Of a DNA stretch of 64,000 nt, positions 1 to 64,000 are shown in pieces. The DNA comes from Prevotella sp. (GTDB lineage: Bacteria; Bacteroidota; Bacteroidia; Bacteroidales; Bacteroidaceae): positions 1-64,000 of the forward strand of contig JAFTFX010000027.1 of assembly GCA_017458225.1 (NCBI GenBank), given 5' to 3'. The notes under the pieces were generated by a model that saw only the letters and a list, made by a program, of their open reading frames with translations, searched no databases and was not told the DNA's origin. The translations under genes were made by a program, and so were the position numbers. Every line of letters starts with the position of its first letter. Position 1 is the first letter of the stretch.

Positions 1-1
1 C

Positions 2-910
2 TTCAGCTTCCTTGACTTTGCACGCGAGGTGGGCAAGCACATCACCGAGAACTACATGATGGCGAAAGACAGCGTGCAGCAGCGACTGAACGGCACGGCC
101 CGCGACGGACTCTCGTTCACCGAGTTCACCTACCAGCTGCTGCAGGGCTACGACTTCCTGTACCTGTACCAGCACAAGAACTGCAAGCTGCAGTTGGGCG
201 GCAACGACCAGTGGGGCAACATCACCACCGGCACGGAACTCATTCGCCGCACGCTGGGCCATGAGAACGAGGCCTACGCACTGACCTGTCCGCTCATCAC
301 CAAGGCCGACGGCAAGAAGTTCGGTAAGACCGAGAGCGGCAACATCTGGCTCGACCCGAAACGCACCACGCCCTACCGTTTCTACCAGTTCTGGCTGAAC
401 GTGAGCGACGACGATGCCGAGAAATACATCAAGATATTCACCTCGCTGGAGAAGGATGTGATTGATGCCCTCGTAGAGGAGCACCGTCAGGATCCCGGCC
501 GTCGCGTGCTGCAGAAGCGCCTGGCCGAGGAAGTGACCATTCTGGTGCACGGACAAGCCAACCTCGACACAGCCATCGAGGCCTCGAACATCCTGTTTGG
601 CAAAGCCACGAAGGAGGCTCTGGAGAAACTGGACGAGCAGACGTTCCTCGACGTGTTCGACGGTGTGGAGAAGTTCACCATCGACCGCGACCAGCTGGGT
701 CAGCCAGCCATTGAACTGCTGACCACCGTAGCCCCCGTGTTCCCCTCGAAGGGCGAGATGCGCAAGATGGTGCAGGGCGGCGGCGTGAGCCTGAACAAGG
801 AGAAACTGACCGACCAGCAGCGCCCCATCACCAGCGACGACCTCATCGACGGCAAGTACCTGCTGGCACAGAAAGGCAAGAAGAACTACTACCTCATCAC
901 GGTAAGATAG
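2..910 (+). CDS. tyrS: Tyrosyl-tRNA synthetase, 5' end outside the window
   Basis: Cytosolic class I aminoacyl-tRNA synthetase that charges tRNA-Tyr. The frame is open from base 2 (FSFLDFARE then VGKHI), so the N-terminal part with the HIGH motif lies off the left edge. The visible 302 residues contain the tyrosine-pocket stretch LGGNDQWGN, the KMSKS-loop variant KFGKT at about residues 105-109, and a C-terminal S4-type RNA-binding domain (from about residue 245, with [12 protein letters not shown]). It ends with TAG at 908-910. A tRNA-Gln gene follows on the same strand but has its own promoter. The family assignment is firm; only the start is unknown. Confidence 0.96.
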
Positions 911-941
911 TTGACCCATTATTACGGTAAAATATAAAAGA

Positions 942-979
942 GTAGGAAAAAATTTGGCCGAATGCCAAATTTTTCCTAC
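942..979. repeat. Near-perfect inverted repeat overlapping the tRNA-Gln promoter
   Basis: The left arm 942-958 (GTAGG, six A, TTTGGC) pairs with the right arm 964-979 (GCCAAA, five T, CCTAC) with a single bulged A, around a 5-nt loop. It sits 31 bases after the tyrS stop and contains the -33 element and the start of the -7 element of the next gene. It could be the tyrS transcript end, an operator, or a cruciform; the sequence does not decide. Confidence 0.75.
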
Positions 980-984
980 CTTTG
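953..984 (+). promoter_or_regulatory. Bacteroidetes-type promoter of tRNA-Gln
   Basis: TTTG at 953-956 and TACCTTTG (consensus TAnnTTTG) at 977-984 are 20 bases apart, the arrangement of the primary-sigma promoter of Bacteroidetes. The tRNA begins 19 bases after the -7 box. Confidence 0.8.
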
Positions 985-1003
985 CGGTCGAATTTAAAAC
1001 AAT

Positions 1004-1077
1004 TGGACGATGGTGTAATGGTAACACTACAGGTTTTGGTTCTGTCATTCCCGGTTCGAATCCGAGTCGTCCAACCA
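1004..1077 (+). tRNA. tRNA-Gln (anticodon TTG)
   Basis: A full cloverleaf can be folded. The acceptor stem pairs 1004-1010 with 1067-1073 (7 of 7), the D arm is GTG/CAC with loop TAATGGTAA, the anticodon stem pairs 1029-1033 with 1041-1045, and loop 1034-1040 has anticodon TTG at 1036-1038. The T loop is TTCGAAT (1055-1061). Discriminator A1074 and CCA 1075-1077 are encoded. One T-stem pair is a C-A mismatch (1051/1065). The strong anticodon placement makes Gln the clear call. Confidence 0.95.
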
Positions 1078-1084
1078 TCAACGA

Positions 1085-1125
1085 AGAAACGCAACCCGAC
1101 TTTCATCAGGTTGCGTTTCTTTTTT
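1085..1125 (+). terminator. Rho-independent terminator after tRNA-Gln
   Basis: A 12-bp perfect stem (1085-1096 with 1109-1120, AGAAACGCAACC and its complement) with a 12-nt loop is followed directly by a T run to 1125. It sits just downstream of the tRNA and ahead of the convergent DUF4861 gene. Confidence 0.88.
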
Positions 1126-1141
1126 GTGCAGGGCCGCTGCC

Positions 1142-2146
1142 CTACTTCACTACAATCTTTTTACCATTGATAAGATACAGACCCTTCTTTGCTTCCGCAT
1201 TCGACACGCGGCGGCCTTGCAGGTCGTAGACCACATGATTATTCATCATATCTTGTTTGTCATTGATCGAAGCGTCGATGCCTGTCAGCACCACGGTGGC
1301 TGCTCCTGCAGGGCGGATGGGGAAGCCCGCCAGCACATCGGTAACCGACGGCAGTTGGTCGTACCACACAGTGCTCTCCACGAAGTTCGAGCCCTTTTCA
1401 ATCGACAGGATGCGATGTTCGGTGATGCCGTCTGGAGTTTTGGGGCGCTCCAGCTCTGCTGGCTTGCTACCAACGGGATGCAAGAAGTTGATCTGCACAG
1501 TGAAGCGCAAAGGGCCCTTTTCCAGTATCTGGTAGGTCTCGTAGCACCAAGGGAAGCATATCTCCCCGTTCTGCAAAAGCGCCGGCGTGCCACAACCCAG
1601 CGTGGGGCCTACGGCAAAGCAGTCAACACCCTTGCCATAGTCCAGGTGGAACGACAGACGGGGGTCGTTGCGATACAGCTCGCCCAAGACGAACTCTGTG
1701 GTACGCTTCACCCACAGATCGTAGCCGTAACCCCGTTCACCCTTCTTCTGCAGGGCAGGCCCATAGATGCGGAAGCCTATGCGGTCGTTCTCGAAGGCGA
1801 TATCGTCGAGACGCTCCGGATATTGCCGACCATCCACCCACGAACGGAATGCGGCAGGCGTGCCCGGCTGCAGGGTAAAGGTGGCTGTTGCGTTGGGGCG
1901 CACATGCACCTCCATCAGCAACTTGCCGTCGTGGGTCCACTGGGTGGGACGCTCTATGTTCGACACGTCGCGCACCACGACATTCGTTCCAGCCTCTATC
2001 CCCAGTGCTGCGGCATCAATACTGATGAGCTCGCTGCGCTGCATGGCAGTGGGATTACTCACGGTAATCGTCTTTGCCTCTGCATGGCTGCATAGACAAC
2101 AAAGAATAAACAATAAAAAAGGTACACGCACTATACTGTTGCTCAT
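1142..2146 (-). CDS. Secreted DUF4861-family protein with T9SS-like C-terminal tail
   Basis: 334 residues. A signal peptide at 1-24 (hydrophobic stretch ending SHAEA) is followed by a beta-rich region that resembles DUF4861, a family found in pectin and other uronate-polysaccharide loci; residues to about 265 read like the family (GYGYDLWVKRT, GPTLGCGTPALL). The last 40 residues (VVYDLQGRRV ... GLYLINGKKIVVK) are the sorting-tail type of Prevotella secreted proteins. At 334 residues it seems shorter than family members I know, and the DUF4861 C-terminal part seems replaced by the tail. It is next to a lyase fusion on the same strand, and a role in degrading a uronate polymer is inferred from that context. 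Confidence 0.72.
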   Translation of the reverse strand: MSNSIVRVPFLLFILCCLCSHAEAKTITVSNPTAMQRSELISIDAAALGIEAGTNVVVRDVSNIERPTQWTHDGKLLMEVHVRPNATATFTLQPGTPAAFRSWVDGRQYPERLDDIAFENDRIGFRIYGPALQKKGERGYGYDLWVKRTTEFVLGELYRNDPRLSFHLDYGKGVDCFAVGPTLGCGTPALLQNGEICFPWCYETYQILEKGPLRFTVQINFLHPVGSKPAELERPKTPDGITEHRILSIEKGSNFVESTVWYDQLPSVTDVLAGFPIRPAGAATVVLTGIDASINDKQDMMNNHVVYDLQGRRVSNAEAKKGLYLINGKKIVVK

Positions 2147-2153
2147 AACCTAT

Positions 2154-2192
2154 TTATTTATGATAATTCATGGTCATTTATGGTCATTCGCT
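2154..2192. repeat. Solo remnant related to the inverted repeats of the GxxExxY cassette
   Basis: Read on the minus strand, bases 2161-2190 contain CGAATGACCATAAATGA, as in the 51-bp inverted repeats at 9033-9083 and 9591-9641, and the following bases also resemble them with a few changes. It lies in the short gap between the DUF4861 gene and the lyase fusion. No nuclease gene accompanies it here. Confidence 0.6.
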
Positions 2193-2201
2193 TTAAAAGA
2201 A

Positions 2202-4619
2202 TCACTTCGCGAATTTCAGGTTTTCTACATGCGAACCCACGAACATCGGCACATAGTCAGCCGTGCTGTACCACTTCGGTTTGCCGGGCATGTCGTCATA
2301 GATTGTGCGGCCATTGATTTTCAGTCCCTCAAAGGTAACGTTCTTCACTTTGTGCTGGGCATCGTAGCCCGTGATGACCGACATATAGGGTGTATCGCCA
2401 TAGTAGCGGATGTTACGGAACGTCACGTTCTCAACACCGGCACCGGGAGCCTTGCAGTACTTTTGGTTCCAGCCCACCTTGACCTGCAGGATACTGCCTT
2501 TAGACAGCTGTTCAATGCGCACGTTGTCGAACGTCACGTTGCGCACCAGGTTGTTGTCGCCACAGTTGATGGCCAGACAGCCCTGATAGTCTACCTGCGG
2601 TTCTGCCTGGCAGAGAATATCAATGTTCTCATAGCACAGGTTCTCGATGGTGTCGCGCTTTTCCGGATGAGGTCCGGCAGCCGCGCCGTGCAGACCGATG
2701 AAGATGGGATGAGCCACGTCGGCCCACAGCGTGGAGTTGGTCATGCGGACATTCCGGACACTACCACTGAAGTCCTTCCGGGTGGCATAGGCCGTGGTGC
2801 AGTCGTCACTGTTGCGACAGAACACACGGTCGAAGAGAATATTGCTCGAGCCGCCAAACACGTTCAGACCGTCGCCCCACTGCGGATGCGAGATGCTGCG
2901 CACGTCGTGGAGCGTCACGTCCTGACTGCCGCCAATGGGACAGGTGTTCACCACGAGCCCGTCGACGAGCACGTTCTTCGAACGATATACATGGCAGCCC
3001 TCGTAGCCACGTTCCGGACGGGCAATGCCGCGCCCCAAAATGCTGACGTTCTCAGCGTCCTCGACAGCGAAGGTGCCAGTGAAATAACTGCCGCCGTCAA
3101 GATAGACCGTAGTGTTCGACGGCACCTTGACAGTCTCTTCCGTGTACATGCCTGGGGCATAGTAGCGGAAGTCACGGCCCTGTGCCTTAGCAGCTTTCTC
3201 GGCATCATCCTTGCTAATGGTAGGCTTCGAGGTAAACACTAACAAATTATTCGTGATATCATTATCAAATTCCACGCTGACATTTTCTGGCTGGAACAGC
3301 AGGAACTGCACGACAGAATCATTCTGCACATTAGCAATCGTGCCACGATAGTCAGGACGGATGCGAGCCGACTTATACTTTTTGTTTTTGCATACCACGC
3401 GCACAAATACATCGCCCGTAAAGTCGAAAACGACGTAGGAAATCTCGGATATCTTATGGCCGTTAGCTTTTGATTCTTGGCTATTTGCTACAGGGGCGTT
3501 CACCTTCGCCATATAGGTGTCTATCTTCGTCCACTCCTTCTGGCCGCGCGGCTGCAAGTAAACATCGTAGTCGTGCTTCAGCGGTGCTCCCTCGGGTGCC
3601 GGATAGGTATAGATGCTGTGCAGCTTCACGCCCTCTTTCACGCCTGCCACCTGGAAGATGCGACTCTCGTTGTTCACCTTCACCTCGCCCTTTTTCTCGG
3701 CCTTGGCCTGCAGGGCCAGCAGTTTCTTCGTATAGGGCATCTTCAGACCCTTGCGCCCTACGTAGTGCTGATAGGGCAGATCGTAAATCTCCCAGATGCG
3801 ACCGCGCCCCATCTCGCCGGGCTCGGTCCAGTTGCAGTACAGTCCAGTGCAGTCTTTCCACACCTGGAAGGGCACATCGTAGCCCAGGTTATAGCGAGCA
3901 GAGTATTCAATGCCCTTCATCAGTCGGTTGTCGAGGGCTCCCCAGAGGTCAATTCCCGGACAAGGTCCGCCTACCCGTTGCCTTTCGCCCTGCTGCCAAG
4001 CCAGCTCGCAGATCTCGCACATCATGCCTAAGCCCAGCTGGGCATGGCCTTGGTCGCGGCCCGTCTCCTGACACTGTCCTGTCTCGCTGACGTAGCGCGG
4101 CAGCGATCCGTTGTCGTTGGCATTCAGAAAATAGTCGATGGCTGAACGATAGAGCGCACTGTCTTGCAGGAAGATGCCGCAGGCCATGCGCAGACGGTTG
4201 ACAATGGCTCCCCAGTTGCCGTTGGCATAGGGACTGTCGGCCTCAAACTGATTGATGACGGGCAGCATGGCCCTGCGGATCATCTGGCTCCACTGTGGCT
4301 GCTCACAGGCTTTCATGAACGTCATGGCTCTGACCAGATGGAAACCCTGAATGGCACAGAGCGGCGCGTCGTGGCCATCGAAGCGCTGCAGCGTCGTGGC
4401 ATAGGCATTGATGATTTTCAGCGCGTTGGCCGTATCACCAGCCAGTGCGAAGTCGTAAGCTGCTTTCATGTCGCGCTCGCTGCCGCCTTTGGTGTGGGCA
4501 AACTGACCGTCGCGAGCCACCACCTCGTAGGGGCCTGACATCTTATATTCCACTTGTACGGCAAGACAGGCAGACCACTGGCCGATGCCAATCAATAAAC
4601 TCAATAATACTCGTTTCAT
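2202..4619 (-). CDS. Two-domain secreted polysaccharide lyase (alginate-lyase-like) plus GH28-like beta-helix
   Basis: 805 residues with signal peptide 1-20. Residues about 40-260 match the alginate-lyase-like alpha-helical fold (NGNW 133-136, GRDQGHAQLGLG from 187, a signature of that family, PL38 included). Residues about 470-800 are a right-handed beta-helix of the polygalacturonase (GH28-like) type, with GDGLN 582-586 and NSDDC 603-607 at the place of the catalytic aspartates. A linker domain of beta character joins them. The protein therefore probably both cleaves and trims a uronate-containing polymer in the periplasm. It stands back to back with the GH88 gene and near kduI/kduD, as expected for a uronate pathway. 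The exact substrate cannot be read from sequence. Confidence 0.8.
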   Translation of the reverse strand: MKRVLLSLLIGIGQWSACLAVQVEYKMSGPYEVVARDGQFAHTKGGSERDMKAAYDFALAGDTANALKIINAYATTLQRFDGHDAPLCAIQGFHLVRAMTFMKACEQPQWSQMIRRAMLPVINQFEADSPYANGNWGAIVNRLRMACGIFLQDSALYRSAIDYFLNANDNGSLPRYVSETGQCQETGRDQGHAQLGLGMMCEICELAWQQGERQRVGGPCPGIDLWGALDNRLMKGIEYSARYNLGYDVPFQVWKDCTGLYCNWTEPGEMGRGRIWEIYDLPYQHYVGRKGLKMPYTKKLLALQAKAEKKGEVKVNNESRIFQVAGVKEGVKLHSIYTYPAPEGAPLKHDYDVYLQPRGQKEWTKIDTYMAKVNAPVANSQESKANGHKISEISYVVFDFTGDVFVRVVCKNKKYKSARIRPDYRGTIANVQNDSVVQFLLFQPENVSVEFDNDITNNLLVFTSKPTISKDDAEKAAKAQGRDFRYYAPGMYTEETVKVPSNTTVYLDGGSYFTGTFAVEDAENVSILGRGIARPERGYEGCHVYRSKNVLVDGLVVNTCPIGGSQDVTLHDVRSISHPQWGDGLNVFGGSSNILFDRVFCRNSDDCTTAYATRKDFSGSVRNVRMTNSTLWADVAHPIFIGLHGAAAGPHPEKRDTIENLCYENIDILCQAEPQVDYQGCLAINCGDNNLVRNVTFDNVRIEQLSKGSILQVKVGWNQKYCKAPGAGVENVTFRNIRYYGDTPYMSVITGYDAQHKVKNVTFEGLKINGRTIYDDMPGKPKWYSTADYVPMFVGSHVENLKFAK

Positions 4620-4790
4620 TTATATTGTATTTTCTTAAAATACGGATGACCCTGCAAACTTACTGAAAAAGTATCGCTTTATCGAATATTTCAACTGAAA
4701 AACACACAATATATTATTCAAAATTACATTATTTAAGTAAAACAGCGTGCTAAATCGTACTAAATAGAAAGTAACAAAAACAAAACAAGT

Positions 4791-6014
4791 ATGAAAAAGC
4801 TATTATTCGCAGCCGCAGCACTCTGTCTGCTCACAGGCTGCCAGACACAACCCACCCAGCTGGATGTCGACAAGGAACTGGACTATTGCGCAACGCAGGT
4901 CAATAAGGCGCTCAACGCACTGCGCCAGGCCGATGGCAGTTATGATTTCACCATGCAGCCCCGCAACATTCTGCAGGGCGACAGCATGTGGAACTGCCGC
5001 AAGGCCTCAGCCCAGGAGTGGTGCTCGGGATTCTGGCCCGGCGTGCTGTGGATGACGTATGAGAGTGAAAAAACTGCTGCTGTTCCTTTGGACTCGCTTC
5101 AAAAAGTGGCTGAGGGCTATACCGCTTCGCTGAGCTTCCTGGCCAGCCAGCCGGCTTACGACCACGACCTGGGATTCCTGGTCATCAACTCGTTCCTGAA
5201 GGGCTACGAGGCTACTGGCAACGAGCAGTACAAGCAGACAGCACTGGCTGCTGCCGACACGCTGGCCACACTGTTCAACCCCACCGTGGGCACCATTCTC
5301 AGCTGGCCGCGCCACGTGAAAGACTATGGCGGCCACAACACCATCATGGACAACATGATCAACCTGGAACTGCTGTTCTGGGCTGCAGAGAATGGAGGTT
5401 CGCAGAATCTGAAAGACATCGCCATCTCGCATGCTGACACCACCATGCGCTACCACTTCCGCCCCAACGGCTCGTGCTACCACGTGGCCGTCTACGACAC
5501 GCTCTCCGGCAACTTCATCAAGGGTGTGACCCATCAGGGCTACAGCGATGAGTCAATGTGGAGCCGCGGACAGTCGTGGGCCATCTACGGCTACACCATG
5601 GTGTACCGCTTCACCAAGGAGCAGCGCTTTCTGGAGCATGCGCAGAAGGTGACTGACATCTACTTGAAGCGACTGAAAGAAACATCGGACGACTGGGTGC
5701 CGCTGTGGGATATGGACGATCCTCGCGGACTGCAGGCTCCAAAGGATGCCTCGACGGCCTGCGTGGTGGCCAGTGCGCTGTTGGAACTGCAACAGTATGT
5801 CGATGCCGACAAGGCTCAGACGTACCGCCATGCTGCCAAGCAGATGCTGACCGACTTGAGCAGCGACAAGTATCAGAGCCGCGACCGCAACGTGGCCTTC
5901 CTCATGCACTCCACGGGTCACCATCCGGCAGGCTCGGAGATTGATGCCAGCATCATCTATGCCGACTATTATTATATTGAGGCCCTGCTGCGACTGAAGG
6001 AACTCTCACGCTGA
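4791..6014 (+). CDS. GH88 unsaturated glucuronyl hydrolase, lipoprotein
   Basis: 407 residues. The lipobox LLTGC places the lipidated Cys at residue 17. The (alpha/alpha)6-barrel family hydrolyses the unsaturated uronyl end left by polysaccharide lyases. The two catalytic aspartates known for the family fit D126 (HDLGF) and D187 (IMDNM); the motifs QEWCSGFWPG, SWPR and MWSRGQSWA are also typical. The product, after rearrangement, is 5-keto-4-deoxyuronate, the substrate of the kduI gene 2 kb downstream. It is divergent from the lyase fusion over a 170-bp AT-rich gap. Family certainty is high, linkage specificity unknown. Confidence 0.93.
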   Translation: MKKLLFAAAALCLLTGCQTQPTQLDVDKELDYCATQVNKALNALRQADGSYDFTMQPRNILQGDSMWNCRKASAQEWCSGFWPGVLWMTYESEKTAAVPLDSLQKVAEGYTASLSFLASQPAYDHDLGFLVINSFLKGYEATGNEQYKQTALAAADTLATLFNPTVGTILSWPRHVKDYGGHNTIMDNMINLELLFWAAENGGSQNLKDIAISHADTTMRYHFRPNGSCYHVAVYDTLSGNFIKGVTHQGYSDESMWSRGQSWAIYGYTMVYRFTKEQRFLEHAQKVTDIYLKRLKETSDDWVPLWDMDDPRGLQAPKDASTACVVASALLELQQYVDADKAQTYRHAAKQMLTDLSSDKYQSRDRNVAFLMHSTGHHPAGSEIDASIIYADYYYIEALLRLKELSR

Positions 6015-6032
6015 GTTTCTTCAGAGCGCACT

Positions 6033-7958
6033 TCACGCTGAAGTTTTCAGCGCACGCATGGCGTTGAGCACGGCCAGCACCGTAACACCTACGTCGGCAA
6101 ACACAGCCATCCACATCGTGGCCAGACCGAAGACGGCCAGCACGAGCACGGCCACCTTCACGCCGATGGCGAATACCACGTTCTGACGGGCGATGGCCAG
6201 CGTGCGACGACTGATGCTGATGGCCAGGGCTATCTTCGACGGACGGTCGTCCATCAGCACCACGTCGGCAGCCTCAATGGCCGCCTCGCTGCCCAGTCCG
6301 CCCATGGCGATGCCCACATCGGCACGGGCCAGCACCGGCGCATCGTTGATGCCGTCGCCCACAAAAGCCAGACTGCCGTTTTCCTCTTTCATCAACCGCT
6401 CTACCTGTGCCACCTTGTCGGCAGGTAGCAGTTCGGTGTGATACTCACTCAGCCCGAGTTCGCGGGCCACATGTTCTCCCACCTCGTGGCGGTCGCCCGT
6501 CAGCATCACCGTGCGGCTCACGCCCAGTTGCTTCAGTTGGGCGATGGCCTCATGGCTGTCGGCTTTCACCCGGTCATTAATAACAATATGTCCGGCATAC
6601 TGTCCGTCGATGGCCACATGGATGATGGTGCCCACATGCGAGCAGGGATGCCACTGCGCACCCACGGTCTCCATCAGTTTCTCGTTGCCCACACACACCA
6701 GTCGGTCGCCCACACGGGCACGAATTCCCTTTCCGGCTACTTCCTGCACCTCGCTCACCGTGCAGCCGTCGGTGGCCTCGTCGGGGAAGGCATCGCGCAG
6801 CGCCGCCCCGATGGGATGGGTGGAGAAGTGCTCCACATGGGCCGCCAGATGCAGCAACTGGTGTTCGTCGAATTGGTCGGGGTGTACGGCCTCAACGGCA
6901 AACTGTCCGTGGGTCAGCGTGCCAGTCTTGTCGAACACCACGGTCTTCACCTTGGCGAGCACGTCCATATAGTTGGCTCCCTTGATGAGGATGCCGCGAC
7001 GCGAGGCTCCGCCAATACCGCCAAAGAACGTGAGCGGCACACTGAGCACCAGTGCACAGGGGCACGACACCACGAGGAACATCAGGGCGCGGTAGAGCCA
7101 AGTGGTGAATTCAGAATTTATCAGTGGCGGCACGATGGCGATGAAGATGGCAGCGAAGACCACGATGGGTGTGTAGACACGGGCAAAGCGCGTGATGAAC
7201 GTCTCGCTCTGCGACTTATGGTCGGCAGCATGCTCCACCAGTTCAATGATCTTTGAAACGGTGCTCTCGCCAAAGGTCTTCGTGGTGCGCACGCGCAACA
7301 GTCCCGTCAGGTTGATGCAGCCAGAGACGACCTCGTCGCCGACGGCGACCTGTCGCGGCAAGCTCTCGCCCGTCAGGGCCACGGTGTTCAGGGCCGACGT
7401 GCCTTCAAGAATCACGCCGTCGAGCGGAATTTTTTCGCCCGGCTTCACCTGGATGACTGCCCCAATGGGCACCTGCTCAGGACTAGTAGGGCTAGTAGAA
7501 CTAGTATTACTAGTATGACTAGAAGTACTAGAAAGACTAGTTTCCACATGCACCACTTCTGGCCTGATATCCATCAGGTGGGCGATGCTCTCGCGGCTCT
7601 TCCCCTCGGCATAGCCCTCGAAGAGCTCACCCACCTGGAAGAACAGCATGACGAAGACAGCCTCGGGAAACTCCGTCTCGGCACCGGGCAGGAAGCCGAT
7701 GAGCAGGGCTCCGATGGTGGCTATCGCCATGAGGAAATGCTCGTTGAAGGCATCGCCGCCGCGCAGGCCCTCTGCGGCTTCGGCCAGCGTGTCGTGGCCC
7801 ACCAGCAGATAGGGCACCAGATAGACCAGCAGCAGCTGCCAGGTCTCTAACTGAAAACAATGTTCTATCCAGACGGCAATGCCCAGCAGCACGGCCGATG
7901 CCAGAATGAGCCACAACTGTCCGTGGCCCTCTTCGTGATGATGATGTTCGTGTGCCAT
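6033..7958 (-). CDS. P1B-type heavy-metal ATPase (Zn/Cd/Co type)
   Basis: 641 residues. It starts with a His-rich segment (MAHEHHHHEEGHG) and has no CxxC metal-binding domain. The family core is complete: CPC in the metal-conducting helix (SCPCALVLS), phosphorylation site DKTGT, HP motif (STHPIGAAL), GDGIND hinge and TGES in the actuator domain. The CPC plus His-rich N-terminus points to zinc/cadmium export. I choose ATG at 7958; a longer frame to 8054 would run through the promoter and two palindromic operators. An in-frame 9-nt repeat tract inserts a Ser/Thr-rich stretch into the actuator domain (bases 7482-7540). It convergently abuts the GH88 gene. Confidence 0.92.
   Translation of the reverse strand: MAHEHHHHEEGHGQLWLILASAVLLGIAVWIEHCFQLETWQLLLVYLVPYLLVGHDTLAEAAEGLRGGDAFNEHFLMAIATIGALLIGFLPGAETEFPEAVFVMLFFQVGELFEGYAEGKSRESIAHLMDIRPEVVHVETSLSSTSSHTSNTSSTSPTSPEQVPIGAVIQVKPGEKIPLDGVILEGTSALNTVALTGESLPRQVAVGDEVVSGCINLTGLLRVRTTKTFGESTVSKIIELVEHAADHKSQSETFITRFARVYTPIVVFAAIFIAIVPPLINSEFTTWLYRALMFLVVSCPCALVLSVPLTFFGGIGGASRRGILIKGANYMDVLAKVKTVVFDKTGTLTHGQFAVEAVHPDQFDEHQLLHLAAHVEHFSTHPIGAALRDAFPDEATDGCTVSEVQEVAGKGIRARVGDRLVCVGNEKLMETVGAQWHPCSHVGTIIHVAIDGQYAGHIVINDRVKADSHEAIAQLKQLGVSRTVMLTGDRHEVGEHVARELGLSEYHTELLPADKVAQVERLMKEENGSLAFVGDGINDAPVLARADVGIAMGGLGSEAAIEAADVVLMDDRPSKIALAISISRRTLAIARQNVVFAIGVKVAVLVLAVFGLATMWMAVFADVGVTVLAVLNAMRALKTSA
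7482..7540. repeat. 9-nt CTAG repeat tract inside the metal ATPase gene
   Basis: Seven CTAG tetranucleotides spaced 9 bases apart (unit CTAG plus five variable bases), in frame, encoding a Ser/Thr/Asn-rich stretch (SLSSTSSHTSNTSSTS) where homologues have a short loop. It is the same kind of tract as in mutS and before rdgB. Confidence 0.9.
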
Positions 7959-7980
7959 ATTCTCACAATTTTTTACGCTG

Positions 7981-7988
7981 CAAAAGTA
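7981..7988 (-). promoter_or_regulatory. -7 box of the metal ATPase promoter
   Basis: TACTTTTG on the minus strand (TAnnTTTG), 22 bases before the chosen ATG. No clean -33 element is seen at the usual spacing; a TTTG lies a little too far upstream. Confidence 0.6.
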
Positions 7989-8000
7989 CGGCAAACGGCG

Positions 8001-8015
8001 TGCAACCCAGTTGCA
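8001..8015. promoter_or_regulatory. Palindromic operator, copy 1 (metal ATPase)
   Basis: TGCAACCCAGTTGCA, a perfect 6-3-6 inverted repeat, just upstream of the -7 box. An identical copy lies at 8039-8053. Such a site suggests a dimeric metal-responsive repressor (Fur/Zur or ArsR type); the regulator is not in the window. Confidence 0.75.
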
Positions 8016-8038
8016 AACGGCAAAAAAAGTTGGTTTTC

Positions 8039-8053
8039 TGCAACCCAGTTGCA
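8039..8053. promoter_or_regulatory. Palindromic operator, copy 2 (metal ATPase)
   Basis: Identical to the 15-mer at 8001-8015, with centres 38 bases apart. It lies between the ATPase promoter and the divergent kduI promoter, so it could affect either. Confidence 0.75.
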
Positions 8054-8105
8054 TATTTTGACGCTATTTTTCCTAAAAACAAGTATTAATCATCTTTAAA
8101 ACGTA

Positions 8106-8135
8106 TTGTTAATAAAGATATTCTTCGTATCTTTG
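8106..8135 (+). promoter_or_regulatory. Promoter of kduI
   Basis: TATCTTTG (TAnnTTTG) at 8128-8135, with a TTG at 8106-8108 about 19 bases upstream as a partial -33 element. The ATG at 8164 is 28 bases further. Confidence 0.7.
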
Positions 8136-8163
8136 CACCATAACAAATCTGTTGACCCCAACG

Positions 8164-9021
8164 ATGAAGACGAACTACGAAATACGCTATGCGGCCCATC
8201 CCGAGGATGCCCGTCACTACGACACGGCACGCCTGCGCCGCGACTTCCTGATTGAAACACTCTTCCGCAACGATGAAGTACAGATGGTCTACTCCATGTA
8301 CGACCGCATGGTGGTGGGCGGTGCCATGCCCGTGAACGAGGCACTGCCGCTGGAGGCCATCGACCCCTTGAAGGCCCCCCACTTCACCACGCGCCGCGAG
8401 GTGGGCATCTACAACGTGGGCGGCAAGGGAAAGGTCGTCGTACGGGGGTGCGAAGGCACAGAGCAGGTGTTTGAACTGGACTTCAAGGAGGCACTCTACA
8501 TCGGCAGGGGCGACCATGAAGTGGTGTTCAGCTCCGACGACCCTGCCCATCCGGCCAAGTTCTACTTCAACTCGACCACGGCCCACGCCGCCTATCCCTG
8601 CCGGAAGGTGACGAAGCAGGATGCCGTGGTGGCCCACATGGGCGCGCTGGAGACATCGAACGAGCGCTCCATCAACAAGATGCTGGTGAACCAGGTGCTG
8701 CCCACCTGTCAGCTGCAGATGGGCATGACGGAGCTGGCCACGGGCTCGGTGTGGAACACCATGCCGGCGCACACGCACAGCCGCCGCATGGAGGCCTACT
8801 TCTACTTCGAGCTGCCCCAAGACCAGGCCGTGTGCCACTTCATGGGCGAGCCGCAGGAGACGCGCCACATCTGGATGCGCGGCGAGCAGGCCGTGCTCTC
8901 ACCCGAATGGAGCATACACAGCGCTGCCGCCACCCACAACTACACGTTCATCTGGGGCATGGGGGGAGAAAACCTGGATTATGGAGATCAGGACTTCTAT
9001 GACATTAAAGACCTGAAATAG
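8164..9021 (+). CDS. kduI: 5-dehydro-4-deoxy-D-glucuronate isomerase
   Basis: 285 residues, a cupin-fold metal enzyme that converts 5-keto-4-deoxyuronate to 3-deoxy-D-glycero-2,5-hexodiulosonate in uronate catabolism. The zinc ligands are visible as H203, H205 and E210 (HTHSRRMEAYFYF) and H252 (EWSIHS), and the family ending GMGGEN is present. The frame opens 12 bases earlier with TTG, but ATG 8164 matches the family start. It acts after GH88 and before KduD. The kduD gene follows, separated now by a nuclease cassette, so the two probably once formed an operon. Confidence 0.96.
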   Translation: MKTNYEIRYAAHPEDARHYDTARLRRDFLIETLFRNDEVQMVYSMYDRMVVGGAMPVNEALPLEAIDPLKAPHFTTRREVGIYNVGGKGKVVVRGCEGTEQVFELDFKEALYIGRGDHEVVFSSDDPAHPAKFYFNSTTAHAAYPCRKVTKQDAVVAHMGALETSNERSINKMLVNQVLPTCQLQMGMTELATGSVWNTMPAHTHSRRMEAYFYFELPQDQAVCHFMGEPQETRHIWMRGEQAVLSPEWSIHSAAATHNYTFIWGMGGENLDYGDQDFYDIKDLK

Positions 9022-9032
9022 AGTTTTTTCCT

Positions 9033-9083
9033 GTCTGCGACGCTACACGAATGACCATAAATGAACACGAATAAATCATAAAT
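9033..9083 (+). repeat. Left inverted repeat of the GxxExxY cassette
   Basis: 51 bases, begins GTCTGCGACG, contains the internal direct repeat CACGAAT twice, and pairs with 9591-9641. Confidence 0.9.
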
Positions 9084-9130
9084 ATTATATGATAGAAATG
9101 AATCATAAATATTTAAATTGAAAAACGTGT

Positions 9131-9598
9131 ATGAGGAGTTTTAAGCAGTATAAAGATTTGGTTTACTCAATTATTGGTTCTGCAATGGAGGTTCATTCCA
9201 CATTGCAATGGGGACTTCTTGAAGCTGTCTATAATGAATCTCTCTGTCTTGAACTTACAGACCGTGGTTTCCATCCTCTTTCTGAAATGCCTCTATCGTG
9301 TTTTTATAAGACTCATGAGTTAAAGAAAACTTACAAGATGGATGTGGTGGTCGGCGATATAGTCGTAGAATTGAAATCGGTTAGTACCATCATGCCTGCT
9401 CATAGGGCACAGCTATTCAACTACTTACGACTGACAAAACATCCTATTGGCATTCTAATTAATTTTGGAGCTAAAAAACTACAAGGTGAACGCTACGGCT
9501 ATATAGAGGAAACGAACGAGTGCGTACTGCTTGATCGGAATATGGACATTGTAAACGAAGACATAGATTGGAACATAAACGATGATGATAATTTATGA
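9131..9598 (+). CDS. GxxExxY family protein (PD-(D/E)XK-like nuclease)
   Basis: 155 residues. It matches the GxxExxY family (motif GLLEAVYNE, residues about 33-41), with the later conserved DVVVGDIVVELKSV segment, where D, E-x-K look like the metal-binding residues of a PD-(D/E)XK nuclease fold, and the ending of the fold LFNYLRLTKHPIGILINFG. The true activity of this family is not established to my knowledge. The gene is AT-rich and stands alone inside a pair of 51-bp inverted repeats, between two genes of one pathway. Confidence 0.85.
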   Translation: MRSFKQYKDLVYSIIGSAMEVHSTLQWGLLEAVYNESLCLELTDRGFHPLSEMPLSCFYKTHELKKTYKMDVVVGDIVVELKSVSTIMPAHRAQLFNYLRLTKHPIGILINFGAKKLQGERYGYIEETNECVLLDRNMDIVNEDIDWNINDDDNL

Positions 9599-9641
9599 AT
9601 CATTCGTGTTCATTTATGACCATTCGTGTAGCGTCGCAGAC
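9591..9641 (-). repeat. Right inverted repeat of the GxxExxY cassette
   Basis: Reverse complement of 9033-9083 with four mismatches. It contains the nuclease stop codon and ends in GCGTCGCAGAC. Confidence 0.9.
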
Positions 9642-9690
9642 AAAAAAATTTTTTATGTATAACCCAATAAAATAACATTTACGTAAAACA

Positions 9691-10494
9691 ATGACTAATT
9701 TATTTTCATTAGAAGGTAAGAACGCCTGGATCACCGGCGCATCTTACGGCATTGGCTTCAACATTGCAAAGGCATTTGTTGCAGCAGGTATCAAAACCAT
9801 TATCTTCAACGACCGCAACGAGGAGGCTCTGCAGCGCGGACTGGACAACTACCGCGAGGCTGGCATCGAGAACGTGAAAGGCTACATCTGCGACGTGACC
9901 GACGAGAACGCCGTGAAGGAGCTCGTTGACAAGATTCACGACGAGGTGGGCAACATCGACATCCTGGTGAACAACGCCGGCATCATCAAGCGCATACCCA
10001 TGCACGAGATGAAGCGCTCGGAGTTCCAGCAGGTCATCGACATCGACCTCGTTGGTCCGTTCATCTGCTCTTCAGCCGTGATCCCCGAAATGATGGAGCG
10101 CCGCGAGGGTAAGATCATCAACATCTGCTCGATGATGTCTGAGCTGGGCCGCGAGACCGTATCGGCATACGCTGCCGCCAAGGGTGGCCTGAAGATGCTG
10201 ACCCGCAACATCTGCTCGGAGTATGGCGAATACAACATTCAGTGCAACGGCATTGGCCCGGGCTACATCGCTACGCCTCAGACCGCACCGCTGCGCGAGC
10301 GGCAGCCCGACGGCAGCCGCCATCCGTTCGACTCGTTCATCTGCGCCAAGACACCTGCCGGCCGCTGGCTCGACCCCTCTGAGCTGGGTGGTCCCGCCGT
10401 GTTCCTGGCTTCGCATGCCTCAGATGCTGTGAACGGCCACGTGCTCTATGTTGACGGTGGCATTCTGGCCTACATCGGCAAGCAGCCTAAGTAA
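9691..10494 (+). CDS. kduD: 2-dehydro-3-deoxy-D-gluconate 5-dehydrogenase (SDR family)
   Basis: 267 residues, short-chain dehydrogenase that reduces the KduI product to 2-keto-3-deoxygluconate. Seen are the NAD(P) loop TGASYGIG (about 15-22), NNAG (about 92-95) and the catalytic YAAAK (about 154-158) with the upstream Ser (ICSMMSE). KduD and not a generic SDR is supported by the neighbouring kduI and by the C-terminal FICAKTPAGRW region. The stop codon lies within a 23-nt tandem duplication (10482-10540), so the 3' end has been repeated after the stop. Confidence 0.92.
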   Translation: MTNLFSLEGKNAWITGASYGIGFNIAKAFVAAGIKTIIFNDRNEEALQRGLDNYREAGIENVKGYICDVTDENAVKELVDKIHDEVGNIDILVNNAGIIKRIPMHEMKRSEFQQVIDIDLVGPFICSSAVIPEMMERREGKIINICSMMSELGRETVSAYAAAKGGLKMLTRNICSEYGEYNIQCNGIGPGYIATPQTAPLRERQPDGSRHPFDSFICAKTPAGRWLDPSELGGPAVFLASHASDAVNGHVLYVDGGILAYIGKQPK

Positions 10495-10543
10495 ACAGCA
10501 ACGGGCAGCCTAAATAAACAGCAACGGGCAGCCTGAATAAACA
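10482..10543 (+). repeat. 23-nt tandem repeat covering the kduD stop codon
   Basis: Units begin at 10482, 10505 and 10528 (GCAGCCTAAGTAAACAGCAA and variants). The first holds the last codons and the TAA of kduD; the other two are non-coding copies. Confidence 0.85.
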
Positions 10544-10557
10544 AGCTGCAACGAGCG

Positions 10558-10700
10558 GCAAATCTCGCTCTGATTAGCGTCAGATTCCGCTCTGTTTAAC
10601 GTCAGATTTCGCTCTGTTTAACGTCAGATCTCACTGTAACGAACGTCAAATCTCACCACAGTTTGACGCTCGTTAGAGCGAGATTTGACGTTTATTGTAA
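10558..10700. repeat. Array of the 22-nt 'AACGTCA-TCTCGCTCTG' repeat, first site
   Basis: Three to four head-to-tail 22-nt units (for example ATTTCGCTCTGTTTAACGTC) followed by degenerate and inverted copies (GAGCGAGATTTGACG), so the RNA could fold back. It fills most of the 338-bp gap between kduD and the next gene. Similar arrays occur at 24214-24360 and 41935-42086. Units are contiguous, with no CRISPR spacers. Confidence 0.85.
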
Positions 10701-10785
10701 CCTGGCGAAACGCTGATTGCAAGAAAGGTGAGTTAATAAAAACAAAAAAACATGTTCTTTTAGCGGTTGATACTGTTTTTATGCT

Positions 10786-10793
10786 TATTTTTG
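10786..10793 (+). promoter_or_regulatory. -7 box upstream of the OmpA/TPR lipoprotein gene
   Basis: TATTTTTG (TAnnTTTG), 39 bases before ATG 10833. The -33 element is weak (TTGA at 10767, spacing too short). Confidence 0.55.
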
Positions 10794-10832
10794 CATAGAT
10801 ATATCACATATTTTTATATTCACAACGAAAAA

Positions 10833-12509
10833 ATGAAAAAGCAACAATTGTTTTTCTTGTCGGCAGCTGCCGTGCTGCTGTCGTCATGCTCTGGAAAGCT
10901 GGGAGCTCTGTCAGCCGATAACTTCAACGTAACGCCGAACCCGCTGGAGACACAGGCCGGCGAGGTGCCTGCCACCATCAACGGCATGTTCCCCGAGAAG
11001 TACATGCAGAAGAAGGCCGTAGTCACCGTAACGCCCGAGCTGCGCTATCAGACCGTCAACGGCCAGCAGGCCGTGAAGGGCAACAGCGCCACCTTCCAGG
11101 GTGAGAAAGTGCAGGGTAACGATCAGACCATTTCGTACAAGGTGGGTGGCCGCTATACGATGAAGACCAGCTTCAAGTATGTGCCCGAGATGCACCAGAG
11201 CGACCTCTACCTGACCTTCAACGCCAAGGTGGGCAACAAGACCGTGGACGTGCCTGCCGTGAAGGTGGCCAGCGGCATCATTGCCACCAGCGAGCTCTAC
11301 AAGCGCACGCTGACATCGGCACAGGGTGCCATCGCACAGGATGCCTTCCAGCGCATCATTGAGCAGAAGCAGGAGGCCAACGTGAAGTTCCTCATCGGTC
11401 AGGCACAGCTGCGCAAGAGCGAGCTGCAGAACAACTCGGTGCAGGAGTTCGTGCGACTGCTGGGCGAGATTGCCAAGGACCAGGAGGGCAAGGTGCTCGA
11501 CGGCATTGAGGTGTCGGCCTATGCATCGCCCGACGGCGGCTATCAGCTGAACGAGCAGCTGGCCAACAAGCGCGAGCAGGTGACCGAGGACTTCCTGAAG
11601 GGCGAAATGAAGAAGGTGAACAGCGACTCGCCCGTAGATGCCAAATACACCGCCGAGGACTGGGAAGGCTTCCAGGAACTGGTGGCTGCCAGCGACATTC
11701 AGGACAAGGACGTGATTCTGCGCGTGCTCTCCATGTATAAGGACCCCGAGGAGCGCGAACAGCAGATCAAGGCCATCTCGTCGGCCTTCAAGGAACTGGC
11801 CGACGGCATTCTGCCACAGCTGCGCCGTGCACGCCTGATTGCCAACTACCAGCTGATAGGCCGCGACGACGAGCAGATCATGAGCCAGATCAGCAGCGAT
11901 GCCTCGAAACTGAGCGTTGAAGAGCTGCTCTACGGAGCCACCCTCTACGACAACGACGTGAAGGGTGCCGAGAACGCCTACAAGAAGGCCGTGCAGTACT
12001 ATCCCAACGATGCCCGCGCCTATAACAACCTGGCCACACTGGCATACGCAAAGGGCAACTACAGCGAGGCCAAGCAGTGGCTGGAGAAGGCTCAGCGCGT
12101 GAACGCCAACCTGCCCGAGACCAACGCCAACCTGGGTCTGCTGGCACTGCAGAACGGCGACCTGACAACAGCCGAGACACTGATTGCCAAGTCGTCGAGC
12201 GCCAACGGCGTGCAGGAAATCATTGGCAACCTGCACCTGGCTCAGGGCAAGTATGCACAGGCCGAGCAGGACTTCGCCAAGACCAACTCGAACTCTGCCG
12301 CACTGGCACAGATCATGAACAAGAACTATGCCGCTGCAGCCACCACGCTGAAGAACGTGCAGAACCCCGACGGCATGACCGACTATCTGAAAGCCGTTGT
12401 GGCCGCACGCACCGGCAAGAAGGCCGACGTGGCCACCGCACTGCAGTCGGCCGTCAGCAAGGATGCCTCGCTGCGCCAGTATGCTGAGCAGGATCTGGAG
12501 CTGAAGTAA
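10833..12509 (+). CDS. Lipoprotein with OmpA-like domain and TPR repeats
   Basis: 558 residues from ATG 10833; the longer frame from 10767 lacks a sensible signal sequence. The lipobox VLLSSC gives a lipidated Cys near residue 19. A beta-rich N-terminal part is followed by a region like the OmpA C-terminal peptidoglycan-binding fold (VKFLIGQAQLRKSEL ... EVSAYASPDGGYQLNEQLANKR, about 190-280) and by TPR-type helices (AYNNLATLAYAKGNYSEAKQ, about 415-500). It is probably an outer-membrane-attached periplasmic protein that links envelope and cell wall. The next gene, a thioredoxin-like lipoprotein, starts 10 bases downstream, so they are probably cotranscribed. Confidence 0.8.
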   Translation: MKKQQLFFLSAAAVLLSSCSGKLGALSADNFNVTPNPLETQAGEVPATINGMFPEKYMQKKAVVTVTPELRYQTVNGQQAVKGNSATFQGEKVQGNDQTISYKVGGRYTMKTSFKYVPEMHQSDLYLTFNAKVGNKTVDVPAVKVASGIIATSELYKRTLTSAQGAIAQDAFQRIIEQKQEANVKFLIGQAQLRKSELQNNSVQEFVRLLGEIAKDQEGKVLDGIEVSAYASPDGGYQLNEQLANKREQVTEDFLKGEMKKVNSDSPVDAKYTAEDWEGFQELVAASDIQDKDVILRVLSMYKDPEEREQQIKAISSAFKELADGILPQLRRARLIANYQLIGRDDEQIMSQISSDASKLSVEELLYGATLYDNDVKGAENAYKKAVQYYPNDARAYNNLATLAYAKGNYSEAKQWLEKAQRVNANLPETNANLGLLALQNGDLTTAETLIAKSSSANGVQEIIGNLHLAQGKYAQAEQDFAKTNSNSAALAQIMNKNYAAAATTLKNVQNPDGMTDYLKAVVAARTGKKADVATALQSAVSKDASLRQYAEQDLELK

Positions 12510-12519
12510 CCGCAAAAGA

Positions 12520-13524
12520 ATGACAATAAAGAATAGTTTGCTCGCAGCCATCGGGTGGGTCACGTTGCTGACCGCCTGTGGCTCGTCGGGCAACCGCTTC
12601 AGGCTGGAGGGCGAGTTCAAGAACATGAACCAGGCCGAACTCTACCTGTACAACGCGGCCGACGGGCGCAAGGACACCATACACGTGCAGCGCGGACGCT
12701 TCATCTACGAGACCGACCTGAAAGACACGGCCACGCTGATGGTCATGTTCCCCAACTACTCGCAAATACCGGTCTTCGCCACCTCGGGCATCACCGCCAA
12801 GATGAAGGGCGATGCCTCGCAACTGCGCGAAATCAAGGTGAAAGGCTCGAAGCAGAACGACGAGATGACGGCCTTCCGACTGAAAGCCAACCAGCTGACA
12901 CCGCCCGAAATGACGGAGATAGCAGCTGAATATATCACCGAAGAACCCAACTCGCCCGTCAGCTTCTACCTGCTGCAGCAATACTTCGTGAAAGCACTGG
13001 AACCCGACTACCGGCGCGCCATGCTGCTGTGCAACACCATGCTGCAGGCCAATCCGCAGAACAGGGCCGTGCTCCAGCTGAAACACGACCTGCGACCGCT
13101 CACGGCAGGCAGCAAGGGCAGCCGCATGCCGGTGTTCGCCCTGCTCGACACAAAGGGACGGGTGGTCACCAACCGGCAGATGCAGAAGAAGGTGAACGTG
13201 GTGTGCCTGTGGGCAACGTGGAACTATGAGAGTCGCGCACAACTGAACACGCTGCGCAAGCTCGTCAAAGAGAACCCGGGCAAAATAAGCGCCTTGGGCA
13301 TCAGCATCGACGCAACAGCCGGCGAAGGGCGCGACTGGACACGACGCGACAGCGTGAACTTCCCCCTGGTATGCGACGGCAAGATGTGGCAGACACCCAT
13401 GGCCCAAGCACTGGGCATGAACGATCTGCCCACAAACATCGTGACCGACGAGAAGGGAATCATCGTGGAACGAGACATTCCGAACAAGGAAATGCAGAAA
13501 CGACTGCAGGAGCTGATGAAATGA
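12520..13524 (+). CDS. DUF4369/thioredoxin-fold lipoprotein lacking the CxxC motif
   Basis: 334 residues. Signal peptide and lipobox (LLTAC, Cys about 20). An N-terminal DUF4369-like beta domain (FRLEGEFKNMNQAELYLYN) and a C-terminal TlpA-like thioredoxin fold (MPVFALLDTKGRVV, VNVVCLWATWN, LPTNIVTDEKGIIVERDI) are visible. Where active family members have WCxxC, this protein has WATWNYES, so a redox role is unlikely unless another Cys substitutes; a binding or structural role in the periplasm is more plausible. The stop overlaps the folP start (ATGA at 13521-13524). Confidence 0.82.
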   Translation: MTIKNSLLAAIGWVTLLTACGSSGNRFRLEGEFKNMNQAELYLYNAADGRKDTIHVQRGRFIYETDLKDTATLMVMFPNYSQIPVFATSGITAKMKGDASQLREIKVKGSKQNDEMTAFRLKANQLTPPEMTEIAAEYITEEPNSPVSFYLLQQYFVKALEPDYRRAMLLCNTMLQANPQNRAVLQLKHDLRPLTAGSKGSRMPVFALLDTKGRVVTNRQMQKKVNVVCLWATWNYESRAQLNTLRKLVKENPGKISALGISIDATAGEGRDWTRRDSVNFPLVCDGKMWQTPMAQALGMNDLPTNIVTDEKGIIVERDIPNKEMQKRLQELMK

Positions 13525-14360
13525 ACTATACACTGAACTTGAAAGGACAGCTTTTTAGCCTCGGGCAACCGGTGGTGATGGGCATTCTGAACGTAACGCC
13601 CGACTCGTTCTATGCCGATAGCAGACAGCAGACGGAGGAACAGATTGCCCAGCGCACCCGACAGATCATCAGCGAGGGAGCGGCCATCATCGACGTGGGG
13701 GCCTGCTCCACCCGACCCGGTTCGGCACCCGTCAGCCAGCAGGAGGAAATCGACCGCCTGAGAATGGCACTACCCATCATCCGAAAAATACAGGAAGAGA
13801 CTGACCTCGCTCCCCTCCATTCTGACCTCTCCGCCCTCCATTCTTCCCTCTCCATCGACACTTTCCGCCCCGACGTGGCCCGCATGGCCGTTGAAGAGTT
13901 CGGTGCCGACATCATCAACGATGTGAGCGAGGGCAACGAACAGATGTTCCGCATGACCGCCCGACTGGGCACCCCTTACGTGCTCACCTCGGTGCAGCCC
14001 GACCTGCGCTCCACCCTGCTGACCTTCGCACGGAAGGTGCAACAGATGCGCGACCTGGGACAGAAAGACATCATTCTCGATCCAGGCTTCGGCTTCGGAA
14101 AAACCGTTGACGAGAACTTCCAGCTGCTGAGCCAGATGGACAAGCTGAGCGTGCTGGAACTGCCGCTGCTGGTGGGCATCTCGCGCAAGTCGATGATCTG
14201 GAAGACACTACAGTGCACACCCGACGAGGCCCTCGGCGGCACCACAGCCCTGAACGCCGTCGCCCTGATGAAGGGTGCCTCCATCCTGCGCGTCCACGAC
14301 GTGAAAGCAGCCGTGGAGACCTGTCAGCTCCTTGAACGCTTGAAACCCTTGAACGCCTGA
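13521..14360 (+). CDS. folP: Dihydropteroate synthase
   Basis: 279 residues, TIM-barrel enzyme of folate synthesis that joins p-aminobenzoate to the pterin pyrophosphate. Motifs: MGILNVTPDSF (pterin/Mg loop), IDVGACSTRPG, SIDTFRP, DIINDVS, LDPGFGFGKT, VGISRKS, and the end ILRVHDV. Start ATG 13521 overlaps the upstream stop by four bases. Between the third strand and SIDTFRP there is an in-frame low-complexity insertion (DLAPLHSDLSALHSSL) encoded by a pyrimidine-rich repeat at 13798-13855, not expected in the family. The 3' end runs into short TTGAAC repeats. Confidence 0.95.
   Translation: MNYTLNLKGQLFSLGQPVVMGILNVTPDSFYADSRQQTEEQIAQRTRQIISEGAAIIDVGACSTRPGSAPVSQQEEIDRLRMALPIIRKIQEETDLAPLHSDLSALHSSLSIDTFRPDVARMAVEEFGADIINDVSEGNEQMFRMTARLGTPYVLTSVQPDLRSTLLTFARKVQQMRDLGQKDIILDPGFGFGKTVDENFQLLSQMDKLSVLELPLLVGISRKSMIWKTLQCTPDEALGGTTALNAVALMKGASILRVHDVKAAVETCQLLERLKPLNA
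13798..13855. repeat. Pyrimidine-rich in-frame repeat in folP
   Basis: Imperfect tandem copies of about 24 bases containing CTCCATTCT and CCTCTCC. They encode two copies of an (L/A)-(P/A)-LHS-(D/S)-LS peptide inside the barrel, just before the conserved SIDT strand. Confidence 0.65.
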
Positions 14361-14400
14361 CTTTGAACCCTTGAACGCTTAAACCCTTGAACCCCTTAAA
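14330..14400. repeat. Short TTGAAC repeats between folP and cdaA
   Basis: The 3' end of folP and the 42-bp gap consist of imperfect units with CTTGAACGC and CTTGAACCC about every 9-14 bases. They partly encode the last folP residues (LERLKPLNA). Confidence 0.7.
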
Positions 14401-14402
14401 CC

Positions 14403-15182
14403 ATGTTCCTACAATTCAGTCTTAAAGACTTTTTCGACATTCTGTGGGTAGCGCTGATGCTCTACTACATCTACCGACTGATGCGCGAGTCACGCTCGCT
14501 GAATGTCTTTGTAGGCATCATGATCTTCATACTCATCTGGTTCATCGTGTCACAGATTCTGGAAATGCGACTGCTCGGCTCCATCCTCGACAAACTGGTG
14601 TCGGTGGGTGTCATCGCCATCATCGTCATCTTCCAAGACGACATACGCAAGTTCCTGTACGATTTGGGAGCCCACCAGCGCGTCAGGACCGTCATGCGCT
14701 TCTTCACCCCCAAGCGGACCGAAGAACAGGACCAGGCAGCCCTGAAACGCCTCATCATCCCCATCGTGATGGCCTGCATGTCGATGGCGAAGGGCAAGGT
14801 GGGCGCACTCATCGTGGTGCAGCGCCACACCAAGCTGACCGACATTGTCAGCACGGGCGACGTGGTGAATGCTGACATCAACCAGCGGCTCATTGAGAAC
14901 ATCTTCTTCAAGAACTCACCCCTGCACGACGGTGCGATGGTGATAGCCAACCGCCGCATTCTGGCTGCCGGCTGCATACTGCCCGTCAGCCACAACCTCG
15001 ACATTCCGAAGAGCTTAGGTCTGCGCCATCGTGCCGCCCTGGGCATGTCGCAGGAGAGCGATGCCCTCTGCATCATCGTGTCGGAAGAAACGGGCGGCAT
15101 CTCCGTTGCACAGGCCGGACAGTTCCGCCTGAACCTCTCTGCCGAGGAACTGGAAACCATTCTCACACAGGAAATGATTTGA
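14403..15182 (+). CDS. cdaA: Diadenylate cyclase, CdaA type
   Basis: 259 residues. Three N-terminal membrane helices (about 10-27, 33-53, 60-78) precede the DAC domain, which makes cyclic di-AMP from two ATP. The active-site motifs are visible: DGA (SPLHDGAMVI) and RHRAA (GLRHRAALGMS), with the catalytic-domain glycine-rich stretch TGGIS. The size is close to other CdaA proteins. It follows folP by 42 bases, a common Bacteroidetes pairing, and probably shares its transcript. Cyclic di-AMP controls potassium and wall homeostasis in relatives. Confidence 0.95.
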   Translation: MFLQFSLKDFFDILWVALMLYYIYRLMRESRSLNVFVGIMIFILIWFIVSQILEMRLLGSILDKLVSVGVIAIIVIFQDDIRKFLYDLGAHQRVRTVMRFFTPKRTEEQDQAALKRLIIPIVMACMSMAKGKVGALIVVQRHTKLTDIVSTGDVVNADINQRLIENIFFKNSPLHDGAMVIANRRILAAGCILPVSHNLDIPKSLGLRHRAALGMSQESDALCIIVSEETGGISVAQAGQFRLNLSAEELETILTQEMI

Positions 15183-15189
15183 TTACTAT

Positions 15190-15220
15190 CGTCTGAACTC
15201 CTGTAACTCCTGAACTCCCA
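15190..15220. repeat. 9-nt repeats of CTGAACTCC before the helicase gene
   Basis: Three imperfect copies of a CTGAACTCC-like 9-mer fill the 38-bp gap between cdaA and the helicase start. Confidence 0.6.
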
Positions 15221-17239
15221 TTGAGTAATTTAAGTATAACCGAACTACAGCGGCAACAGCTTCTCCTCCAGATGGAGTACGAAGAGGAGAAGAAAGCCTT
15301 CCAAGAGAAAGTGGATGCCATCGGCATGCAGAACCGCATAGCGCGCGGCGATGCGTGGTGGCCCGTCCGTGTGGGCCGCAGCTACTATAACTCGCTCAAC
15401 CAGCTCTGCGTAGAGGTGTTCCGCACCACCGGTCAGGACATCGACCACAACTTCGAATTCGGGCGACCAGTGAGTTTTTTCCCCTCCCCCGGTCGGGGGA
15501 GGTTGGAGGGGGCCACCGTTTCCTTTGTCGATGGCGACCGCATGGTGGTCGTAGTGCCCGACGGCTTCTCCGTCGGGAGCCTGCAGCAAGAGGGCCTTGG
15601 CATCCAGCTCTCCTTCGACGAGACCAGCTACCGCATGATGTTCGACGCTCTGGAACGCACCATGCGCGCCAAGGGCCGTCTGGGCTACCTGCGCGACCTT
15701 TTCTATACCCCCGCGATGAAGGCCGAGACCTTCTCGTTTCCCGATATCAGCCTGCCCTATCTGAACGCCACGCAGCAGCATGCCGTAGGCGAGGTGCTGC
15801 GCGCCAAGGACGTGGCCATCGTGCACGGTCCTCCCGGCACGGGCAAGACGACGACCCTCGTCGAGGCTATCTATGAGACGCTGCGCCGCGAGAACCAGGT
15901 GCTGGTGTGCGCCCAGAGCAACATGGCCGTAGACTGGATATCGGAAAAGCTCGTCGACCGCGGCTTGAACGTGCTGCGCATCGGCAATCCCGTGCGTGTA
16001 GACGACAAGATGCTGTCGTTCACCTACGAGCGGCGCTTCGAGGCTCATCCCGACTATCCGCAGCTGTGGGCCATCCGCAAGGCCATCCGCGAACTGCGCC
16101 AGCATCGTGCCCATCGCTCCGACAGCTATCACCAGAAGCTGCAACGCCTGCGCGACCGTGCCACCGCCCTTGAGATCGGCATCAACCAGCAGCTGTTCGG
16201 CGAGGCTCGCGTCATCGCCTGCACACTGGTGGGCAGCGGTCACCGTCTGCTGGAAGGCATGAAGTTCGGCACCCTGTTCATCGACGAGGCCGCCCAAGCC
16301 CTGGAGGCCGCCTGCTGGATTCCCATCCGCCGTGCCGGGCGCGTCATCCTTGCCGGCGACCACTGTCAGCTGCCGCCCACGGTGAAGTGCTACGAGGCGC
16401 TGAAAGGCGGCTTGGGCAAGACACTCATGGAGCGCATCGTGGAACAGAAACCAGCGGTGGTCACGCTGCTGAAGATACAGTATCGCATGAACGAGGACAT
16501 CATGCGCTTCTCAAGTGACTGGTTCTATCATGGCATGGTGGAGAGTGCTCCCGAGGTGAAATACCGCAGCATCCTGGACCTCGACCTGCCAATGACGTGG
16601 GTGGATGTAAAGAAGACTCTCCCCCGGCCCCTCCCTCACAGGGAGGGGAGTAGTCAGAACTCAGAGCAGAATCAAAACGGAGAGCAGCAGAATCTGGAAA
16701 GGAATGAAAGCAGAGAGCAGCAGAATCTGGAAAGGAATGAAAGCGGAGAACATAGGTCTATATACTCCCCTCCCTCACAGGGAGGGGTCGGGGGAGGGTC
16801 TCTCTCTGGTGGAGGGTCTCTTTATAACCTTTCCGAGGCCGAGCTCACCCTCCTTGCCCTGCAAGCCTACTACGAGATGATTGGCAAGGAGCGCATCCTG
16901 CAGGAACGGCTCGACGTGGGCATTATCTCGCCCTATCGCGCCCAAGTGCAGCTGTTGCGCCGAATGATCAAGAAGCGCGAGTTCTTCAAGCCCTTCCGCA
17001 GCCTCATTACGGTGAACACCATCGACGGCTTTCAGGGACAGGAGCGCGACATCATCGTTATCTCTCTGGTGCGCTCGAACGACGAGGGTCAGATAGGCTT
17101 TCTGCGCGACCTGCGCCGCATGAATGTGGCGATCACCCGGGCACGAATGAAACTCATCATCCTGGGTGATCGCCACACGCTCTGTCAACATCCCTTCTAC
17201 CGCAGACTCTGGCAGTATATAGAGGGGCTGAAAGAATAA
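15221..17239 (+). CDS. SF1B DNA/RNA helicase of the UPF1/IGHMBP2 type with repeat insertions
   Basis: 672 residues if it starts at TTG 15221; the first ATG is at 15272. An N-terminal beta-barrel region is followed by a Walker A GPPGTGKT (about 205), Q/Ia motif, DEAAQA box (about 352), GDHCQLPP, YRM and a C-terminal NTIDGFQGQERDI plus VAITRAR, the full SF1 set. Two insertions break the usual sequence: RPVSFFPSPGRGRLEG (15478-15515) and about 65 residues between WVDVKK and LSEAELTLL (16617-16825), made of palindromes and a 33-nt tandem repeat. Both stay in frame and outside the helicase motifs. The natural substrate is unknown. Confidence 0.9.
   Translation: MSNLSITELQRQQLLLQMEYEEEKKAFQEKVDAIGMQNRIARGDAWWPVRVGRSYYNSLNQLCVEVFRTTGQDIDHNFEFGRPVSFFPSPGRGRLEGATVSFVDGDRMVVVVPDGFSVGSLQQEGLGIQLSFDETSYRMMFDALERTMRAKGRLGYLRDLFYTPAMKAETFSFPDISLPYLNATQQHAVGEVLRAKDVAIVHGPPGTGKTTTLVEAIYETLRRENQVLVCAQSNMAVDWISEKLVDRGLNVLRIGNPVRVDDKMLSFTYERRFEAHPDYPQLWAIRKAIRELRQHRAHRSDSYHQKLQRLRDRATALEIGINQQLFGEARVIACTLVGSGHRLLEGMKFGTLFIDEAAQALEAACWIPIRRAGRVILAGDHCQLPPTVKCYEALKGGLGKTLMERIVEQKPAVVTLLKIQYRMNEDIMRFSSDWFYHGMVESAPEVKYRSILDLDLPMTWVDVKKTLPRPLPHREGSSQNSEQNQNGEQQNLERNESREQQNLERNESGEHRSIYSPPSQGGVGGGSLSGGGSLYNLSEAELTLLALQAYYEMIGKERILQERLDVGIISPYRAQVQLLRRMIKKREFFKPFRSLITVNTIDGFQGQERDIIVISLVRSNDEGQIGFLRDLRRMNVAITRARMKLIILGDRHTLCQHPFYRRLWQYIEGLKE
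15483..15515 (+). repeat. C/G-rich palindrome (family 2) in the helicase gene, copy 1
   Basis: An 8-bp stem CCTCCCCC (15483-15490) with GGGGGAGG (15495-15502), loop GGTC, then tail TTGGAGGGGG. In frame. Confidence 0.8.
16621..16648 (-). repeat. C/G-rich palindrome (family 2) in the helicase gene, copy 2
   Basis: 9-bp stem CCCCTCCCT (16628-16636) with AGGGAGGGG (16640-16648), loop CAC; the G-rich tail is on the left, so it is inverted relative to copy 3. Confidence 0.88.
16681..16746 (+). repeat. 33-nt tandem repeat in the helicase gene
   Basis: Two units (16681-16713, 16714-16746) identical but for one base near the end; they encode an 11-residue peptide (EQQNLERNES plus one) twice. They lie between two inverted palindromes, forming a mosaic. 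Confidence 0.92.
16767..16801 (+). repeat. C/G-rich palindrome (family 2) in the helicase gene, copy 3
   Basis: 9-bp stem CCCCTCCCT (16767-16775) with AGGGAGGGG (16779-16787), loop CAC, tail TCGGGGGAGGGTCT. It encodes PPSQGGVGGGS. Confidence 0.88.
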
Positions 17240-17279
17240 CTTCAGACGATTTCGGGAGTACTCCAGTACCCTTTGAAAA

Positions 17280-18380
17280 TCAAGGTTTTTCTTCTGCAAA
17301 GGCGGCAGCTTCGGCAGCGGCAATGATGTCCTCGCGGCTCAGCTCCTCCGGCTGATGGGTGATGTCGCTCAGGTCGAACTCATCGGAGTTTTCGGAGTGA
17401 TCGGAGTGATCGGAGTAATCAGAATTCTCGGAGTGATCAGAGTGATCGGAATTCTCAGAGTAATCAGAGTACTCTGAGTATTCAGAGTATTCAGAGTATT
17501 CAGAAGAACCAGAAGAACCAGCAACTTCGGCATGCTCAATGATGAAGTCGGTCTTTTCCTGTTCCAAATTGGGGGCGGCCATGGTGGGCTCTTCCTCCAT
17601 CTTGGTGCGTTCGCTCTTGGCCTGGAAGATGGCATCGATGAACTGCGGCTCGCGGCGCAGTCGCTGCAGCGTCTCCTTCGAAGCCTGCTGCTGGGCCTCC
17701 TTCTTCGAATAGCCCTGTCCGCTGCCGCCTTCCACCCCTTCGATCATCACCTGGAAGCCGAAGATGGGCGAGCCCTGCTTGTCTTTCTCCTGTTTCAGCA
17801 TGCTGAAGTCCATGTGCACGCGGTTCTTCTGCGTCCACTCGATGAGCTTCGACTTGAAGTTCACCTCCTTGTAGGCCACCTTGTCGATATTGACCATCTG
17901 TTCCAGTATTCGCTTCTTCATGAATCGCATCACAGCGGCATAGCCCTGATCCAAGTAGATAGCCCCCACGAGTGCCTCGAAGGCGTTGCCGGCCATGTAG
18001 CTGTTATGCGAGCGCGACTGTCCGCTTGACTGCACCAGCTCGGTCAGTCCTATCTCGTCGGCCAGTTTTCCGAGCGATTCGCGGCTCACCAGCTTTGAGC
18101 GTGTGTTGGTCAGGAATCCCTCTCGCTTTCCTGGAAAATGTTCGAACACGATGTGTCCCACGGCTGCATCGAGCATGGCATCGCCCAGGAACTCCAGCCG
18201 TTCGTTGTTCAGCGGTCGTCCCTTTTCGTTGCGTTTCCCTGTGCTTTTGTGGGTCAGTGCCACCTTGTAGTAGCTGATGTCATGGGGATAGAAGCCCATG
18301 ACGTTATATAAAGAAGAATAAAGCTCCTTCTCCTGACGGAAAGGGAGCTTTATTCTATCCAGAATATCCTTAAGCCTCAT
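17280..18380 (-). CDS. rnc: Ribonuclease III with a repeat-encoded acidic tail
   Basis: 366 residues. The endonuclease domain has the signature NERLEFLGDAMLD (about 58-70) and the second metal-binding EALVGAIYLD; a dsRNA-binding domain follows (about 175-245, GSGQGYSKKEAQQQAS). It processes rRNA precursors and structured RNA. Residues about 280-366 are a tail not expected in the family: a run of Ser-Glu/Asp-Tyr/His triplets encoded by a 9-nt repeat (17382-17520), then a family-like helical end (SREDIIAAAEAAAFAEEKP). It is third in an acpP-fabF-rnc order on the minus strand, the usual Bacteroidales grouping. Confidence 0.95.
   Translation of the reverse strand: MRLKDILDRIKLPFRQEKELYSSLYNVMGFYPHDISYYKVALTHKSTGKRNEKGRPLNNERLEFLGDAMLDAAVGHIVFEHFPGKREGFLTNTRSKLVSRESLGKLADEIGLTELVQSSGQSRSHNSYMAGNAFEALVGAIYLDQGYAAVMRFMKKRILEQMVNIDKVAYKEVNFKSKLIEWTQKNRVHMDFSMLKQEKDKQGSPIFGFQVMIEGVEGGSGQGYSKKEAQQQASKETLQRLRREPQFIDAIFQAKSERTKMEEEPTMAAPNLEQEKTDFIIEHAEVAGSSGSSEYSEYSEYSEYSDYSENSDHSDHSENSDYSDHSDHSENSDEFDLSDITHQPEELSREDIIAAAEAAAFAEEKP
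17382..17520. repeat. 9-nt TCnGAnTnn repeat tract inside rnc
   Basis: About a dozen 9-nt units (such as TCGGAGTGA, TCAGAGTAT) plus a short GAACCA extension, in frame, coding for Ser-(Glu/Asp)-(Tyr/His/Asn) repeats. The same unit occurs in mnmG (63674-63754). Confidence 0.9.
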
Positions 18381-18437
18381 ACTTATCTTTCGATGAATTT
18401 TCTTTCGTTCGAAAATGAAAGCGTGCTTTCATTTTAC

Positions 18438-19703
18438 TCACTTATCCGAAAATTTTTTGAATATCACGCAGGCGTTGTGTCCGCCGAAGCCGAACGTGTT
18501 CGAGAGTCCGGCGCGCACGGTGCGCTGCTGTGCCTTGTTGAAGGTGAAGTTCAGGTTGTAGTCGATCTCAGGATCCTCGTCGCCTTCCTCGTGGTTGATG
18601 GTGGGCGGAACGATGTCGTTCTGCACGGCGAGCACGGTGGCCATAGCCTCTACGGCACCGGCAGCACCCAGCAGGTGTCCCGTCATCGACTTGGTGCTTG
18701 AGATGTTCAGCTTGTAGGCAGCATCGCCAAACACTTCCTTGATGGCCTTAGCTTCGCTGATATCGCCCACGTGGGTCGATGTTCCGTGCACGTTGATGTA
18801 GTCGATATCCTCGGGCTTCAGCTCGGCATCCTCCAGCGCGTTCTGCATCACGAGCTTGGCACCCAGTCCTTCGGGGTGCGATGCGGTGATGTGGTGAGCG
18901 TCGGCACTCATGCCGGCACCAACCATCTCGGCATAGATCTTCGCGCCGCGAGCCTTGGCGTGCTCCAGTTCCTCCAGAATGAGGCAGCCGGCACCCTCGG
19001 CCATGATGAATCCGTCGCGGCTGGCGCTGAACGGACGGCTGGCTTTCTCGGGCTCGTCGTTGCGTGTTGAGAGGGCGTGCATGGCGTTGAAGCCGCCCAC
19101 GCCGGCCTCGGTGATGGCAGCCTCGGCACCGCCGGCCACGATGGCGTTGGCCTTGCCCAGACGAATCAGGTTGAAGGCATCGGCCAGTGCGTTGCTCGAC
19201 GAGGCGCAGGCGCTCGACGTGATATAGTTAGGTCCGTGCAGACCGTACATGATCGAGATTTGTCCGGCAGCGATGTCGGCAATCATCTTAGGGATGAAGA
19301 AGGGGTTGAACTTCGGTCCCTGGTCTTTGTGCTGGCCGTAGTATTCTACTTCTTCCTCGAAGGTCTTGATACCGCCGATGCCCACGCCGAACACGACGCC
19401 GATGCGGTTCTTGTCTTCCTTCTCCAGATCCCAGCCACAGTCCTCCACGGCCTGCTTGGCGGCGATGAGGGCCAGCTGTGTGTAGCGGTCCATCTTGCGA
19501 GCCTCCTTGCGGTCCAGATACTGGTTCACGTCCAGGTTCTTCACCTCGCAGGCAAACTGTGTCTTAAACTGGGTGGTATCGAAATGTGTAATAGGAGCTG
19601 CGCCGCTCACGCCCTTCAGCATGTTCTCCCACATTTCCTGTGGAGTATTGCCCAGCGGTGTAACGGCACCCAGTCCGGTTACTACTACTCTTTTCAGTTC
19701 CAT
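18438..19703 (-). CDS. fabF: Beta-ketoacyl-ACP synthase II
   Basis: 421 residues, thiolase-fold enzyme that elongates acyl-ACP with malonyl-ACP. Catalytic Cys in SACASSSNA (about 168), His in VHGTSTHVGD (about 310) and His in MTGHLLGAAG (about 347); the start MELKRVVVTGLGAVTPLG and end GFGGHNACVIF are the family ends. It lies 147 bases downstream of acpP on the same strand; the gap carries an inverted repeat. It works with AcpP in fatty-acid synthesis. Confidence 0.97.
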   Translation of the reverse strand: MELKRVVVTGLGAVTPLGNTPQEMWENMLKGVSGAAPITHFDTTQFKTQFACEVKNLDVNQYLDRKEARKMDRYTQLALIAAKQAVEDCGWDLEKEDKNRIGVVFGVGIGGIKTFEEEVEYYGQHKDQGPKFNPFFIPKMIADIAAGQISIMYGLHGPNYITSSACASSSNALADAFNLIRLGKANAIVAGGAEAAITEAGVGGFNAMHALSTRNDEPEKASRPFSASRDGFIMAEGAGCLILEELEHAKARGAKIYAEMVGAGMSADAHHITASHPEGLGAKLVMQNALEDAELKPEDIDYINVHGTSTHVGDISEAKAIKEVFGDAAYKLNISSTKSMTGHLLGAAGAVEAMATVLAVQNDIVPPTINHEEGDEDPEIDYNLNFTFNKAQQRTVRAGLSNTFGFGGHNACVIFKKFSDK

Positions 19704-19715
19704 AATTTAAAAATG

Positions 19716-19848
19716 AAAAAAAATGAAGAATGAAGAATGAAGTATTTCAACTGCAATACAACAGTTAAAAAGAAGAATGAAGAATCTGCCACTCACATAA
19801 GCGGTAGCAAATTCTTCATTCTTCACTCTTCACTCTTCATTAAAAACT
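19716..19848. repeat. GAAGAATGAA-type repeats and hairpin between acpP and fabF
   Basis: The 147-bp spacer holds repeated GAAGAATGAAG on one side and ATTCTTCATTCTTCACTCTTCA on the other in inverted orientation, able to form a stem of about 17 bp in the acpP-fabF transcript. The ends are simple 9- to 10-nt repeats. Read as an untranslated spacer; a role in setting the ACP:FabF ratio is only a guess. Confidence 0.7.
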
Positions 19849-19850
19849 TT

Positions 19851-20087
19851 TTACTTCGAGTTCTCCTCAATATAAGAAATAGCGTCGGCAACGGTGCCAA
19901 TCTTCTCAGCCTTGTCGTCGGGAATGCTGATACCGAACTCCTTCTCAAACTCCATGATGAGCTCTACAGTATCCAGAGAGTCTGCACCCAGATCGTTAGT
20001 GAAACTAGACTCGGGCTTCACAATAGCCTCGTCAACACCCAGTTTATCAACAATAATTGCCTTTACTTTGCTTTCAATTTCTGACAT
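19851..20087 (-). CDS. acpP: Acyl carrier protein
   Basis: 78 residues, acidic four-helix protein that carries acyl chains on a phosphopantetheine arm. The attachment Ser is in DSLDTVEL (GADSLD, about residue 37). Size and sequence are typical. It is first gene of the acpP-fabF-rnc order, after a terminator for the upstream minus-strand unit. Confidence 0.98.
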
Positions 20088-20224
20088 GATAATTTCTTTT
20101 TAAAATGTTAATAAAATGTATTCTTATCTTGAAAAACGCTGCAAAGTAACACATTTTCTTTGAGTTACGCAAACTTTTTTCGAAAAAACTGACTTCACTT
20201 TGCACACCCGATAGTGTTTTGTGC

Positions 20225-20278
20225 AAAAAAATCGGTGTTTTCTTGTAGTTTTTACACTTACAAGTTGCAAACACCGAT
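20225..20278 (-). terminator. Terminator after the HU/smalltalk unit
   Basis: On the minus strand, stem ATCGGTGTTT (20231-20240 with 20269-20278) extended by a second 6-bp stem, followed by a run of T from 20231 down. It separates the HU/smalltalk genes from acpP. Confidence 0.85.
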
Positions 20279-20339
20279 CTTTTCCAGTTAACATCGCAGT
20301 CCGATTCTGTTCAGTTCGTTTCGTTCAGTCCGATTCTGT

Positions 20340-20456
20340 TCAGCTCATCATCAGGCTACAGGCCTCGGCTCCCCCGAGCACGCCCAGCAGCGCCGAGCCT
20401 ATAGCGATGAGCACCTTCAGCAGGAGTGTCCAGCCGTTTCGTTGTGCGTTTTTCAT
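20340..20456 (-). CDS. Smalltalk family micro-protein
   Basis: 38 residues, MKNAQRNGWTLLLKVLIAIG then SALLGVLGGAEACSLMMS. It has a positively charged start, one membrane-helix-like stretch and a GG near the end, as in the Bacteroidales 'smalltalk' family, which is typically encoded next to HU-like DNA-binding proteins, as here. The function of the family is unknown to me. It lies 36 bases after the HU gene on the same strand and is followed by a strong terminator, so it is most likely the last gene of that transcript. Confidence 0.8.
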   Translation of the reverse strand: MKNAQRNGWTLLLKVLIAIGSALLGVLGGAEACSLMMS

Positions 20457-20492
20457 GGTATAATTTTTTTTATTTTTCTATTTCCCCAGAGA

Positions 20493-20987
20493 TTAGGGTT
20501 CGTCGTTGGCGGTAGTGTCCTGGTTACCGCCCTGGTTGCCGCCGGTCTCGTCGTCGTCCTCGTCGGTGAGGTAGGCCAGGTTCTTGGGCACCTCGGCCAC
20601 CCTTGCGCCACGGGTCAGCTCTTTCACCATGCGTCCCTGCTCCTTCTTGGTCTCGGGGTGGAAGATGACGTGCAGGCCCTTCACGTGCTTCTTGGTGTCG
20701 TAGTCGTCGGCCTCGTCGACACCCATCGACTTCACGCCCAGCTTGAAGCTGCCCAGATAGGGGATGGTCACCTTGATGGACTTCTGCACCATCTTCTTGA
20801 TGGCGGGTCCCATTTCGGAGAGCACGGCCAAGATGTCGCTGCGCTTCACGGTGCAGTTGTCCTGAATCTCGTCGGCCAGCTCCTCAATCTCCACCTTGTC
20901 AATAACTACGGCGCGGCCATACCACTTGCCGAATGCACTCTCGTTCTTACGGTTGTTGTTCTGATACTTTTTTACAAATACGGTCAT
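20493..20987 (-). CDS. HU-family DNA-binding protein, long form
   Basis: 164 residues from ATG 20987 (MTVFVKKYQNNN); the frame runs further up to 21125 but through the promoter. It resembles the Bacteroidetes HU-related family with a poorly conserved N-terminus, the core ...KSIKVTIPYLGSFKLGVKS, and an acidic tail (DEDDDETGGNQ). The proteins bind DNA and bend it. Neighbours are a smalltalk gene downstream and a 134-residue unknown upstream; this group with an M15 peptidase is common in Bacteroidales. Confidence 0.88.
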   Translation of the reverse strand: MTVFVKKYQNNNRKNESAFGKWYGRAVVIDKVEIEELADEIQDNCTVKRSDILAVLSEMGPAIKKMVQKSIKVTIPYLGSFKLGVKSMGVDEADDYDTKKHVKGLHVIFHPETKKEQGRMVKELTRGARVAEVPKNLAYLTDEDDDETGGNQGGNQDTTANDEP

Positions 20988-21094
20988 AATTTTTTGTTGT
21001 GTGTTTTTTAAAGGGTTAATTACTAAAGTTGTTTTTTGTGTGTTTTGAATGTTTTGTTTTTTGTTTCTCATGGTGTCTTTCGCGATTGACAATG

Positions 21095-21125
21095 CAAAGG
21101 TACAACGCTTTTTCCGGTTCTGCAA
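21095..21125 (-). promoter_or_regulatory. Promoter of the HU-like gene
   Basis: Minus-strand TACCTTTG (21102-21095, TAnnTTTG) with TTG about 20 bases upstream (21125-21123). It lies in the 181-bp gap after the 134-residue gene, so HU can be transcribed on its own. Confidence 0.7.
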
Positions 21126-21168
21126 TAGTTGATGTAGGGAGACATTAGGCGAGACATGTGGCGAGACA

Positions 21169-21573
21169 TCAGGCTATAGCGTCTGAAATGCTGTTCCACA
21201 GCACGTTTTTACTTTCCTTTTCCATCATAATCAGATAGCGATCCAGATAGCTCAGGTGCTTCACGCCCTTGCGCTGCTGTCCCCTACGGGCTGTTTCATA
21301 GGGATTGGTGGGCACCTTTGTGTGCAGCAGCAGGCACGCCTGTCTGACTATCTGCATAAACGAGGCAGGCACGCCGTAGTCGTCGGCCATGCATCCCTCC
21401 TCGAAGGCATAGTAGAGCACCTCCATCAGGTCTACGGTAGAGCCTTTCCATGTGAGCCCTTCGGCTTCGGTGTGTTCTTCCAGCAGGCGTTTCACTTCGC
21501 CGGCCATCAGTTGTTGTGCGCGTCTTCTTCGCATCAGTCGCTCGTTGGCGACGGTCGTTGTCTTTTCGTTCAT
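21169..21573 (-). CDS. Conserved-looking hypothetical protein, 134 aa
   Basis: I do not recognise the family. 134 residues, helical, with a basic start (RLMRRRRAQQ), no signal peptide and no membrane segment. The stretch DLMEVLYYAFEEGCMADDYGVPASF and the end YLDRYLIMMEKESKN look globular. It is the first gene after an 84-bp control region that is repeated upstream of the M15 peptidase gene, which suggests that both are switched together. It lies upstream of HU and smalltalk. Confidence 0.65.
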   Translation of the reverse strand: MNEKTTTVANERLMRRRRAQQLMAGEVKRLLEEHTEAEGLTWKGSTVDLMEVLYYAFEEGCMADDYGVPASFMQIVRQACLLLHTKVPTNPYETARRGQQRKGVKHLSYLDRYLIMMEKESKNVLWNSISDAIA

Positions 21574-21622
21574 AGTTTGTTTCGTATGTGTATATATATA
21601 TATATAATAAGGTTTAAACTGG

Positions 21623-21706
21623 GGGCAAAATTAGGGGTTTAGCGTGCACAAAAGGTTCACAAACTGAAGTTTTTGTGTTAAAAGCGCCCGATTTTTAAAA
21701 CCTTTA
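21623..21706 (-). promoter_or_regulatory. 84-bp control region, copy driving the 134-aa gene
   Basis: About 73 of 83 positions agree with 23541-23624 when read in the direction of transcription. It contains TAATTTTG (-7 box, 21633-21626 on the minus strand), TTTG about 15 bases upstream, CGTGCAC, and TTCA-N5-TGAA. Conservation extends about 55 bases beyond the promoter core, which speaks for a regulator site. Confidence 0.8.
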
Positions 21707-21734
21707 ACTATATGGGGCACTATATATATAGTCA

Positions 21735-21775
21735 ACAAAAACATGCGGCAGCACCCGTGTGGATGCTGCCGCATG
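21735..21775 (-). terminator. Terminator after the 21.8-22.9 kb lipoprotein pair
   Basis: Perfect 12-bp stem CATGCGGCAGCA (21742-21753) with its complement (21764-21775); on the minus strand it is followed by TTTTTG. Confidence 0.9.
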
Positions 21776-21814
21776 AATGGTCTGTACAGGGGCTGTTGAG
21801 AGCCGTCTGCCGTG

Positions 21815-22387
21815 TCAGTTCTGCGGTGGAAGCAGCTCGTCGACCAGCGCTTTGTAGTCGTCCCAGCTGGAGTTCTCGTCGTCTATGTAGCGGTAGATGC
21901 GCTTGCCGTCGGGCGACATGAAGAATACGTAGGTGGCCATCGTCTCCTGGTCTTCCTTGTTGCGGCACTTGAAGGAGTGGGTGACGCACCATCCGTAGGC
22001 GTTTCCGCTGAGCGTGTCTACGATGGCGTTCAGCGTGGCCACTTCGGCTTTCAGGCTGTCTATGCACTGCGCCTTCTGGTTCTGCAGTTCGGCGGCAGTC
22101 TGCTGGTCGGCAGCGGCTTGCTGGTCGGCCTGCTGCAGCTGGAATATCAGTTGCTTGATCACTTTCACGCGGTCGAACACCAGCGTGTCGCCATAGCGGT
22201 CGCTCCTGAGCGTGTCTATCTGCATCTGTATAGGCTTGTAGCTGCTGTAGTTGAACAGCGTGTTCACCATTTCAGCGCGTATGGTGCTGAGCATCGGGTC
22301 TTCCTGCGAGCTGCAGCTGGCCACTGCAACCGCGATGAGCAGCAGCAGGTAGCGGCATTTTAAAAAGTTGCGTATCATCCTGTCCAT
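21815..22387 (-). CDS. Lipoprotein of unknown function
   Basis: 190 residues. Signal peptide with lipobox VAVASC (Cys about 25). A Gln/Ala-rich coiled-coil-like stretch (QLQQADQQAAADQQTAAEL) is in the middle, and a beta-like end (TYVFFMSPDGKRIYRYIDDE). No known domain recognised. It follows the next upstream gene by 3 bases, so both are in one operon, closed by a strong terminator. Confidence 0.7.
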   Translation of the reverse strand: MDRMIRNFLKCRYLLLLIAVAVASCSSQEDPMLSTIRAEMVNTLFNYSSYKPIQMQIDTLRSDRYGDTLVFDRVKVIKQLIFQLQQADQQAAADQQTAAELQNQKAQCIDSLKAEVATLNAIVDTLSGNAYGWCVTHSFKCRNKEDQETMATYVFFMSPDGKRIYRYIDDENSSWDDYKALVDELLPPQN

Positions 22388-22390
22388 GTG

Positions 22391-22906
22391 TTATTTCATC
22401 TTGTCCATGATTTCAAATATGTCTTTCAGCTCGTGGCTGATCTTGTCCCACTTTTTCTGGCTGAACTTGAAGGTGCAGTTGCTGCCGTAGTCGAACAGCA
22501 GTGGCGTGGGCGAAGCCACAATCTTGTCGAACTCTTCACGGTTCACCCAGAAGCGCACGCGGTTCACATACTTCTTCGAACCCTTCGGTTTAACGAACAG
22601 CAGCTCTATTTCCGACGTGAGGCTGCTGCCGTCGGCAAACGTCAGCGTGGCTGTGCCGAACTGAACGTACTGCGGGGTAACGATGAAGGCGGTGAAGCTG
22701 ATGGAGTCGGTGGTCGACAGGGTGGTCACGTCGTATTTCAGTTTGCTCTTGGCCACGCAGCCCTCGGCCTTGTCCATCTTCTGCGGGAACACGTAGAACA
22801 GCTTGCCGTCAATGCCCGTAAAGAAGGTGAACTTCTTGCCGGCCTGGGCCTGGGCCAGCAGCGCGAAAAGCATGATAAAGAGGGAAAAAACTCGTAGTTT
22901 CGACAT
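22391..22906 (-). CDS. Exported protein of unknown function
   Basis: 171 residues with signal peptide 1-22 (LFALLAQAQAG). The rest is beta-rich (GTATLTFADGSSLTSEIELLFV). No family recognised. First gene of a two-gene unit with the lipoprotein at 21815. Its product is probably periplasmic. Confidence 0.7.
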   Translation of the reverse strand: MSKLRVFSLFIMLFALLAQAQAGKKFTFFTGIDGKLFYVFPQKMDKAEGCVAKSKLKYDVTTLSTTDSISFTAFIVTPQYVQFGTATLTFADGSSLTSEIELLFVKPKGSKKYVNRVRFWVNREEFDKIVASPTPLLFDYGSNCTFKFSQKKWDKISHELKDIFEIMDKMK

Positions 22907-22929
22907 ACTTGAAAGCTATTTCTGAATTA

Positions 22930-22972
22930 ATAAAAAAAGACAGCCCAAAGACATAATCTATGGAGCTGTCTT
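22930..22972 (-). terminator. Terminator after the TRL-like gene
   Basis: Minus-strand stem AGACAGC/GCTGTCT (22938-22944 with 22965-22971) followed by seven T. Confidence 0.78.
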
Positions 22973-22996
22973 AGCTTTTAAACTTCGTTCAAACGA

Positions 22997-23308
22997 TTAC
23001 TCGCCGTAAACAACAGTCTTGTGAGTTGTGAAGATACCCAGGATAGAGTTCACGCTAACGTCAGCGTGGCTGATCTTCTTGATACCACCGTTCTCAGCAG
23101 CTGCATTGTAACCAGCGTCGCCAGTAGCGATCAGGCCCAGGATGCTAGTAGCGCTAGCCTCACCTACCTTCTTGCCAACAGTAGCGTTAGCACCCAGGTC
23201 ACCACCAGTGGTAACGTTGGTGTACAGACTTCCTACCAAACCAGCACCACAGCTCTGAAGCATCATAGCAGCAGCAAATGCGAAAGCAGCAACAAATGTC
23301 TTTTTCAT
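22997..23308 (-). CDS. TRL-like small lipoprotein
   Basis: 103 residues from ATG 23308. Lipobox MLQSC (Cys about 20). The rest matches the TRL-like family: GLVGSLYTNVTTGG, GKKVGEASATSILGLIATGDAGYNAAAENGGIKKI, ending with HADVSVNSILGIF...VVYGE. The family function is not known to me; it is a small surface or periplasmic lipoprotein. It stands alone, with its own terminator. Confidence 0.85.
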   Translation of the reverse strand: MKKTFVAAFAFAAAMMLQSCGAGLVGSLYTNVTTGGDLGANATVGKKVGEASATSILGLIATGDAGYNAAAENGGIKKISHADVSVNSILGIFTTHKTVVYGE

Positions 23309-23540
23309 AATAAAAATTATTTTTTTGTGCCCGGAAAACCTCCACTCCAAAGCTTGTTTTTCAATTGTTATTGTTTACTCGTCCTAAAAAAAAATGAGAG
23401 GTTTACCTTTGCAGATACATTCTTTTCAACAGGACAGTGCAAAAATAGCCAATATTTTTTACTTACAAAACTTTTCGCAATGAAAAAACAAAATTTTAAC
23501 TAATTTTTATATAAAGTCAGTTATTTAATCAACCTACCGT
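23309..23540. other. AT-rich spacer between the TRL-like gene and the M15 control region
   Basis: No gene seen. A TACCTTTG (-7-like) at 23404-23411 on the plus strand could start a second or a leader transcript towards the peptidase gene. Otherwise unremarkable. Confidence 0.4.
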
Positions 23541-23624
23541 TAAAGGTTCTAAAAATCGGGCGTTTTTAACACATAAAGTTCAGAAAGTGAACCTTTTGTG
23601 CACGCTGAATGCCTAATTTTGCCG
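23541..23624 (+). promoter_or_regulatory. 84-bp control region, copy driving the M15 peptidase
   Basis: Same layout as 21623-21706: GTTCA-N5-TGAAC inverted repeat at about 23578-23592, TTTG, CGTGCACG, and TAATTTTG at 23614-23621. The peptidase ATG is 49 bases after the -7 box. See the matching finding. Confidence 0.8.
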
Positions 23625-23669
23625 GCGATAACCATTTTTTATTCACCATTTTTTAAAAAACACACTATC

Positions 23670-24206
23670 ATGGAAAACAAAAACTTGAAGAACATGGAAA
23701 CTAAAAATTTCAACATCATGGAAAACAGCGCTTACAAAATGAGCGATGCAGAGATGTATCCCGACGTTGACCCGAACGAACGGCTGACACCCCACTTCAC
23801 CGTGCGCGAAATGCTGTACTCATGGACTTGCGAGCGCGAAGGCATCATCAACCGCGTGGCCGAGCCCGAGGTGATCATCCCGCGACTGCGCACGCTGTGC
23901 CAACGGGTGCTGGAGCCGCTGCGCCGGCAGTTCGGGCCCATCCTGATCAACAGCGGCTACCGGTCGGAATGCCTGAACTACGTGGTGGGCGGCGTCACCT
24001 ACTCGCAACACTGTCAGGGCGAGGCTGCCGACATCAACACGCCCGACGCGGAAACGTGCAACAGGTACTACAACTTCATCAAGGACAACCTGGAGTTCGA
24101 CCAGTTGCTGGTGGAGCGATCGAAGAAGACGGGGCACTTCTGGGTGCACGTCAGCTACACTGAGCGCCGCGCCAACCGCATGATGACCAATCCACATTAT
24201 TATTAA
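23670..24206 (+). CDS. Peptidase M15-type (D-Ala-D-Ala carboxypeptidase-like) enzyme
   Basis: 178 residues from ATG 23670; no signal peptide seen. The M15 zinc site is visible: H in SQHCQGEAADI (H and D ligands, about 122-130) and the second His in HFWVHVSY (about 163). Typical also is INSGYRSECLN. The family cleaves peptidoglycan stem peptides; without a signal peptide it may leave the cell by other means or act on lysis, as phage-like endolysins do. It is linked with HU and smalltalk by distance and shared control region. Confidence 0.88.
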   Translation: MENKNLKNMETKNFNIMENSAYKMSDAEMYPDVDPNERLTPHFTVREMLYSWTCEREGIINRVAEPEVIIPRLRTLCQRVLEPLRRQFGPILINSGYRSECLNYVVGGVTYSQHCQGEAADINTPDAETCNRYYNFIKDNLEFDQLLVERSKKTGHFWVHVSYTERRANRMMTNPHYY

Positions 24207-24213
24207 TAAACGG

Positions 24214-24360
24214 CAAATGATGCTGCAGTTAGCGTCAGATTGTGCTGAGATTAACGTCAAGTCTCGCTACGATTCAATACGAATTAGAGCGAAACTTGAC
24301 GTTAACTGTAACAGAAAGTGACGCAAAACAGAGCGAGAAATGACGCAGAACAGGGCGAGC
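24214..24360. repeat. Array of the 22-nt repeat, second site
   Basis: Units such as AGTTAGCGTCAGATTGTGCT and AGATTAACGTCAAGTCTCGC followed by inverted copies (TAGAGCGAAACTTGACGTTA). Directly after the M15 gene. The same family as 10558-10700 and 41935-42086, less regular. Confidence 0.8.
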
Positions 24361-24720
24361 GAGAAACAAAGCTTTGCACCTGTTGATAACTCGGTGCATA
24401 ACTCGTGAGAAACGTGTGAAATAACAATGCAGTTTTACAGCAGGCCCAAAAGACGTGTGGAAATTCACAGGTTTATCACGCTGCTATAAAGCAGTTATAC
24501 ACATTTTTCAGCAGACAGTCAAAACAACAGGAAACCAACGTGTAGACAGGAGAATCGCAAAGTCTGGCAAAAAGTTATCCACATATCCACACCCTATCAT
24601 ATCTACCATTGTCTTTTTAAAAAAAGAAAGAAAACAATAAAATAATAATAAACGGTGGAAAAAGTGGAGGCTTTTTGTTGGAAAACAGGATAATCTTTGT
24701 ATTTTTGCAACATCATTCAA
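24361..24720. other. oriC: Candidate replication origin (oriC): DnaA-box cluster and AT-rich stretch
   Basis: No gene in the gap 24207-24777. TTATCCACA (perfect DnaA box) at 24575-24583 is overlapped by ATATCCACA; TTATACACA at 24495-24503; TGTTGATAA (24381-24389) and GGTGCATAA (24393-24401) are box-like on the other strand; TGTGGAAAT at 24456. An AT-rich run (24614-24655) follows, then the nadA gene. Two parS sites lie 37 kb to the right. No dnaA gene is here. See finding for tests. Confidence 0.5.
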
Positions 24721-24777
24721 AAAAACAGAAGCTGTATCGTTAAAACAACGGAGGCTATATCATTTAAAAACAGAGAC

Positions 24778-25797
24778 ATGGAATCGAAGAAAGAACAGGC
24801 AGCCCTGCAGGCCGCCATCCGCAAACTGTGTGAAGAGAAACAGGCCATCATCCTGGCACATTATTATACTACCGGCGATATTCAGGAGGTGGCCGACTTT
24901 GTGGGCGACTCGCTGGCACTGGCACGCAAGGCGGCCGAGACCGACGCTCGCATCATCGTGATGTGCGGCGTGCACTTCATGGCCGAGACCTGCAAGCTGC
25001 TCAGCCCGGAGAAGCTGGTGCTCTGCCCCGACCCTGCAGCCGGCTGTTCGCTGGCCGACAGCTGCAAGGCTGAGGATCTGAAGAAGTTCAAGGACGAGCA
25101 TCCCGGTTATCAGGTGGTCAGCTACGTGAACACGACGGCAGCGGTGAAGGCCCTGACCGACGTGGTGGTGACCAGCGGCAATGCAAAGAAGGTGATCGAC
25201 TCGTTCCCGCAGGATGCAAAGCTCATCTTCGGGCCCGACTATAATCTGGGATCGTATATCAACAGCGTGACGGGCCGCGAGATGCTGCTGTGGCAGGGCG
25301 GCTGTCATGTGCACGAGCGCTTCTCGGTGGAGCAGATCGTGAAGATGAAGGCGCAGTATCCCGAGGCCGTGGTGATGGCCCATCTGGAGTGCAAGGGCCC
25401 CGTGCTGGCACTTGCCGACGTGAAGGGCTCGACCGCCGACATGCTGAAGTATGCGCAGCAGAGCAGCGCGCGGCAGTTCATCGTGGCTACCGAGGCCGGC
25501 ATCCTGCACGAAATGCAGCGCACGTGCCCCGACAAGGAGTTCCTGCCCGTGCCGCCAGAGGTGGCAGGAGAACCCGTGGGGCAGGTTTCTTCTTCGGTTC
25601 CGTACACTGCGGCATCGCCGCAGTCTACAGGGCAGGCCCCGTCTTCCTGCCACTGCAACGAGTGCCAGTATATGAAGATGAACACGTTGCAGAAGCTCTA
25701 TGACTGCCTAAAGAACGAGCAGCCCAGCGTTGAGGTGGAGCCGTCCATCGCTCGCGAGGCGGTGAAGCCCATCGAGCGCATGCTGGAACTATCATAA
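24778..25797 (+). CDS. nadA: Quinolinate synthase
   Basis: 339 residues from ATG 24778. It condenses iminoaspartate and dihydroxyacetone phosphate to quinolinate in NAD synthesis using a [4Fe-4S] cluster. The three conserved cysteines can be placed in the CGVHFMAETC segment, HLECKGP and the C-terminal CNECQYMKMN; AHYYTTGDIQ and DSLAL are family segments. Before the last Cys there is an in-frame insertion (SSSVPYTAASPQSTGQAPSS) that contains a family-1 hairpin (25606-25624) and is not expected in the family. A CotH-like gene follows 31 bases after the stop. Confidence 0.95.
   Translation: MESKKEQAALQAAIRKLCEEKQAIILAHYYTTGDIQEVADFVGDSLALARKAAETDARIIVMCGVHFMAETCKLLSPEKLVLCPDPAAGCSLADSCKAEDLKKFKDEHPGYQVVSYVNTTAAVKALTDVVVTSGNAKKVIDSFPQDAKLIFGPDYNLGSYINSVTGREMLLWQGGCHVHERFSVEQIVKMKAQYPEAVVMAHLECKGPVLALADVKGSTADMLKYAQQSSARQFIVATEAGILHEMQRTCPDKEFLPVPPEVAGEPVGQVSSSVPYTAASPQSTGQAPSSCHCNECQYMKMNTLQKLYDCLKNEQPSVEVEPSIAREAVKPIERMLELS
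25601..25636 (+). repeat. Hairpin repeat family 1, copy in nadA
   Basis: Stem ACTGCGGC (25606-25613) and GCCGCAGT (25617-25624), loop ATC, tail CTACAGGGCAGG. Read in the + direction; in frame. Confidence 0.92.
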
Positions 25798-25800
25798 TGA

Positions 25801-25827
25801 AGAGTTTAAGAGTTTAAGAGTTCAAGA
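25801..25827. repeat. 8-nt repeats GAGTTTAA before the CotH-like gene
   Basis: Three units GAGTTTAA, GAGTTTAA, GAGTTCAA occupy the entire gap after nadA. Confidence 0.7.
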
Positions 25828-27204
25828 GTGGTTAAGGGATGGTTGATATTCCTTTTGGTACTGCTGTCTGTCAGGGCTGTGGCGACCGATGTGCCTGAAG
25901 GTGCTTCGGGCACGTTGCCGGTGATGTATATCAGCAGCGAAGCGCCCATCACGTCGAAGACGGAGTATGTCTCTGCCACTATGTTCGTGGACCCGATGGG
26001 GTGCGAGTGGGCAGAGGCGATAGGCTCGGTGGTAGAGCAGGTGCCGCTGCAGATTCGCGGACGCGGCAACTGGACCTGGAGCGACACCTTCGAGAAGAAA
26101 CCCTACAAGCTGAAACTGCTGGAAGGCCGCACCCTGCTGGGCATGCGGAAAGGCAAGCACTGGGCACTGCTGGCACATGCCGAAGGACAGAGCTTCTTCA
26201 AGAACCGTGCCGGCTTCTTCCTGGGTCGGCGCTGGGGCATGCCCTTCACACCCGACGAACGGGCCGTCGAAGTGGTGCTGAACGGCGACTACATAGGCCT
26301 TTATCTGCTCACGGAGACCGTTCGCGTGGGCAAGCGGCGCGTTGACATCAACGAGCAGAGAGACTATCAGACCGACCCCGACTCTATCACGGGCGGCTGG
26401 CTCATAGAACTGGACAACGCCATCGACGACCACCAGATGCGACTGCCCGTGCGCGGCACCAACCTGCAGCGCTTCTGGGTGACCTGGCACACGCCGGAGA
26501 ACCTCTCTGCCCAGCAGTTCAACTACCTGTACTCGCAGATGGAGATGCTGCTGGCGCGTGTCTTCACCACCGACAAGAGCTCCACGGAGTGGGAGGAACT
26601 GCTCGACCTGCCCTCGCTGGCGCGCTATTTCCTTATCAACGAGATGGTAGACCATGTGGAAGCTTTTCAGGGCAGTTGTTTCCTGTTCAAGGACCTGGGC
26701 GACGAGCGGTGGCAGATGGGGCCGCTGTGGGATTTGGGTCACGCGCTGAACGGCTGGCATCCTAAGTACCGCTATATATATGATGTGGATGGCTGGTCGA
26801 CCGATATCAGTCGCGAGCTGATGCAGTTTCCGCGTCTGCGCGAGGAGGTGCTGCGCCTGTGGCAGCAGGACGGCTTCGAGGCGATGATGGCCATGCGCGA
26901 CGATCTGCACCGCTTTGCCGACACCATCAGCACGGCATACGCCTGCAACTACCAGCGCTGGCCAGCCTATTATCGCAGCACGCTGGAGAAACAGATGACC
27001 GACATAGACCAGCAGATTCGCGAAAAGCTCTATGCCATGATACGGCGCTCGCTGCAGGGCTTCGACGGCATTGACGAGGTGCAGGCCGAGACTGAGCGTA
27101 GAAACGCCTCAGAACGCCTCTATGACCTTCTGGGAAGGCCAATGAAGCCGGGACAGAAGGGCATCGTGGTGACGAAAGGAAGGAAAGTGTTGATGTCGCG
27201 ATGA
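25828..27204 (+). CDS. CotH-like secreted kinase-fold protein, 1
   Basis: 458 residues from GTG 25828 (no in-frame ATG fits). Signal peptide 1-20 (LIFLLVLLSVRAVA). The CotH family core is visible: VPLQIRGRGNWTWSDTFEKKPYKLKL (N-lobe), and HVEAFQGSCFLFKDLGDERWQMGPLWDLGHALNG, where the D of the W-DLD/DLG signature is the metal-ligand position. CotH proteins are secreted atypical kinases. The end ERLYDLLGRPM ... GIVVTKGRKV is the short sorting tail of T9SS-type cargo. A second CotH-like gene lies convergent to it and porZ behind that. Confidence 0.85.
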   Translation: MVKGWLIFLLVLLSVRAVATDVPEGASGTLPVMYISSEAPITSKTEYVSATMFVDPMGCEWAEAIGSVVEQVPLQIRGRGNWTWSDTFEKKPYKLKLLEGRTLLGMRKGKHWALLAHAEGQSFFKNRAGFFLGRRWGMPFTPDERAVEVVLNGDYIGLYLLTETVRVGKRRVDINEQRDYQTDPDSITGGWLIELDNAIDDHQMRLPVRGTNLQRFWVTWHTPENLSAQQFNYLYSQMEMLLARVFTTDKSSTEWEELLDLPSLARYFLINEMVDHVEAFQGSCFLFKDLGDERWQMGPLWDLGHALNGWHPKYRYIYDVDGWSTDISRELMQFPRLREEVLRLWQQDGFEAMMAMRDDLHRFADTISTAYACNYQRWPAYYRSTLEKQMTDIDQQIREKLYAMIRRSLQGFDGIDEVQAETERRNASERLYDLLGRPMKPGQKGIVVTKGRKVLMSR

Positions 27205-27235
27205 AATCGCGACGTAAGGAGCGGACAATCAGCAG

Positions 27236-28630
27236 TTATTTTCTGATGAAGTATTTTCTACCGCCGCGGATGTAGATGCCGGGGCGCAGGGGCAGGTCGG
27301 TGCGCTGGCGCTGGCCTTGCAGGTTGTAGACGGCAGTGTGGTTGGTGGCCGACGGCTGCCAGGTGTTCACCTCGCGGATGCCGACGATACGGTTGACGGC
27401 AGTGTCGGTGAGCACAGTGTCCAGATGGGCCATGTGCAGGCTCAGCCATTGCGCAATGCTGTCTACGTCGCGACGGAAGTCGATGGTCAGGCTGTCCAGG
27501 TCGCTGTCGCCGCTCCAGCGGTCTGTCTCGCGCTGGGCAGCACCCGTGCTGTAAAGCAGGTTGCACATAGTCTGATAGCGGGCGATGAGCGAGTCGGTGT
27601 GCAGCACGCCCTGTCGCAACTGCTCGTAGCGCTCGTAGGACCGCTCACGGAAATTGTCGACATTGAGTTTCTGCAGGCGGTAGACCAGATTGGTGACACT
27701 GATGATGTCGTAGTAGGGACTGACGAAATCAGGGTTGTAGACAGCCAGTCGGGGAGCCCCTACGCTGAGGTCGAGATCCCACACGGCAGGGGTCAGCCGG
27801 TGGTCGGCAGCGGTACGGTCGTAGACGGCCCAGAACGTGTTCTTGCCCACGTTGTCGATGGCTCCCATCACGTTGACGAAGAGGTAGTAGTCCATCACCA
27901 CGGGCAGGTCGAAATAGTCGGCTGCATGGGCCACGAACTCGTCGTCGCTGCTGTTCACCACGAAGTTGATGGCCTCGTAGAGCGTGCTGTAGTCAGTCTG
28001 GCTGCGGTCGTCCAGATCGGGATATTTCGCCTCGAACGAGCCCCATGTGGGCAGTGTGTTGTCGTAGTCGTTCTCCACATCCCAGAAGCCGGTATAGTGA
28101 TAGCCCTCGGCTTTCCAGAGCACGCCGCGTATCTGCGAGTCGAACTTGCGAAGCTGCATCTGCTTGCGGTCCATGTTCTCGCCGAAAGAGTAGATGCCCT
28201 CGTATTGCCCGTTCAGATAGAGTTCCACCACCCTGCCCCTTGCGCCCGAGAGCGGTTTTTCGCGCAGGCCTTCAGCATAGTAAGGAGCGGTGGCGAAGTC
28301 GAGCCACAGGTCGGTGGCAATGCGGTTGCGCAGTCGGAAGGGATCGGGCTGTCCGGCATCTAGAATCCAGTTGTTGTCGTTTCGCATGCCGAAGAACTGG
28401 TGGTTGGAGCCGAATTTCAGCTTGTAGTTATGCTTGTGCTTATCGCTGCCGCCAGTAGAGGCACCGCGCCATTTCACGCTGACAGGATAGCTCTTGCCCT
28501 CAATCTCGACAGTGCCCGACTGATAGTCGCTGCCGAACGTGCCCGTCAGGCGAATGACGGGCAACGGCTGCTGAGCAAAGCCGGTAGTGGCCAGCAGCAG
28601 CAGTGCAATCGCAAGGAGGGTTCTGGTCAT
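27236..28630 (-). CDS. CotH-like secreted kinase-fold protein, 2
   Basis: 464 residues from ATG 28630. Signal peptide 1-19 (LLATTGFAQ). CotH core: VSVKWRGASTGGSDKHKHNYKLKFG, DNNWILDAGQPDPFRLRNR, VVELYLNGQYEGIYSFGEN, PAVWDLDLSVGA (the signature WDLDLS). It ends with VYNLQGQRQ...GIYIRGGRKYFIRK, a sorting tail like those of T9SS cargo. It is only about 20% similar by eye to the first CotH-like gene, so not a recent duplicate. The gene starts one base before the end of porZ on the same strand. Confidence 0.87.
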   Translation of the reverse strand: MTRTLLAIALLLLATTGFAQQPLPVIRLTGTFGSDYQSGTVEIEGKSYPVSVKWRGASTGGSDKHKHNYKLKFGSNHQFFGMRNDNNWILDAGQPDPFRLRNRIATDLWLDFATAPYYAEGLREKPLSGARGRVVELYLNGQYEGIYSFGENMDRKQMQLRKFDSQIRGVLWKAEGYHYTGFWDVENDYDNTLPTWGSFEAKYPDLDDRSQTDYSTLYEAINFVVNSSDDEFVAHAADYFDLPVVMDYYLFVNVMGAIDNVGKNTFWAVYDRTAADHRLTPAVWDLDLSVGAPRLAVYNPDFVSPYYDIISVTNLVYRLQKLNVDNFRERSYERYEQLRQGVLHTDSLIARYQTMCNLLYSTGAAQRETDRWSGDSDLDSLTIDFRRDVDSIAQWLSLHMAHLDTVLTDTAVNRIVGIREVNTWQPSATNHTAVYNLQGQRQRTDLPLRPGIYIRGGRKYFIRK

Positions 28631-28631
28631 A

Positions 28632-30671
28632 TTAGTGCACCATAGCAATTTTGGCCACCACGCCGGTTTTGCCCTCTTTGGTGGCAGTGGCAATCATATA
28701 CACTCCCGAGGCCACCCGACGGCCTGAGCGGTCGCAGCCGTTCCAAGTGAAGGTGCCACCATTGGAGCGGCCTTGATAAACCAGACGGCCGTCGACAGTC
28801 AGAATCTTCACGTCGGCATCGAAGGTCAGTCCGCGCACGGTGATCAGTCCGTTATAGCTCGACGGAACGGGGTTCGGGAAGGCATAGACATTGTCCTTCA
28901 CCATCTCAATAGACGAGTCGGTGGCATCGCCCATGTAGGAACACAGGCCGCGGTCGGTGCCGAAGTACACCTCGCCGGTGGTGGGGTTGATGGCGATGCT
29001 CTCAACGACATTGGAGAGCAGCGGCGAGTTCTCGAAGGTGAAGTGGTGCACCTCGCTCAGGTTGTCGTTCGAGATGAGATAGGCGCCGCTGCCGGCTGTT
29101 CCCACCCATTTGCGACCGGCACCGTCGATGGCGATGCAGTTGATGTTGGCATTGGCCAGCAGATAGTCGGCCAGGTCGGTACCGTCGTTGCGCGGCACTT
29201 TCACCTGCATCAGGTTGCTGCCCTTGTTGTACACATTGGCGGCCTCCAGGATGAAGGCTCCCATGCTGGTGCCCACCCAGATGTTGCCGTCCATATCTTC
29301 GGTGATGCAGCGCGGATAGTAGGTCTCGTCGCCGTAGGTGATGCCGTCCTGGTTCTCAAACGAGGTGTATGACTGGATGATCTGACCCGTCTGGGGGTTG
29401 TAGCAGTAGAACGAGGGCTTGTCGTACATGTTGTTGACCAGCCAGAGCAGACCGCGGCTGTCGAGGAACAGACCTTGCAGCGAGCCGAGTCCTTTTGAGT
29501 TGTTGGTGAGTTCAGTGGGGTTCAACGCCAACCACTGGCCGTCGCGGGTGATACAGAGCAGCGTGTTGTTGACTTGCTCGCTCTGCGTGAGCCACAGGTT
29601 GCCGTTGGCATCGAAGAGCACGCTCTCCACCTTCACGTAGCGGTTGCTGCTGGTGGCGCGCTGCAAGATGCTGTTGTCGGGATAGTAGTACTTCACGCAC
29701 TTGCCGTCGAGAAACTCGTAGAGGCCCGTGCGACTGCCGCCGAAGATGTGGTTGGGGTTCAGAGGGTCTACATCCACCGACATCATGTCGACGAATTGCC
29801 AGCTACTGCTCTCCGTGCCAGGGAAGTTGCCCTTGATATCGTCTTGCAGGAACGACCACTCGTGGTTGGCCGAGAATATCTGGATGGTGCCCGGCGAGTC
29901 CAAGTCCACCTGACTGGCCTGTCTCAGGCCCGCATCGCTGGTGTAGAGCACGTCGTTCTTGAAGCGCATGAAGCCCATGCGGTTATACTTAGGTCCGCCC
30001 GGCTGTAGCGTCTTCACCGTGGCAAGATACTGGTTCCAGTCGGTCCACGACTGGTCGAAGATGCCACTGGGCCAGGTGTCGGTGACCGTCCAGTTGCCGG
30101 GGTCGATAAGGTTTTCTTTGAGCGATGCACAGTAGACCACCTCGTTGGAGGTCTTGGCATAGATGGTGTTGCCGCTGATGCCCACATACCATATTTTCTG
30201 TTTCAGGATATAGGTCTCTGCGATCTCGTTCTTCCGCATGTCCAGTTTCAGAATGCCGAAGGAGGTAGGCAGATAGGCATACTGCTGGTAGATATAGATG
30301 TTGTAGACCGACTTGTCGTAGGTCATCGAGTGCGTGTAGTACGAGCTGATGTTGAACACCTCGTCGTCCTCGTTGAGCAGGTCGATATTCTTGTTGCTGT
30401 AGACGATGAGCAGTTTCTTTACCGTGGGGTTCCAGGCAATGCGGTCTATATAGGTATCGCTCAGCTGGCGCATGCGGTCGTAGGTGGTGATGCTGTGGTC
30501 AGTGAGGTTGTAGCTGTAGAGACCGTTGGAGGCACGCACGTAGAGACGGTTGCCGCCCTTGATGATCTGTTGCGGCTCGTAGTAGGATATATAGGCATGC
30601 CACGAGCCCGTCTGGGCGTGGAGGCTCAGAGCCGAGAGAATAAGGAGGAGAAGCAATAGCCTTTTTTTCAT
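28632..30671 (-). CDS. porZ: PorZ-like beta-propeller protein of the type IX secretion system
   Basis: 679 residues. Signal peptide 1-19. Two blocks of propeller blades (NRLYVRASNGLYSYNL ... DIDLLNEDDEVFNISS; PRCITEDMDGNIWVGTSMGAFI) typical of the two-component-regulator propeller are followed by a C-terminal domain with WNGCDRSGRRVASGVYMI, which is a CTD-like fold. This arrangement is that of PorZ, a surface component of the attachment complex that delivers anionic LPS to T9SS cargo. It supports an active T9SS, which fits the sorting tails on several proteins nearby. It is upstream of CotH 2 and would share its transcript. Confidence 0.82.
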   Translation of the reverse strand: MKKRLLLLLLILSALSLHAQTGSWHAYISYYEPQQIIKGGNRLYVRASNGLYSYNLTDHSITTYDRMRQLSDTYIDRIAWNPTVKKLLIVYSNKNIDLLNEDDEVFNISSYYTHSMTYDKSVYNIYIYQQYAYLPTSFGILKLDMRKNEIAETYILKQKIWYVGISGNTIYAKTSNEVVYCASLKENLIDPGNWTVTDTWPSGIFDQSWTDWNQYLATVKTLQPGGPKYNRMGFMRFKNDVLYTSDAGLRQASQVDLDSPGTIQIFSANHEWSFLQDDIKGNFPGTESSSWQFVDMMSVDVDPLNPNHIFGGSRTGLYEFLDGKCVKYYYPDNSILQRATSSNRYVKVESVLFDANGNLWLTQSEQVNNTLLCITRDGQWLALNPTELTNNSKGLGSLQGLFLDSRGLLWLVNNMYDKPSFYCYNPQTGQIIQSYTSFENQDGITYGDETYYPRCITEDMDGNIWVGTSMGAFILEAANVYNKGSNLMQVKVPRNDGTDLADYLLANANINCIAIDGAGRKWVGTAGSGAYLISNDNLSEVHHFTFENSPLLSNVVESIAINPTTGEVYFGTDRGLCSYMGDATDSSIEMVKDNVYAFPNPVPSSYNGLITVRGLTFDADVKILTVDGRLVYQGRSNGGTFTWNGCDRSGRRVASGVYMIATATKEGKTGVVAKIAMVH

Positions 30672-30684
30672 TGTCGTTCTTTTT

Positions 30685-30826
30685 TAGTTTTTTCTAGTTT
30701 TCCTAGTTTTCCTAGTTTTCCTAGTTTTTCTAGTTTTTCTAGTTCTTCTAGTCTTTCTAGTTTTTCTAGTTCTTCTAGTCTTTCTAGTTTTTCTAGTTCT
30801 TCTAGTCTTTCTAGTGATACTAGTTT
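30685..30826. repeat. 9-nt CTAG repeat tract between porZ and rdgB
   Basis: About 15 CTAG tetranucleotides at 9-nt spacing (units like TTTCTAGTT, TTCCTAGTT). The last unit overlaps the end of rdgB and supplies its TAG stop codon (30820-30822 on the minus strand). Same unit type as in mutS and the metal ATPase gene. Confidence 0.93.
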
Positions 30827-31569
30827 TCCTTTAGAAATGCTGCCAGTTTCTGTGTAGCCCGGGCGCGGTGGCTAATCTGGTTTTTGATGTCGGCACCCAG
30901 CTCAGCGAAGGTCTTGTCATAGTCGTCGGGCTGGAAGATGGGGTCGTAGCCGAAGCCCTCTGCCCCACTCCGCTCATGGGTGATCTTGCCCTCCACAATA
31001 CCCTCGAACAGGTGCTCCTGTTTGATAGAGGTGCAGCCGCAAGGACACACGTTCTTCTTTAGTATTAACGCAATAACAGTGCGAAATCGTGCATGGCGAT
31101 TGTTATTTTCTCCTAAATCGCTGAGCAACTGGGTCATATTAGCCTCGCTGTCGTGGCTGGCAGGCGGGGTTTCTATTGTTTTGGCAGGAGTAGTTTCTAT
31201 ATTGCTGGCGAGAGTGGTTTCTGTCGGTTTGGCGAGAGTGGGTTCTGTAGGTTTGGCAGGAGTGGTTTCTGTAGGCTGCGACATTGTCGCAGCGTACCTG
31301 ACAGCGGCATAGCGGGCGCTATACACCCCAGGGGCACCGTTGAGGGCATCGACCTCCAGGCCGGTGTCGTCGGCAAAGCAGCTCAGGTGGTAGTTCTCCC
31401 ACACATAGCGGGCTTTCTGCAGGGCGTTCTCCTGCAGGGTGCTTCCTGTTTCAGGAATATCAACATCGCAGCCGATGTCTTTGAGCGACAGCACTTCGAA
31501 TGTTGGGCCCAGAATGGCGCGAATCTCCTCCAGCTTGTGGGCGTTGTTGGTGGCAAAAACAATTTTCAT
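30820..31569 (-). CDS. rdgB: XTP/dITP pyrophosphatase (HAM1) with a repeat insertion
   Basis: 249 residues, removes inosine and xanthosine triphosphates from the nucleotide pool. Motifs: [46 protein letters not shown]. Between PGVYSARYA and HDSEANM there is an insertion of about 45 residues (TETTPAKP repeats) encoded by five 24-nt units and a family-1 hairpin; the natural family has only a few residues there. The stop codon comes from a CTAG unit. It overlaps yitT by four bases (ATGA). Confidence 0.95.
31157..31276 (-). repeat. 24-nt tandem repeats in rdgB
   Basis: Five units of 24 bases (8 codons) such as TTGGCAGGAGTGGTTTCTGT followed by four more bases. They sit directly before the family-1 hairpin at 31275-31293 on the + strand. 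Confidence 0.92.
31271..31306 (+). repeat. Hairpin repeat family 1, copy in rdgB
   Basis: Stem GCTGCGAC (31275-31282), loop ATT, stem GTCGCAGC (31286-31293), tail GTACCTGACAGCGG. The gene reads the opposite strand, in frame. Confidence 0.92.
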
Positions 31570-32480
31570 TTCACTTTTATCTGGTCGAAGCCCTCGCCGA
31601 AGACACCGATGACGGCACTCTGCGACACGAAGGCCTGAGGGTCTATCTGTTTGATGATGCGGAAGATGATGGCACTCTCGTTGCGCTTGGCCAGGATACA
31701 GAGCACCTTGCGCTCATGGCCGGTATACCAGCCGTGACCGTCAAGGATGGTCACACCATGGTCGAGTTGGGTGCCGATGGCATTGGCAATCTCCTGCCAG
31801 CGCTTGGAGAAAATCATGAATTGAACAGACTGTCGCTGACGGTTCATCAGGAAGTCGAGCATGAAGTTCTCAATGACCATTGTGCAGAGGCCGAACACCA
31901 CCATATAGGCGCGTTCGAGCATGGTGCCGAACTGGGGTATGAGCAGACAGGAGCCGATGATGACCAGGTCGAGGAAGGCCAGCACGGTGCCCAGACTGAC
32001 ATCGCGGAACTTGTTGACCGAGGCGGCGATGATATCGGTGCCGCCCGTGGAGCCGTTGTTCAGGAACACGATGCCCAGGGCCGAACCTGTCATGGTGCAG
32101 CCCAGAATGAGCGACATGAAGTTCTGTCCCTCGCCCAGGATCTTCACGAAATGGCCGGCCTCGTCGCGTGGCAGGAGCGTCTGGAAAAAGCCCAGCAGGA
32201 ACGACAGCACGAGGATGGCATAGATGGTCTTCGACAGGAACTTCCACCCCAGGATACGCAGGGCTACGACGAGCAGCGCGGCATTGATGAGGAAATAGCT
32301 GTACTCCAGCTGGAAGCCCGTGGCGTAGAAGATGATGGCAGAGATACCGGCCACACCGCCCGTCACAATCTCGTAGGGCATGAGGAAGACGGTGAAGCCG
32401 AAAGAATACAGAAGGAGGCCGAGGGTTATGAAGACATAATCCTGGACCTCCTTGAGAATGAGTTTATGATCTACGGTCAT
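31566..32480 (-). CDS. YitT family membrane protein
   Basis: 304 residues. About five membrane helices in the first 200 residues (for example [50 protein letters not shown]) and a C-terminal DUF2179 domain ([27 protein letters not shown]). Family function is not established. It lies between leuS and rdgB on the same strand, overlapping rdgB by four bases and adjoining leuS with no gap, so the three form one operon as in other Bacteroidales. Confidence 0.92.
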
Positions 32481-35471
32481 TTATTTACATACAATATTCA
32501 CCATACGCTTAGGGACGATGATAACCTTCATGATCTGCATGCCCTCGGTGTAGCGGGCAGTGCGCTCGTCGCTGCGGACGGCGGCCTCGATGGTGGCATT
32601 ATCGGCATCGGCCGGGAACTGCACCTCGAAACGGGCTTTGCCGTTGAAGGCCACACCCATCTTCACCTGGCTCTCCACGAGGTACTGCTCGTTCCACTCA
32701 GGCCACTGGGCATCGCAGACGCTCTCGGGCATGCCTTCCATCACGGCAGGAGCGTTCAAGCGCAGCATCTCCCACAACTCTTCGGCGATATGGGGAGCGA
32801 AGGGAGCAATGAGGATGACGAGCTGGCGCATCACCTCGGGGTTCTTGCACTTCAGCTGCGAGAGCTCGCCCACAGCAATCATGAAGGCCGAGATGGAGGT
32901 GTTGTAGGAGAACTGCTCAATGTCTTGCGACACCTTCTTGATGAGCTTGTGCAGCGCCTTCAGCTCCTCAGGGGTTGCCGTTGGGTATACTGCGGCATTG
33001 CCGCAGTCTGCCTGACCATGGGAGCCGTCTACCTGATTGCAGAGGTTCCAGAATTTCTTCAGGAAGCGGTGGCTGCCTTCGATATTATTGGTGTCCCAGG
33101 GCTTCGACTGCTCTACGGGACCAAGGAACATCTCAAAAAGTCGCAGCGTGTCGGCACCGTAGCGCTCTACGATCATATCGGGATTGACCACGTTGTACAT
33201 CGACTTCGACATTTTCTCGACGGCCCAGCCGCAGATGTACTTGCCGTCCTCCAGAATGAACTTCGCATCTTGATATTCCGGACGCCAGGCACGGAAGGCT
33301 TCAATGTCGAGCACATCGGCCTGAACCATGTTTACATCAACGTGTATGGGCGTGGTGTTGTACTGCTCCTTCAGGTTGAGGCTGACGAACGTGCCTTTGT
33401 CGGGACCTTCGTCCTCTATGCGATAAACAAAATTGGAACGACCCTGGATCATGCCCTGATTGATAAGCTTGCGGAAGGGCTCGTCCTCGCAGGTGTAGCC
33501 CGAGTCGTAGAGGAACTTATCCCAGAAGCGCGAATAGATCAGGTGGCCGGTGGCATGCTCGCTGCCGCCCACGTAGAGGTCTACCGAGCGCCAGTATTCG
33601 TTCTTCTCCTTATCGGTGAGTGCCTGGTCGTTGTGGGGGTCCATATAGCGCAGATAGTAGGCTGAAGAGCCTGCGAAGCCCGGCATGGTGTTCAGCTCAA
33701 GGGGGAACACGGTCTTGTTGTCGATGTTGGCAACATCGACTACCGAACTGGTCTTGGTGTCCCAGGCCCAGCACTTGGCGTGGCCGAGTGGCGGCTGTCC
33801 GGTGGCCGTGGGCTTGTACTCCTTCACCTCGGGCAGTTCCAGGGGCAGGCACTCCTTGGGAATCATGTAGGGCATGTCGTCCTTGTAGTATACGGGGAAC
33901 GGCTCACCCCAGTAGCGCTGACGGCTGAAGATGGCATCGCGCAGGCGGTAGTTCACCTTCACGCGGCCGATGCCGGTCTCAGTGACGTACTTTTTCGTGG
34001 CGGCGATAGCCTCCTTGACGGTAAGGCCGTTGAGGGAGAACGACTCTCCCCCTTGCCCCTCCCTGTGAGGGAGGGGTTGTGTGGTGGGTCTTCTCGGACT
34101 GTTCATCACGATGCCTTCCTTGGCATCGAAGCTCTGCTCGCTGACATCGGCACCCTCGATGAGGGGGATGATGGGCAGACCGAAATGCTTGGCGAAGGCA
34201 TAGTCGCGGCTGTCGTGGGCAGGCACGGCCATGATGGCACCGGTGCCGTAGCCGGCCAGCACATATTCGCTGATCCAGATGGGGATTTTCTCGCCTGTGA
34301 AGGGGTTGATGGCGTAAGAGCCGGAGAACACACCCGTCACGCTGTGGTCCATCTGGCGCTCGCGCTCGGTGCGCTTCTTCACGTAGGCCAGGTATTCATC
34401 GACGGCGGCCTGCTGCTCGGGCGTGGTGAGCTGTCCGACGAGCTCGCTCTCAGGAGCCAGCACCATGAAGGTGACACCGAAGATGGTGTCGGCACGGGTG
34501 GTGAAGATGGTGAAGCTATCGACTCCTGTTCCGTTCACGGAGGCGGTTTCGACTTCTGTTCCGTTCACGGAGGCATTGCCTCCGTCTACAGGACGGGCCA
34601 CCTTGAACACCATCTCGGTGCCCTCGGAGCGACCTATCCAGTTGCGCTGGGCCTCCTTGATGCTGTCGCTCCAGTCGATGGTGTCGAGGCCATCGAGCAG
34701 GCGCTGGGCGTAGGCCGACACGCGGAGGCACCACTGGCGCATCTTCTTCTGCTCCACGGGATAGCCGCCGCGCTCAGAAACACCGTTTACCACCTCGTCG
34801 TTGGCCAGCACGGTGCCCAGAGCCGGACACCAGTTCACCATCGTCTCGGCCAGGTAGGCGATGCGGTAGTTCATGAGCACCTCCTGCTTCTTCTTCTCAG
34901 AGAACGAAGCCCAGTCGCTGGCGGTGAAGTGCAGTTCCTCAGTGCCGTAGGCCCCGCAGTTCTCAGTGCCCATCAGTTCGAAGTGCTCAATGAGCTTGAT
35001 GATGGGCTGTGCCTTGTGGCTGCTGGTGCTGAAATAAGAGCGGAACATGCGCTGGAAGGCCCACTGTGTCCATTTATAGTAGCCGGGATCGCAGGTGCGC
35101 ACCTCGCGGCTCCAGTCAAAAGAGAAGCCTATCTTGTCCAACTGCTCGCGATAGCGGTTGATGTTCTGCTCGGTGGTGATGGCGGGGTGCTGACCCGTCT
35201 GTATGGCATACTGCTCGGCAGGCAGTCCGTAGGCATCGTAGCCCATGGGGTTCAGCACGTTGAAGCCCTTCAGCCGCTTGTAGCGAGCGTAGATGTCGCT
35301 GGCTATATATCCCAACGGGTGGCCTACATGCAGGCCTGCACCACTGGGGTAAGGGAACATATTAAGTACGTAGAATTTCTTCTTCTTGTAGTCTTCAACA
35401 ACGCGATAGGTGCCGTTTTCCACCCATCGGCGCTGCCATTTCTTCTCGATTTCTCTGAAATTGTATTCCAT
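32481..35471 (-). CDS. leuS: Leucyl-tRNA synthetase with three repeat insertions
   Basis: 996 residues, longer than I expect for bacterial LeuRS (usually near 860-960). Class I motifs HVGH ([10 protein letters not shown], about residue 48) and KMSKS (EKMSKSMYN, about 750) are intact, as is the editing domain ([15 protein letters not shown]). Repeat insertions: two 30-nt units plus hairpin in the region before TIFTTR (34519-34597), a C/G palindrome before LNGLTVKEA (34041-34090), and a hairpin near the anticodon domain (32979-33021). All are in frame in loops. Last gene upstream of yitT and rdgB in the operon. Confidence 0.96.
32979..33021 (+). repeat. Hairpin repeat family 1, first copy in leuS
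   Basis: Lead CCGTTGGGTAT, stem ACTGCGGC (32989-32996), loop ATT, stem GCCGCAGT (33000-33007), tail CTGCCTGACCATGG. In frame on the minus strand, protein GNAAVYPTA. Confidence 0.92.
34041..34090 (+). repeat. C/G-rich palindrome (family 2) in leuS
   Basis: 9-bp stem CCCCTCCCT (34056-34064) with AGGGAGGGG (34068-34076), loop GTG, with G-rich or C-rich tails on both sides. It encodes [15 protein letters not shown] on the minus strand. Confidence 0.88.
34519..34578 (+). repeat. 30-nt tandem repeat in leuS
   Basis: Two copies of a 30-nt unit with TTCCGTTCACGGAGGC, encoding ASVNGTGV and similar on the minus strand. The second copy runs into the hairpin at 34567. Confidence 0.88.
34560..34597 (+). 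repeat. Hairpin repeat family 1, second copy in leuS
   Basis: Stem ACGGAGGC (34567-34574), loop ATT, stem GCCTCCGT (34578-34585), tail CTACAGGACGGG. Confidence 0.92.
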
Positions 35472-35499
35472 ATAATATATATTCTTAAGTTTTCCTTTG

Positions 35500-35525
35500 T
35501 AGTTCAGGAGTTCAGGAGTTTCTGG
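35500..35525. repeat. AGTTCAGG repeats upstream of leuS
   Basis: Two perfect and one degenerate copy of AGTTCAGG in the 77-bp gap between the XRE gene and leuS. Confidence 0.6.
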
Positions 35526-35548
35526 AGTGCAGACGTTAGCTCTGCTGA

Positions 35549-35914
35549 CTACACTCCGAGCACGATGGCCGGGTCGATGTTGAGTTTCTGGCTGATCTCA
35601 CGTCCTATCTTCAGTGTGGGTTCGCTCTTGCCATTCAGTATTTCGCTGACACGCGACTGGCTCAATCCCAGCAAGTCAGATAGTTTGGCCTGTGTCAGCC
35701 CCATCTCGTACATTCGCAGTTTCAATTCTTTTATAAGCGATGGTTTGCCAATAGGATAGTGTTCCAGTTCATACTCCTCAACCAAGTCGACGAGCATGTC
35801 CAGCTCCATTGCATTCTTGTCGTTCGCTGGTGTGTTGTCATCTACCAGCTCTTCCAGCTCCAACACTCTTTGCATTGCAGCCTCGTATGCTATTTCGCTC
35901 TTTATTTTTGCCAT
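35549..35914 (-). CDS. HigA-type antitoxin, XRE-family regulator
   Basis: 121 residues. C-terminal helix-turn-helix of the XRE type ([29 protein letters not shown], about 75-105). The N-terminal half is acidic and helical ([21 protein letters not shown]). It follows the toxin-like gene by 5 bases, in the higB-higA order known for the family, and probably represses the pair's promoter. Confidence 0.85.
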
Positions 35915-35919
35915 AGTTG

Positions 35920-36123
35920 TCAGATGTTTTGAATGTCTTTTATTTTATCATATTCTTCATGAGTTCCGATAAACCTGATGAGAACGTGATTGATGGTAAA
36001 TTTAATAACTACTACCATTCTGTAGTCATTTCCTTTGATGTTGAAAACATAGTGCTGGTGGCCTACCAGCTGTCGAGTATATTTTGTGCAAAGATAAGCG
36101 ATAATATCGGTTTTACCAAACAT
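35920..36123 (-). CDS. HigB-like toxin, apparently lacking its N-terminus
   Basis: 67 residues. The second half matches the HigB toxin family: YVFNIKGNDYRMVVVIKF, VLIRFIGTHEEYDKI. In the family about 30 more residues come before; here an in-frame stop lies 9 bases upstream of the ATG, and the first 25 residues (MFGKTDIIAYLCTKYTRQL) fit poorly. The gene may be a short active form or, more likely, a decayed toxin whose antitoxin is kept. Base composition is AT-rich as in the neighbouring hicBA pair. Confidence 0.7.
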   Translation of the reverse strand: MFGKTDIIAYLCTKYTRQLVGHQHYVFNIKGNDYRMVVVIKFTINHVLIRFIGTHEEYDKIKDIQNI

Positions 36124-36226
36124 TTTTCGCTAAATCTGATATTTTGGAAATAAATTAATATCTAATTGTTTGATGTTTCAAATAAAATGTATATATTTGC
36201 AGCAAAATTCATGTATAAAAAAAATT

Positions 36227-36586
36227 ATGAATTCAATTATATTCTCAAAACAGGGTATTGATATTTCGGTATCAGTTTATACATTCAAGGAAGGGAATGT
36301 GTTTATTGCCTATTGCCCTTCGCTTGATTTATCAGGATATGATACTACTGAAGAGAAAGCAAAAGAAGATTTCCAGTACATGCTGAAAGAATACTTACAC
36401 CATCAGCTTCAGAATAACACTCTGCAGCAAGATTTAAAACGGCATGGATGGAGCATAGGTATAAGAAAATACAAGGAGCCCGAACTAAAAGATATGCTGG
36501 ACAGGAACAGACAACTACGGAATGTGGTTAGTCTTCCAGCTTATTCCAAGATTAATGTAAACACGGTTTGCCCTGCAATCGCATGA
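36227..36586 (+). CDS. hicB: HicB-type antitoxin
   Basis: 119 residues from ATG 36227. N-terminal RNase-H-like HicB domain (ISVSVYTFKEGNVFIAYCPSLDLSGYDTTEEKAKEDF), the partner that neutralises HicA. The C-terminal half lacks a clear HTH or RHH region that I can place. The stop overlaps the toxin start (ATGA, 36583-36586), as expected for an antitoxin-first pair. AT-rich. Confidence 0.85.
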   Translation: MNSIIFSKQGIDISVSVYTFKEGNVFIAYCPSLDLSGYDTTEEKAKEDFQYMLKEYLHHQLQNNTLQQDLKRHGWSIGIRKYKEPELKDMLDRNRQLRNVVSLPAYSKINVNTVCPAIA

Positions 36587-36837
36587 ATACTTACAAAACA
36601 AGTAATGTGTCTTTGGCAGAGTTTCGAGAATTTCTTCGCGACGAGGGTTGTGTAGAAGTGAAATCGTCAGACGGCGGACATGAGAAATGGACAAAACCAG
36701 GGTTGATACGGCCGGTCATTGTTCAGACACATATAGACCCAGTGCCAGAGTTCATTGTCAAAAATAATCTGCGGAATTTGGGAAAGACTTCTAAAGATTT
36801 TAAAGAGTGGTTGAAAAACCGACAAAAGAAAAAATAA
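36583..36837 (+). CDS. hicA: HicA-type mRNA-interferase toxin
   Basis: 84 residues from ATG 36583 (MNTYKTSNVS). The dsRBD-like fold is visible: LAEFREFLRDEGCVEVKSSDGGHEKWTKPG, with the catalytic His in GGHEKW, followed by IRPVIVQTH and LRNLGKTSKDFKEWL. HicA cleaves mRNA. It is longer than the minimal family (about 60) by the C-terminal helix. Overlaps hicB by four bases. Confidence 0.87.
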   Translation: MNTYKTSNVSLAEFREFLRDEGCVEVKSSDGGHEKWTKPGLIRPVIVQTHIDPVPEFIVKNNLRNLGKTSKDFKEWLKNRQKKK

Positions 36838-36877
36838 TTTGACTGTTAATCTATTCACAATTAAAAACAAAAAATCT

Positions 36878-39070
36878 ATGGTAAAAAATTTACGCTTATT
36901 TCTTTTGAGCATGGTTGCCATGCTTGGAGTGACTTCAGCATTTGCCGAGGACATTATTTGGCAGGAGGACTTCTCAAGCTTTGCTGCGAATGAAGTGCCT
37001 ACCGGTGGTGACTACGGCTATGCATGTGTTGGCAGTGGTACGAAAATTTATAATGATGCATTAGCCGGAGGCACTGCTCCTGAGTTGCTGATTGGTAAGA
37101 ATAATGGATCATTCTCTGTGACGATTCCTCTGAATGGCAAGAGTGGTGATTTTGTTCTCTCCTATATGGCAAATTATGACCGTATTACGGTTACTTCAGC
37201 CGTGACGGTGGGTGATAAAGTAAAAACTGGTAATACTTATGAATTGCCTGTTTCTATTCCAGCAGGTACTGACCAGTTGATATTGGTGTTTACCAACTCA
37301 AACACATCGAATGTTCGTTTCGACAATGCTAAGCTCTATCAGGGCACTGCCAAGAAGGCTGCCGGCCTGAGCTGGGGAACAGCTTCGCGCACTGTAACAA
37401 TTGGTGCTGATGACAATGTGTTCCCGACACTTAGCAATACAAATAATCTGGCAGTTACGTTTGCCAGTGACAGCACACAGGTGGCTACAATCGATGCAGA
37501 AGGAAACATCACGCTTGTAGCAGCTGGACAGACTCATATCTCTGCTGCTTTCGCTGGAAACGATGAATATGAAGCTCAGACCGTTACTTATACACTTACT
37601 GTGAAGGGTGCTACTACTCCCGACCCCGAACCCGATCCCGAACCCCAGCCCAGCGATGTGGTGAAGGCTACCTGCGCTGAGATTATTGCCGGTGCCGATG
37701 GCACTGTGTTCGAGGTGACTGGTGTTTGCACTAAGATTACCAACACCACTTATGGCAACTGGATTCTTACTGATGCCACGGGCGAGATAACTGTCTATGG
37801 CACGCTCGATGCCGAGGGTAATACCAAGAACTTCGCTAGTTTGGGTATAGAAGTAGGTGACACCGTTACAGTTCAGGGTCCGAAGTCAACCTATAAAACT
37901 ACTGTTGAGTTGGTAAACGTTACCGTACTGAAGATTGCGAAAGGCAAGACAGAACCCGTTGAGGTGACCACCGCTGCCAACATCGGTGCTTTCTTGGCTC
38001 TGGAGGCTGGTGCTGAGGCTAAGCTGACGCTGACCAACGCTCAGGTGACCTATGTCAACGTAAACAACAACAAGACTGATCTCTTCGTACGTGACGCTAC
38101 GGGTGCCATCGACCTCTACGACCTGGGCATTGAGGCTACCGTGGGCCAGCTGCTCAACGGAACTATCACCGTGAAGAAGGATGCCAACGCCGGCTTCGTG
38201 GCTGCCGTGAAGGGCACTAACGAGCTGGCCAGCACTGTGGTGGCTTCTGCCGGTGGCGAAGTGGTGGCAAAAACCATCGACCTCGCTGAGGCTGCTGCTT
38301 ACTATAGCGACTATGTGCTTTTTGCAAGCGTAACGCTGAACAGCGAAGGCAAGGCTGAAAACGAAGATGGCGATGCAGTGGCACTCTACGACCGCTTCCA
38401 GTTGGGTCTGATTGGCGGACTGAAGAGCGACGGCATAAAGTACGACATCTATGGTTTGATGTACGACGGTGGCACTCAATATGGTCCTGAACTCGTGGTG
38501 ACGAAGGTTACACTGGCTGGTGGTGGCGAGATTGTAGACGACCCCGTGACCTTCACTGGCGACGGCACACAGGCTAACCCCTACACCGTGGCCGACCTGC
38601 TGCAGCTGAACCCCGACAAGATTGCCGACTACATCGCTGCCGACGCTCAGGTATGGGTGAAGGGCGTAATCGTTGGTTCTATCAACAACAGCAAGCTTGA
38701 GGAGACTCCTTCAGTGGCTTCGAATATTGCTATTGCTGCTCAGGCTGGTGAGACCGACTTTGCCGCTATGGTTCCTGTGGAACTGAAGAATAACACGCAG
38801 TTCAGAACCAAGCTGAACGTGGTTGACAATGCTTCGAACATTGGCAAGGAAGTGCTGCTCTGCGGTAACATTCTGAAGTACTTCAACAAGGTAGGTGTGA
38901 AGAACCTTACTGACTATGTGCTCGATGGTCAGCAGCTGACCACCGGCATCAACGAGGTGAAGACTGCTGAGCGCTTCCAGGGTGCCATCTACAACGTGGC
39001 CGGACAGCGCATCACGACACCTGCCAAGGGTCTCTACATCATGAACGGCAAAAAAATTGTGGTGAAGTAA
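36878..39070 (+). CDS. Secreted multi-domain protein with Ig-like and OB-fold (DUF6359-like) domains
   Basis: 730 residues from ATG 36878. Signal peptide 1-22 (MVAMLGVTSAFA). Then a beta-sandwich (about 22-160), an Ig-like repeat (FASDSTQVATIDAEGNITLVAAGQTHISA, bacterial-Ig type), a Pro/Asp/Glu linker (TTPDPEPDPEPQPSD), two OB-fold-like domains, and a DUF6359-like OB domain (DAQVWVKGVIVGSINNSK ... LLCGNILKYFNKVGVKN). It ends with IYNVAGQRITTPAKGLYIMNGKKIVVK (the sorting tail). Surface location by T9SS is inferred. A terminator follows. Function unknown. Confidence 0.8.
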   Translation: MVKNLRLFLLSMVAMLGVTSAFAEDIIWQEDFSSFAANEVPTGGDYGYACVGSGTKIYNDALAGGTAPELLIGKNNGSFSVTIPLNGKSGDFVLSYMANYDRITVTSAVTVGDKVKTGNTYELPVSIPAGTDQLILVFTNSNTSNVRFDNAKLYQGTAKKAAGLSWGTASRTVTIGADDNVFPTLSNTNNLAVTFASDSTQVATIDAEGNITLVAAGQTHISAAFAGNDEYEAQTVTYTLTVKGATTPDPEPDPEPQPSDVVKATCAEIIAGADGTVFEVTGVCTKITNTTYGNWILTDATGEITVYGTLDAEGNTKNFASLGIEVGDTVTVQGPKSTYKTTVELVNVTVLKIAKGKTEPVEVTTAANIGAFLALEAGAEAKLTLTNAQVTYVNVNNNKTDLFVRDATGAIDLYDLGIEATVGQLLNGTITVKKDANAGFVAAVKGTNELASTVVASAGGEVVAKTIDLAEAAAYYSDYVLFASVTLNSEGKAENEDGDAVALYDRFQLGLIGGLKSDGIKYDIYGLMYDGGTQYGPELVVTKVTLAGGGEIVDDPVTFTGDGTQANPYTVADLLQLNPDKIADYIAADAQVWVKGVIVGSINNSKLEETPSVASNIAIAAQAGETDFAAMVPVELKNNTQFRTKLNVVDNASNIGKEVLLCGNILKYFNKVGVKNLTDYVLDGQQLTTGINEVKTAERFQGAIYNVAGQRITTPAKGLYIMNGKKIVVK

Positions 39071-39123
39071 GCATCAAGTTCTTCGTGAAATAAGAAGAAC
39101 GCCAAGCATTAAAAAAACTAAAA

Positions 39124-39162
39124 AGCACTGCGACAGAGCACATCTGTTGCAGTGTTTTTTTT
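39124..39162 (+). terminator. Terminator after the OB-fold protein gene
   Basis: 11-bp stem (39126-39136 with 39144-39154, one G-T) followed by eight T. The mscS -7 box TATTTTTG (39162-39169) starts in its T-run. Confidence 0.85.
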
Positions 39163-39178
39163 ATTTTTGCAGGCAGTT

Positions 39179-40891
39179 ATGATGAAGATACTAAAAGCCT
39201 TATTCCTTTTGTTACTGCTGGCACCCCTGGGAGCACAGGCAGAGAAGTCAGGAAAGACAGAGTCCACCGACTCGCTGCAGTTGGAGATGGACTCGCTGAA
39301 ACGTGAGCTGCAGGCCATGCGGCTGAAAGAGCTGGCCATGCAGCAGGTGCTCGACTCTACAGGGCAGTCGGCCCGCGAGGACTCGCTGCGCCGGGTGCAG
39401 CGCCGGCAGCACATCGACTCGCTGCGGCAGGTGACGCCCGGCGTGCCCCTGGTGGTGGGCGGCGACACGCTCTTCACCGTCTATGCCTCGCTGGGCGGTG
39501 AGGATGCTCAGCACCGCGTGGAGTTCATGGAGCGCAAGATACTGCAGATAGGCAAGAGCCTGCGCACCACGACCGACTCGGTGCACGTGTTCGACTCTGA
39601 GCTGACCAGCGACGTGATGTGCGGCGAGGTGGTGCTGGTGCGCGTCAGCGACCTGGACGGCCTGTGGAACGGCACCACGCGGCAGCAGCTGGCCAGCGAG
39701 CATGCCCGCATCATACACGTGAAGATTGAGCAGCTGCAACAGGAATACGGACTGAAGGCTAAGCTCTACGGACTGGCCTGGGCCGTGGTGCTCATCGTGC
39801 TGCAGATCATCTTCTTCGTGCTCACCTCGCGCTTCATAGGCTGGATACGCCGCGAGATAGCCAGCGGACTGCGCGGACACATGCGCTCGGTGGTCGTCAA
39901 GGGCTACGAGCTGCTGAACGTGGAGCAGGCCAAGCGCATCCTGTTCATCCTGAGCCGCGTGCTGCAGGCCCTGCTCGTGGTGCTGCAGCTGTTCATCTCG
40001 CTGCCCCTGCTGTTCTCCATCTTCCCCGAAACGGAGAAGTTCACGTGGAACATGATCAACTACGTGTGGAGCCCGCTGCGCGACATCTTCCTGTCGTTCG
40101 TCTACTACTTCCCCAACCTGGTGAAGATTGTGGTCATCATCATCGTGGTGCGCTGGGTGCTGAAGGTCATCCACCACATGAGCGACGAGATAGAGGCCGG
40201 CCGGCTGAAGATAGACCGCTTCTATCAGGACTGGGCACAGCCCACGTATCAGATCATCCGCATCTTCATCCTGGCCTTCACCGTCATCGTCATCTGGCCC
40301 CTGCTGCCGGGCTCAGACTCGGGCATCTTCAAGGGTGTTTCTATCTTCGTGGCCGCCCTGTTCTCGCTGGGCTCCACGGCCTCCATCGGCAACCTCATCT
40401 CGGGCATCATCATCACCTACATGCGCCCCTTTCAGGTGGGCGACTACGTGCTCATTGGCGACCGCGAGGGAACGGTCATCGAGAAGAACGCCTTCATCAC
40501 CCGTCTGCGCGACATCAAGGAGAACGTCATCACGGTGCCCAACAACTCTATCCTGTCGCAGTCCACGGTGAACTACACCGCTGCCGTGCGACAGGCTGGC
40601 GGCACCATTGTGCACAGCGACTTCACCTTCACCTACAAGGTGTTCCGCGAGCAGATAGAGCCGCTGCTCTTAGAGGCTGCCTCGCGCTGCCAGCTGCTGC
40701 TGAAGACTCCCCCACCCTTCGTGCTGGTCACGCAGCTGGAGGACTTCTACACGCGCTATCAGATCAATGCTTACACGCAGGAGTCGCAACGCCTCTTCGA
40801 GGTGTACAGCGAACTGCACAAGAACATCCTCGATGTGTTCCGCGAGAACCATCTGGAGCCAACATCAAGTCATTTTATTCGAATGAGCTAA
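39179..40891 (+). CDS. MscS-type mechanosensitive channel with long N-terminal periplasmic domain
   Basis: 570 residues from ATG 39179. Signal peptide 1-20, then a coiled-coil-like region (DSLQLEMDSLKRELQAMRLKE), four or five membrane segments (about 190-215, 245-290, 305-345, 370-395), the pore helix region (LFSLGSTASIGNLISGIIITYMRPFQVGDYV) and the MscS beta domain (GTVIEKNAFITRLRDIKENVITVPNNSILS). It opens under membrane tension to release solutes. The TAA stop overlaps the first base of the adjacent cassette repeat (40891). Confidence 0.9.
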   Translation: MMKILKALFLLLLLAPLGAQAEKSGKTESTDSLQLEMDSLKRELQAMRLKELAMQQVLDSTGQSAREDSLRRVQRRQHIDSLRQVTPGVPLVVGGDTLFTVYASLGGEDAQHRVEFMERKILQIGKSLRTTTDSVHVFDSELTSDVMCGEVVLVRVSDLDGLWNGTTRQQLASEHARIIHVKIEQLQQEYGLKAKLYGLAWAVVLIVLQIIFFVLTSRFIGWIRREIASGLRGHMRSVVVKGYELLNVEQAKRILFILSRVLQALLVVLQLFISLPLLFSIFPETEKFTWNMINYVWSPLRDIFLSFVYYFPNLVKIVVIIIVVRWVLKVIHHMSDEIEAGRLKIDRFYQDWAQPTYQIIRIFILAFTVIVIWPLLPGSDSGIFKGVSIFVAALFSLGSTASIGNLISGIIITYMRPFQVGDYVLIGDREGTVIEKNAFITRLRDIKENVITVPNNSILSQSTVNYTAAVRQAGGTIVHSDFTFTYKVFREQIEPLLLEAASRCQLLLKTPPPFVLVTQLEDFYTRYQINAYTQESQRLFEVYSELHKNILDVFRENHLEPTSSHFIRMS

Positions 40892-40934
40892 TACCCACCC
40901 CCACCCCTCCCGAGGGGAGGGGAGTTTGGTTAGA
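40891..40934 (-). repeat. Left inverted repeat of the DUF559 cassette
   Basis: Family-2 palindrome inside: stem CCCCTCCC (40904-40911) with GGGAGGGG (40915-40922), loop GAG, tail ACCCACCCCC on the left. Starts on the last base of the mscS stop codon. Confidence 0.92.
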
Positions 40935-40948
40935 ATAAAAAGAAAAAT

Positions 40949-41914
40949 ATGAATAATAGGTTTGAAACAACAGATGCCAGTACGTATCATTTGCTGTTAG
41001 AAAAAGCACATGAAATGAGAAAAAATCCTACAGAAGCTGAATCAGTTCTTTGGAATTATCTTTCCGGTAATCGGATAGGAGCTCATTTTCGACGTCAGCA
41101 TCCTGTTTTTGGCTATATACCAGATTTTGTGTGTATCAGTCATAAGTTGATTATTGAAATTGATGGCGGCTATCACTTTGAAGGTGAGCAACCTGAAAAA
41201 GATGCAGAAAGGACTTCTTATCTAAATAGCATTGGTTATACGGTTCTGCGTTTTACTAACGAAGAAGTGCTTTGCAACATAGATGGTGTTCTTGAAAAGG
41301 TTTCTAATGAGTTAGAAACTCTTAAATCTAATCAGACTCCCCTCCCCTCGGGAGGGGTTGGGGGTGGGTATCGAAAACTCCGAACTGTTGAAATCGGTGA
41401 GCAGCGCCTCTCGCTTGAACAGTTCCGCGAGGCTAAGAAACTGCCGCTGGTGGTGGTGCTCGACGATGTGCGCTCCATGTATAATGTGGGATCGGTGTTC
41501 CGCACCAGCGATGCCTTCCGCGTGGAGCAGATTGTGCTCTGCGGCATCACCTCTGCCCCGCCCCACCCCGAGATTCACAAGACGGCGCTGGGTGCCGAGG
41601 ACAGCGTCAGCTGGAGCCATTGCGACACGGCGCTCGCTGCCGTGGAAGCGCTGCAGCAGCAGGGCTACACCGTGCTGGCCGTGGAGCAGGCTGAGGGCAG
41701 CACCGCCCTACCCTCGTTCCATCCGGAGCAGGGACGCAAGTATGCCGTGGTGCTGGGCAACGAGGTGAAGGGTGTCCATCAGGAGGTGGTCGATGCCTGC
41801 AACGGCTGTCTGGAGATACCGCAGCTGGGCACCAAGCACTCCATGAATGTATCGGTGACCGCTGGCATCATCATCTATCAGTTTGCCCACGACCTTATCC
41901 TTTCACACGAATAG
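40949..41914 (+). CDS. DUF559 nuclease-like domain fused to a TrmH-type RNA 2'-O-methyltransferase
   Basis: 321 residues. Residues 1-127 are a DUF559 domain (AHFRRQHPVFGYIPDFVCISHKLIIEIDGGYHF, with D and E-x-D of the Vsr/PD-(D/E)XK type nuclease fold). Residues about 142-321 are a complete SpoU/TrmH methyltransferase (KLPLVVVLDDVRSMYNVGSVFRTSDAFRVEQIVLCGIT, VLGNEVKGV, LEIPQLGTKHSMNVSVTAG). The linker QTPLPSGGVGGG is read from the palindrome. In relatives the methyltransferase begins with M-RKLR; here Y-RKLR, so the ATG is lost and the enzyme depends on the DUF559 start. Fusion by insertion is the simplest reading; the RNA substrate is unknown. Confidence 0.9.
   Translation: MNNRFETTDASTYHLLLEKAHEMRKNPTEAESVLWNYLSGNRIGAHFRRQHPVFGYIPDFVCISHKLIIEIDGGYHFEGEQPEKDAERTSYLNSIGYTVLRFTNEEVLCNIDGVLEKVSNELETLKSNQTPLPSGGVGGGYRKLRTVEIGEQRLSLEQFREAKKLPLVVVLDDVRSMYNVGSVFRTSDAFRVEQIVLCGITSAPPHPEIHKTALGAEDSVSWSHCDTALAAVEALQQQGYTVLAVEQAEGSTALPSFHPEQGRKYAVVLGNEVKGVHQEVVDACNGCLEIPQLGTKHSMNVSVTAGIIIYQFAHDLILSHE
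41327..41371 (+). repeat. Right inverted repeat of the DUF559 cassette
   Basis: Family-2 palindrome: stem CCCCTCCC (41339-41346) and GGGAGGGG (41350-41357), loop CTC, tail TTGGGGGTGGGTAT. In frame, coding for TPLPSGGVGGGY. Confidence 0.92.
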
Positions 41915-41934
41915 GGTCATTAGGAACAATAATT

Positions 41935-42086
41935 TCTCGCTGCAATTAGCGTCAAGTCTCGCTCTGATTAGCGTCATTTTTCGCTCTGATTAACGTCAAA
42001 TCTCGCTGCAATCTGATATTAATTGCAGCGAGATTTGATATTAATTACAGTGAGATTCGCTATTAATTACAGCGAGATTTGATGCC
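41935..42086. repeat. Array of the 22-nt repeat, third site
   Basis: Three units forward (41935, 41957, 41979; TCTCGCTCTGATTAGCGTCA type), a short turn unit, then three units inverted (42021, 42043, 42065; AATTACAGCGAGATTTGATA type). The most regular of the three arrays. Between the convergent trmH fusion and rubredoxin genes. Confidence 0.9.
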
Positions 42087-42088
42087 GA

Positions 42089-42247
42089 TTACTCTTCCGA
42101 GAAATCGCTCTTGCCTACTCCGCAGATGGGGCATACCCAGTCTTCGGGAATGTCTTCGAAAGCAGTGCCGGGAGCAATGCCGCTGTCAGGATCGCCTACT
42201 TCGGGGTCGTACACGTAGCCGCATACGTCGCATACATACTTTTTCAT
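42089..42247 (-). CDS. Rubredoxin
   Basis: 52 residues ([20 protein letters not shown] at the start, then ...[17 protein letters not shown]). The four iron-binding cysteines are in CDVC and CPIC at about 6, 9, 39, 42. A small cytosolic electron carrier, common in anaerobes for oxygen and peroxide detoxification. Stop TAA at 42091-42089 directly after the 22-nt array. Standing alone. Confidence 0.96.
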
Positions 42248-42289
42248 GTTGCTTGTTAGTTTTTAGTTAATACTTGGTTTTTATTTTCT

Positions 42290-43402
42290 CTACGATTTGT
42301 TCTGTTCAGTCAATACCCGGTTGATCTTTTCAAGAATCTGTTCGGGGCTTATCTGGTTCAGGCAGGCATAGTCGCCGCGCTGGCAGGTCTTGTTGCCGAA
42401 GATGCTGCACGGGCGGCAGTCCAGGTCTACCTGCACGGCATTCTGCAGCTGCTGCCCCCACCCCATGAAGCCAGCCTTGGGATGCGTGGCTCCCCATACG
42501 GAGACAACGGGCGTGGCGGTGAGCGAAGCCATGTGCATATTGGCGGAGTCCATGGACACCATCACGTCGAGATGGCTCATCAGGATGAGTTCCTGATACA
42601 TGCTGTCCAGGTGTTTCCCCACGAAGGTGCATTGCGGCATGCGGGCCGTCCACTCGTCGAAGGTCTGGTCTTCCTGCGGTCCGCGGCCAAAGAGGAATAT
42701 GCGACAGTGGGGGTTCTGGCTGATGAGCTGCTCAATGACCTGCTGCATCTTCTCCTTCGGATAGATTTTTCCCTTGTGGGCGGCAAAGGGGGCGATGCCT
42801 ATCCACTGCTCGCCGGCGTTCTTGGTCTCCAGCCCTTTGGGCAGCAGGTTCAGGTTGCCGGTGGGTTTGGGGGTTACTGCGGCGGTGCCGCAGTCTGCCG
42901 GGCTGGATTGGAAGATGCTTCTGAAGCACAGGTTTTCAGGCGCTATGGGGTAGCCCAGCCGGCGGAACACGTCGAGGTAGTTGTCGAACGATGTGGGCAG
43001 GGGCTGCACAAGGCGCTTGTCGCTGCTGTGGGTCAGCTTGCGGCGCAGGTTGCGATGCTTGTCTATATGCTCCACGCGGAGGAGGCCCAGGTTGAAGCGC
43101 AGGCGCAGATACTCGCTGCGCAGCACGTTGTGCAGGTCGGCCACGGCTGTGAACTGCTTGGCTTTCAGTCGGCGGTAGAGGGCGTTGAGGCCCTGCACGC
43201 CGTGGTATTCGCCCTTGATGTCGGCACCCATGAAGTTCACGTTGGGTGCCAGGTCTTCAAAGAACGTGTGCGACACGGGTCGGCTCAGCACGGTGATGCG
43301 CAGGTTGGGGTACTGTCGTGCCAGTGCCCAAATGATGGGCACCATCATGGCTACGTCGCCAAGTGCCGAGAAACGAATGACAAGCAGGTGTTCGTGCTTC
43401 AC
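42290..43402 (-). CDS. Glycosyltransferase family 9 (heptosyltransferase-like)
   Basis: 370 residues. GT9 fold: LLVIRFSALGDVAMMVPIIWAL, then ADLHNVLRSEY, IGIAPFAAHKGKIYPKEKM, FLFGRGPQED, LDVMVSMDSANMHMASLTATPVVSVWG. Family members add ADP-heptose or similar sugar to the lipopolysaccharide core at the inner membrane. In frame after about residue 160 lies a family-1 hairpin (SPADCGTAAVTPKPTG), in the loop between the two Rossmann halves. It is followed upstream on the same strand by a DUF4254 gene, a frequent pair in Bacteroidales. Confidence 0.92.
   Translation of the reverse strand: MKHEHLLVIRFSALGDVAMMVPIIWALARQYPNLRITVLSRPVSHTFFEDLAPNVNFMGADIKGEYHGVQGLNALYRRLKAKQFTAVADLHNVLRSEYLRLRFNLGLLRVEHIDKHRNLRRKLTHSSDKRLVQPLPTSFDNYLDVFRRLGYPIAPENLCFRSIFQSSPADCGTAAVTPKPTGNLNLLPKGLETKNAGEQWIGIAPFAAHKGKIYPKEKMQQVIEQLISQNPHCRIFLFGRGPQEDQTFDEWTARMPQCTFVGKHLDSMYQELILMSHLDVMVSMDSANMHMASLTATPVVSVWGATHPKAGFMGWGQQLQNAVQVDLDCRPCSIFGNKTCQRGDYACLNQISPEQILEKINRVLTEQNKS
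42863..42906 (+). repeat. Hairpin repeat family 1, copy in the GT9 gene
   Basis: Stem ACTGCGGC (42876-42883), loop GGT, stem GCCGCAGT (42887-42894), tail CTGCCGGGCTGG. In frame. Confidence 0.9.
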
Positions 43403-43424
43403 AACAAAACTCTCTTTCTCTCCT

Positions 43425-44027
43425 CTATTTCTTATACAGAATGGGATTGGTGCTGGGGTCGTTGTACATCTTCATCTGGCGATATACCTTCATGACCTTG
43501 CGGCCCTGCTGATAGTCGTCGAGCAGCTGGTCGATGGCCAGCGACAGGTCTTTCTGTTGTTCGAGCAGCACGCCGAGCTTGGCGCGGCAGCGCTGGCGGT
43601 GCTCCTCGTCGGCATCCTTGCGGTCCACCTGCTCCTGCATGTGGTAGATTTTCAGGGCCAGAATGCTCAGTCGGTCTACGGCCCATGCCGGGCTCTCCGT
43701 GTTCAGGCGGGCATCGGGCAGGGGAGTGACGGTGCTGAACTGCTGGCGGAAGTAGGTGTCAATGTCTTCCACCAGGTCGGTGCGCTCCTGGTTCGAGCGG
43801 TCTATGCGCCGCTTCAGTGCCAGTGCCTCCCCGGGGTCTATGTGCGGATCGCGGATGATGTCCTCATAGTGCCACTGCACAGTGTCTATCCAGCATTTCA
43901 GATAGAGGCTGTACTCAATGGAGTCGCGATGATAGGGGTTATGGATGGGTGTGTCTACGTTGTCAGTCAGATGATAATCGCTGATCACTTGATTGAAAAT
44001 GGCATTTGCTTGTTCTGTAAAAGTCAT
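43425..44027 (-). CDS. DUF4254 family protein
   Basis: 200 residues from ATG 44027 (MTFTEQANAIFNQVISDYHL). Helical soluble protein with the family stretch NPYHRDSIEYSLYLKCWIDTVQWHYEDIIRDP and later LARLNTESPAWAVDRLSILALKIYHM. No signal peptide. DUF4254 genes usually sit next to LPS heptosyltransferases, as here (22 bases before GT9 starts); a role in LPS core assembly is inferred. Confidence 0.88.
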   Translation of the reverse strand: MTFTEQANAIFNQVISDYHLTDNVDTPIHNPYHRDSIEYSLYLKCWIDTVQWHYEDIIRDPHIDPGEALALKRRIDRSNQERTDLVEDIDTYFRQQFSTVTPLPDARLNTESPAWAVDRLSILALKIYHMQEQVDRKDADEEHRQRCRAKLGVLLEQQKDLSLAIDQLLDDYQQGRKVMKVYRQMKMYNDPSTNPILYKK

Positions 44028-44121
44028 ATCAAAGTAAATATAATCTGTATATTGAATTGCAAAACTACGCAAACTTTTTTATATCTGCAACAATTCAATG
44101 TCTTTTTTAATAAAAAATGTG

Positions 44122-44129
44122 TATCTTTG
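44122..44129 (+). promoter_or_regulatory. -7 box of mutS
   Basis: TATCTTTG (TAnnTTTG), 19 bases before the ATG at 44149. The usual -33 TTTG is not clear. Confidence 0.6.
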
Positions 44130-44148
44130 CACCGTAAAACAAAAAGAT

Positions 44149-46893
44149 ATGGCGAAGAAAGACGGGCAGCTGACCCCCATGATGCAGCAGTTTTTCGACT
44201 TGAAAAAGAAGCACCCCGATGCGGTGCTGCTGTTTCGCTGTGGCGACTTCTACGAGACCTACTGCGAAGATGCGGTGATTGCCTCGCGCATACTGGGCAT
44301 CACGCTCACCAAGCGCAACAACGGCTACAGCAAGGGCGACGAGATGGCGGGCTTTCCCCACCATGCGCTCGACACTTATCTGCCCAAGCTGATTCGTGCC
44401 GGCAAGCGCGTGGCCATCTGCGACCAGCTGGAAGACCCGAAGCTGACGAAGAAGCTGGTGAAGCGCGGCATCACCGAGCTGGTGACACCCGGCGTGGCAC
44501 TCAGCGACAACGTGCTGAACTACAAGGAGAACAACTTCCTGGCATCGGTGCACTTCGGGCGCACGGCCTATGGCGTGAGCTTCCTGGACATCTCGACAGG
44601 CGAGTTCCTGGTGGGCGAGGGCACAGCCGACTATGTGGAGAAGCTGTTGGGCAACTTCCAACCGAAAGAGGTGCTCTACGAACGGCAGCGCAAGCACGAC
44701 TTCGAGCGATATTTCGGCAGTCGCTATTGTGTGTTCGAGCTCGACGACTGGGTGTACACCGAGGAGACGGCCCAGCAGCGACTGTTGCGCCACTTCGGGG
44801 TGAAGTCGCTGAAAGGCTTCGGCGTGGCCCACATGCACAGCGGCATCACCGCTGCCGGGGCCATCTTGCAATATCTGGAACTGACGCAGCACACGCAGAT
44901 AGGCCATATCACCACGCTGTCGCGCATAGAAGAAGATAAATATGTGCGCCTGGACAAGTTCACCATTCGTTCGCTGGAAATCATCCAGCCCATGCAGGAG
45001 GACGGCCGGTCGCTGCTCGATGTCATCGACCGCACCGTGTCGCCCATGGGCTCGCGCCTGTTGCGCCGCTGGCTGGTGTTCCCCCTGAAAGACCAGAAGC
45101 CCATTGAGGAGCGACTCGACGTGGTGGACTGCTTCTTTCGCCAGCCCGACTTCCGGCAGACCATCGACGAACAGCTGCGGCGGGTGGGCGACTTGGAGCG
45201 CATCGTCTCGAAAGTGGCCGTGGGCCGCGTGTCGCCTCGCGAGGTGGTGCAGTTGCGCGTGGCCCTGCAGGCCGTAGAGGCCATCAAGCAGGCCTGCCAG
45301 CAGCTGGGTGCTGGCAGTGCTAGTCTTTCTAGCCTTTCTAGCCCTACTAGTCCTACTAGTCTTTCTAGCCCTACTAGCCCTACTAGTCTTTCTAGCCCTG
45401 GCTATGCAGCCCTGCACCAGATAGGGCAGCGCCTGGAGCTCTGCGAAGCCATCCGCGACCGCATAGGCCGCGAGGTGAAGCCCGATCCGCCACAGCTGGT
45501 GCAGAAGGGTGGGGTGATGGCCGACGGCGTGAGCCCCGAGCTCGACGAGCTGCGCCATATTGCCTATTCGGGCAAGGACTATCTGCTGCAGATTCAGGAG
45601 CGCGAAGCCCAGCTGACGGGCATACAGTCGTTGAAGATAGGCTATAACAACGTGTTCGGCTACTATCTGGAGGTGCGCAACACCTATAAGGACAAGGTGC
45701 CGCAGGAATGGGTGCGCAAGCAGACGCTGGCTCAGGCCGAGCGCTACATCACCCAGGAGCTGAAGGAATATGAAGAGAAAATCTTAGGGGCCGAAGACCG
45801 CATCCTGTCGCTGGAGGCGCAGCTCTTTGCCGCACTGGTGGCCGATATTCAGCAGTATATTCCGCAGATTCAGGCCGATGCCATGCTGCTGGCACACCTC
45901 GATGTGCTGCTGGGCTTTGCCAAGACGGCCGAGGAACATCACTATGTGCGGCCGGTGATCGACTCGTCGGAGGTGATCGACATCCGGCAGGGCCGCCACC
46001 CCGTCATTGAGACCGAACTGCCCGTGGGTGAGCAATACATTCCCAACGATATACTGCTGGACAACGAACGACAGCAAATCATGATCATTACAGGCCCGAA
46101 CATGGCCGGTAAATCGGCGCTGTTGCGCCAAACGGCGTTGATCGTGCTGCTGTCCCAAGTGGGCTGTTTTGTGCCGGCAGAGGCCGCGAAAATCGGTCTG
46201 GTGGACAAAATTTTTACGCGCGTGGGCGCTTCCGATAATATTTCACTGGGCGAATCGACCTTCATGGTAGAGATGACCGAGGCTTCGAACATTCTGAACA
46301 ACGTGAGCCCCAAGAGCCTGGTGCTCTTCGACGAGCTGGGCCGCGGCACGTCTACCTACGACGGTATTTCGATTGCGTGGGCCATCGTGGAATATCTGCA
46401 CGAGCAGCCCAAGGCACGGGCGCGCACGCTCTTTGCCACCCACTATCATGAGCTGAACGAGATGGAGAAGAACTTTTCGCGCATCAAGAACTACAACGTA
46501 TCGGTGAAGGAGGTCGACGGCAAGGTGATCTTCCTGCGCAAGCTGGAACGGGGTGGCTCGGAGCACTCGTTCGGTATTCACGTGGCAGAGATTTCGGGCA
46601 TGCCGCGCAGCATTGTGAAGCGTGCCAACGTGATTCTGAAGCAGCTGGAGGCCGAGAATAGTGGGGTGGGGCAGGCCGGTCGTCCCGACAGTTCGGCACC
46701 CGAGGCTCGCACGGCGGCCACATCGGGCATCGCCGGCAGCAGAGAGGGCATGCAGCTGTCGTTCTTCCAACTGGACGACCCTGTGCTCTGCCAGATACGC
46801 GACGAGATCTTAGGCCTCGACGTGAACAACCTGACACCGCTGGAAGCCCTGAACAAACTGGCCAGCATCAAGAAAATAGTTTCCGGGAAATAG
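44149..46893 (+). CDS. mutS: DNA mismatch repair protein MutS with a CTAG-repeat insertion
   Basis: 914 residues from ATG 44149. Mismatch-binding domain with the F-x-E motif ([10 protein letters not shown], about 26), core and clamp domains, and ATPase: Walker A GPNMAGKS (about 648), signature [10 protein letters not shown], Walker [20 protein letters not shown]. In the core domain after about residue 386, where homologues have a short turn, a Ser/Pro/Thr tract ([14 protein letters not shown]) is encoded by nine CTAG units. It is a serine-rich loop and seems tolerated. A second, Ala/Gly-rich linker before QLSFFQ is usual for the family. Convergent with the kinase gene over 6 bases. Confidence 0.97.
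45319..45397. repeat. 9-nt CTAG repeat tract inside mutS
   Basis: Nine CTAG tetranucleotides at 9-nt spacing (units CTACTAGTC and TTTCTAGCC), in frame, coding for (Ser/Pro)-(Thr/Ser)-Ser triplets. Confidence 0.93.
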
Positions 46894-46899
46894 TAATTA

Positions 46900-48687
46900 C
46901 TATCCAATGGGCAAGGTGAGCACAAACCGTGCGCCCTCTGTGTAGTCGGTGTCGAGCGTCAGGTCGCCGCCCAGCTTGTGGGCAATCTTCTTGCTGACGG
47001 TCAGACCCAGGCCGATGCCTTGTTGGAAGCTGTCTTCCTTGTAGAAGCCCTCAAAGATTTTGTCTTGCTTTTCTTTCGAAATGCCCTTGCCAGTGTCGCT
47101 GATGCTGACAAAGAGCTGGTCGCCCTTCTCCGACAGTTCGCTGTGCATGGTGATAGTGCCTTTGCTGGTGAACTTCACGGCATTGTCGATGAGGTGCTGC
47201 AAAATCTTGCGCACACCGTCTTCATTGGTTGCAATGCGCTGCCGGTTCAGCAGTCGGGTGGTGTATTTCAGCTCGATGCTGGCGCTCACCTTGTTGCGAT
47301 AGCCGTAGAGAATGGAGGAGAAGAACTGGTTGCAGAACAGCTTTTCACTCTTCTCGTAGAGTTTGTTCGACTCTTTGTCGGCCACGCGCAGCATCTCGTC
47401 GACAATATTGGTGATGGCCTGCGTGTTTTCGTTGATGCGTGCCAGCATGTCGCTGCGCTCTTCTTCCGACAGAGTGATGCCGGGCGTGTTCAGAATGCCG
47501 TTGAAGCCGTTGATGGCGTTCAGCGGCGTGCGGATCTCGTGGCTGACGTTGCGCACGAACTCGCTCTTCATCTTCTCGCCTTCCTCGGCCATAGCCAGGG
47601 CTGAGGATAGCTGTTCATTCTTCTGTTTCAGCTCTTTGCGCTGTTTGCGGTTGCGATGGAAATAGAAGAGCAGCAGGATGATGATAATGACAGCCATGGC
47701 GAGGATGATGATGAGCATGCGCTCGCGGACCTTGGCGGCCTTGGTCTGCGCTTGGGCCAGACCGGCCTGTGTGTTCAGCTCGTTCATGTTCAGGAAGAGC
47801 ATGTCGGAGTTGAGCGAGTCGGTGCACTCGGCCCTTTTCTGTGCCATCTCCAGGGCTTTGTCGTAGCGGTTCATCATCTTGTAGACCAGGATGCGCATGT
47901 CGTAGGCGGCAATGACGGTCAGGTCGCCGCAATCACCGCTTTCAAGTCTCTTCAAGGCTTCATCGTATTCGCCGTTGAAGGCCTTTTCGGCCAGCTGCAG
48001 TGCTTCAGCACCATAGTTGTCCAGGTTCTGGTGCTGTTGGTGATAGCTGAGATATTCCTGATAGCTTTTCTGGAACCCGTGCTTGTTGCCGACGGCAAAG
48101 TTGATCATGCTCTCAAGAAACAGGTACACCTGTCGGTAGGCTGGGTAGTTGCTGCTGCCGGCACCATATTTCTTGTTCCAGTATTCGGCCTCGTTGGGGT
48201 TGCGCAGCATCAGCAGATAGGCAATGTGCGAATAGCCTGTCATCTTGAGGCTCTCGTCGTCAGGATCCACATTGTTCAGGCTCTGCTCGTAGTAGTGCAG
48301 GGCCATGCGGGTGTTGCCCCGGCTTTCGAAGATGGTGCCCAGGGCCAGATAGACCTGACTGTAGGCGTTGACGCCTTCGGCTGTCATCTCCTCCAGCATC
48401 TTGTTGGCGCGCTTCAAGGCATCCAGGGGCCGGTTGTGCTCCGTGTCGTAGAAGCAGATGTTCACCTGCGTCTTGTAGTAGTTCATGGCCTTGCCGTTGG
48501 CACGATAGTAGTCCGACAGCTTGTCGGCGGCCTCGTAGAAGGCCTTGTCGGAGTTCGACTCGTTGTAGGCCTTGATGAAGTCGGCATACAACCTGTTGAA
48601 GAGCGTGTCGCCATCTTCTGCCTGCACGGGCAGGGTCAGCGATAGCGTCAAAAGGGTAAGCAGTGCGGTGAGTAAGGTCTTAGGCAT
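46900..48687 (-). CDS. Sensor histidine kinase with TPR sensor domain
   Basis: 595 residues from ATG 48687. Signal peptide 1-23, a periplasmic TPR-like helical domain (about 24-340; SQVYLALGTIFESRGNTRMALHYYEQSL), one membrane helix (about 346-368, IIILAMAVIIIILLLFYF), a coiled coil, then HisKA (FVRNVSHEIRTPLNAI, phospho-His about 410) and HATPase_c (N box HLIDNAVKFT, ISDTGKGISKE, GIGLGLTVS). No receiver domain or regulator follows, so the partner is elsewhere. The typical Bacteroidales TPR-kinase; the ligand is unknown. Confidence 0.92.
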   Translation of the reverse strand: MPKTLLTALLTLLTLSLTLPVQAEDGDTLFNRLYADFIKAYNESNSDKAFYEAADKLSDYYRANGKAMNYYKTQVNICFYDTEHNRPLDALKRANKMLEEMTAEGVNAYSQVYLALGTIFESRGNTRMALHYYEQSLNNVDPDDESLKMTGYSHIAYLLMLRNPNEAEYWNKKYGAGSSNYPAYRQVYLFLESMINFAVGNKHGFQKSYQEYLSYHQQHQNLDNYGAEALQLAEKAFNGEYDEALKRLESGDCGDLTVIAAYDMRILVYKMMNRYDKALEMAQKRAECTDSLNSDMLFLNMNELNTQAGLAQAQTKAAKVRERMLIIILAMAVIIIILLLFYFHRNRKQRKELKQKNEQLSSALAMAEEGEKMKSEFVRNVSHEIRTPLNAINGFNGILNTPGITLSEEERSDMLARINENTQAITNIVDEMLRVADKESNKLYEKSEKLFCNQFFSSILYGYRNKVSASIELKYTTRLLNRQRIATNEDGVRKILQHLIDNAVKFTSKGTITMHSELSEKGDQLFVSISDTGKGISKEKQDKIFEGFYKEDSFQQGIGLGLTVSKKIAHKLGGDLTLDTDYTEGARFVLTLPIG

Positions 48688-48713
48688 AGTTATTGGTTGA
48701 TGTTTAGTTGGTC

Positions 48714-49601
48714 TTAGGATTTTGACAGCTTTTGGCTCTTCTTCCATCCCCTCACCATGCACCACACGCCCAAGATGACGAAGGGCACACTGAGCAGCTG
48801 GCCCATGTCGAACGTCATGTCTTGCTCGAAGGCTTCCTGCACCTCTTTGAACTGTTCAATGAAGAAGCGGAATGTGAAGATATAGGTGAGGCCCAAGCCG
48901 AAGTAGAAGCCTGTCCCGACTGTAGGTATCTGACTGTAGACTGTAGACTTTGGACTTTGGTCTTCAGACTTTTTATAAAGCGCCCACATCAGCACGAACA
49001 GCAGGGCGTAGGCCATGGCTTCATAGAGTTGTGCAGGATGGCGTGGCTGCAGGTCGACATGCTCGAAGACGAAGGCCCAGGGCACGTCGGTCACCTTGCC
49101 GATAATCTCTGAGTTCATCAGGTTGCCCAAACGAATCATGCAGGCCGTGGTGCCCGTGGCAATGGCGATATTGTCCAGCACGCGCCAGAAGCCCACACCC
49201 GTCTTCCTGACGTAGAGCCACAGGGCAATCATCAGGCCCAGCGTGCCGCCGTGCGAGGCCAGTCCCTGATAGCCCGTCAGGTGCCAATCGCCATAGATGT
49301 CGATGTGTATGGGCAGCAGCATTTCGATGAAGCCCTTCCACGACGTGAGGAAATAGTCGGGCTGGTAGAAGATGCAATGCCCCAGTCGCGAGCCGATGAG
49401 GATGCCAATGAAGCAATAGACAAACAGGGGATCGAACAGTTCGTCCTTGATTTTCTGCTCCTTGAACAGCTGTTTCACCACCATATAGGCCAGAAACAGT
49501 CCCACCAGCCAGCAAAGGGAATACCAGCGAAACGCGAATGAACCAATGTGGAATGCCTCAACCGAGGGATTCCACATAATATATGCTAAGAGATGCATCA
49601 T
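48714..49601 (-). CDS. lgt: Prolipoprotein diacylglyceryl transferase with a repeat insertion
   Basis: 295 residues, membrane enzyme that adds diacylglycerol to the lipobox Cys, needed for the many lipoproteins here. The family signature is seen ([10 protein letters not shown] and [12 protein letters not shown]), with about seven helices. Between the helix ending MWALYKK and the next ([14 protein letters not shown]) lies the insertion [17 protein letters not shown], encoded by a TGTAGACTGTAGAC-type repeat (48903-48975); homologues have only a short loop. Start at ATG 49601 or 49598. Confidence 0.94.
48903..48975. repeat. GACTGTA/GACTTTGG in-frame repeat in lgt
   Basis: Imperfect short repeats (GACTGTAGG, GACTGTAGACTGTAGAC, TTTGGACTTTGG) between two membrane-helix coding parts; in frame. 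Confidence 0.75.
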
Positions 49602-49639
49602 GACATGAGTTGTATTTTATATGCAATTTGGCCGCAAAA

Positions 49640-49677
49640 ATACAAAAAAGTGGGCGAACTGCCAAACAATTCGCCCG
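49640..49677 (-). terminator. Terminator ahead of lgt and after the kelch-like gene
   Basis: 7-bp GGGCGAA/TTCGCCC stem (49652-49658 with 49670-49676), then ACTTTTTTG on the minus strand. The lgt -7 box TATTTTTG (49642-49635) begins right after. Confidence 0.75.
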
Positions 49678-49707
49678 TTAATCTCTGCTCATGCTATTTT
49701 CCCACCA

Positions 49708-51036
49708 CTATTTTTCGGTACTCTCTTCTTGAGTTTCGTGCTTGCGGTTTCGCAACAGCATGACAATGATGATGCTGGTTGTAAACAGTAGTAGCACCGA
49801 ATCGAAGACGATCCACACCCACAAGGGCCAGCTGCCAGTTGCCTCGCCCACGTGGAGCAGGAATGCGGTCTGCGCTACGTCGTAGTTGTTGTTTTGATGC
49901 AGAATGCCGCCTACCACCATCAAGTCGCCACCATCGGTGAGCACGGGAAAGTAACGGCCTGCACTGTCCTGAGGCTCACTATAGTAGATGGTAATGGGGG
50001 CAGGTGTCTTCAGGTAGTCGATGGCGGCCACATAGAAACGATGGTCGCCCAGGTCGGTGGGGTATTCCTCGCCATAGCCTACAATGTAGGCGCGGCTCCG
50101 GCTGCTGTCGGCAATGATGGGGGCATACCAGCAGATGCGGCTCCACGGACTGCGCATGGGGATGGGATGGGTGGTGGGCAGCAGTGAGAAGTCTTCGCCC
50201 ACCACTTTGGCAATGGCCATCAGACTGTCGCCGCGCACCACCTGTATCAGGCTGGTGTAGTCGCCCTTTGCCTCGTTGCCCACGAAGCATGCGCCGTGAG
50301 TGCCCGAAAGCAGACTGATGGGGCGCCACGTCTTGAAGAGTGGTACGGTGAATGGATCGCCCTTCAGGCGGTCTACGATGATGGTGTCGAACACGTCGGC
50401 ATGGAAGTCTTCAGGACTGAAAATGATGGCGTTGTCCTTGTCCGTGCGAATGATGTGGGGCTGTCGGCGGTTTTGCGCCACGGGCTTTGCGAACAGACAC
50501 TGGCGACTGCCGTCGAACACCTCGATGCAGTCGTCACGAAACCAGTTGCCGCTGATCACGATGCGTCCGCTGTCCATAGCCAGCGTGTTGGCAAAGCACC
50601 GCTTCTGCTCCAAGCAGCCGTAGCCCTTGAAACTATGGGTGGCAGGGTCGTAGATTTCGAGTGTAAACGTCTGGCCGATGCCCAGTGCCTGTTCGTGGCC
50701 TCCGAACAGCATCACCTGGCCTGTTGGCATGACGGCCGTTCCGCCCTGGTCGTGCGGATAGGCCATCTCCATGAGGTGCCACGCACCGTCGCGGTAGTAT
50801 TCGGCTGTCGGTGTGGTTACAAAGCCGCTGGTATGGCCGCCTGCCGCCACCACCTCGCCGCCAGCGCAGAACACCGAGTGACCCAGACGCGGAATATTAA
50901 GGTCTGGCAGCCTATCTACTTGCAGTGGCTGCCAGACAATGTCTTCGGTTGCGTGTGCCGTCAAGGGCAACAGCAGCAACAGACAGATGCTGATGATCAG
51001 TGTTCTGTGCACGCTTTTAAGGGGGTGCTTACACAT
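49708..51036 (-). CDS. Secreted kelch-like beta-propeller protein with C-terminal membrane helix
   Basis: 442 residues from ATG 51036 (MCKHPLKSVHRTL). Signal peptide 1-28. Kelch-type blades (LGHSVFCAGGEVVAAGGHTSGF, GGTAVMPTGQVMLFGGHEQALG), and a C-terminal membrane segment (WPLWVWIVFDSVLLLFTTSIIIVMLL) with a charged tail (RNRKHETQEE). It is probably a membrane-anchored envelope protein. It overlaps the 3' end of ychF by 8 bases on the same strand, so translation is probably coupled. Function unknown. Confidence 0.78.
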   Translation of the reverse strand: MCKHPLKSVHRTLIISICLLLLLPLTAHATEDIVWQPLQVDRLPDLNIPRLGHSVFCAGGEVVAAGGHTSGFVTTPTAEYYRDGAWHLMEMAYPHDQGGTAVMPTGQVMLFGGHEQALGIGQTFTLEIYDPATHSFKGYGCLEQKRCFANTLAMDSGRIVISGNWFRDDCIEVFDGSRQCLFAKPVAQNRRQPHIIRTDKDNAIIFSPEDFHADVFDTIIVDRLKGDPFTVPLFKTWRPISLLSGTHGACFVGNEAKGDYTSLIQVVRGDSLMAIAKVVGEDFSLLPTTHPIPMRSPWSRICWYAPIIADSSRSRAYIVGYGEEYPTDLGDHRFYVAAIDYLKTPAPITIYYSEPQDSAGRYFPVLTDGGDLMVVGGILHQNNNYDVAQTAFLLHVGEATGSWPLWVWIVFDSVLLLFTTSIIIVMLLRNRKHETQEESTEK

Positions 51037-52129
51037 TGAAGCGGAAGTGCATGATATCGCCGTCCTGAACCACGTAGTCCTTGCCTTCGACACCCATCTT
51101 GCCGGCTTCGCGCACGGCGGCCTCGGAGCCATATTTCAGGTAGTCCTCGTACTTGATGACTTCGGCGCGAATAAAGCCTTTCTCGAAGTCGGTGTGGATG
51201 ACACCGGCGCACTGCGGAGCCTTCCAGCCTTTCTTATAGGTCCACGCCTTCACCTCCATCTCGCCGGCGGTGATGAACGTCTCCAGGTTCAGCAGGGCAT
51301 AGGCTTTCTTGATCAGACGGTTTACGCCGCTCTCTTCCAAGCCCAACTCTTCCAGGAACAGCTGCTTGTCCTCATAGCTCTCCAGTTCGGCGATGTCCTC
51401 TTCGGTCTTGGCGGCGATGATCATGGCTTCTGCCCCTTCCTCTTTGGCAATCTGCTCTATCTTCTGCGTGAAGTCGTTGCCACTCTTGGCATCTGCCTCG
51501 CCTACGTTGCAGACATAGAGCACGGGCTTGGCAGTCAGCAAAAAGAGGTTGCGGGCGCAGTCCTGCTCCTCCTTGCTCTCGAACTCCACGATACGGGCGT
51601 TCTTACCCTGCTCCAGCACCTCTTTATAAGCCTTCAGCACCGTCACCTCTACCTTGGCTTCCTTGTTGCCGGCGGCAGCAGCCTTCTCGGTCTTGGCCAG
51701 GCGGCTCTCGATGGTCTCCAGGTCCTTCAGCTGTAGCTCGGTGTCGATGATTTCCTTGTCGCGAATGGGGTCGATGGTGCCGTCTACGTGCGTGATGTTC
51801 TCGTCCTCGAAGCAGCGCAGCACGTGTATGATAGCATCGGTCTCGCGGATGTTTCCAAGGAACTTGTTGCCCAAGCCCTCACCCTTCGAGGCACCTTTCA
51901 CCAGACCGGCAATATCCACAATCTCGCAGGTGGCCGGCACAATGCGGCCCGGATGCACCAGCTCGGCCAGTTTCGTCAGGCGCTCATCGGGAACGGTGAT
52001 CACGCCTACGTTAGGTTCTATCGTACAAAAGGGGAAGTTGGCTGCCTGCGCCTTTGCGCTCGACAGACAGTTAAAAAGTGTGCTCTTGCCCACGTTCGGC
52101 AAGCCCACAATACCACATTTTAATGCCAT
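51029..52129 (-). CDS. ychF: Redox-regulated ATPase/GTPase YchF (OLA1 family)
   Basis: 366 residues. Walker A GLPNVGKST (about 9-17), DIAGLVKGASKGEGLG (G3), a coiled coil insertion (IDTELQLKDLETIESRLAKTEKAA) and the C-terminal TGS-like domain (FITAGEMEVKAWTYKKGWKAPQCAGVIHTDFEKGFIRAEVI). It is a ribosome-associated P-loop ATPase. The N-terminus MALKCGIVGLP matches the family start. Confidence 0.97.
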   Translation of the reverse strand: MALKCGIVGLPNVGKSTLFNCLSSAKAQAANFPFCTIEPNVGVITVPDERLTKLAELVHPGRIVPATCEIVDIAGLVKGASKGEGLGNKFLGNIRETDAIIHVLRCFEDENITHVDGTIDPIRDKEIIDTELQLKDLETIESRLAKTEKAAAAGNKEAKVEVTVLKAYKEVLEQGKNARIVEFESKEEQDCARNLFLLTAKPVLYVCNVGEADAKSGNDFTQKIEQIAKEEGAEAMIIAAKTEEDIAELESYEDKQLFLEELGLEESGVNRLIKKAYALLNLETFITAGEMEVKAWTYKKGWKAPQCAGVIHTDFEKGFIRAEVIKYEDYLKYGSEAAVREAGKMGVEGKDYVVQDGDIMHFRFNV

Positions 52130-52214
52130 TTCTTATGATAAACGTTTATAAACTGGGTGCAAAGGTAGCGCAATCTGAGCGAAAAACCAAATTTTTTTTC
52201 TCCCATGTGGCATT

Positions 52215-53375
52215 TTATACATTATCAGGAGCGTTAATGCATGATTTGCTTATCTCAGCGGCGATGCCGTTGAGTTGTAGGCAGCGCTGGCGCATGTTTT
52301 CTATCTTTTCATTCTGCCAGGGGTAGGGACTAATCATGAGCAGACGGCCTTCGGCACAGGCTGCGAGGTAGTGAGGTTGTGGCTTAAAGAAAGGAGGAAA
52401 GCCTTTTAATAGCAGGACGATGAGGGGGAGTCGGGCCTCCAAGATGGCTGTGGCAATCTGTTTCTCGCCAGGACTGATGCAGGGAGAGACGATGACAGCA
52501 CCCTGTTGGGCTGCATTCAGGAAGTGCTGTTTGCGTTGTTCTATTTCGTTGGGATAGAGATGACGCGAGCATTGTACCTGCAGTTTGACGGGGTGGTCGA
52601 AAAGGGCAGTGTTGCCCATGGCCTCCATATCCTGGCCGGCTATGGTCAGCTTGCCCAAAGGCTTGAAGTATTGAGGGTGTGCCTGTTTTAAAAGGAGGCG
52701 GCGGGGATTGTCATCCAGGTAGTTGAGCATGCGCTGAAGTTGGCCTTCCTGTAGTAGGATGCGGTCGTTGTAGCCTTGTTCCCAGAGGACGCCTAGGGCG
52801 TGATGGGGGTGAGGGGTGGCTGACTGAGGCAGAGGGGATTGAGGCGGAGGGGACTGAGGCAGAGGGGACTGAGGCAGAGGGGACTGAGGCGATGCCTCAG
52901 TGTACCGGACAAGGGCCGGTTGGGTAGATGGCGACACCGTCGCCGTGGCTGTCGCTTTCGCCGTGATGACTCCCAGTTCTCGTGCCGCCTTTCTGGTACC
53001 ACTCTTGAAGCCATTGATGATAGTGCCCAGATGGTGTGGCATACTCTCTTTGACAAAGAGTACGCCATGGATATGGTCGGGCATGATACAAAGCTTGATA
53101 ACTGATACCTCCGGGTAGTGAGCAGGGATGTCCAGCCAGCAGGCTTTCACCCGTTCTCCTAATGGTGAAAGGACAATGTGTGGCTTATCGTTGCCAGTTG
53201 TGGCCAAAGGGTCTCCTTTTAATGTGCCGAATAGGGGCAACCGACCCTCAGTGGCTATTGTTATCATGTAGATGCCTCGCTGGGTATAGTCGTGCTCATC
53301 GCAACGGCGCTTCATCGAGGGTTTCTTTTCTTGCTTTTTCGACCACTCAATGCGCCTTCTCTTTCTTTCGTCCAT
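52215..53375 (-). CDS. REP-associated tyrosine transposase (RAYT) with C-terminal Rossmann-like domain
   Basis: 386 residues. HUH single-strand nuclease of the Y1 type: HUH motif PDHIHG with H101 and H103, and catalytic Tyr in GYNDRI (Y202). The family start (YTQRGIYMITIATEGRLPLFG) is present. Between HUH and Tyr a long insertion (about 150-190, SPQSPLPQSPL) is coded by four 15-nt repeats and two family-1 hairpins. After about 245 a second domain (GNTALFDHPVKLQVQC, GAVIVSPCISPGEKQIATAI) looks like a DprA/LOG Rossmann fold, weakly. No IS ends are seen; it is a single-gene element. It probably acts on the window's hairpin repeats, but that is inference. Confidence 0.88.
   Translation of the reverse strand: MDERKRRRIEWSKKQEKKPSMKRRCDEHDYTQRGIYMITIATEGRLPLFGTLKGDPLATTGNDKPHIVLSPLGERVKACWLDIPAHYPEVSVIKLCIMPDHIHGVLFVKESMPHHLGTIINGFKSGTRKAARELGVITAKATATATVSPSTQPALVRYTEASPQSPLPQSPLPQSPPPQSPLPQSATPHPHHALGVLWEQGYNDRILLQEGQLQRMLNYLDDNPRRLLLKQAHPQYFKPLGKLTIAGQDMEAMGNTALFDHPVKLQVQCSRHLYPNEIEQRKQHFLNAAQQGAVIVSPCISPGEKQIATAILEARLPLIVLLLKGFPPFFKPQPHYLAACAEGRLLMISPYPWQNEKIENMRQRCLQLNGIAAEISKSCINAPDNV
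52824..52883 (-). repeat. 15-nt tandem repeats in the RAYT gene
   Basis: Four 15-nt units (CTGAGGCAGAGGGGA type), then the left arm of the hairpin with the same sequence CTGAGGC; they code for (S)PLPQ pentapeptides. Confidence 0.92.
52883..52914 (+). repeat. Hairpin repeat family 1, copy 1 in the RAYT gene
   Basis: Stem ACTGAGGC (52883-52890), loop GAT, stem GCCTCAGT (52894-52901), tail GTACCGGACAAGG. Confidence 0.9.
52916..52946 (+). repeat. Hairpin repeat family 1, copy 2 in the RAYT gene
   Basis: Lead CCGGTTGGGTAG, stem GGCGAC (52930-52935), loop ACC, stem GTCGCC (52939-52944); two more pairs with one G-T. The tail is not conserved. Confidence 0.75.
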
Positions 53376-53441
53376 GGGCGGTTTTTCTTACCTTTGTTTT
53401 TGTTGAGGTGACAATGGCAGCGTTGTGTTAGGTTGACGGTG

Positions 53442-53480
53442 TTGAGTTGACGGCGACATTGTCGCCGTTTACCGGACGGG
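53442..53480 (+). repeat. Hairpin repeat family 1, intergenic copy between polA and RAYT
   Basis: Lead GTTGAGTTG, stem ACGGCGAC (53450-53457), loop ATT, stem GTCGCCGT (53461-53468), tail TTACCGGACGGG. It lies 67 bases upstream of the RAYT start codon and directly at the 3' end of polA. Confidence 0.92.
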
Positions 53481-53485
53481 AGGGA

Positions 53486-56305
53486 TTAGTGGGCCTCCAG
53501 CCAGTTTTGGCCGAAGCCGCTGTCGGCAACGAGGGGGACGGCCATCTGGAAGGCTCCCTGCATCTCTTCGAGCACGATGCGTTCCACGGCTTCTTTCTCC
53601 TCTGGATAGACGGAGAAGTTGAGTTCGTCGTGCACCTGCAGGATCATCTTGCTCTTGATGTTCTCCTTCTGGAAACGCTCGAAGATGCGGATCATAGCCA
53701 CCTTGATGATGTCGGCAGCGGTGCCCTGGATGGGGGCGTTGATGGCATTGCGCTCGGCAAAACCGCGCACAGTGGCGTTCTGCGAGTTGATGTCGGGCAG
53801 GTAGCGACGGCGACCGAAGAGGGTGGGGACGTAGCCCTGCTGACGGGCTTCCTGCTTGGCGCGCTCCATGTAGTCCTTCACCTTTGGGAAGGTCTCGAAG
53901 AAACCGTCGATGAGCAGCTTGGCCTCGTCGCGGCTGATGTCGAGGCGCTCAGCCAGTCCGAAGACGGTGATGCCGTAGATGATGCCGAAGTTGGCGCGTT
54001 TCGACTTGGTACGCTCGTCGCGGCTAATCTCACCGATGGGCTTTTTATAGATATTCGAGGCGGTGGCTGCATGCAGGTCTTTGCCCTCGCGGAACACCTC
54101 GATCATGGCTTCGTCTTGCGACAGATGGGCCATCACGCGCAGCTCAATCTGACTATAGTCGGCCGAGAAGAACAGGCAGCCGGGCTCGGGCACGAAGGCC
54201 TTGCGGATCTCCTTGCCGTCTTCGCCGCGCACGGGGATGTTCTGTAGGTTAGGGTCTGAGGATGACAGGCGACCCGTGGCCGTGACGCACTGATTAAAAG
54301 AGGTGTGGATATGGCCGGTGCGGGGGTTGATGAGCGTGGGCAGGTTGTCAACATAGGTGCTGAGCAGCTTCTTCAGTCCGCGGAAGTCCAGGATCTTGCC
54401 TACGATGGGGTGCTTGGCATGCAGCTGCTGCAGCACCTCTTCCGAGGTGACGTACTGTCCTGTCTTGGTCTTCTTCGGCTTCTCCACAATCTTCATCTCG
54501 GCGAAGAGCACATCGCCCACCTGTCGCGGTGAAGATATATTGAACGAGTGGCCGGCCAGTTCGTAGATCTCGTGCTCTATCTGGTTCATGCGCTCGGTGA
54601 GCTCGAGTGAGGTCTGGCGCAGCGAGTCGGTGTCGAGCACCACACCAGTCATCTCCATCTCGGCCAGCACGGGCATCAATGGCATCTCAATATCATAGAA
54701 CAGGCGTTCGCAGTCGTGCTTCTTCAGTTCGGGCTCCAGCTTGTTCTTCAGCTGCAGGGTGATATCGGCATCCTCGCAGGCATACTCATAGACTTGGGTG
54801 GGGGAGAGGTCGCGCATGGACCGCTGGCCCTTGCCGCGCGGACCGATGAGCTCGTCGATGTGCACCGTCTGGTAGTTCAGATACACCTCGGCCATGTAGT
54901 CCATGTTGTGGCGCAACTCGGGCTGGATGAGATAATGGGCAATCATAGTGTCCCACATGGGGCCAGCAAGGTGAATGTTATAATTTCTTAATACCTCTAA
55001 ATCATACTTAATATTCTGTCCGATCTTCAAAATGTTGGGGTCTTCGTAGAGAGGTTTAAAGATATTAACAATTCTTTGAGCTTCTTCACGATTGGCAGGA
55101 ATGGGCACATAAAAAGCTTCATGTTCTTCCACCGCGAAGCTCAAACCCACCAATTCGGCATCGATGGCCGAGGTTGAAGTGGTCTCTGTGTCCAGACTGA
55201 GAATTTGTTTTGTCTTGAAAATGGAAATAATTTTTCTGATTTCTTCCTCATTTTCAATAAGTTGGTATTTATGATCGGTCGTTTTAAGGCTCTCAAAACT
55301 TGAATTTTTTGGAGCTTCCTCACTGGCGGCTGGGAAAAAGTCAAAGAGAGAAAGTTGGTCGTTAGCAGGTTTTTGTTTCTTTTCAGACTTTTTAAGAACT
55401 CGTTCTTTCAGGCTCTTGAACTCCAGTTCGTCGAAGAGCTTGCCCAGTTTTTCCTCATCGGGTTGTTGCAACTTCAGACTATCGAGCGGCACTTCGATGG
55501 GAACATCGGTTTTGATGGTGGCCAGGAAGTAGCTCATGCGGATGTCGGCCTCGTGCTCCATCACTTTTTTCTGCAGTGCACCCTTCAGCTCGTCGGTTCT
55601 CTTCAGCAGGTCGTCGACACTGCCGAACTCGTTGATGAGTTTCACGGCCGTTTTCTCACCCACACCAGGACAGCCGGGGAAGTTGTCGGCCGAGTCGCCC
55701 ATCAGGGCCAGCAGGTCGATGACTTGGGCGGTTTTTGCAATGCCGTACTTCTCGCACACCTCCCGTGGTCCCATCACCTCGTAGCCGCCACCGTGGCGGG
55801 GGCGGTAGATTTTCACCTGCTCGCTAACCAGCTGGCCATAGTCCTTGTCGGGGGTGAGCATGAAGACTTCGGTGCCGGCTGTTGGGCGAACAGCGGCATT
55901 GCCGCTGTCTACTGAACTGGTGCTGCTGTCTACTGAACCGAGGCGACAGGCCAGGGTGCCGATGACATCGTCGGCCTCGAAGCCGTCGGCTTGAAGAACG
56001 GGGATGTTCCAGGCCTGCAGCAGTTCCTTGATGATAGGTACCGCTTTGCGGATATCTTCGGGTGTGGCCTCGCGCTGTGCCTTGTATTCGGGGAAAGCAT
56101 CGCTGCGGAACGTCGGTCCGTGGGGGTCGAAGGCTACGCCCAGATGGGTGGGCTGTTCTTTCTCCAGCACCTCTTGCAGCGTGTTGACAAAGCCGATGAT
56201 GGCCGAGGTGTTCAGTCCCTTTGAGTTGATGCGTGGGTTCTTGATGAACGCATAATAAGCGCGGTAGATGAGTGCGTAGGCATCCAGTAAAAATACTTTA
56301 TTCAT
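53486..56305 (-). CDS. polA: DNA polymerase I
   Basis: 939 residues. 5'-nuclease domain (about 1-300, LLDAYALIYRAYYAF, GDSADNFPGCPGVGEKTA), 3'-5' exonuclease domain with an apparently kept first acidic pair (LSLDTETT, about 365), and polymerase domain (SADYSQIELRVMAHLSQDEAM, RTKSKRANFGIIYG, VHDELNFSV). It works in Okazaki processing and repair. In the 5'-nuclease domain after about residue 122 lies the insertion SVDSSTSSVDSGNAAVRPTAGTE from a family-1 hairpin (55881-55943). It is convergent to nothing; the RAYT lies behind it. Confidence 0.97.
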   Translation of the reverse strand: MNKVFLLDAYALIYRAYYAFIKNPRINSKGLNTSAIIGFVNTLQEVLEKEQPTHLGVAFDPHGPTFRSDAFPEYKAQREATPEDIRKAVPIIKELLQAWNIPVLQADGFEADDVIGTLACRLGSVDSSTSSVDSGNAAVRPTAGTEVFMLTPDKDYGQLVSEQVKIYRPRHGGGYEVMGPREVCEKYGIAKTAQVIDLLALMGDSADNFPGCPGVGEKTAVKLINEFGSVDDLLKRTDELKGALQKKVMEHEADIRMSYFLATIKTDVPIEVPLDSLKLQQPDEEKLGKLFDELEFKSLKERVLKKSEKKQKPANDQLSLFDFFPAASEEAPKNSSFESLKTTDHKYQLIENEEEIRKIISIFKTKQILSLDTETTSTSAIDAELVGLSFAVEEHEAFYVPIPANREEAQRIVNIFKPLYEDPNILKIGQNIKYDLEVLRNYNIHLAGPMWDTMIAHYLIQPELRHNMDYMAEVYLNYQTVHIDELIGPRGKGQRSMRDLSPTQVYEYACEDADITLQLKNKLEPELKKHDCERLFYDIEMPLMPVLAEMEMTGVVLDTDSLRQTSLELTERMNQIEHEIYELAGHSFNISSPRQVGDVLFAEMKIVEKPKKTKTGQYVTSEEVLQQLHAKHPIVGKILDFRGLKKLLSTYVDNLPTLINPRTGHIHTSFNQCVTATGRLSSSDPNLQNIPVRGEDGKEIRKAFVPEPGCLFFSADYSQIELRVMAHLSQDEAMIEVFREGKDLHAATASNIYKKPIGEISRDERTKSKRANFGIIYGITVFGLAERLDISRDEAKLLIDGFFETFPKVKDYMERAKQEARQQGYVPTLFGRRRYLPDINSQNATVRGFAERNAINAPIQGTAADIIKVAMIRIFERFQKENIKSKMILQVHDELNFSVYPEEKEAVERIVLEEMQGAFQMAVPLVADSGFGQNWLEAH
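55881..55943 (+). repeat. Hairpin repeat family 1, copy in polA with a duplicated tail
   Basis: Lead GTTGGGCGA, stem ACAGCGGC (55890-55897), loop ATT, stem GCCGCTGT (55901-55908), tail CTACTGAACTGG; a second tail GTCTACTGAACCGAGG at 55928-55943. Confidence 0.92.
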
Positions 56306-56413
56306 ATCGTTATTTATTTTATTGTCTTTAGCCTAAAGTCTTTTTTATCTGCAGTCAGATAAAATTTTCGTGTAAAATTACTAAATTATTTCTCATATAC
56401 CGAACTTTTTCAC

Positions 56414-56421
56414 TAATTTTG
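56414..56421 (+). promoter_or_regulatory. -7 box of the polyprenyl synthetase gene
   Basis: TAATTTTG (TAnnTTTG), 19 bases before ATG 56441, in the divergent gap with polA. Confidence 0.6.
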
Positions 56422-56440
56422 TCACAAAATTCTTCTGAAA

Positions 56441-57418
56441 ATGGATTATTTGGAGCTTATCAAACGACCTATTGAGCACGATTTGCTCGATTTCATCGAA
56501 CTCTTTAACCAATCGCTGACCCACGAAGACGGCCTGCTCTCGCAGGCACTTTCGCACATCCGTCAGCGCGGTGGCAAGCGCATGCGCCCAATGCTTATTT
56601 TGCTGATGGCAAAGAACTACGGCGAGGTGAGCACTGTCACCCAGCATGCCGCGGTAGGTCTTGAACTGCTCCACACGGCCTCGCTCGTTCACGACGATGT
56701 GGTCGACGAGAGCACGGAGCGTCGCGGGCAGGCTTCGGTGAATGCCACATACGATAACAAGGTGGCGGTGCTGGTGGGCGACTATATCCTCTCTACCGCC
56801 CTGCTGCATGTGTCGAAGACGGGTAACCAGCGCATCGTGGAATATCTGGCCGAACTGGGTCGCACGCTGGCTGCCGGCGAGATTTTGCAACTGACAAACA
56901 TTCAGAACCAGGAAATTTCAGAAGATGTCTACTACCAGATCATCAAGAACAAAACGGCCGCCCTCTTCGAGGCCTGTGCTTCAATAGGTGCCCTGTCGGC
57001 TGGTGCTGGTGAGGCCGACGTGAAACGTGCTGCCCAGTTTGGACAGGATCTGGGCATTATGTTCCAAATCCGCGATGACATCTTTGATTATTATGACTCG
57101 ACGGAAATTGGTAAGCCCACAGGTAACGATATGACCGAAGGCAAGCTGACCCTGCCCGTCATCTATGCGCTGAACAGTCATCCCAGTGAGCCCATGTTGA
57201 ACTTGGCCCGCAAGGTGAAGGCAGGAACTATCAATCCCGATGAAATCGCCGTTTTGGTGGAGTTCACGAAAGAGAAGGGCGGCATTGCCTACGCTGAGCG
57301 ACGCATGAAGGACTTCCGCAGCAAGTGTCAGCTCTTTATTGATGAGAACGTGACCGATGCCGACATCCGTCAGGCCCTGACTGCTTACGTTGACTTCATC
57401 ATCGAGCGCAGTAAATAG
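56441..57418 (+). CDS. Trans-polyprenyl diphosphate synthase (octaprenyl type)
   Basis: 325 residues. All-helical prenyltransferase with both aspartate-rich motifs: LVHDDVVDEST (first DDxxD, about 84-90) and IRDDIFDYYD (second, about 210), GGKRMRPML and GKLTLPVI. It makes the isoprenoid tail of menaquinone (chain length cannot be read safely). Divergent from polA, convergent with deoC over a shared terminator. Confidence 0.93.
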   Translation: MDYLELIKRPIEHDLLDFIELFNQSLTHEDGLLSQALSHIRQRGGKRMRPMLILLMAKNYGEVSTVTQHAAVGLELLHTASLVHDDVVDESTERRGQASVNATYDNKVAVLVGDYILSTALLHVSKTGNQRIVEYLAELGRTLAAGEILQLTNIQNQEISEDVYYQIIKNKTAALFEACASIGALSAGAGEADVKRAAQFGQDLGIMFQIRDDIFDYYDSTEIGKPTGNDMTEGKLTLPVIYALNSHPSEPMLNLARKVKAGTINPDEIAVLVEFTKEKGGIAYAERRMKDFRSKCQLFIDENVTDADIRQALTAYVDFIIERSK

Positions 57419-57473
57419 CGGTTGTCCTTTACAGCATAGTTACCAATACAGGTCTAAAGCATATTAATAACGC

Positions 57474-57510
57474 AAAAAAGAGAATAGCTTTGATTGCTAT
57501 TCTCTTTTTT
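57474..57510. terminator. Bidirectional terminator between the polyprenyl synthetase and deoC
   Basis: 15-bp perfect stem (57474-57488 with 57496-57510; core AGAGAATAGC), A-run on one and T-run on the other side, so it works for both convergent genes. Confidence 0.92.
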
Positions 57511-57526
57511 CTTATCCGTTCGTTTT

Positions 57527-58468
57527 TTAGAAGAACTTTACTTCTTCGCCGATCACTTCTGAGAGCAGGAGGTTGGCCAGTCGGCTGGTGCCCAGGCGCA
57601 GGTACTTGTTGGTGAGCCATTTTTCGCCCAGAACCTCTTTTACGATGGTGTAGTAGATAAGGGCATCCATCACGGTGTTCAGGCCGCCAGCGGGCTTAAA
57701 ACCAATATGTATGCCCGTCTGGTCGTAGTATTCCTTGATGGCCTGGCACATCACGTAGGCGGCCTCAGGCGTAGCAGCAGGCTCCAGCTTACCGGTAGAG
57801 GTCTTGATATAGTCGGCACCGGCATACATCGACAGGATAGAGGCAATCTTGATGTTTTTGGCCGTCTTCAGGCAGCCCGTCTCCAGAATCACCTTCATGT
57901 CGTGCTCGCCACAGGCCTCCTTTTGCTGTTGAATCTCGTCGACAACGGTCTCGTAGTCGCCCTCCAGGAACGAGCCCACGGGCATCACGATATCAATCTC
58001 GGTGGCACCGTCTTTGATGGCCAGCTGGGTCTCGATGGTCTTCACCTCAATAAGGCTCTGGCTGCTGGGGAACGAACCGCTGACGCAAGCCACCTCGACT
58101 CCCTCTACTTCGAGTGTCTCGCTCACCACCTTGGCGAACTTCGGATAGACGCAGATGGTGGCCACGTGGGGCAGGGTGGGGTAGGCTTCTTCAAACTGGT
58201 TCACTTTCTCTGTGAAGGCCATTACCGAGGTCTCAGAGTCGGTGGTCTTTAGGGTGGTCAGTTCTACGCTGCCCATCAGGAATTTCTTCACTTCAGGCGT
58301 GTCGTTCTCATGCACTTTCTCAGCAATGAGCTTCTTCACGGCTTCCTTTACTTCCTCGTCGGTAATGTCGAGGTTATACTTCTTCAGAGCCTCTTCAATG
58401 CGGCTCTCGGGCTGAGCATGATGATGCTCGTGCTCATGGTCATGATCATGGTGATGATGTTCTGCCAT
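57527..58468 (-). CDS. deoC: Deoxyribose-phosphate aldolase with His-rich N-terminus
   Basis: 313 residues. TIM-barrel aldolase that splits deoxyribose 5-phosphate; Schiff-base Lys in ADYIKTSTGK (about 215) and second Lys in GFKPAGGL. The N-terminal 20 residues (MAEHHHHDHDHEHEHHH) carry twelve His and could bind metal; bacterial DeoC usually lacks this. Downstream of it in transcription nothing on this strand follows until the terminator. First upstream neighbours are mazG-like and dtd on the same strand. Confidence 0.95.
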   Translation of the reverse strand: MAEHHHHDHDHEHEHHHAQPESRIEEALKKYNLDITDEEVKEAVKKLIAEKVHENDTPEVKKFLMGSVELTTLKTTDSETSVMAFTEKVNQFEEAYPTLPHVATICVYPKFAKVVSETLEVEGVEVACVSGSFPSSQSLIEVKTIETQLAIKDGATEIDIVMPVGSFLEGDYETVVDEIQQQKEACGEHDMKVILETGCLKTAKNIKIASILSMYAGADYIKTSTGKLEPAATPEAAYVMCQAIKEYYDQTGIHIGFKPAGGLNTVMDALIYYTIVKEVLGEKWLTNKYLRLGTSRLANLLLSEVIGEEVKFF

Positions 58469-58490
58469 AGTTGTTTAAATTTGGGTTATG

Positions 58491-58844
58491 TTAATTTTCA
58501 GTTCTCAATTTCTCATTCTCTCTGTGTCTGTCTTTGTCGCGGACAGTCTTCTTTTCCAGGTTCTTCTGTAGCTCTTCCGTCAAGTTTATGCCCGTCTGGT
58601 TAGCTAAGCAGAGCAGAACCCACAGCACGTCGGCCATCTCGTCGCCCAGTGCCTCGCGACCGTTGTCGGCAGCGCGAGGATCGGTCTTTTTCCACGACTG
58701 TTCGCCATAGCGGCGGGCGATGATCTTAGCCAGTTCGCCTACTTCCTCGGTGAGTACGGCCATGTTGGTCAGCTCCGAGAAATAGCGCACGCCATATTCC
58801 TTGATCCACCGGTCTACGGTCTGTTGGGCATCATTGATTGTCAT
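58491..58844 (-). CDS. MazG-like nucleotide pyrophosphohydrolase
   Basis: 117 residues. Metal-binding helices with LTEEVGELAKIIARR (E-x-x-E) and ALGDEMADVLWVLLCLANQTG (E-x-x-D), the all-alpha NTP-pyrophosphatase signature. It hydrolyses aberrant nucleotides. 22 bases before deoC and 2 bases after the small membrane protein, in one operon. The end (KDKDRHRENEKLRTEN) is polar and low-complexity. Confidence 0.9.
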   Translation of the reverse strand: MTINDAQQTVDRWIKEYGVRYFSELTNMAVLTEEVGELAKIIARRYGEQSWKKTDPRAADNGREALGDEMADVLWVLLCLANQTGINLTEELQKNLEKKTVRDKDRHRENEKLRTEN

Positions 58845-58846
58845 AT

Positions 58847-59098
58847 TTATTTTTTACTTAGAAAGAAGGTGGTAAAGATGGCCAGGATGGCTCCCAGCAT
58901 GATAACGATATTCACTATGTTGTCGCGTCTGTATTTCTCCCAGTCCATCGACTTGATGACCACGGTAGCGACCCATAGTAAAATTCCGATGACCACGAAT
59001 ACAGCGCCCAGGTTCATGCCTGCGGTATGTCCCAAGATAACACCAACGAACATCATTATTATGCCTACCGTTTCAATCTCTTTCAGATATTTCTTCAT
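58847..59098 (-). CDS. Small membrane protein of unknown function
   Basis: 83 residues from ATG 59098. Two to three membrane helices: VGIIMMFVGVILGHTAG, LGAVFVVIGILLWVATVVI, IVNIVIMLGAILAIFTTFFL; positive start and end. Family not recognised. In an operon with dtd and the mazG-like gene. Confidence 0.7.
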   Translation of the reverse strand: MKKYLKEIETVGIIMMFVGVILGHTAGMNLGAVFVVIGILLWVATVVIKSMDWEKYRRDNIVNIVIMLGAILAIFTTFFLSKK

Positions 59099-59159
59099 CT
59101 TATTGTTTTGTATTCTCAATCTCAACAGCACCTCCTTAGGAGGGACTTTGAGAGGCTTT

Positions 59160-59612
59160 TTATTCTTTGTTTTTGGTGTCCATGCAGATGGTTACGGGAC
59201 CGTCGTTCGTGAGTGCCACTTTCATGTCGGCTCCGAACTCACCCGTCTGCACCTCGCGTCCCATTTCTTCCTGCAAGCGGCTGCAGAACCGTTCGTATAA
59301 GGGTACTGATATCTCGTGCTTGGCAGCGCGCAGCCATGACGGGCGATTGCCTTTCTTGTAGCTGGCAAAGAGGGTGAACTGACTCACCACCAGACACTCG
59401 CCGCCGGTGTCCATGATGCTGCGGTTCATCACCCCGTTTTCATCGTCGAACACGCGCAGGTTCACCACTTTCTTGACAAGCCATTCTACATCCTCTTCAT
59501 TGTCTTCTTCGCACACGCCCAACAGGATGAGAAAGCCTTTGCCGATGCTGCCATGCACCCTTCCGTTGATGGTGACTGAAGCCTCTGAAACACGTTGAAT
59601 AACTATTCTCAT
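59160..59612 (-). CDS. dtd: D-aminoacyl-tRNA deacylase
   Basis: 150 residues, removes D-amino acids and glycine from tRNA. Both signatures visible: SQFTLFA (about 78-84) and the GP-motif NDGPVTI (about 136-142). Size typical. Located between uvrC and the mazG-like gene as in other Bacteroidales. Confidence 0.96.
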   Translation of the reverse strand: MRIVIQRVSEASVTINGRVHGSIGKGFLILLGVCEEDNEEDVEWLVKKVVNLRVFDDENGVMNRSIMDTGGECLVVSQFTLFASYKKGNRPSWLRAAKHEISVPLYERFCSRLQEEMGREVQTGEFGADMKVALTNDGPVTICMDTKNKE

Positions 59613-59642
59613 GCGTGCAAAATTACGGTTTTTTATTCAGTT

Positions 59643-61472
59643 CTACAAATGATTGTGGAAATATTCGTACACCAGTTTGCCTTTTTGTTGGCCAATAGCA
59701 TCTGTAAGTGTCTCTAAATCAGCGTCTTTAATGCGTTTTACGCTCTTCAGCTTACTGAGGAGCTCGTCGCGTGTCTTGGGGCCTATGCCTTTGATGTCGT
59801 CAAGCTCGCTGTGCAGGGCGTGTTTCGAGCGCTTGTCGCGGTGGAAGGTGATGGCAAAGCGGTGCACCTCGTCCTGTAGCTGCGTGAGTACGTGGAAGAG
59901 CTCGCAGTCGGTCTTCAGCTGGATGCTGCGTGGCGGAAAACCATACAGCAGTTCGTTGGTGCGGTGGCGGTCGTTTTTGGCCAGTCCGGCAATGGGAATA
60001 TCCAAGTTCAGCTCGTCCTGGATCACCTCGCGAATCACTTCCATCTGACCCCGTCCGCCATCGGCCACGATGAGGTCGGGTAGGGGCTGCTCTTCCTCCA
60101 TGAGTCGGCGATATCGCCTCGACACCACCTCCTTCATCGAGGCATAGTCGTCGGGCCCTACCACGGTCTTGATGTTGTAGCGTTTGTAGTCGCTCTTCGA
60201 AGGCTTCATTTTCTTGAACACCACACAGGCGGCCACAGCATCTGTTCCAGAGATATTCGAGTTGTCGAAACACTCTATCTGATAGGGCATCTTGGGCAGT
60301 CCCAGCTTCTCCTGCAGCTCCTTCATCAGGCGCACCTGCTTCTGTTCAGGATTCAGTTTTTCAGCCTGCTTTAGACGGTCGAACTTATACTGTTTTCCGT
60401 TCATCTCCGAGAGGTCGAGCAGCGTTTTTTTATCCCCTCTCTGCGGCACCGTGAAGGTCACTCCCTCCAGCTCCATTTCTGGGTCGAAAGGCACCACGAT
60501 CTCCTTGCTGTGGCTATTGAAACGCTCGCGCATTTCTACGATGCCCAGCTGTAGCAGCTCCTGTTCCGTCTCTGCCAGACGCTTCTTGAACTCGAAGGTA
60601 AACGACTGGTTGATGCTGCCGTTCGAGACGTGCAGGTAGTTGATGAATGCCACCTTCTCGTCGTTGGTGATAGAAAAGACATCCACGTCGTTGATGGTGT
60701 GGCTCACCACCTCACTCTTGCTCACGAAGCCATCCAGATTCAAGTATTTCCGCTTCACTTCCTCTGCCTCTTCGAAGCGCAGTTCTTCGGCTAACTGTTG
60801 CATCTCTTCGCGCAGGTCGCGCAGAATCTGACGGGTGTTTCCCTTCAGAATTTCGCGTGCCTGAGCAATGTTTTTCTGATACTCCTCATAGCTTTGTTTG
60901 CCGATGCACGGGCCGTTGCAGTTCTTTATGTGATACTCCAGACATACCTGATATTTCCCCTCTTCAATTCCTTCCTTCGTCATCGGTTGCCGACAAGAAC
61001 GAGGCTTGTAGATTTTGTTGATCAGTTCCAGTACGGCATGCATCGTTCCGATGTGGCTGTAGGGCCCGTAGTAGGTGCCCCATTTCTTGTTGATGGTGCG
61101 CGTATTGAAGATACGTGGCAGATACTCGTTGGTGACGCAGATACTGGGGTAGGTTTTACCGTCTTTCAGTAGTACGTTGTAGCGCGGATTATATTTCTTA
61201 ATGAGACTGTTTTCCAACAGCAGCGCATCCTCTTCAGTGTTGACCACCGTGTAGCTGATGTCCCATATTTTGGACACCAGTACCTTTGTTTTGAATCGGT
61301 CTACCTCCGTATGGAAATAAGAAGAAACGCGCGCCTTCAGGTTCTTTGCCTTGCCCACATAGATAATCACGTGGTTCTCGTCATAGTACTGGTAGCTGCC
61401 AGGCTTCTCCGGCAACCTGCTTACGATACTCTTCAAGTAGGCTAATCGCTTTTCGTTTTCTTCTTTCGTCAT
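59643..61472 (-). CDS. uvrC: Excinuclease ABC subunit C
   Basis: 609 residues from ATG 61472 (MTKEENEKRLAYLKS); the frame extends through a parS site to 61502, but the shorter start fits the family. N-terminal GIY-YIG nuclease (PGSYQYYDENHVIIYVGKAKNLKARV), UVR domain (about 200), C-terminal nuclease with DGGRGQ, and helix-hairpin-helix end (IKGIGPKTRDELLSKLKS). It makes both cuts in nucleotide excision repair with UvrAB. Upstream is a parS site, then apt. Confidence 0.96.
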   Translation of the reverse strand: MTKEENEKRLAYLKSIVSRLPEKPGSYQYYDENHVIIYVGKAKNLKARVSSYFHTEVDRFKTKVLVSKIWDISYTVVNTEEDALLLENSLIKKYNPRYNVLLKDGKTYPSICVTNEYLPRIFNTRTINKKWGTYYGPYSHIGTMHAVLELINKIYKPRSCRQPMTKEGIEEGKYQVCLEYHIKNCNGPCIGKQSYEEYQKNIAQAREILKGNTRQILRDLREEMQQLAEELRFEEAEEVKRKYLNLDGFVSKSEVVSHTINDVDVFSITNDEKVAFINYLHVSNGSINQSFTFEFKKRLAETEQELLQLGIVEMRERFNSHSKEIVVPFDPEMELEGVTFTVPQRGDKKTLLDLSEMNGKQYKFDRLKQAEKLNPEQKQVRLMKELQEKLGLPKMPYQIECFDNSNISGTDAVAACVVFKKMKPSKSDYKRYNIKTVVGPDDYASMKEVVSRRYRRLMEEEQPLPDLIVADGGRGQMEVIREVIQDELNLDIPIAGLAKNDRHRTNELLYGFPPRSIQLKTDCELFHVLTQLQDEVHRFAITFHRDKRSKHALHSELDDIKGIGPKTRDELLSKLKSVKRIKDADLETLTDAIGQQKGKLVYEYFHNHL

Positions 61473-61485
61473 GTTCAAGTTTTTA

Positions 61486-61501
61486 AGTTTCACGTGAAAC
61501 A
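61486..61501. promoter_or_regulatory. parS: parS site, 15 of 16 match, upstream of uvrC
   Basis: AGTTTCACGTGAAACA; the ParB-binding consensus is TGTTTCACGTGAAACA, with one mismatch at the first base. Lies 14 bases before the uvrC ATG. Confidence 0.88.
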
Positions 61502-61531
61502 CTCCTCTCCGTATTCACCTCTCCATTTAAA

Positions 61532-61565
61532 ATCCCATCCCCTGGGAGGGGTTGGAGGTGGGTCT
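61532..61565 (+). repeat. C/G-rich palindrome (family 2), shortened copy at the apt stop
   Basis: CCCCT (61539-61543) with AGGGG (61547-61551), then TTGGAGGTGGGTCT. The end touches the apt stop codon (TAA, 61567-61565). Confidence 0.7.
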
Positions 61566-62092
61566 TAAATTGTCATCAGTGTGGTCAGGTCAATGCCTTC
61601 AAAAAGGTCGCGACCGTGCAGACCCTCGTCGGTAATTTCGATGATGAAGTTCATGTAGACCTTCTTCGGGTGGAAGTGTTGCACCAGTTTATAGGCAGCC
61701 TTGGCTGTACCGCCCGTTGCCAACAGGTCGTCATGAATCAGAACTACGTCGTTTTCATCGATTGAGTCGAGGTGCATCTCGATGGTGTCTACACCGTATT
61801 CTTTCGAGAATTGCTCCTTGATGACTGTAGAGGGCAGCTTGCCCGGCTTGCGAGCCATGACCAGTCCGCAACCCAACTTACCAGCGAGGGCAGAACCCAT
61901 GATGAATCCGCGGCTTTCTATACCCACTATCTTTGTGATGCCTTTGTCCTTGTAGAGCTCATACATCTCGTTGAGCATAATCTGAAAGCACTCGGCATTT
62001 TTGTAGAGGGTTGTCACGTCGCGGAAGTTAATTCCTTTTTTCGGAAAATCTGGTATGCAGCGCAGATTGTCCATTAATACTTTGTTGTTCAT
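61565..62092 (-). CDS. apt: Adenine phosphoribosyltransferase
   Basis: 175 residues from ATG 62092 (MNNKVLMDNLRCIPDFPKKG). It salvages adenine with PRPP to AMP. The PRPP motif VVLIHDDLLATGGTA (about 118-132) and the flexible-loop and hood segments ARKPGKLPSTVIKEQF are typical. Between two parS sites; same gene order as in Bacteroidales (mnmG-apt-uvrC). Confidence 0.96.
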   Translation of the reverse strand: MNNKVLMDNLRCIPDFPKKGINFRDVTTLYKNAECFQIMLNEMYELYKDKGITKIVGIESRGFIMGSALAGKLGCGLVMARKPGKLPSTVIKEQFSKEYGVDTIEMHLDSIDENDVVLIHDDLLATGGTAKAAYKLVQHFHPKKVYMNFIIEITDEGLHGRDLFEGIDLTTLMTI

Positions 62093-62126
62093 TTTCAGGT
62101 TGTTATAGGTTTTGTTTAATATTGTT

Positions 62127-62142
62127 TGTTTCACGTGAAACA
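62127..62142. promoter_or_regulatory. parS: parS site, perfect 16-bp match, between apt and mnmG
   Basis: TGTTTCACGTGAAACA, the full palindromic consensus bound by ParB (Spo0J). 35 bases before the apt ATG and 5 bases beyond the mnmG stop. Confidence 0.95.
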
Positions 62143-62147
62143 GAAAA

Positions 62148-64000
62148 TCACCGCCCCATGAGCACCAGTAGCACGTTGATGTCGCTGGGCGAAACGCCCG
62201 GTATGCGACTGGCCTGTGCGAGGGTTGTCGGCTGGATGGCCGTTAGCTTTTGGCGTGCTTCGGTGGAAAGGCTCTGCAGGTTGTTGTACTGGAACGATGC
62301 AGGGATGCGGATGTTCTCCAGTCGGTGCATCTTTTCTGCCACCAGTCGTTCGCGCTCGATGTATCCTTTATATTTCATGCGGATTTCGGCAGCCTCCACG
62401 ATTTCCTCCTTGCGGTCTTTCAGGTGTTCGATTCGCTCTTTTAGTTCAGGAATAATCTCCTGAAGATTCTGGAAATTCAGTTGCGGACGCGCGATGAGTT
62501 CGTCCAGTTTTACGCCAAACTGGAGTGGGGTAGTGCCCAGCGCTTCCAGAGCGGCATTGATTTCTTTCGGTTTGATGGGGAACGATTTGCAGAAGTTCTC
62601 GATTTCTTCGATGGCTGTTTTCTTCTTCAGCCAGTAGTCGTAGCGTTCGCGAGTGGCCAATCCCAGCTGGTAGCTGCGCTCGGTCAGTCGGGCATCGGCA
62701 TCGTCCTGTCGCAGCAGGATGCGATATTCGGCACGCGAGGTGAACATACGGTAGGGCTCGTCGACACCTTTCGTCACTAGATCGTCGATGAGAACGCCAA
62801 TATAAGCCTCGTCGCGAGCCAAGGTGAAAGCCTTTGGGGTGGCGACACTGTCGCCACATACCGAACTGGCGGCTCCTGCTTTCAGGGCCGCGTTGATGCC
62901 GGCGATGATGCCTTGGCCTGCAGCTTCCTCATAGCCTGTGGTGCCGTTCACCTGTCCGGCCATGAACAGACCGTCAACCACTTTCGATTCCAGCGTGTGG
63001 GTGAGCTGTGTGGGGTCGAAAAAATCGTACTCGATGGCATAGCCAGGGCGGTACACTTTTGCTTGTTCCAGGCCCGGAATTTTCCTCAGGGCAGCTATCT
63101 GCACGTCCATCGGCAGCGATGAAGAAAAACCGTTCAGGTACATCTCGTTGGTGTCGCTGCCCTCTGGTTCCAGGAACAGCAGGTGCTGGTCGCGGTCGGG
63201 GAAGGTGACAAGCTTCGTCTCGATGCTGGGGCAGTAGCGCGGTCCTATCGACTGTATCTGTCCGTTGTAGAGGGGCGAGTCGGCCAGGCCCGAGCGGAGG
63301 GTTTCGTGAACGGCAGGGTTGGTGTAGCACTCCCAGCAGGGGAGCTGGGGGAGGGGGGGCTGAGTGTTCAGATAGGAGAAGCGGTAGGGGCGCTGGTCGC
63401 CCTCCTGTTTCTTCAGTTGGGCGAAGTCGATGCTGCGCTTGTCGAGGCGCACGGGCGTACCTGTTTTCATGCGGGCGGTGCGGATGCCATGACGGGCGAT
63501 GCTCTCCGTCAGACCGCTCACGGCAGGTTCGGCAATGCGTCCGCCGGGCACCATCTTGCGGCCGATGTGCATCAAGCCGTTGAGGAATGTGCCAGCCGTG
63601 ATGACCACACAACGGGCACGCAGTTCGCAACCCCAGATGGTGCGAACGCCAGTGACGCGCTGGCGAGGAGCGGAGGGTTCTGAGTGATCTGAATACTCTG
63701 AATAGTCTGAGTGATCTGAATAGTCTGAGGGTTCTGAATAGTCTGAGGGTTCTGTCAACAGTTCCTCTGCTTGGTCTTGCCAGATGTCAAGATTGTCGGT
63801 TTCATCGAGATGGCGGCGCCATTCCCAGATAAATTTTCCTCGGTCGCACTGGGCGCGAGGGCTCCACACGGCCGGTCCTTTGCCCACGTTCAGCATGCGG
63901 AACTGTATGGCCGTGGCATCGGTCACCAGTCCCATCTGTCCGCCCAGGGCATCAATCTCGCGGACTATCTGGCCTTTGGCAATGCCGCCAACGGCCGGGT
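62148..64000 (-). CDS. mnmG: tRNA uridine-5-carboxymethylaminomethyl modification enzyme, 5' end outside
   Basis: 617 residues visible; the frame is open to 64000, so the FAD-binding N-terminus is lost at the right edge (PAVGGIAKGQIVREIDALGGQ seen at the edge). Motifs: RTARMKTGTPVRLD, YCPSIETKLVTF, EYDFFDP, GQVNGTTGYEEAAGQG, TSRAEYRILLRQDDAD. It acts with MnmE on the wobble uridine. Two in-frame insertions: a Ser-Asp-Tyr tract after AEELLTE (9-nt repeat, 63674-63754) and GAASSVCGDSVATPK from a family-1 hairpin (62834-62870). mnmG is often close to the origin. Confidence 0.96.
   Translation of the reverse strand, partial: PAVGGIAKGQIVREIDALGGQMGLVTDATAIQFRMLNVGKGPAVWSPRAQCDRGKFIWEWRRHLDETDNLDIWQDQAEELLTEPSDYSEPSDYSDHSDYSEYSDHSEPSAPRQRVTGVRTIWGCELRARCVVITAGTFLNGLMHIGRKMVPGGRIAEPAVSGLTESIARHGIRTARMKTGTPVRLDKRSIDFAQLKKQEGDQRPYRFSYLNTQPPLPQLPCWECYTNPAVHETLRSGLADSPLYNGQIQSIGPRYCPSIETKLVTFPDRDQHLLFLEPEGSDTNEMYLNGFSSSLPMDVQIAALRKIPGLEQAKVYRPGYAIEYDFFDPTQLTHTLESKVVDGLFMAGQVNGTTGYEEAAGQGIIAGINAALKAGAASSVCGDSVATPKAFTLARDEAYIGVLIDDLVTKGVDEPYRMFTSRAEYRILLRQDDADARLTERSYQLGLATRERYDYWLKKKTAIEEIENFCKSFPIKPKEINAALEALGTTPLQFGVKLDELIARPQLNFQNLQEIIPELKERIEHLKDRKEEIVEAAEIRMKYKGYIERERLVAEKMHRLENIRIPASFQYNNLQSLSTEARQKLTAIQPTTLAQASRIPGVSPSDINVLLVLMGR
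62834..62870 (+). repeat. Hairpin repeat family 1, copy in mnmG
   Basis: Stem GTGGCGAC (62839-62846), loop ACT, stem GTCGCCAC (62850-62857), tail ATACCGAACTGG. In frame on the minus strand. Confidence 0.92.
63674..63754. repeat. 9-nt TCTGAnTnn repeat tract inside mnmG
   Basis: About nine 9-nt units (TCTGAGTGA, TCTGAATAC, TCTGAGGGT), in frame, coding for Ser-(Asp/Glu)-(Tyr/His/Pro) triplets where homologues have a short loop. Same unit as in rnc. Confidence 0.92.

Follow-up and report, generated by a model that had tools for sequence, protein, structure and literature searches.

In-frame REP hairpins within essential genes of rumen Prevotella

Introduction

How REP elements move and why they persist is an open question, and the locus described here bears on it: how does a family of short hairpins come to lie in frame within core genes, next to the gene of a putative mobilising enzyme? 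In-gene REPs, and REPs within RAYT genes, have already been published. The window analysed here is a stretch of 64,000 nucleotides from a Prevotella MAG, in which a first-pass annotation had noticed ten hairpins with covarying stems and had proposed REP-like elements moved as single-stranded DNA. We followed the family through the genome of the window (G000, incomplete) and through its relatives.

Results

Ten hairpins and their reading frames

All ten hairpins are present, nine as a perfect 8-bp stem with a 3-nt loop and the tenth (52928-52946) pairing at 7 of 8 stem positions. The single pattern GTNCNGTANRCNGNGRCANYGYCNCNGY, allowing at most two mismatches, gave 15 matches, all of them at these ten sites, each of which matches on one strand or on both, and the proposed ten-copy family therefore stands; chance hairpins are ruled out by a mean of 0.00 matches in 100 shuffles. 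Each unit is laid out as a foot near GTCCGGTAN, 8 bp, a 3-nt loop, 8 bp and a foot-like tail, with a foot on both sides. In the orientation of R2, a model whose 13 training copies all lie outside the window, the foot reads GTRG in three of the ten window copies (leuS2, RAYT2 and polA) and GTAC, GTAT, GTAA or GCAG in the rest. The 13 training copies, which had been picked by R1, show a strong wider foot, GTYCNGTA. G000 holds 21 sites of at least 40 bits with R2, a short hairpin in many copies per genome, and Rfam at gathering thresholds found one tRNA only in the window, the hairpins matching no known RNA family. The ten hairpins are a REP family with a double-sided foot in a Prevotella MAG. 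The copies and the RAYT gene are as follows, with strands as called by R2.

25593..25630, plus: REP in nadA (24697-25797, plus); frame a, peptide PYTAASPQSTGQ; R2 45.5 bits on plus against 33.8 on minus
31269..31306, minus: REP in rdgB (30820-31569, minus); frame a, 11-residue peptide, followed by a tandem array; R2 42.3 bits
32976..33013, plus: REP leuS1 in leuS (32481-35471, minus); frame b, DCGNAAV; R2 40.5 bits on plus against 30.1 on minus
34561..34598, minus: REP leuS2 in leuS; frame b, VDGGNASV; R2 40.7 bits; half-REP duplication, period 30
42870..42907, minus: REP in a GT9 glycosyltransferase gene (42290-43402, minus, Pfam PF01075); frame b, DCGTAAV; R2 32.5 bits
52215-53375, minus: RAYT gene; HuH motif PDHIHG, Y motif YLDDNPRR, a linker with a REP pair, C-terminal domain of ~143 aa
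52877..52914, minus: REP RAYT1 in the HuH-Y linker; frame a, VRYTEASPQS; R2 40.6 bits
52915..52952, plus: REP RAYT2 in the HuH-Y linker, inverted to RAYT1; R2 25.0 bits on plus, R1 26.1 on plus against 15.6 on minus
53444..53481, minus: REP between polA and the RAYT gene, the sole intergenic copy of the ten; R2 49.0 bits
55884..55921, minus: REP in polA (53486-56305, minus); frame b, VDSGNAAV; R2 41.4 bits; half-REP duplication, period 21
62833..62870, minus: REP in mnmG (62148-63935, minus); frame b, SVCGDSVAT; R2 40.8 bits

A 15-bp half-REP array at 52822-52890 adjoins RAYT1.

Nine of the ten lie in genes and are read through in frame (nadA, rdgB, leuS twice, GT9, RAYT twice, polA and mnmG), and the translations bear out the earlier statement to this effect; REP hairpins sit in frame within essential genes of rumen Prevotella. 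Their genic share, 49 of 97 sites among the matches listed (27 of G000, 45 of G072 and 25 of G064, seven weaker R1 or R2 sites of G000 being left out), is about that of random positions (679 of 1200) under a strict test, used for this comparison only, that scores nadA, rdgB and both RAYT copies as non-genic though they are genic and that treats random positions alike. Depending on the gene, translation runs through the same hairpin in either of two frames. Frame c is taken by none of the 49 in-gene copies at the listed sites, though it is open at 32 (probability 3e-8 if open frames were equal), and the proposal that lengths compatible with the reading frame were kept by selection gains support from in-gene copies that are in frame and in two frames only. 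Frame c often contains stops in G064.

The ten copies had also been said to point the same way while their host genes use both strands. R2, with which a further model, R3, agrees, calls seven on minus and three on plus, namely nadA, leuS1 (32976) and RAYT2 (52915); orientation is weak evidence here because the unit carries a foot on both sides. As to the hosts, nadA alone is on plus and all other host genes are on minus. Since the copies are not co-oriented, orientation gives no evidence here for single-strand movement, and the step from the one to the other fails under R2 and R3. What is known of the enzyme family nevertheless makes single-strand processing of these REPs likely.

The RAYT gene and its link with REPs

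The gene at 52215-53375 encodes a RAYT (TnpAREP) by virtue of a Y1 HuH core in its sequence and of REPs inside and beside it, its scores of 16.2 bits against Pfam PF01797 (cut-off 23) and 36.6 bits in two stretches against NCBIfam REP_Tyr_transpos (cut-off 80) both lying under the cut-offs. The C-terminal domain (~143 aa) is conserved and has no match among Pfam or PDB sequences; for a DprA-like domain, one candidate, hhalign gave 102 colinear columns at a probability of 1.6%, with a score not above what four-fifths of unrelated alignments permit (leuS 21.2, nadA 21.0 versus 21.8).

Of 80 polA loci in relatives, 14 have a RAYT homologue, which in 12 cases lies at most 1 kb downstream of polA. 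R1 matches occur in the gap or immediately upstream of the RAYT gene in 11 of these 14, and 9 of the 14 carry an inverted REP pair in the linker. By genome, REP matches are present in 16 of 24 with a RAYT against 1 of 16 without (Fisher 2e-4), and in 15 of 24 against 1 of 16 (p 7e-4) once REPs inside RAYT genes are excluded, in a table counted by hand that includes weak RAYT matches for G002, G005 and G021; 8 of the 24 RAYT-bearing genomes lack any R3 match. REP sites also cluster around the RAYT: in G000, 6 of the 24 other sites fall within 25 kb of it (p 6e-6, a value biased by the choice of the window for its matches) and 8 of 42 listed within 25 kb in G072 (p 2e-7, a cluster made up partly of the same old sites in rdgB, leuS and mnmG). 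The RAYT in the window, the REPs inside and beside its gene and this co-occurrence support the earlier designation as REP-like elements, and this RAYT is likely to drive the spread of the window's REPs.

Stem covariation and genome-typical stems

In an alignment of 19 copies of G000 (A4; nine from the window and ten from outside), all 152 stem cells are paired and 30 are changed on both sides, the paired percentage being inflated by a choice of copies partly for good stems. None of 500 shuffles reached its paired percentage, double-change count or covariation score, while two further measures, the count of pairs and the count of pair types, do not stand out from the shuffles; there are no G-U cells. 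The two arms do change together, as had been claimed from the window alone, and the genome-wide check that was then proposed finds the expected covariation among copies but no single orientation.

Consensus arms differ among three genomes (ACTGCGAC, GCTGCGGC and ACTGCGCT). Across 14 sites shared between them, a copy is nearer to the consensus of its own genome than to its orthologue in 25 of 28 comparisons, with 2 ties, and label swaps did as well in a fraction of 0.0002 of 20,000. The 14 pairs are those at matching positions; cross-pairs within the RAYT locus, gene-only matches, all but one of the SusD-like paralogue pairs, the pairs C30/C5 and C45/C27, and the polA-RAYT gap pair, whose G072 match is one base out of register, were left out. 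In G064, 19 of the 25 listed copies have the inner arm CGCT. In these three genomes, then, in-gene copies tend to follow the dominant stem type of the genome, with both arms changed; counter-examples are found in other genomes and in gltD, which keeps the stem GCTGCGAT in G064, G066 and G069 though the G064 type is ACTGCGCT.

The mnmG site gives a series across relatives. In 15 genomes (the window and 14 of 66 rows, admitted on five outer pairs and six of eight overall) the hairpin is kept with 98.3% of positions paired, a percentage biased by that rule on pairing, and with 21 double-sided changes, which none of 500 shuffles equalled. The rows comprise 24 of the 17-residue length and 28 of other lengths, some of the latter with weaker hairpins (L041, L049, L069, L071); L037 and L133 are the same contig. 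Peptides at mnmG change while the hairpin persists, and CGDSVAT is common to the window, L018, L020, L023 and L028. The stem matches the other copies of its own genome in G000, G064, G068 and, roughly, G070, and is unlike the few other copies fetched in G065, G066, G069 and G071.

Empty and occupied sites in relatives

Among the relatives shown, the peptide of the nadA copy is absent from all 44, that of the rdgB copy from all 37, that of the GT9 copy from all 31 and those of both leuS copies from the 44 listed of 52; the 13 relatives aligned at polA all lack the peptide of the polA copy, their loop being shorter or different. Such absence is not universal, because the rdgB site is also occupied by a REP in G072 and the leuS1 loop in G064. 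At several places within genes, two or more species have a REP at the same site but with differing stems, and some sites, chiefly mnmG, are old and common to several Prevotella species; not every copy is therefore a recent arrival. Farther afield, the same peptide in unrelated Bacteroidetes had been named as a sign of an ancestral protein loop. Under strict filters, R1 matched nothing in 24 genomes drawn from other families of the same order, so that this refutation did not occur in its strong form.

Discussion

We interpret the family as the REPs of a Prevotella RAYT system, moved by the RAYT, tolerated in loops and renewed in their stems, which is the best explanation overall and one that we hold to be probable. 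The RAYT, of HuH/Y1 type and encoded beside polA, would most likely recognise foot plus hairpin, and, by analogy with its family, would cut and join single-stranded REP DNA, probably at replication forks. Frame-preserving inserts, in two of three frames, would survive in loops that we take to be tolerant; several loops are indeed still occupied, or have been reoccupied, across species; and RAYT-processed REP strands may replace older copies, giving genome-typical stems.

How the stems are renewed admits more than one account. In-gene REPs may be rewritten in place, RAYT-processed ssDNA replacing the hairpins at occupied loops, in which case a switch of the genome's REP type would alter many core proteins at once; we advance this tentatively, at somewhat below an even chance. 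If true, a selfish repeat would edit orthologous proteins in concert, while the RAYT's own gene carries the repeat in its linker, and unrelated core genes would have in this system a common source of coordinated protein change.

Repeated fresh insertion, in which a few hot or tolerant loops are struck anew by each lineage's REPs without any rewriting, is likewise possible and falls short of probable. The same loops do accept other inserts (leuS near residue 296 in L141 and L153; polA in L002, L003 and L051), and the window's leuS carries a CCCTCCC palindrome (34057-34075) in the place where G064 and G072 carry REPs. However, in the AIRS gene, the Peripla_BP_2 gene and LacZ, two species share both the residue and the frame of the insert, as they very nearly do in rdgB, and this would need a strict target; the CGDSVAT shared at mnmG also points to descent. 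In-gene REPs at sites shared between species give each locus an alignable history, be it empty, occupied, decayed or changed, and fresh insertion and in-place replacement can therefore be tested against each other by strain comparison.

We regard as unlikely a correction of quasi-palindromes, in which template switching copies one arm from the other as a local, transposase-free replication error. It accounts for double-sided changes at a single site such as mnmG, for the zero G-U cells in the 19 own copies and for mnmG stems unlike the other copies in the same genome; half-REP tandem arrays, found at 11 of the 97 listed REP sites against 81 of 3000 random places, show replication slippage at these hairpins. 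Yet it leaves unexplained both the stem type shared across unrelated sites, such as the CGCT arm of G064, and the spread of copies. Ancestral protein loops, hairpin-coded by coincidence and retained for their peptide, are very improbable: the mnmG, rdgB and gltD sites are common to several species, but two reading frames are in use from gene to gene, one of the ten copies lies outside any gene, short loops are common among relatives, and the hairpin outlasts changes in the peptide.

Comparison with known systems

According to the accessible text of Di Nocera 2013 (PMC3733652), most GTAG-tagged REPs associated with RAYTs are intergenic, in-gene REPs occur in several species, including in DNA polymerase I and tRNA synthetases, and two Xanthomonas have different REPs at roughly one position in recB. 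The window REPs resemble these in having a foot, of the GTRG form in three of ten copies, next to a short hairpin, and in RAYT association and in-gene copies; by contrast, the placement of the family in the three Prevotella genomes is not different from random positions, and that text describes no concerted change at shared in-gene sites for GTAG REPs. The words Prevotella and Bacteroides are absent from its main text. Rickettsia palindromic elements likewise lie in frame in many protein genes, a likeness in manner only: the same source, as far as it was accessible, describes RPE-1 as longer, and groups RPE-4 and RPE-6 with CGTC repeats, which have no dedicated transposase.

REPINs (Bertels and Rainey 2011, PMC3116915) are inverted REP pairs, described, in the portion available, in extragenic space. 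The REPs of the RAYT linker form such an inverted pair, the only close one of the ten, whereas the other eight window copies are single.

A further comparison is with TnpAREP subclass 2.4 (Quentin 2018, PMC6006769), for which the available text reports the motifs NH[IFV]H, WQ and YIxNNP, where the window RAYT has DHIH, WE and YLDDNP, and no conserved C-terminal extension, where the window RAYT has one of ~143 aa. According to the same text, however, subclass 2.4 is found in Bacteroidetes, has 'double foot' REPs and carries in-frame REPs between HuH and Y in the RAYT gene; the window RAYT, too, holds an in-frame REP pair between HuH and Y, and its REPs are double-footed.

A hairpin family with covarying stems

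All ten hairpins claimed by the first-pass annotation are present in the window, and a single degenerate pattern gives 15 matches with both strands counted, all at these ten places, and none in 100 shuffles. Nine of them carry a stem of eight paired bases and a 3-base loop; in the tenth (52928-52946) seven of eight bases pair. The repeat unit (REP) spans about 38 bases, with a foot near GTCCGGTAN, then the stem, then a foot-like tail. By Pfam the host genes are nadA on the plus strand and rdgB, leuS, GT9, polA and mnmG on the minus strand; the transposase-like gene beside polA (RAYT) is also a host.

Three search models were used: R1, trained on nine window copies; R2, on 13 copies from outside the window; and R3, on 37 copies, the majority from relatives' RAYT loci. 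R2 finds 21 sites of at least 40 bits in the source genome (G000; 2.24 Mb, 46 contigs, completeness 74.7%), eight of them inside the window, and since it was trained outside, the window copies are independently shown to be members of the G000 family. The single orientation earlier proposed for all ten is not borne out, as R2 and R3 place the nadA, first leuS (leuS1) and second RAYT copies on the plus strand and the other seven on the minus strand. The proposed covariation holds: in 19 G000 copies all 152 of 152 stem cells are paired, with 30 changed on both sides, and none of 500 shuffles reaches either value. Across species, 37 copies have 97.0% of cells paired and 57 with both sides changed. 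Because copies were selected in part for good stems, the double changes are stronger evidence than the paired share.

Among 66 mnmG orthologue rows, 14 satisfy the hairpin rule, 24 are short in length and 28 are otherwise. The 14 rows and the window copy have 98.3% of cells paired and 21 changed on both sides (0/500 shuffles attain these values); pairing thus persists through changes on both sides, so that the hairpin in this core gene is retained as its sequence changes.

Stem types at shared sites

The nearest relatives of the G000 polA are uncultured Prevotellaceae (up to 83%), many ruminant-derived. The window inserts are missing in most relatives examined. In the relatives G064 or G072, a REP with a different stem occupies the same place in rdgB, leuS1, mnmG, LacZ, the AIRS gene and the Peripla_BP_2 gene, and SufS and ileS are additional cases. 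Consensus arms are ACTGCGAC in G000, GCTGCGGC in G072 and ACTGCGCT in G064. In 28 comparisons at 14 shared sites, the own-genome consensus is nearer than the orthologue in 25, with two ties (mean differences 1.25 versus 3.14); a fraction of 0.0002 of 20,000 label swaps matches this likeness, a test that is mildly circular in that tested copies contribute to the consensus.

We read these data as RAYT probably spreading REPs, with copies at shared in-gene sites tending to carry their own genome's stem type. The mnmG stem resembles other own-genome copies in G000, G064, G068 and, roughly, G070. Counting against this reading, it is unlike the few own-genome copies compared in G065, G066, G069 and G071, and gltD keeps one stem unchanged across three genomes.

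No REP movement was observed. Fresh insertion at hot loops is possible, and the same leuS and polA loops also receive other inserts. Template switching inside the hairpin is likewise possible. Tandem repeats of half a REP overlap 11 of 97 listed sites, compared with 81 of 3000 places drawn at random (p 1e-4), as expected if hairpins provoke slippage; at the eight sites called genic their period is always a multiple of three.

Other repeats were seen, some in the same loops. The palindrome CCCTCCCTNNNAGGGAGGG has three window copies and none in shuffles; its leuS copy is in frame and sits in a loop that carries REPs in G064 and G072. A third insert type, coding EAPSGAVGG, lies in the loops of the other leuS and polA inserts in other Prevotella (L141, leuS; L002 and L051, polA). 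Several 9-bp-unit arrays fall within open frames, and the mnmG array encodes (EPSDYS)-like repeats in a loop that is occupied by a REP in G064 and G072.

Other repeats in the window
16629-16647, CCCTCCCTNNNAGGGAGGG palindrome
16768-16786, CCCTCCCTNNNAGGGAGGG palindrome
34057-34075, CCCTCCCTNNNAGGGAGGG palindrome, in leuS
7479-7541, 9-bp-unit tandem array
17382-17513, 9-bp-unit tandem array
30680-30827, 9-bp-unit tandem array
45320-45399, 9-bp-unit tandem array
63673-63754, 9-bp-unit tandem array

Host genes and reading frames

Hosts beyond the window include a TonB receptor, GldL, an AIR-synthase-like protein, a pseudouridine synthase, a periplasmic binding protein, a sugar transporter, aminotransferases, glycosidases and a class I tRNA synthetase; the weaker sites may be chance matches. 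A strict frame test scores 49 of 97 listed REPs from three genomes as genic, versus 679 of 1200 random positions (Fisher p 0.29), and these 97 sites give no sign that genes are avoided. Of the three peptide frames, a (e.g. YTATLSQST) is used by 14 and b (e.g. VNCANSAV) by 35 of the 49, sites common by descent entering more than once; frame c is used by none though open in 32 (probability 3e-8, assuming open frames equal), which suggests selection acting on the peptide.

A REP-like peptide, KAATVSQH, occupies an identical place in a Sugar_tr transporter of G000 and G018 (L098, L120); G018 has no RAYT match. Several Prevotella carry a REP-like hairpin in the apparent signal peptide (e.g. LVCCGIAAA) of lipoproteins read as SusD-like from their sequence; those of G064 are partly of its own stem type.

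SusD-like loci with a REP-like hairpin
L123, L135, L273, L283, L286 (near the match)
L356, L357 (G064)
L332 (G072)

Co-occurrence with RAYT

Across 40 genomes of the genus, RAYT matches in 24 and R3 in 17; R3 REPs occur in 16 of 24 genomes with RAYT versus one of 16 without (Fisher 2e-4). The eight genomes with RAYT and no R3 match count against our reading. R1 gives matches in 18 of 36 genus members and in 0 of 24 genomes from other families. With the three RAYT-locus copies excluded, 6 of 24 G000 sites (p 6e-6) and 8 of 42 among the G072 matches listed (p 2e-7) lie within 25 kb of RAYT, a clustering that owes part to common descent of the same sites. Elsewhere, G009 has a row of five REP matches spaced 66 or 132 bases (C23:52507-52874).

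The RAYT gene and known systems

In RAYT (52215-53375, minus strand), a variable linker separates the HuH motif from the Y motif and contains two mutually inverted REPs. NCBIfam REP_Tyr_transpos matches it in two stretches, scoring under the family cut-off. G000 has two further paralogues, 38-46% identical in parts.

RAYT paralogues of G000
C43:71459-72463, L270
C19:31183-32244, L001

A homologue occurs at 14 of 80 relatives' polA loci, in 12 within 1 kb downstream of polA, and 11 of the 14 have an R1 match in the polA-RAYT interval. Nine of these linkers carry an inverted REP pair, L056 two copies of ambiguous orientation, L003 and L029 one each, and L028 and L057 none. The C-terminal domain (52218-52646; motifs VSPCISPGE and PLIVLLLKGF) is conserved across aligned homologues and has no match among Pfam families or PDB sequences.

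REPs inside genes and inside RAYT genes are already published; no publication on Prevotella REPs was among the literature matches listed, whose coverage mostly excludes subscription papers and preprints. The REP arrangement in the linker fits TnpAREP subclass 2.4 as described by Quentin et al. 2018 (PMC6006769). However, the HuH, W and Y motifs listed there differ from those of the window RAYT, and the subclass is said there to be without a C-terminal domain. Since its motifs differ and it has such a domain, about 143 residues long, we keep the window RAYT out of subclass 2.4 as there described.
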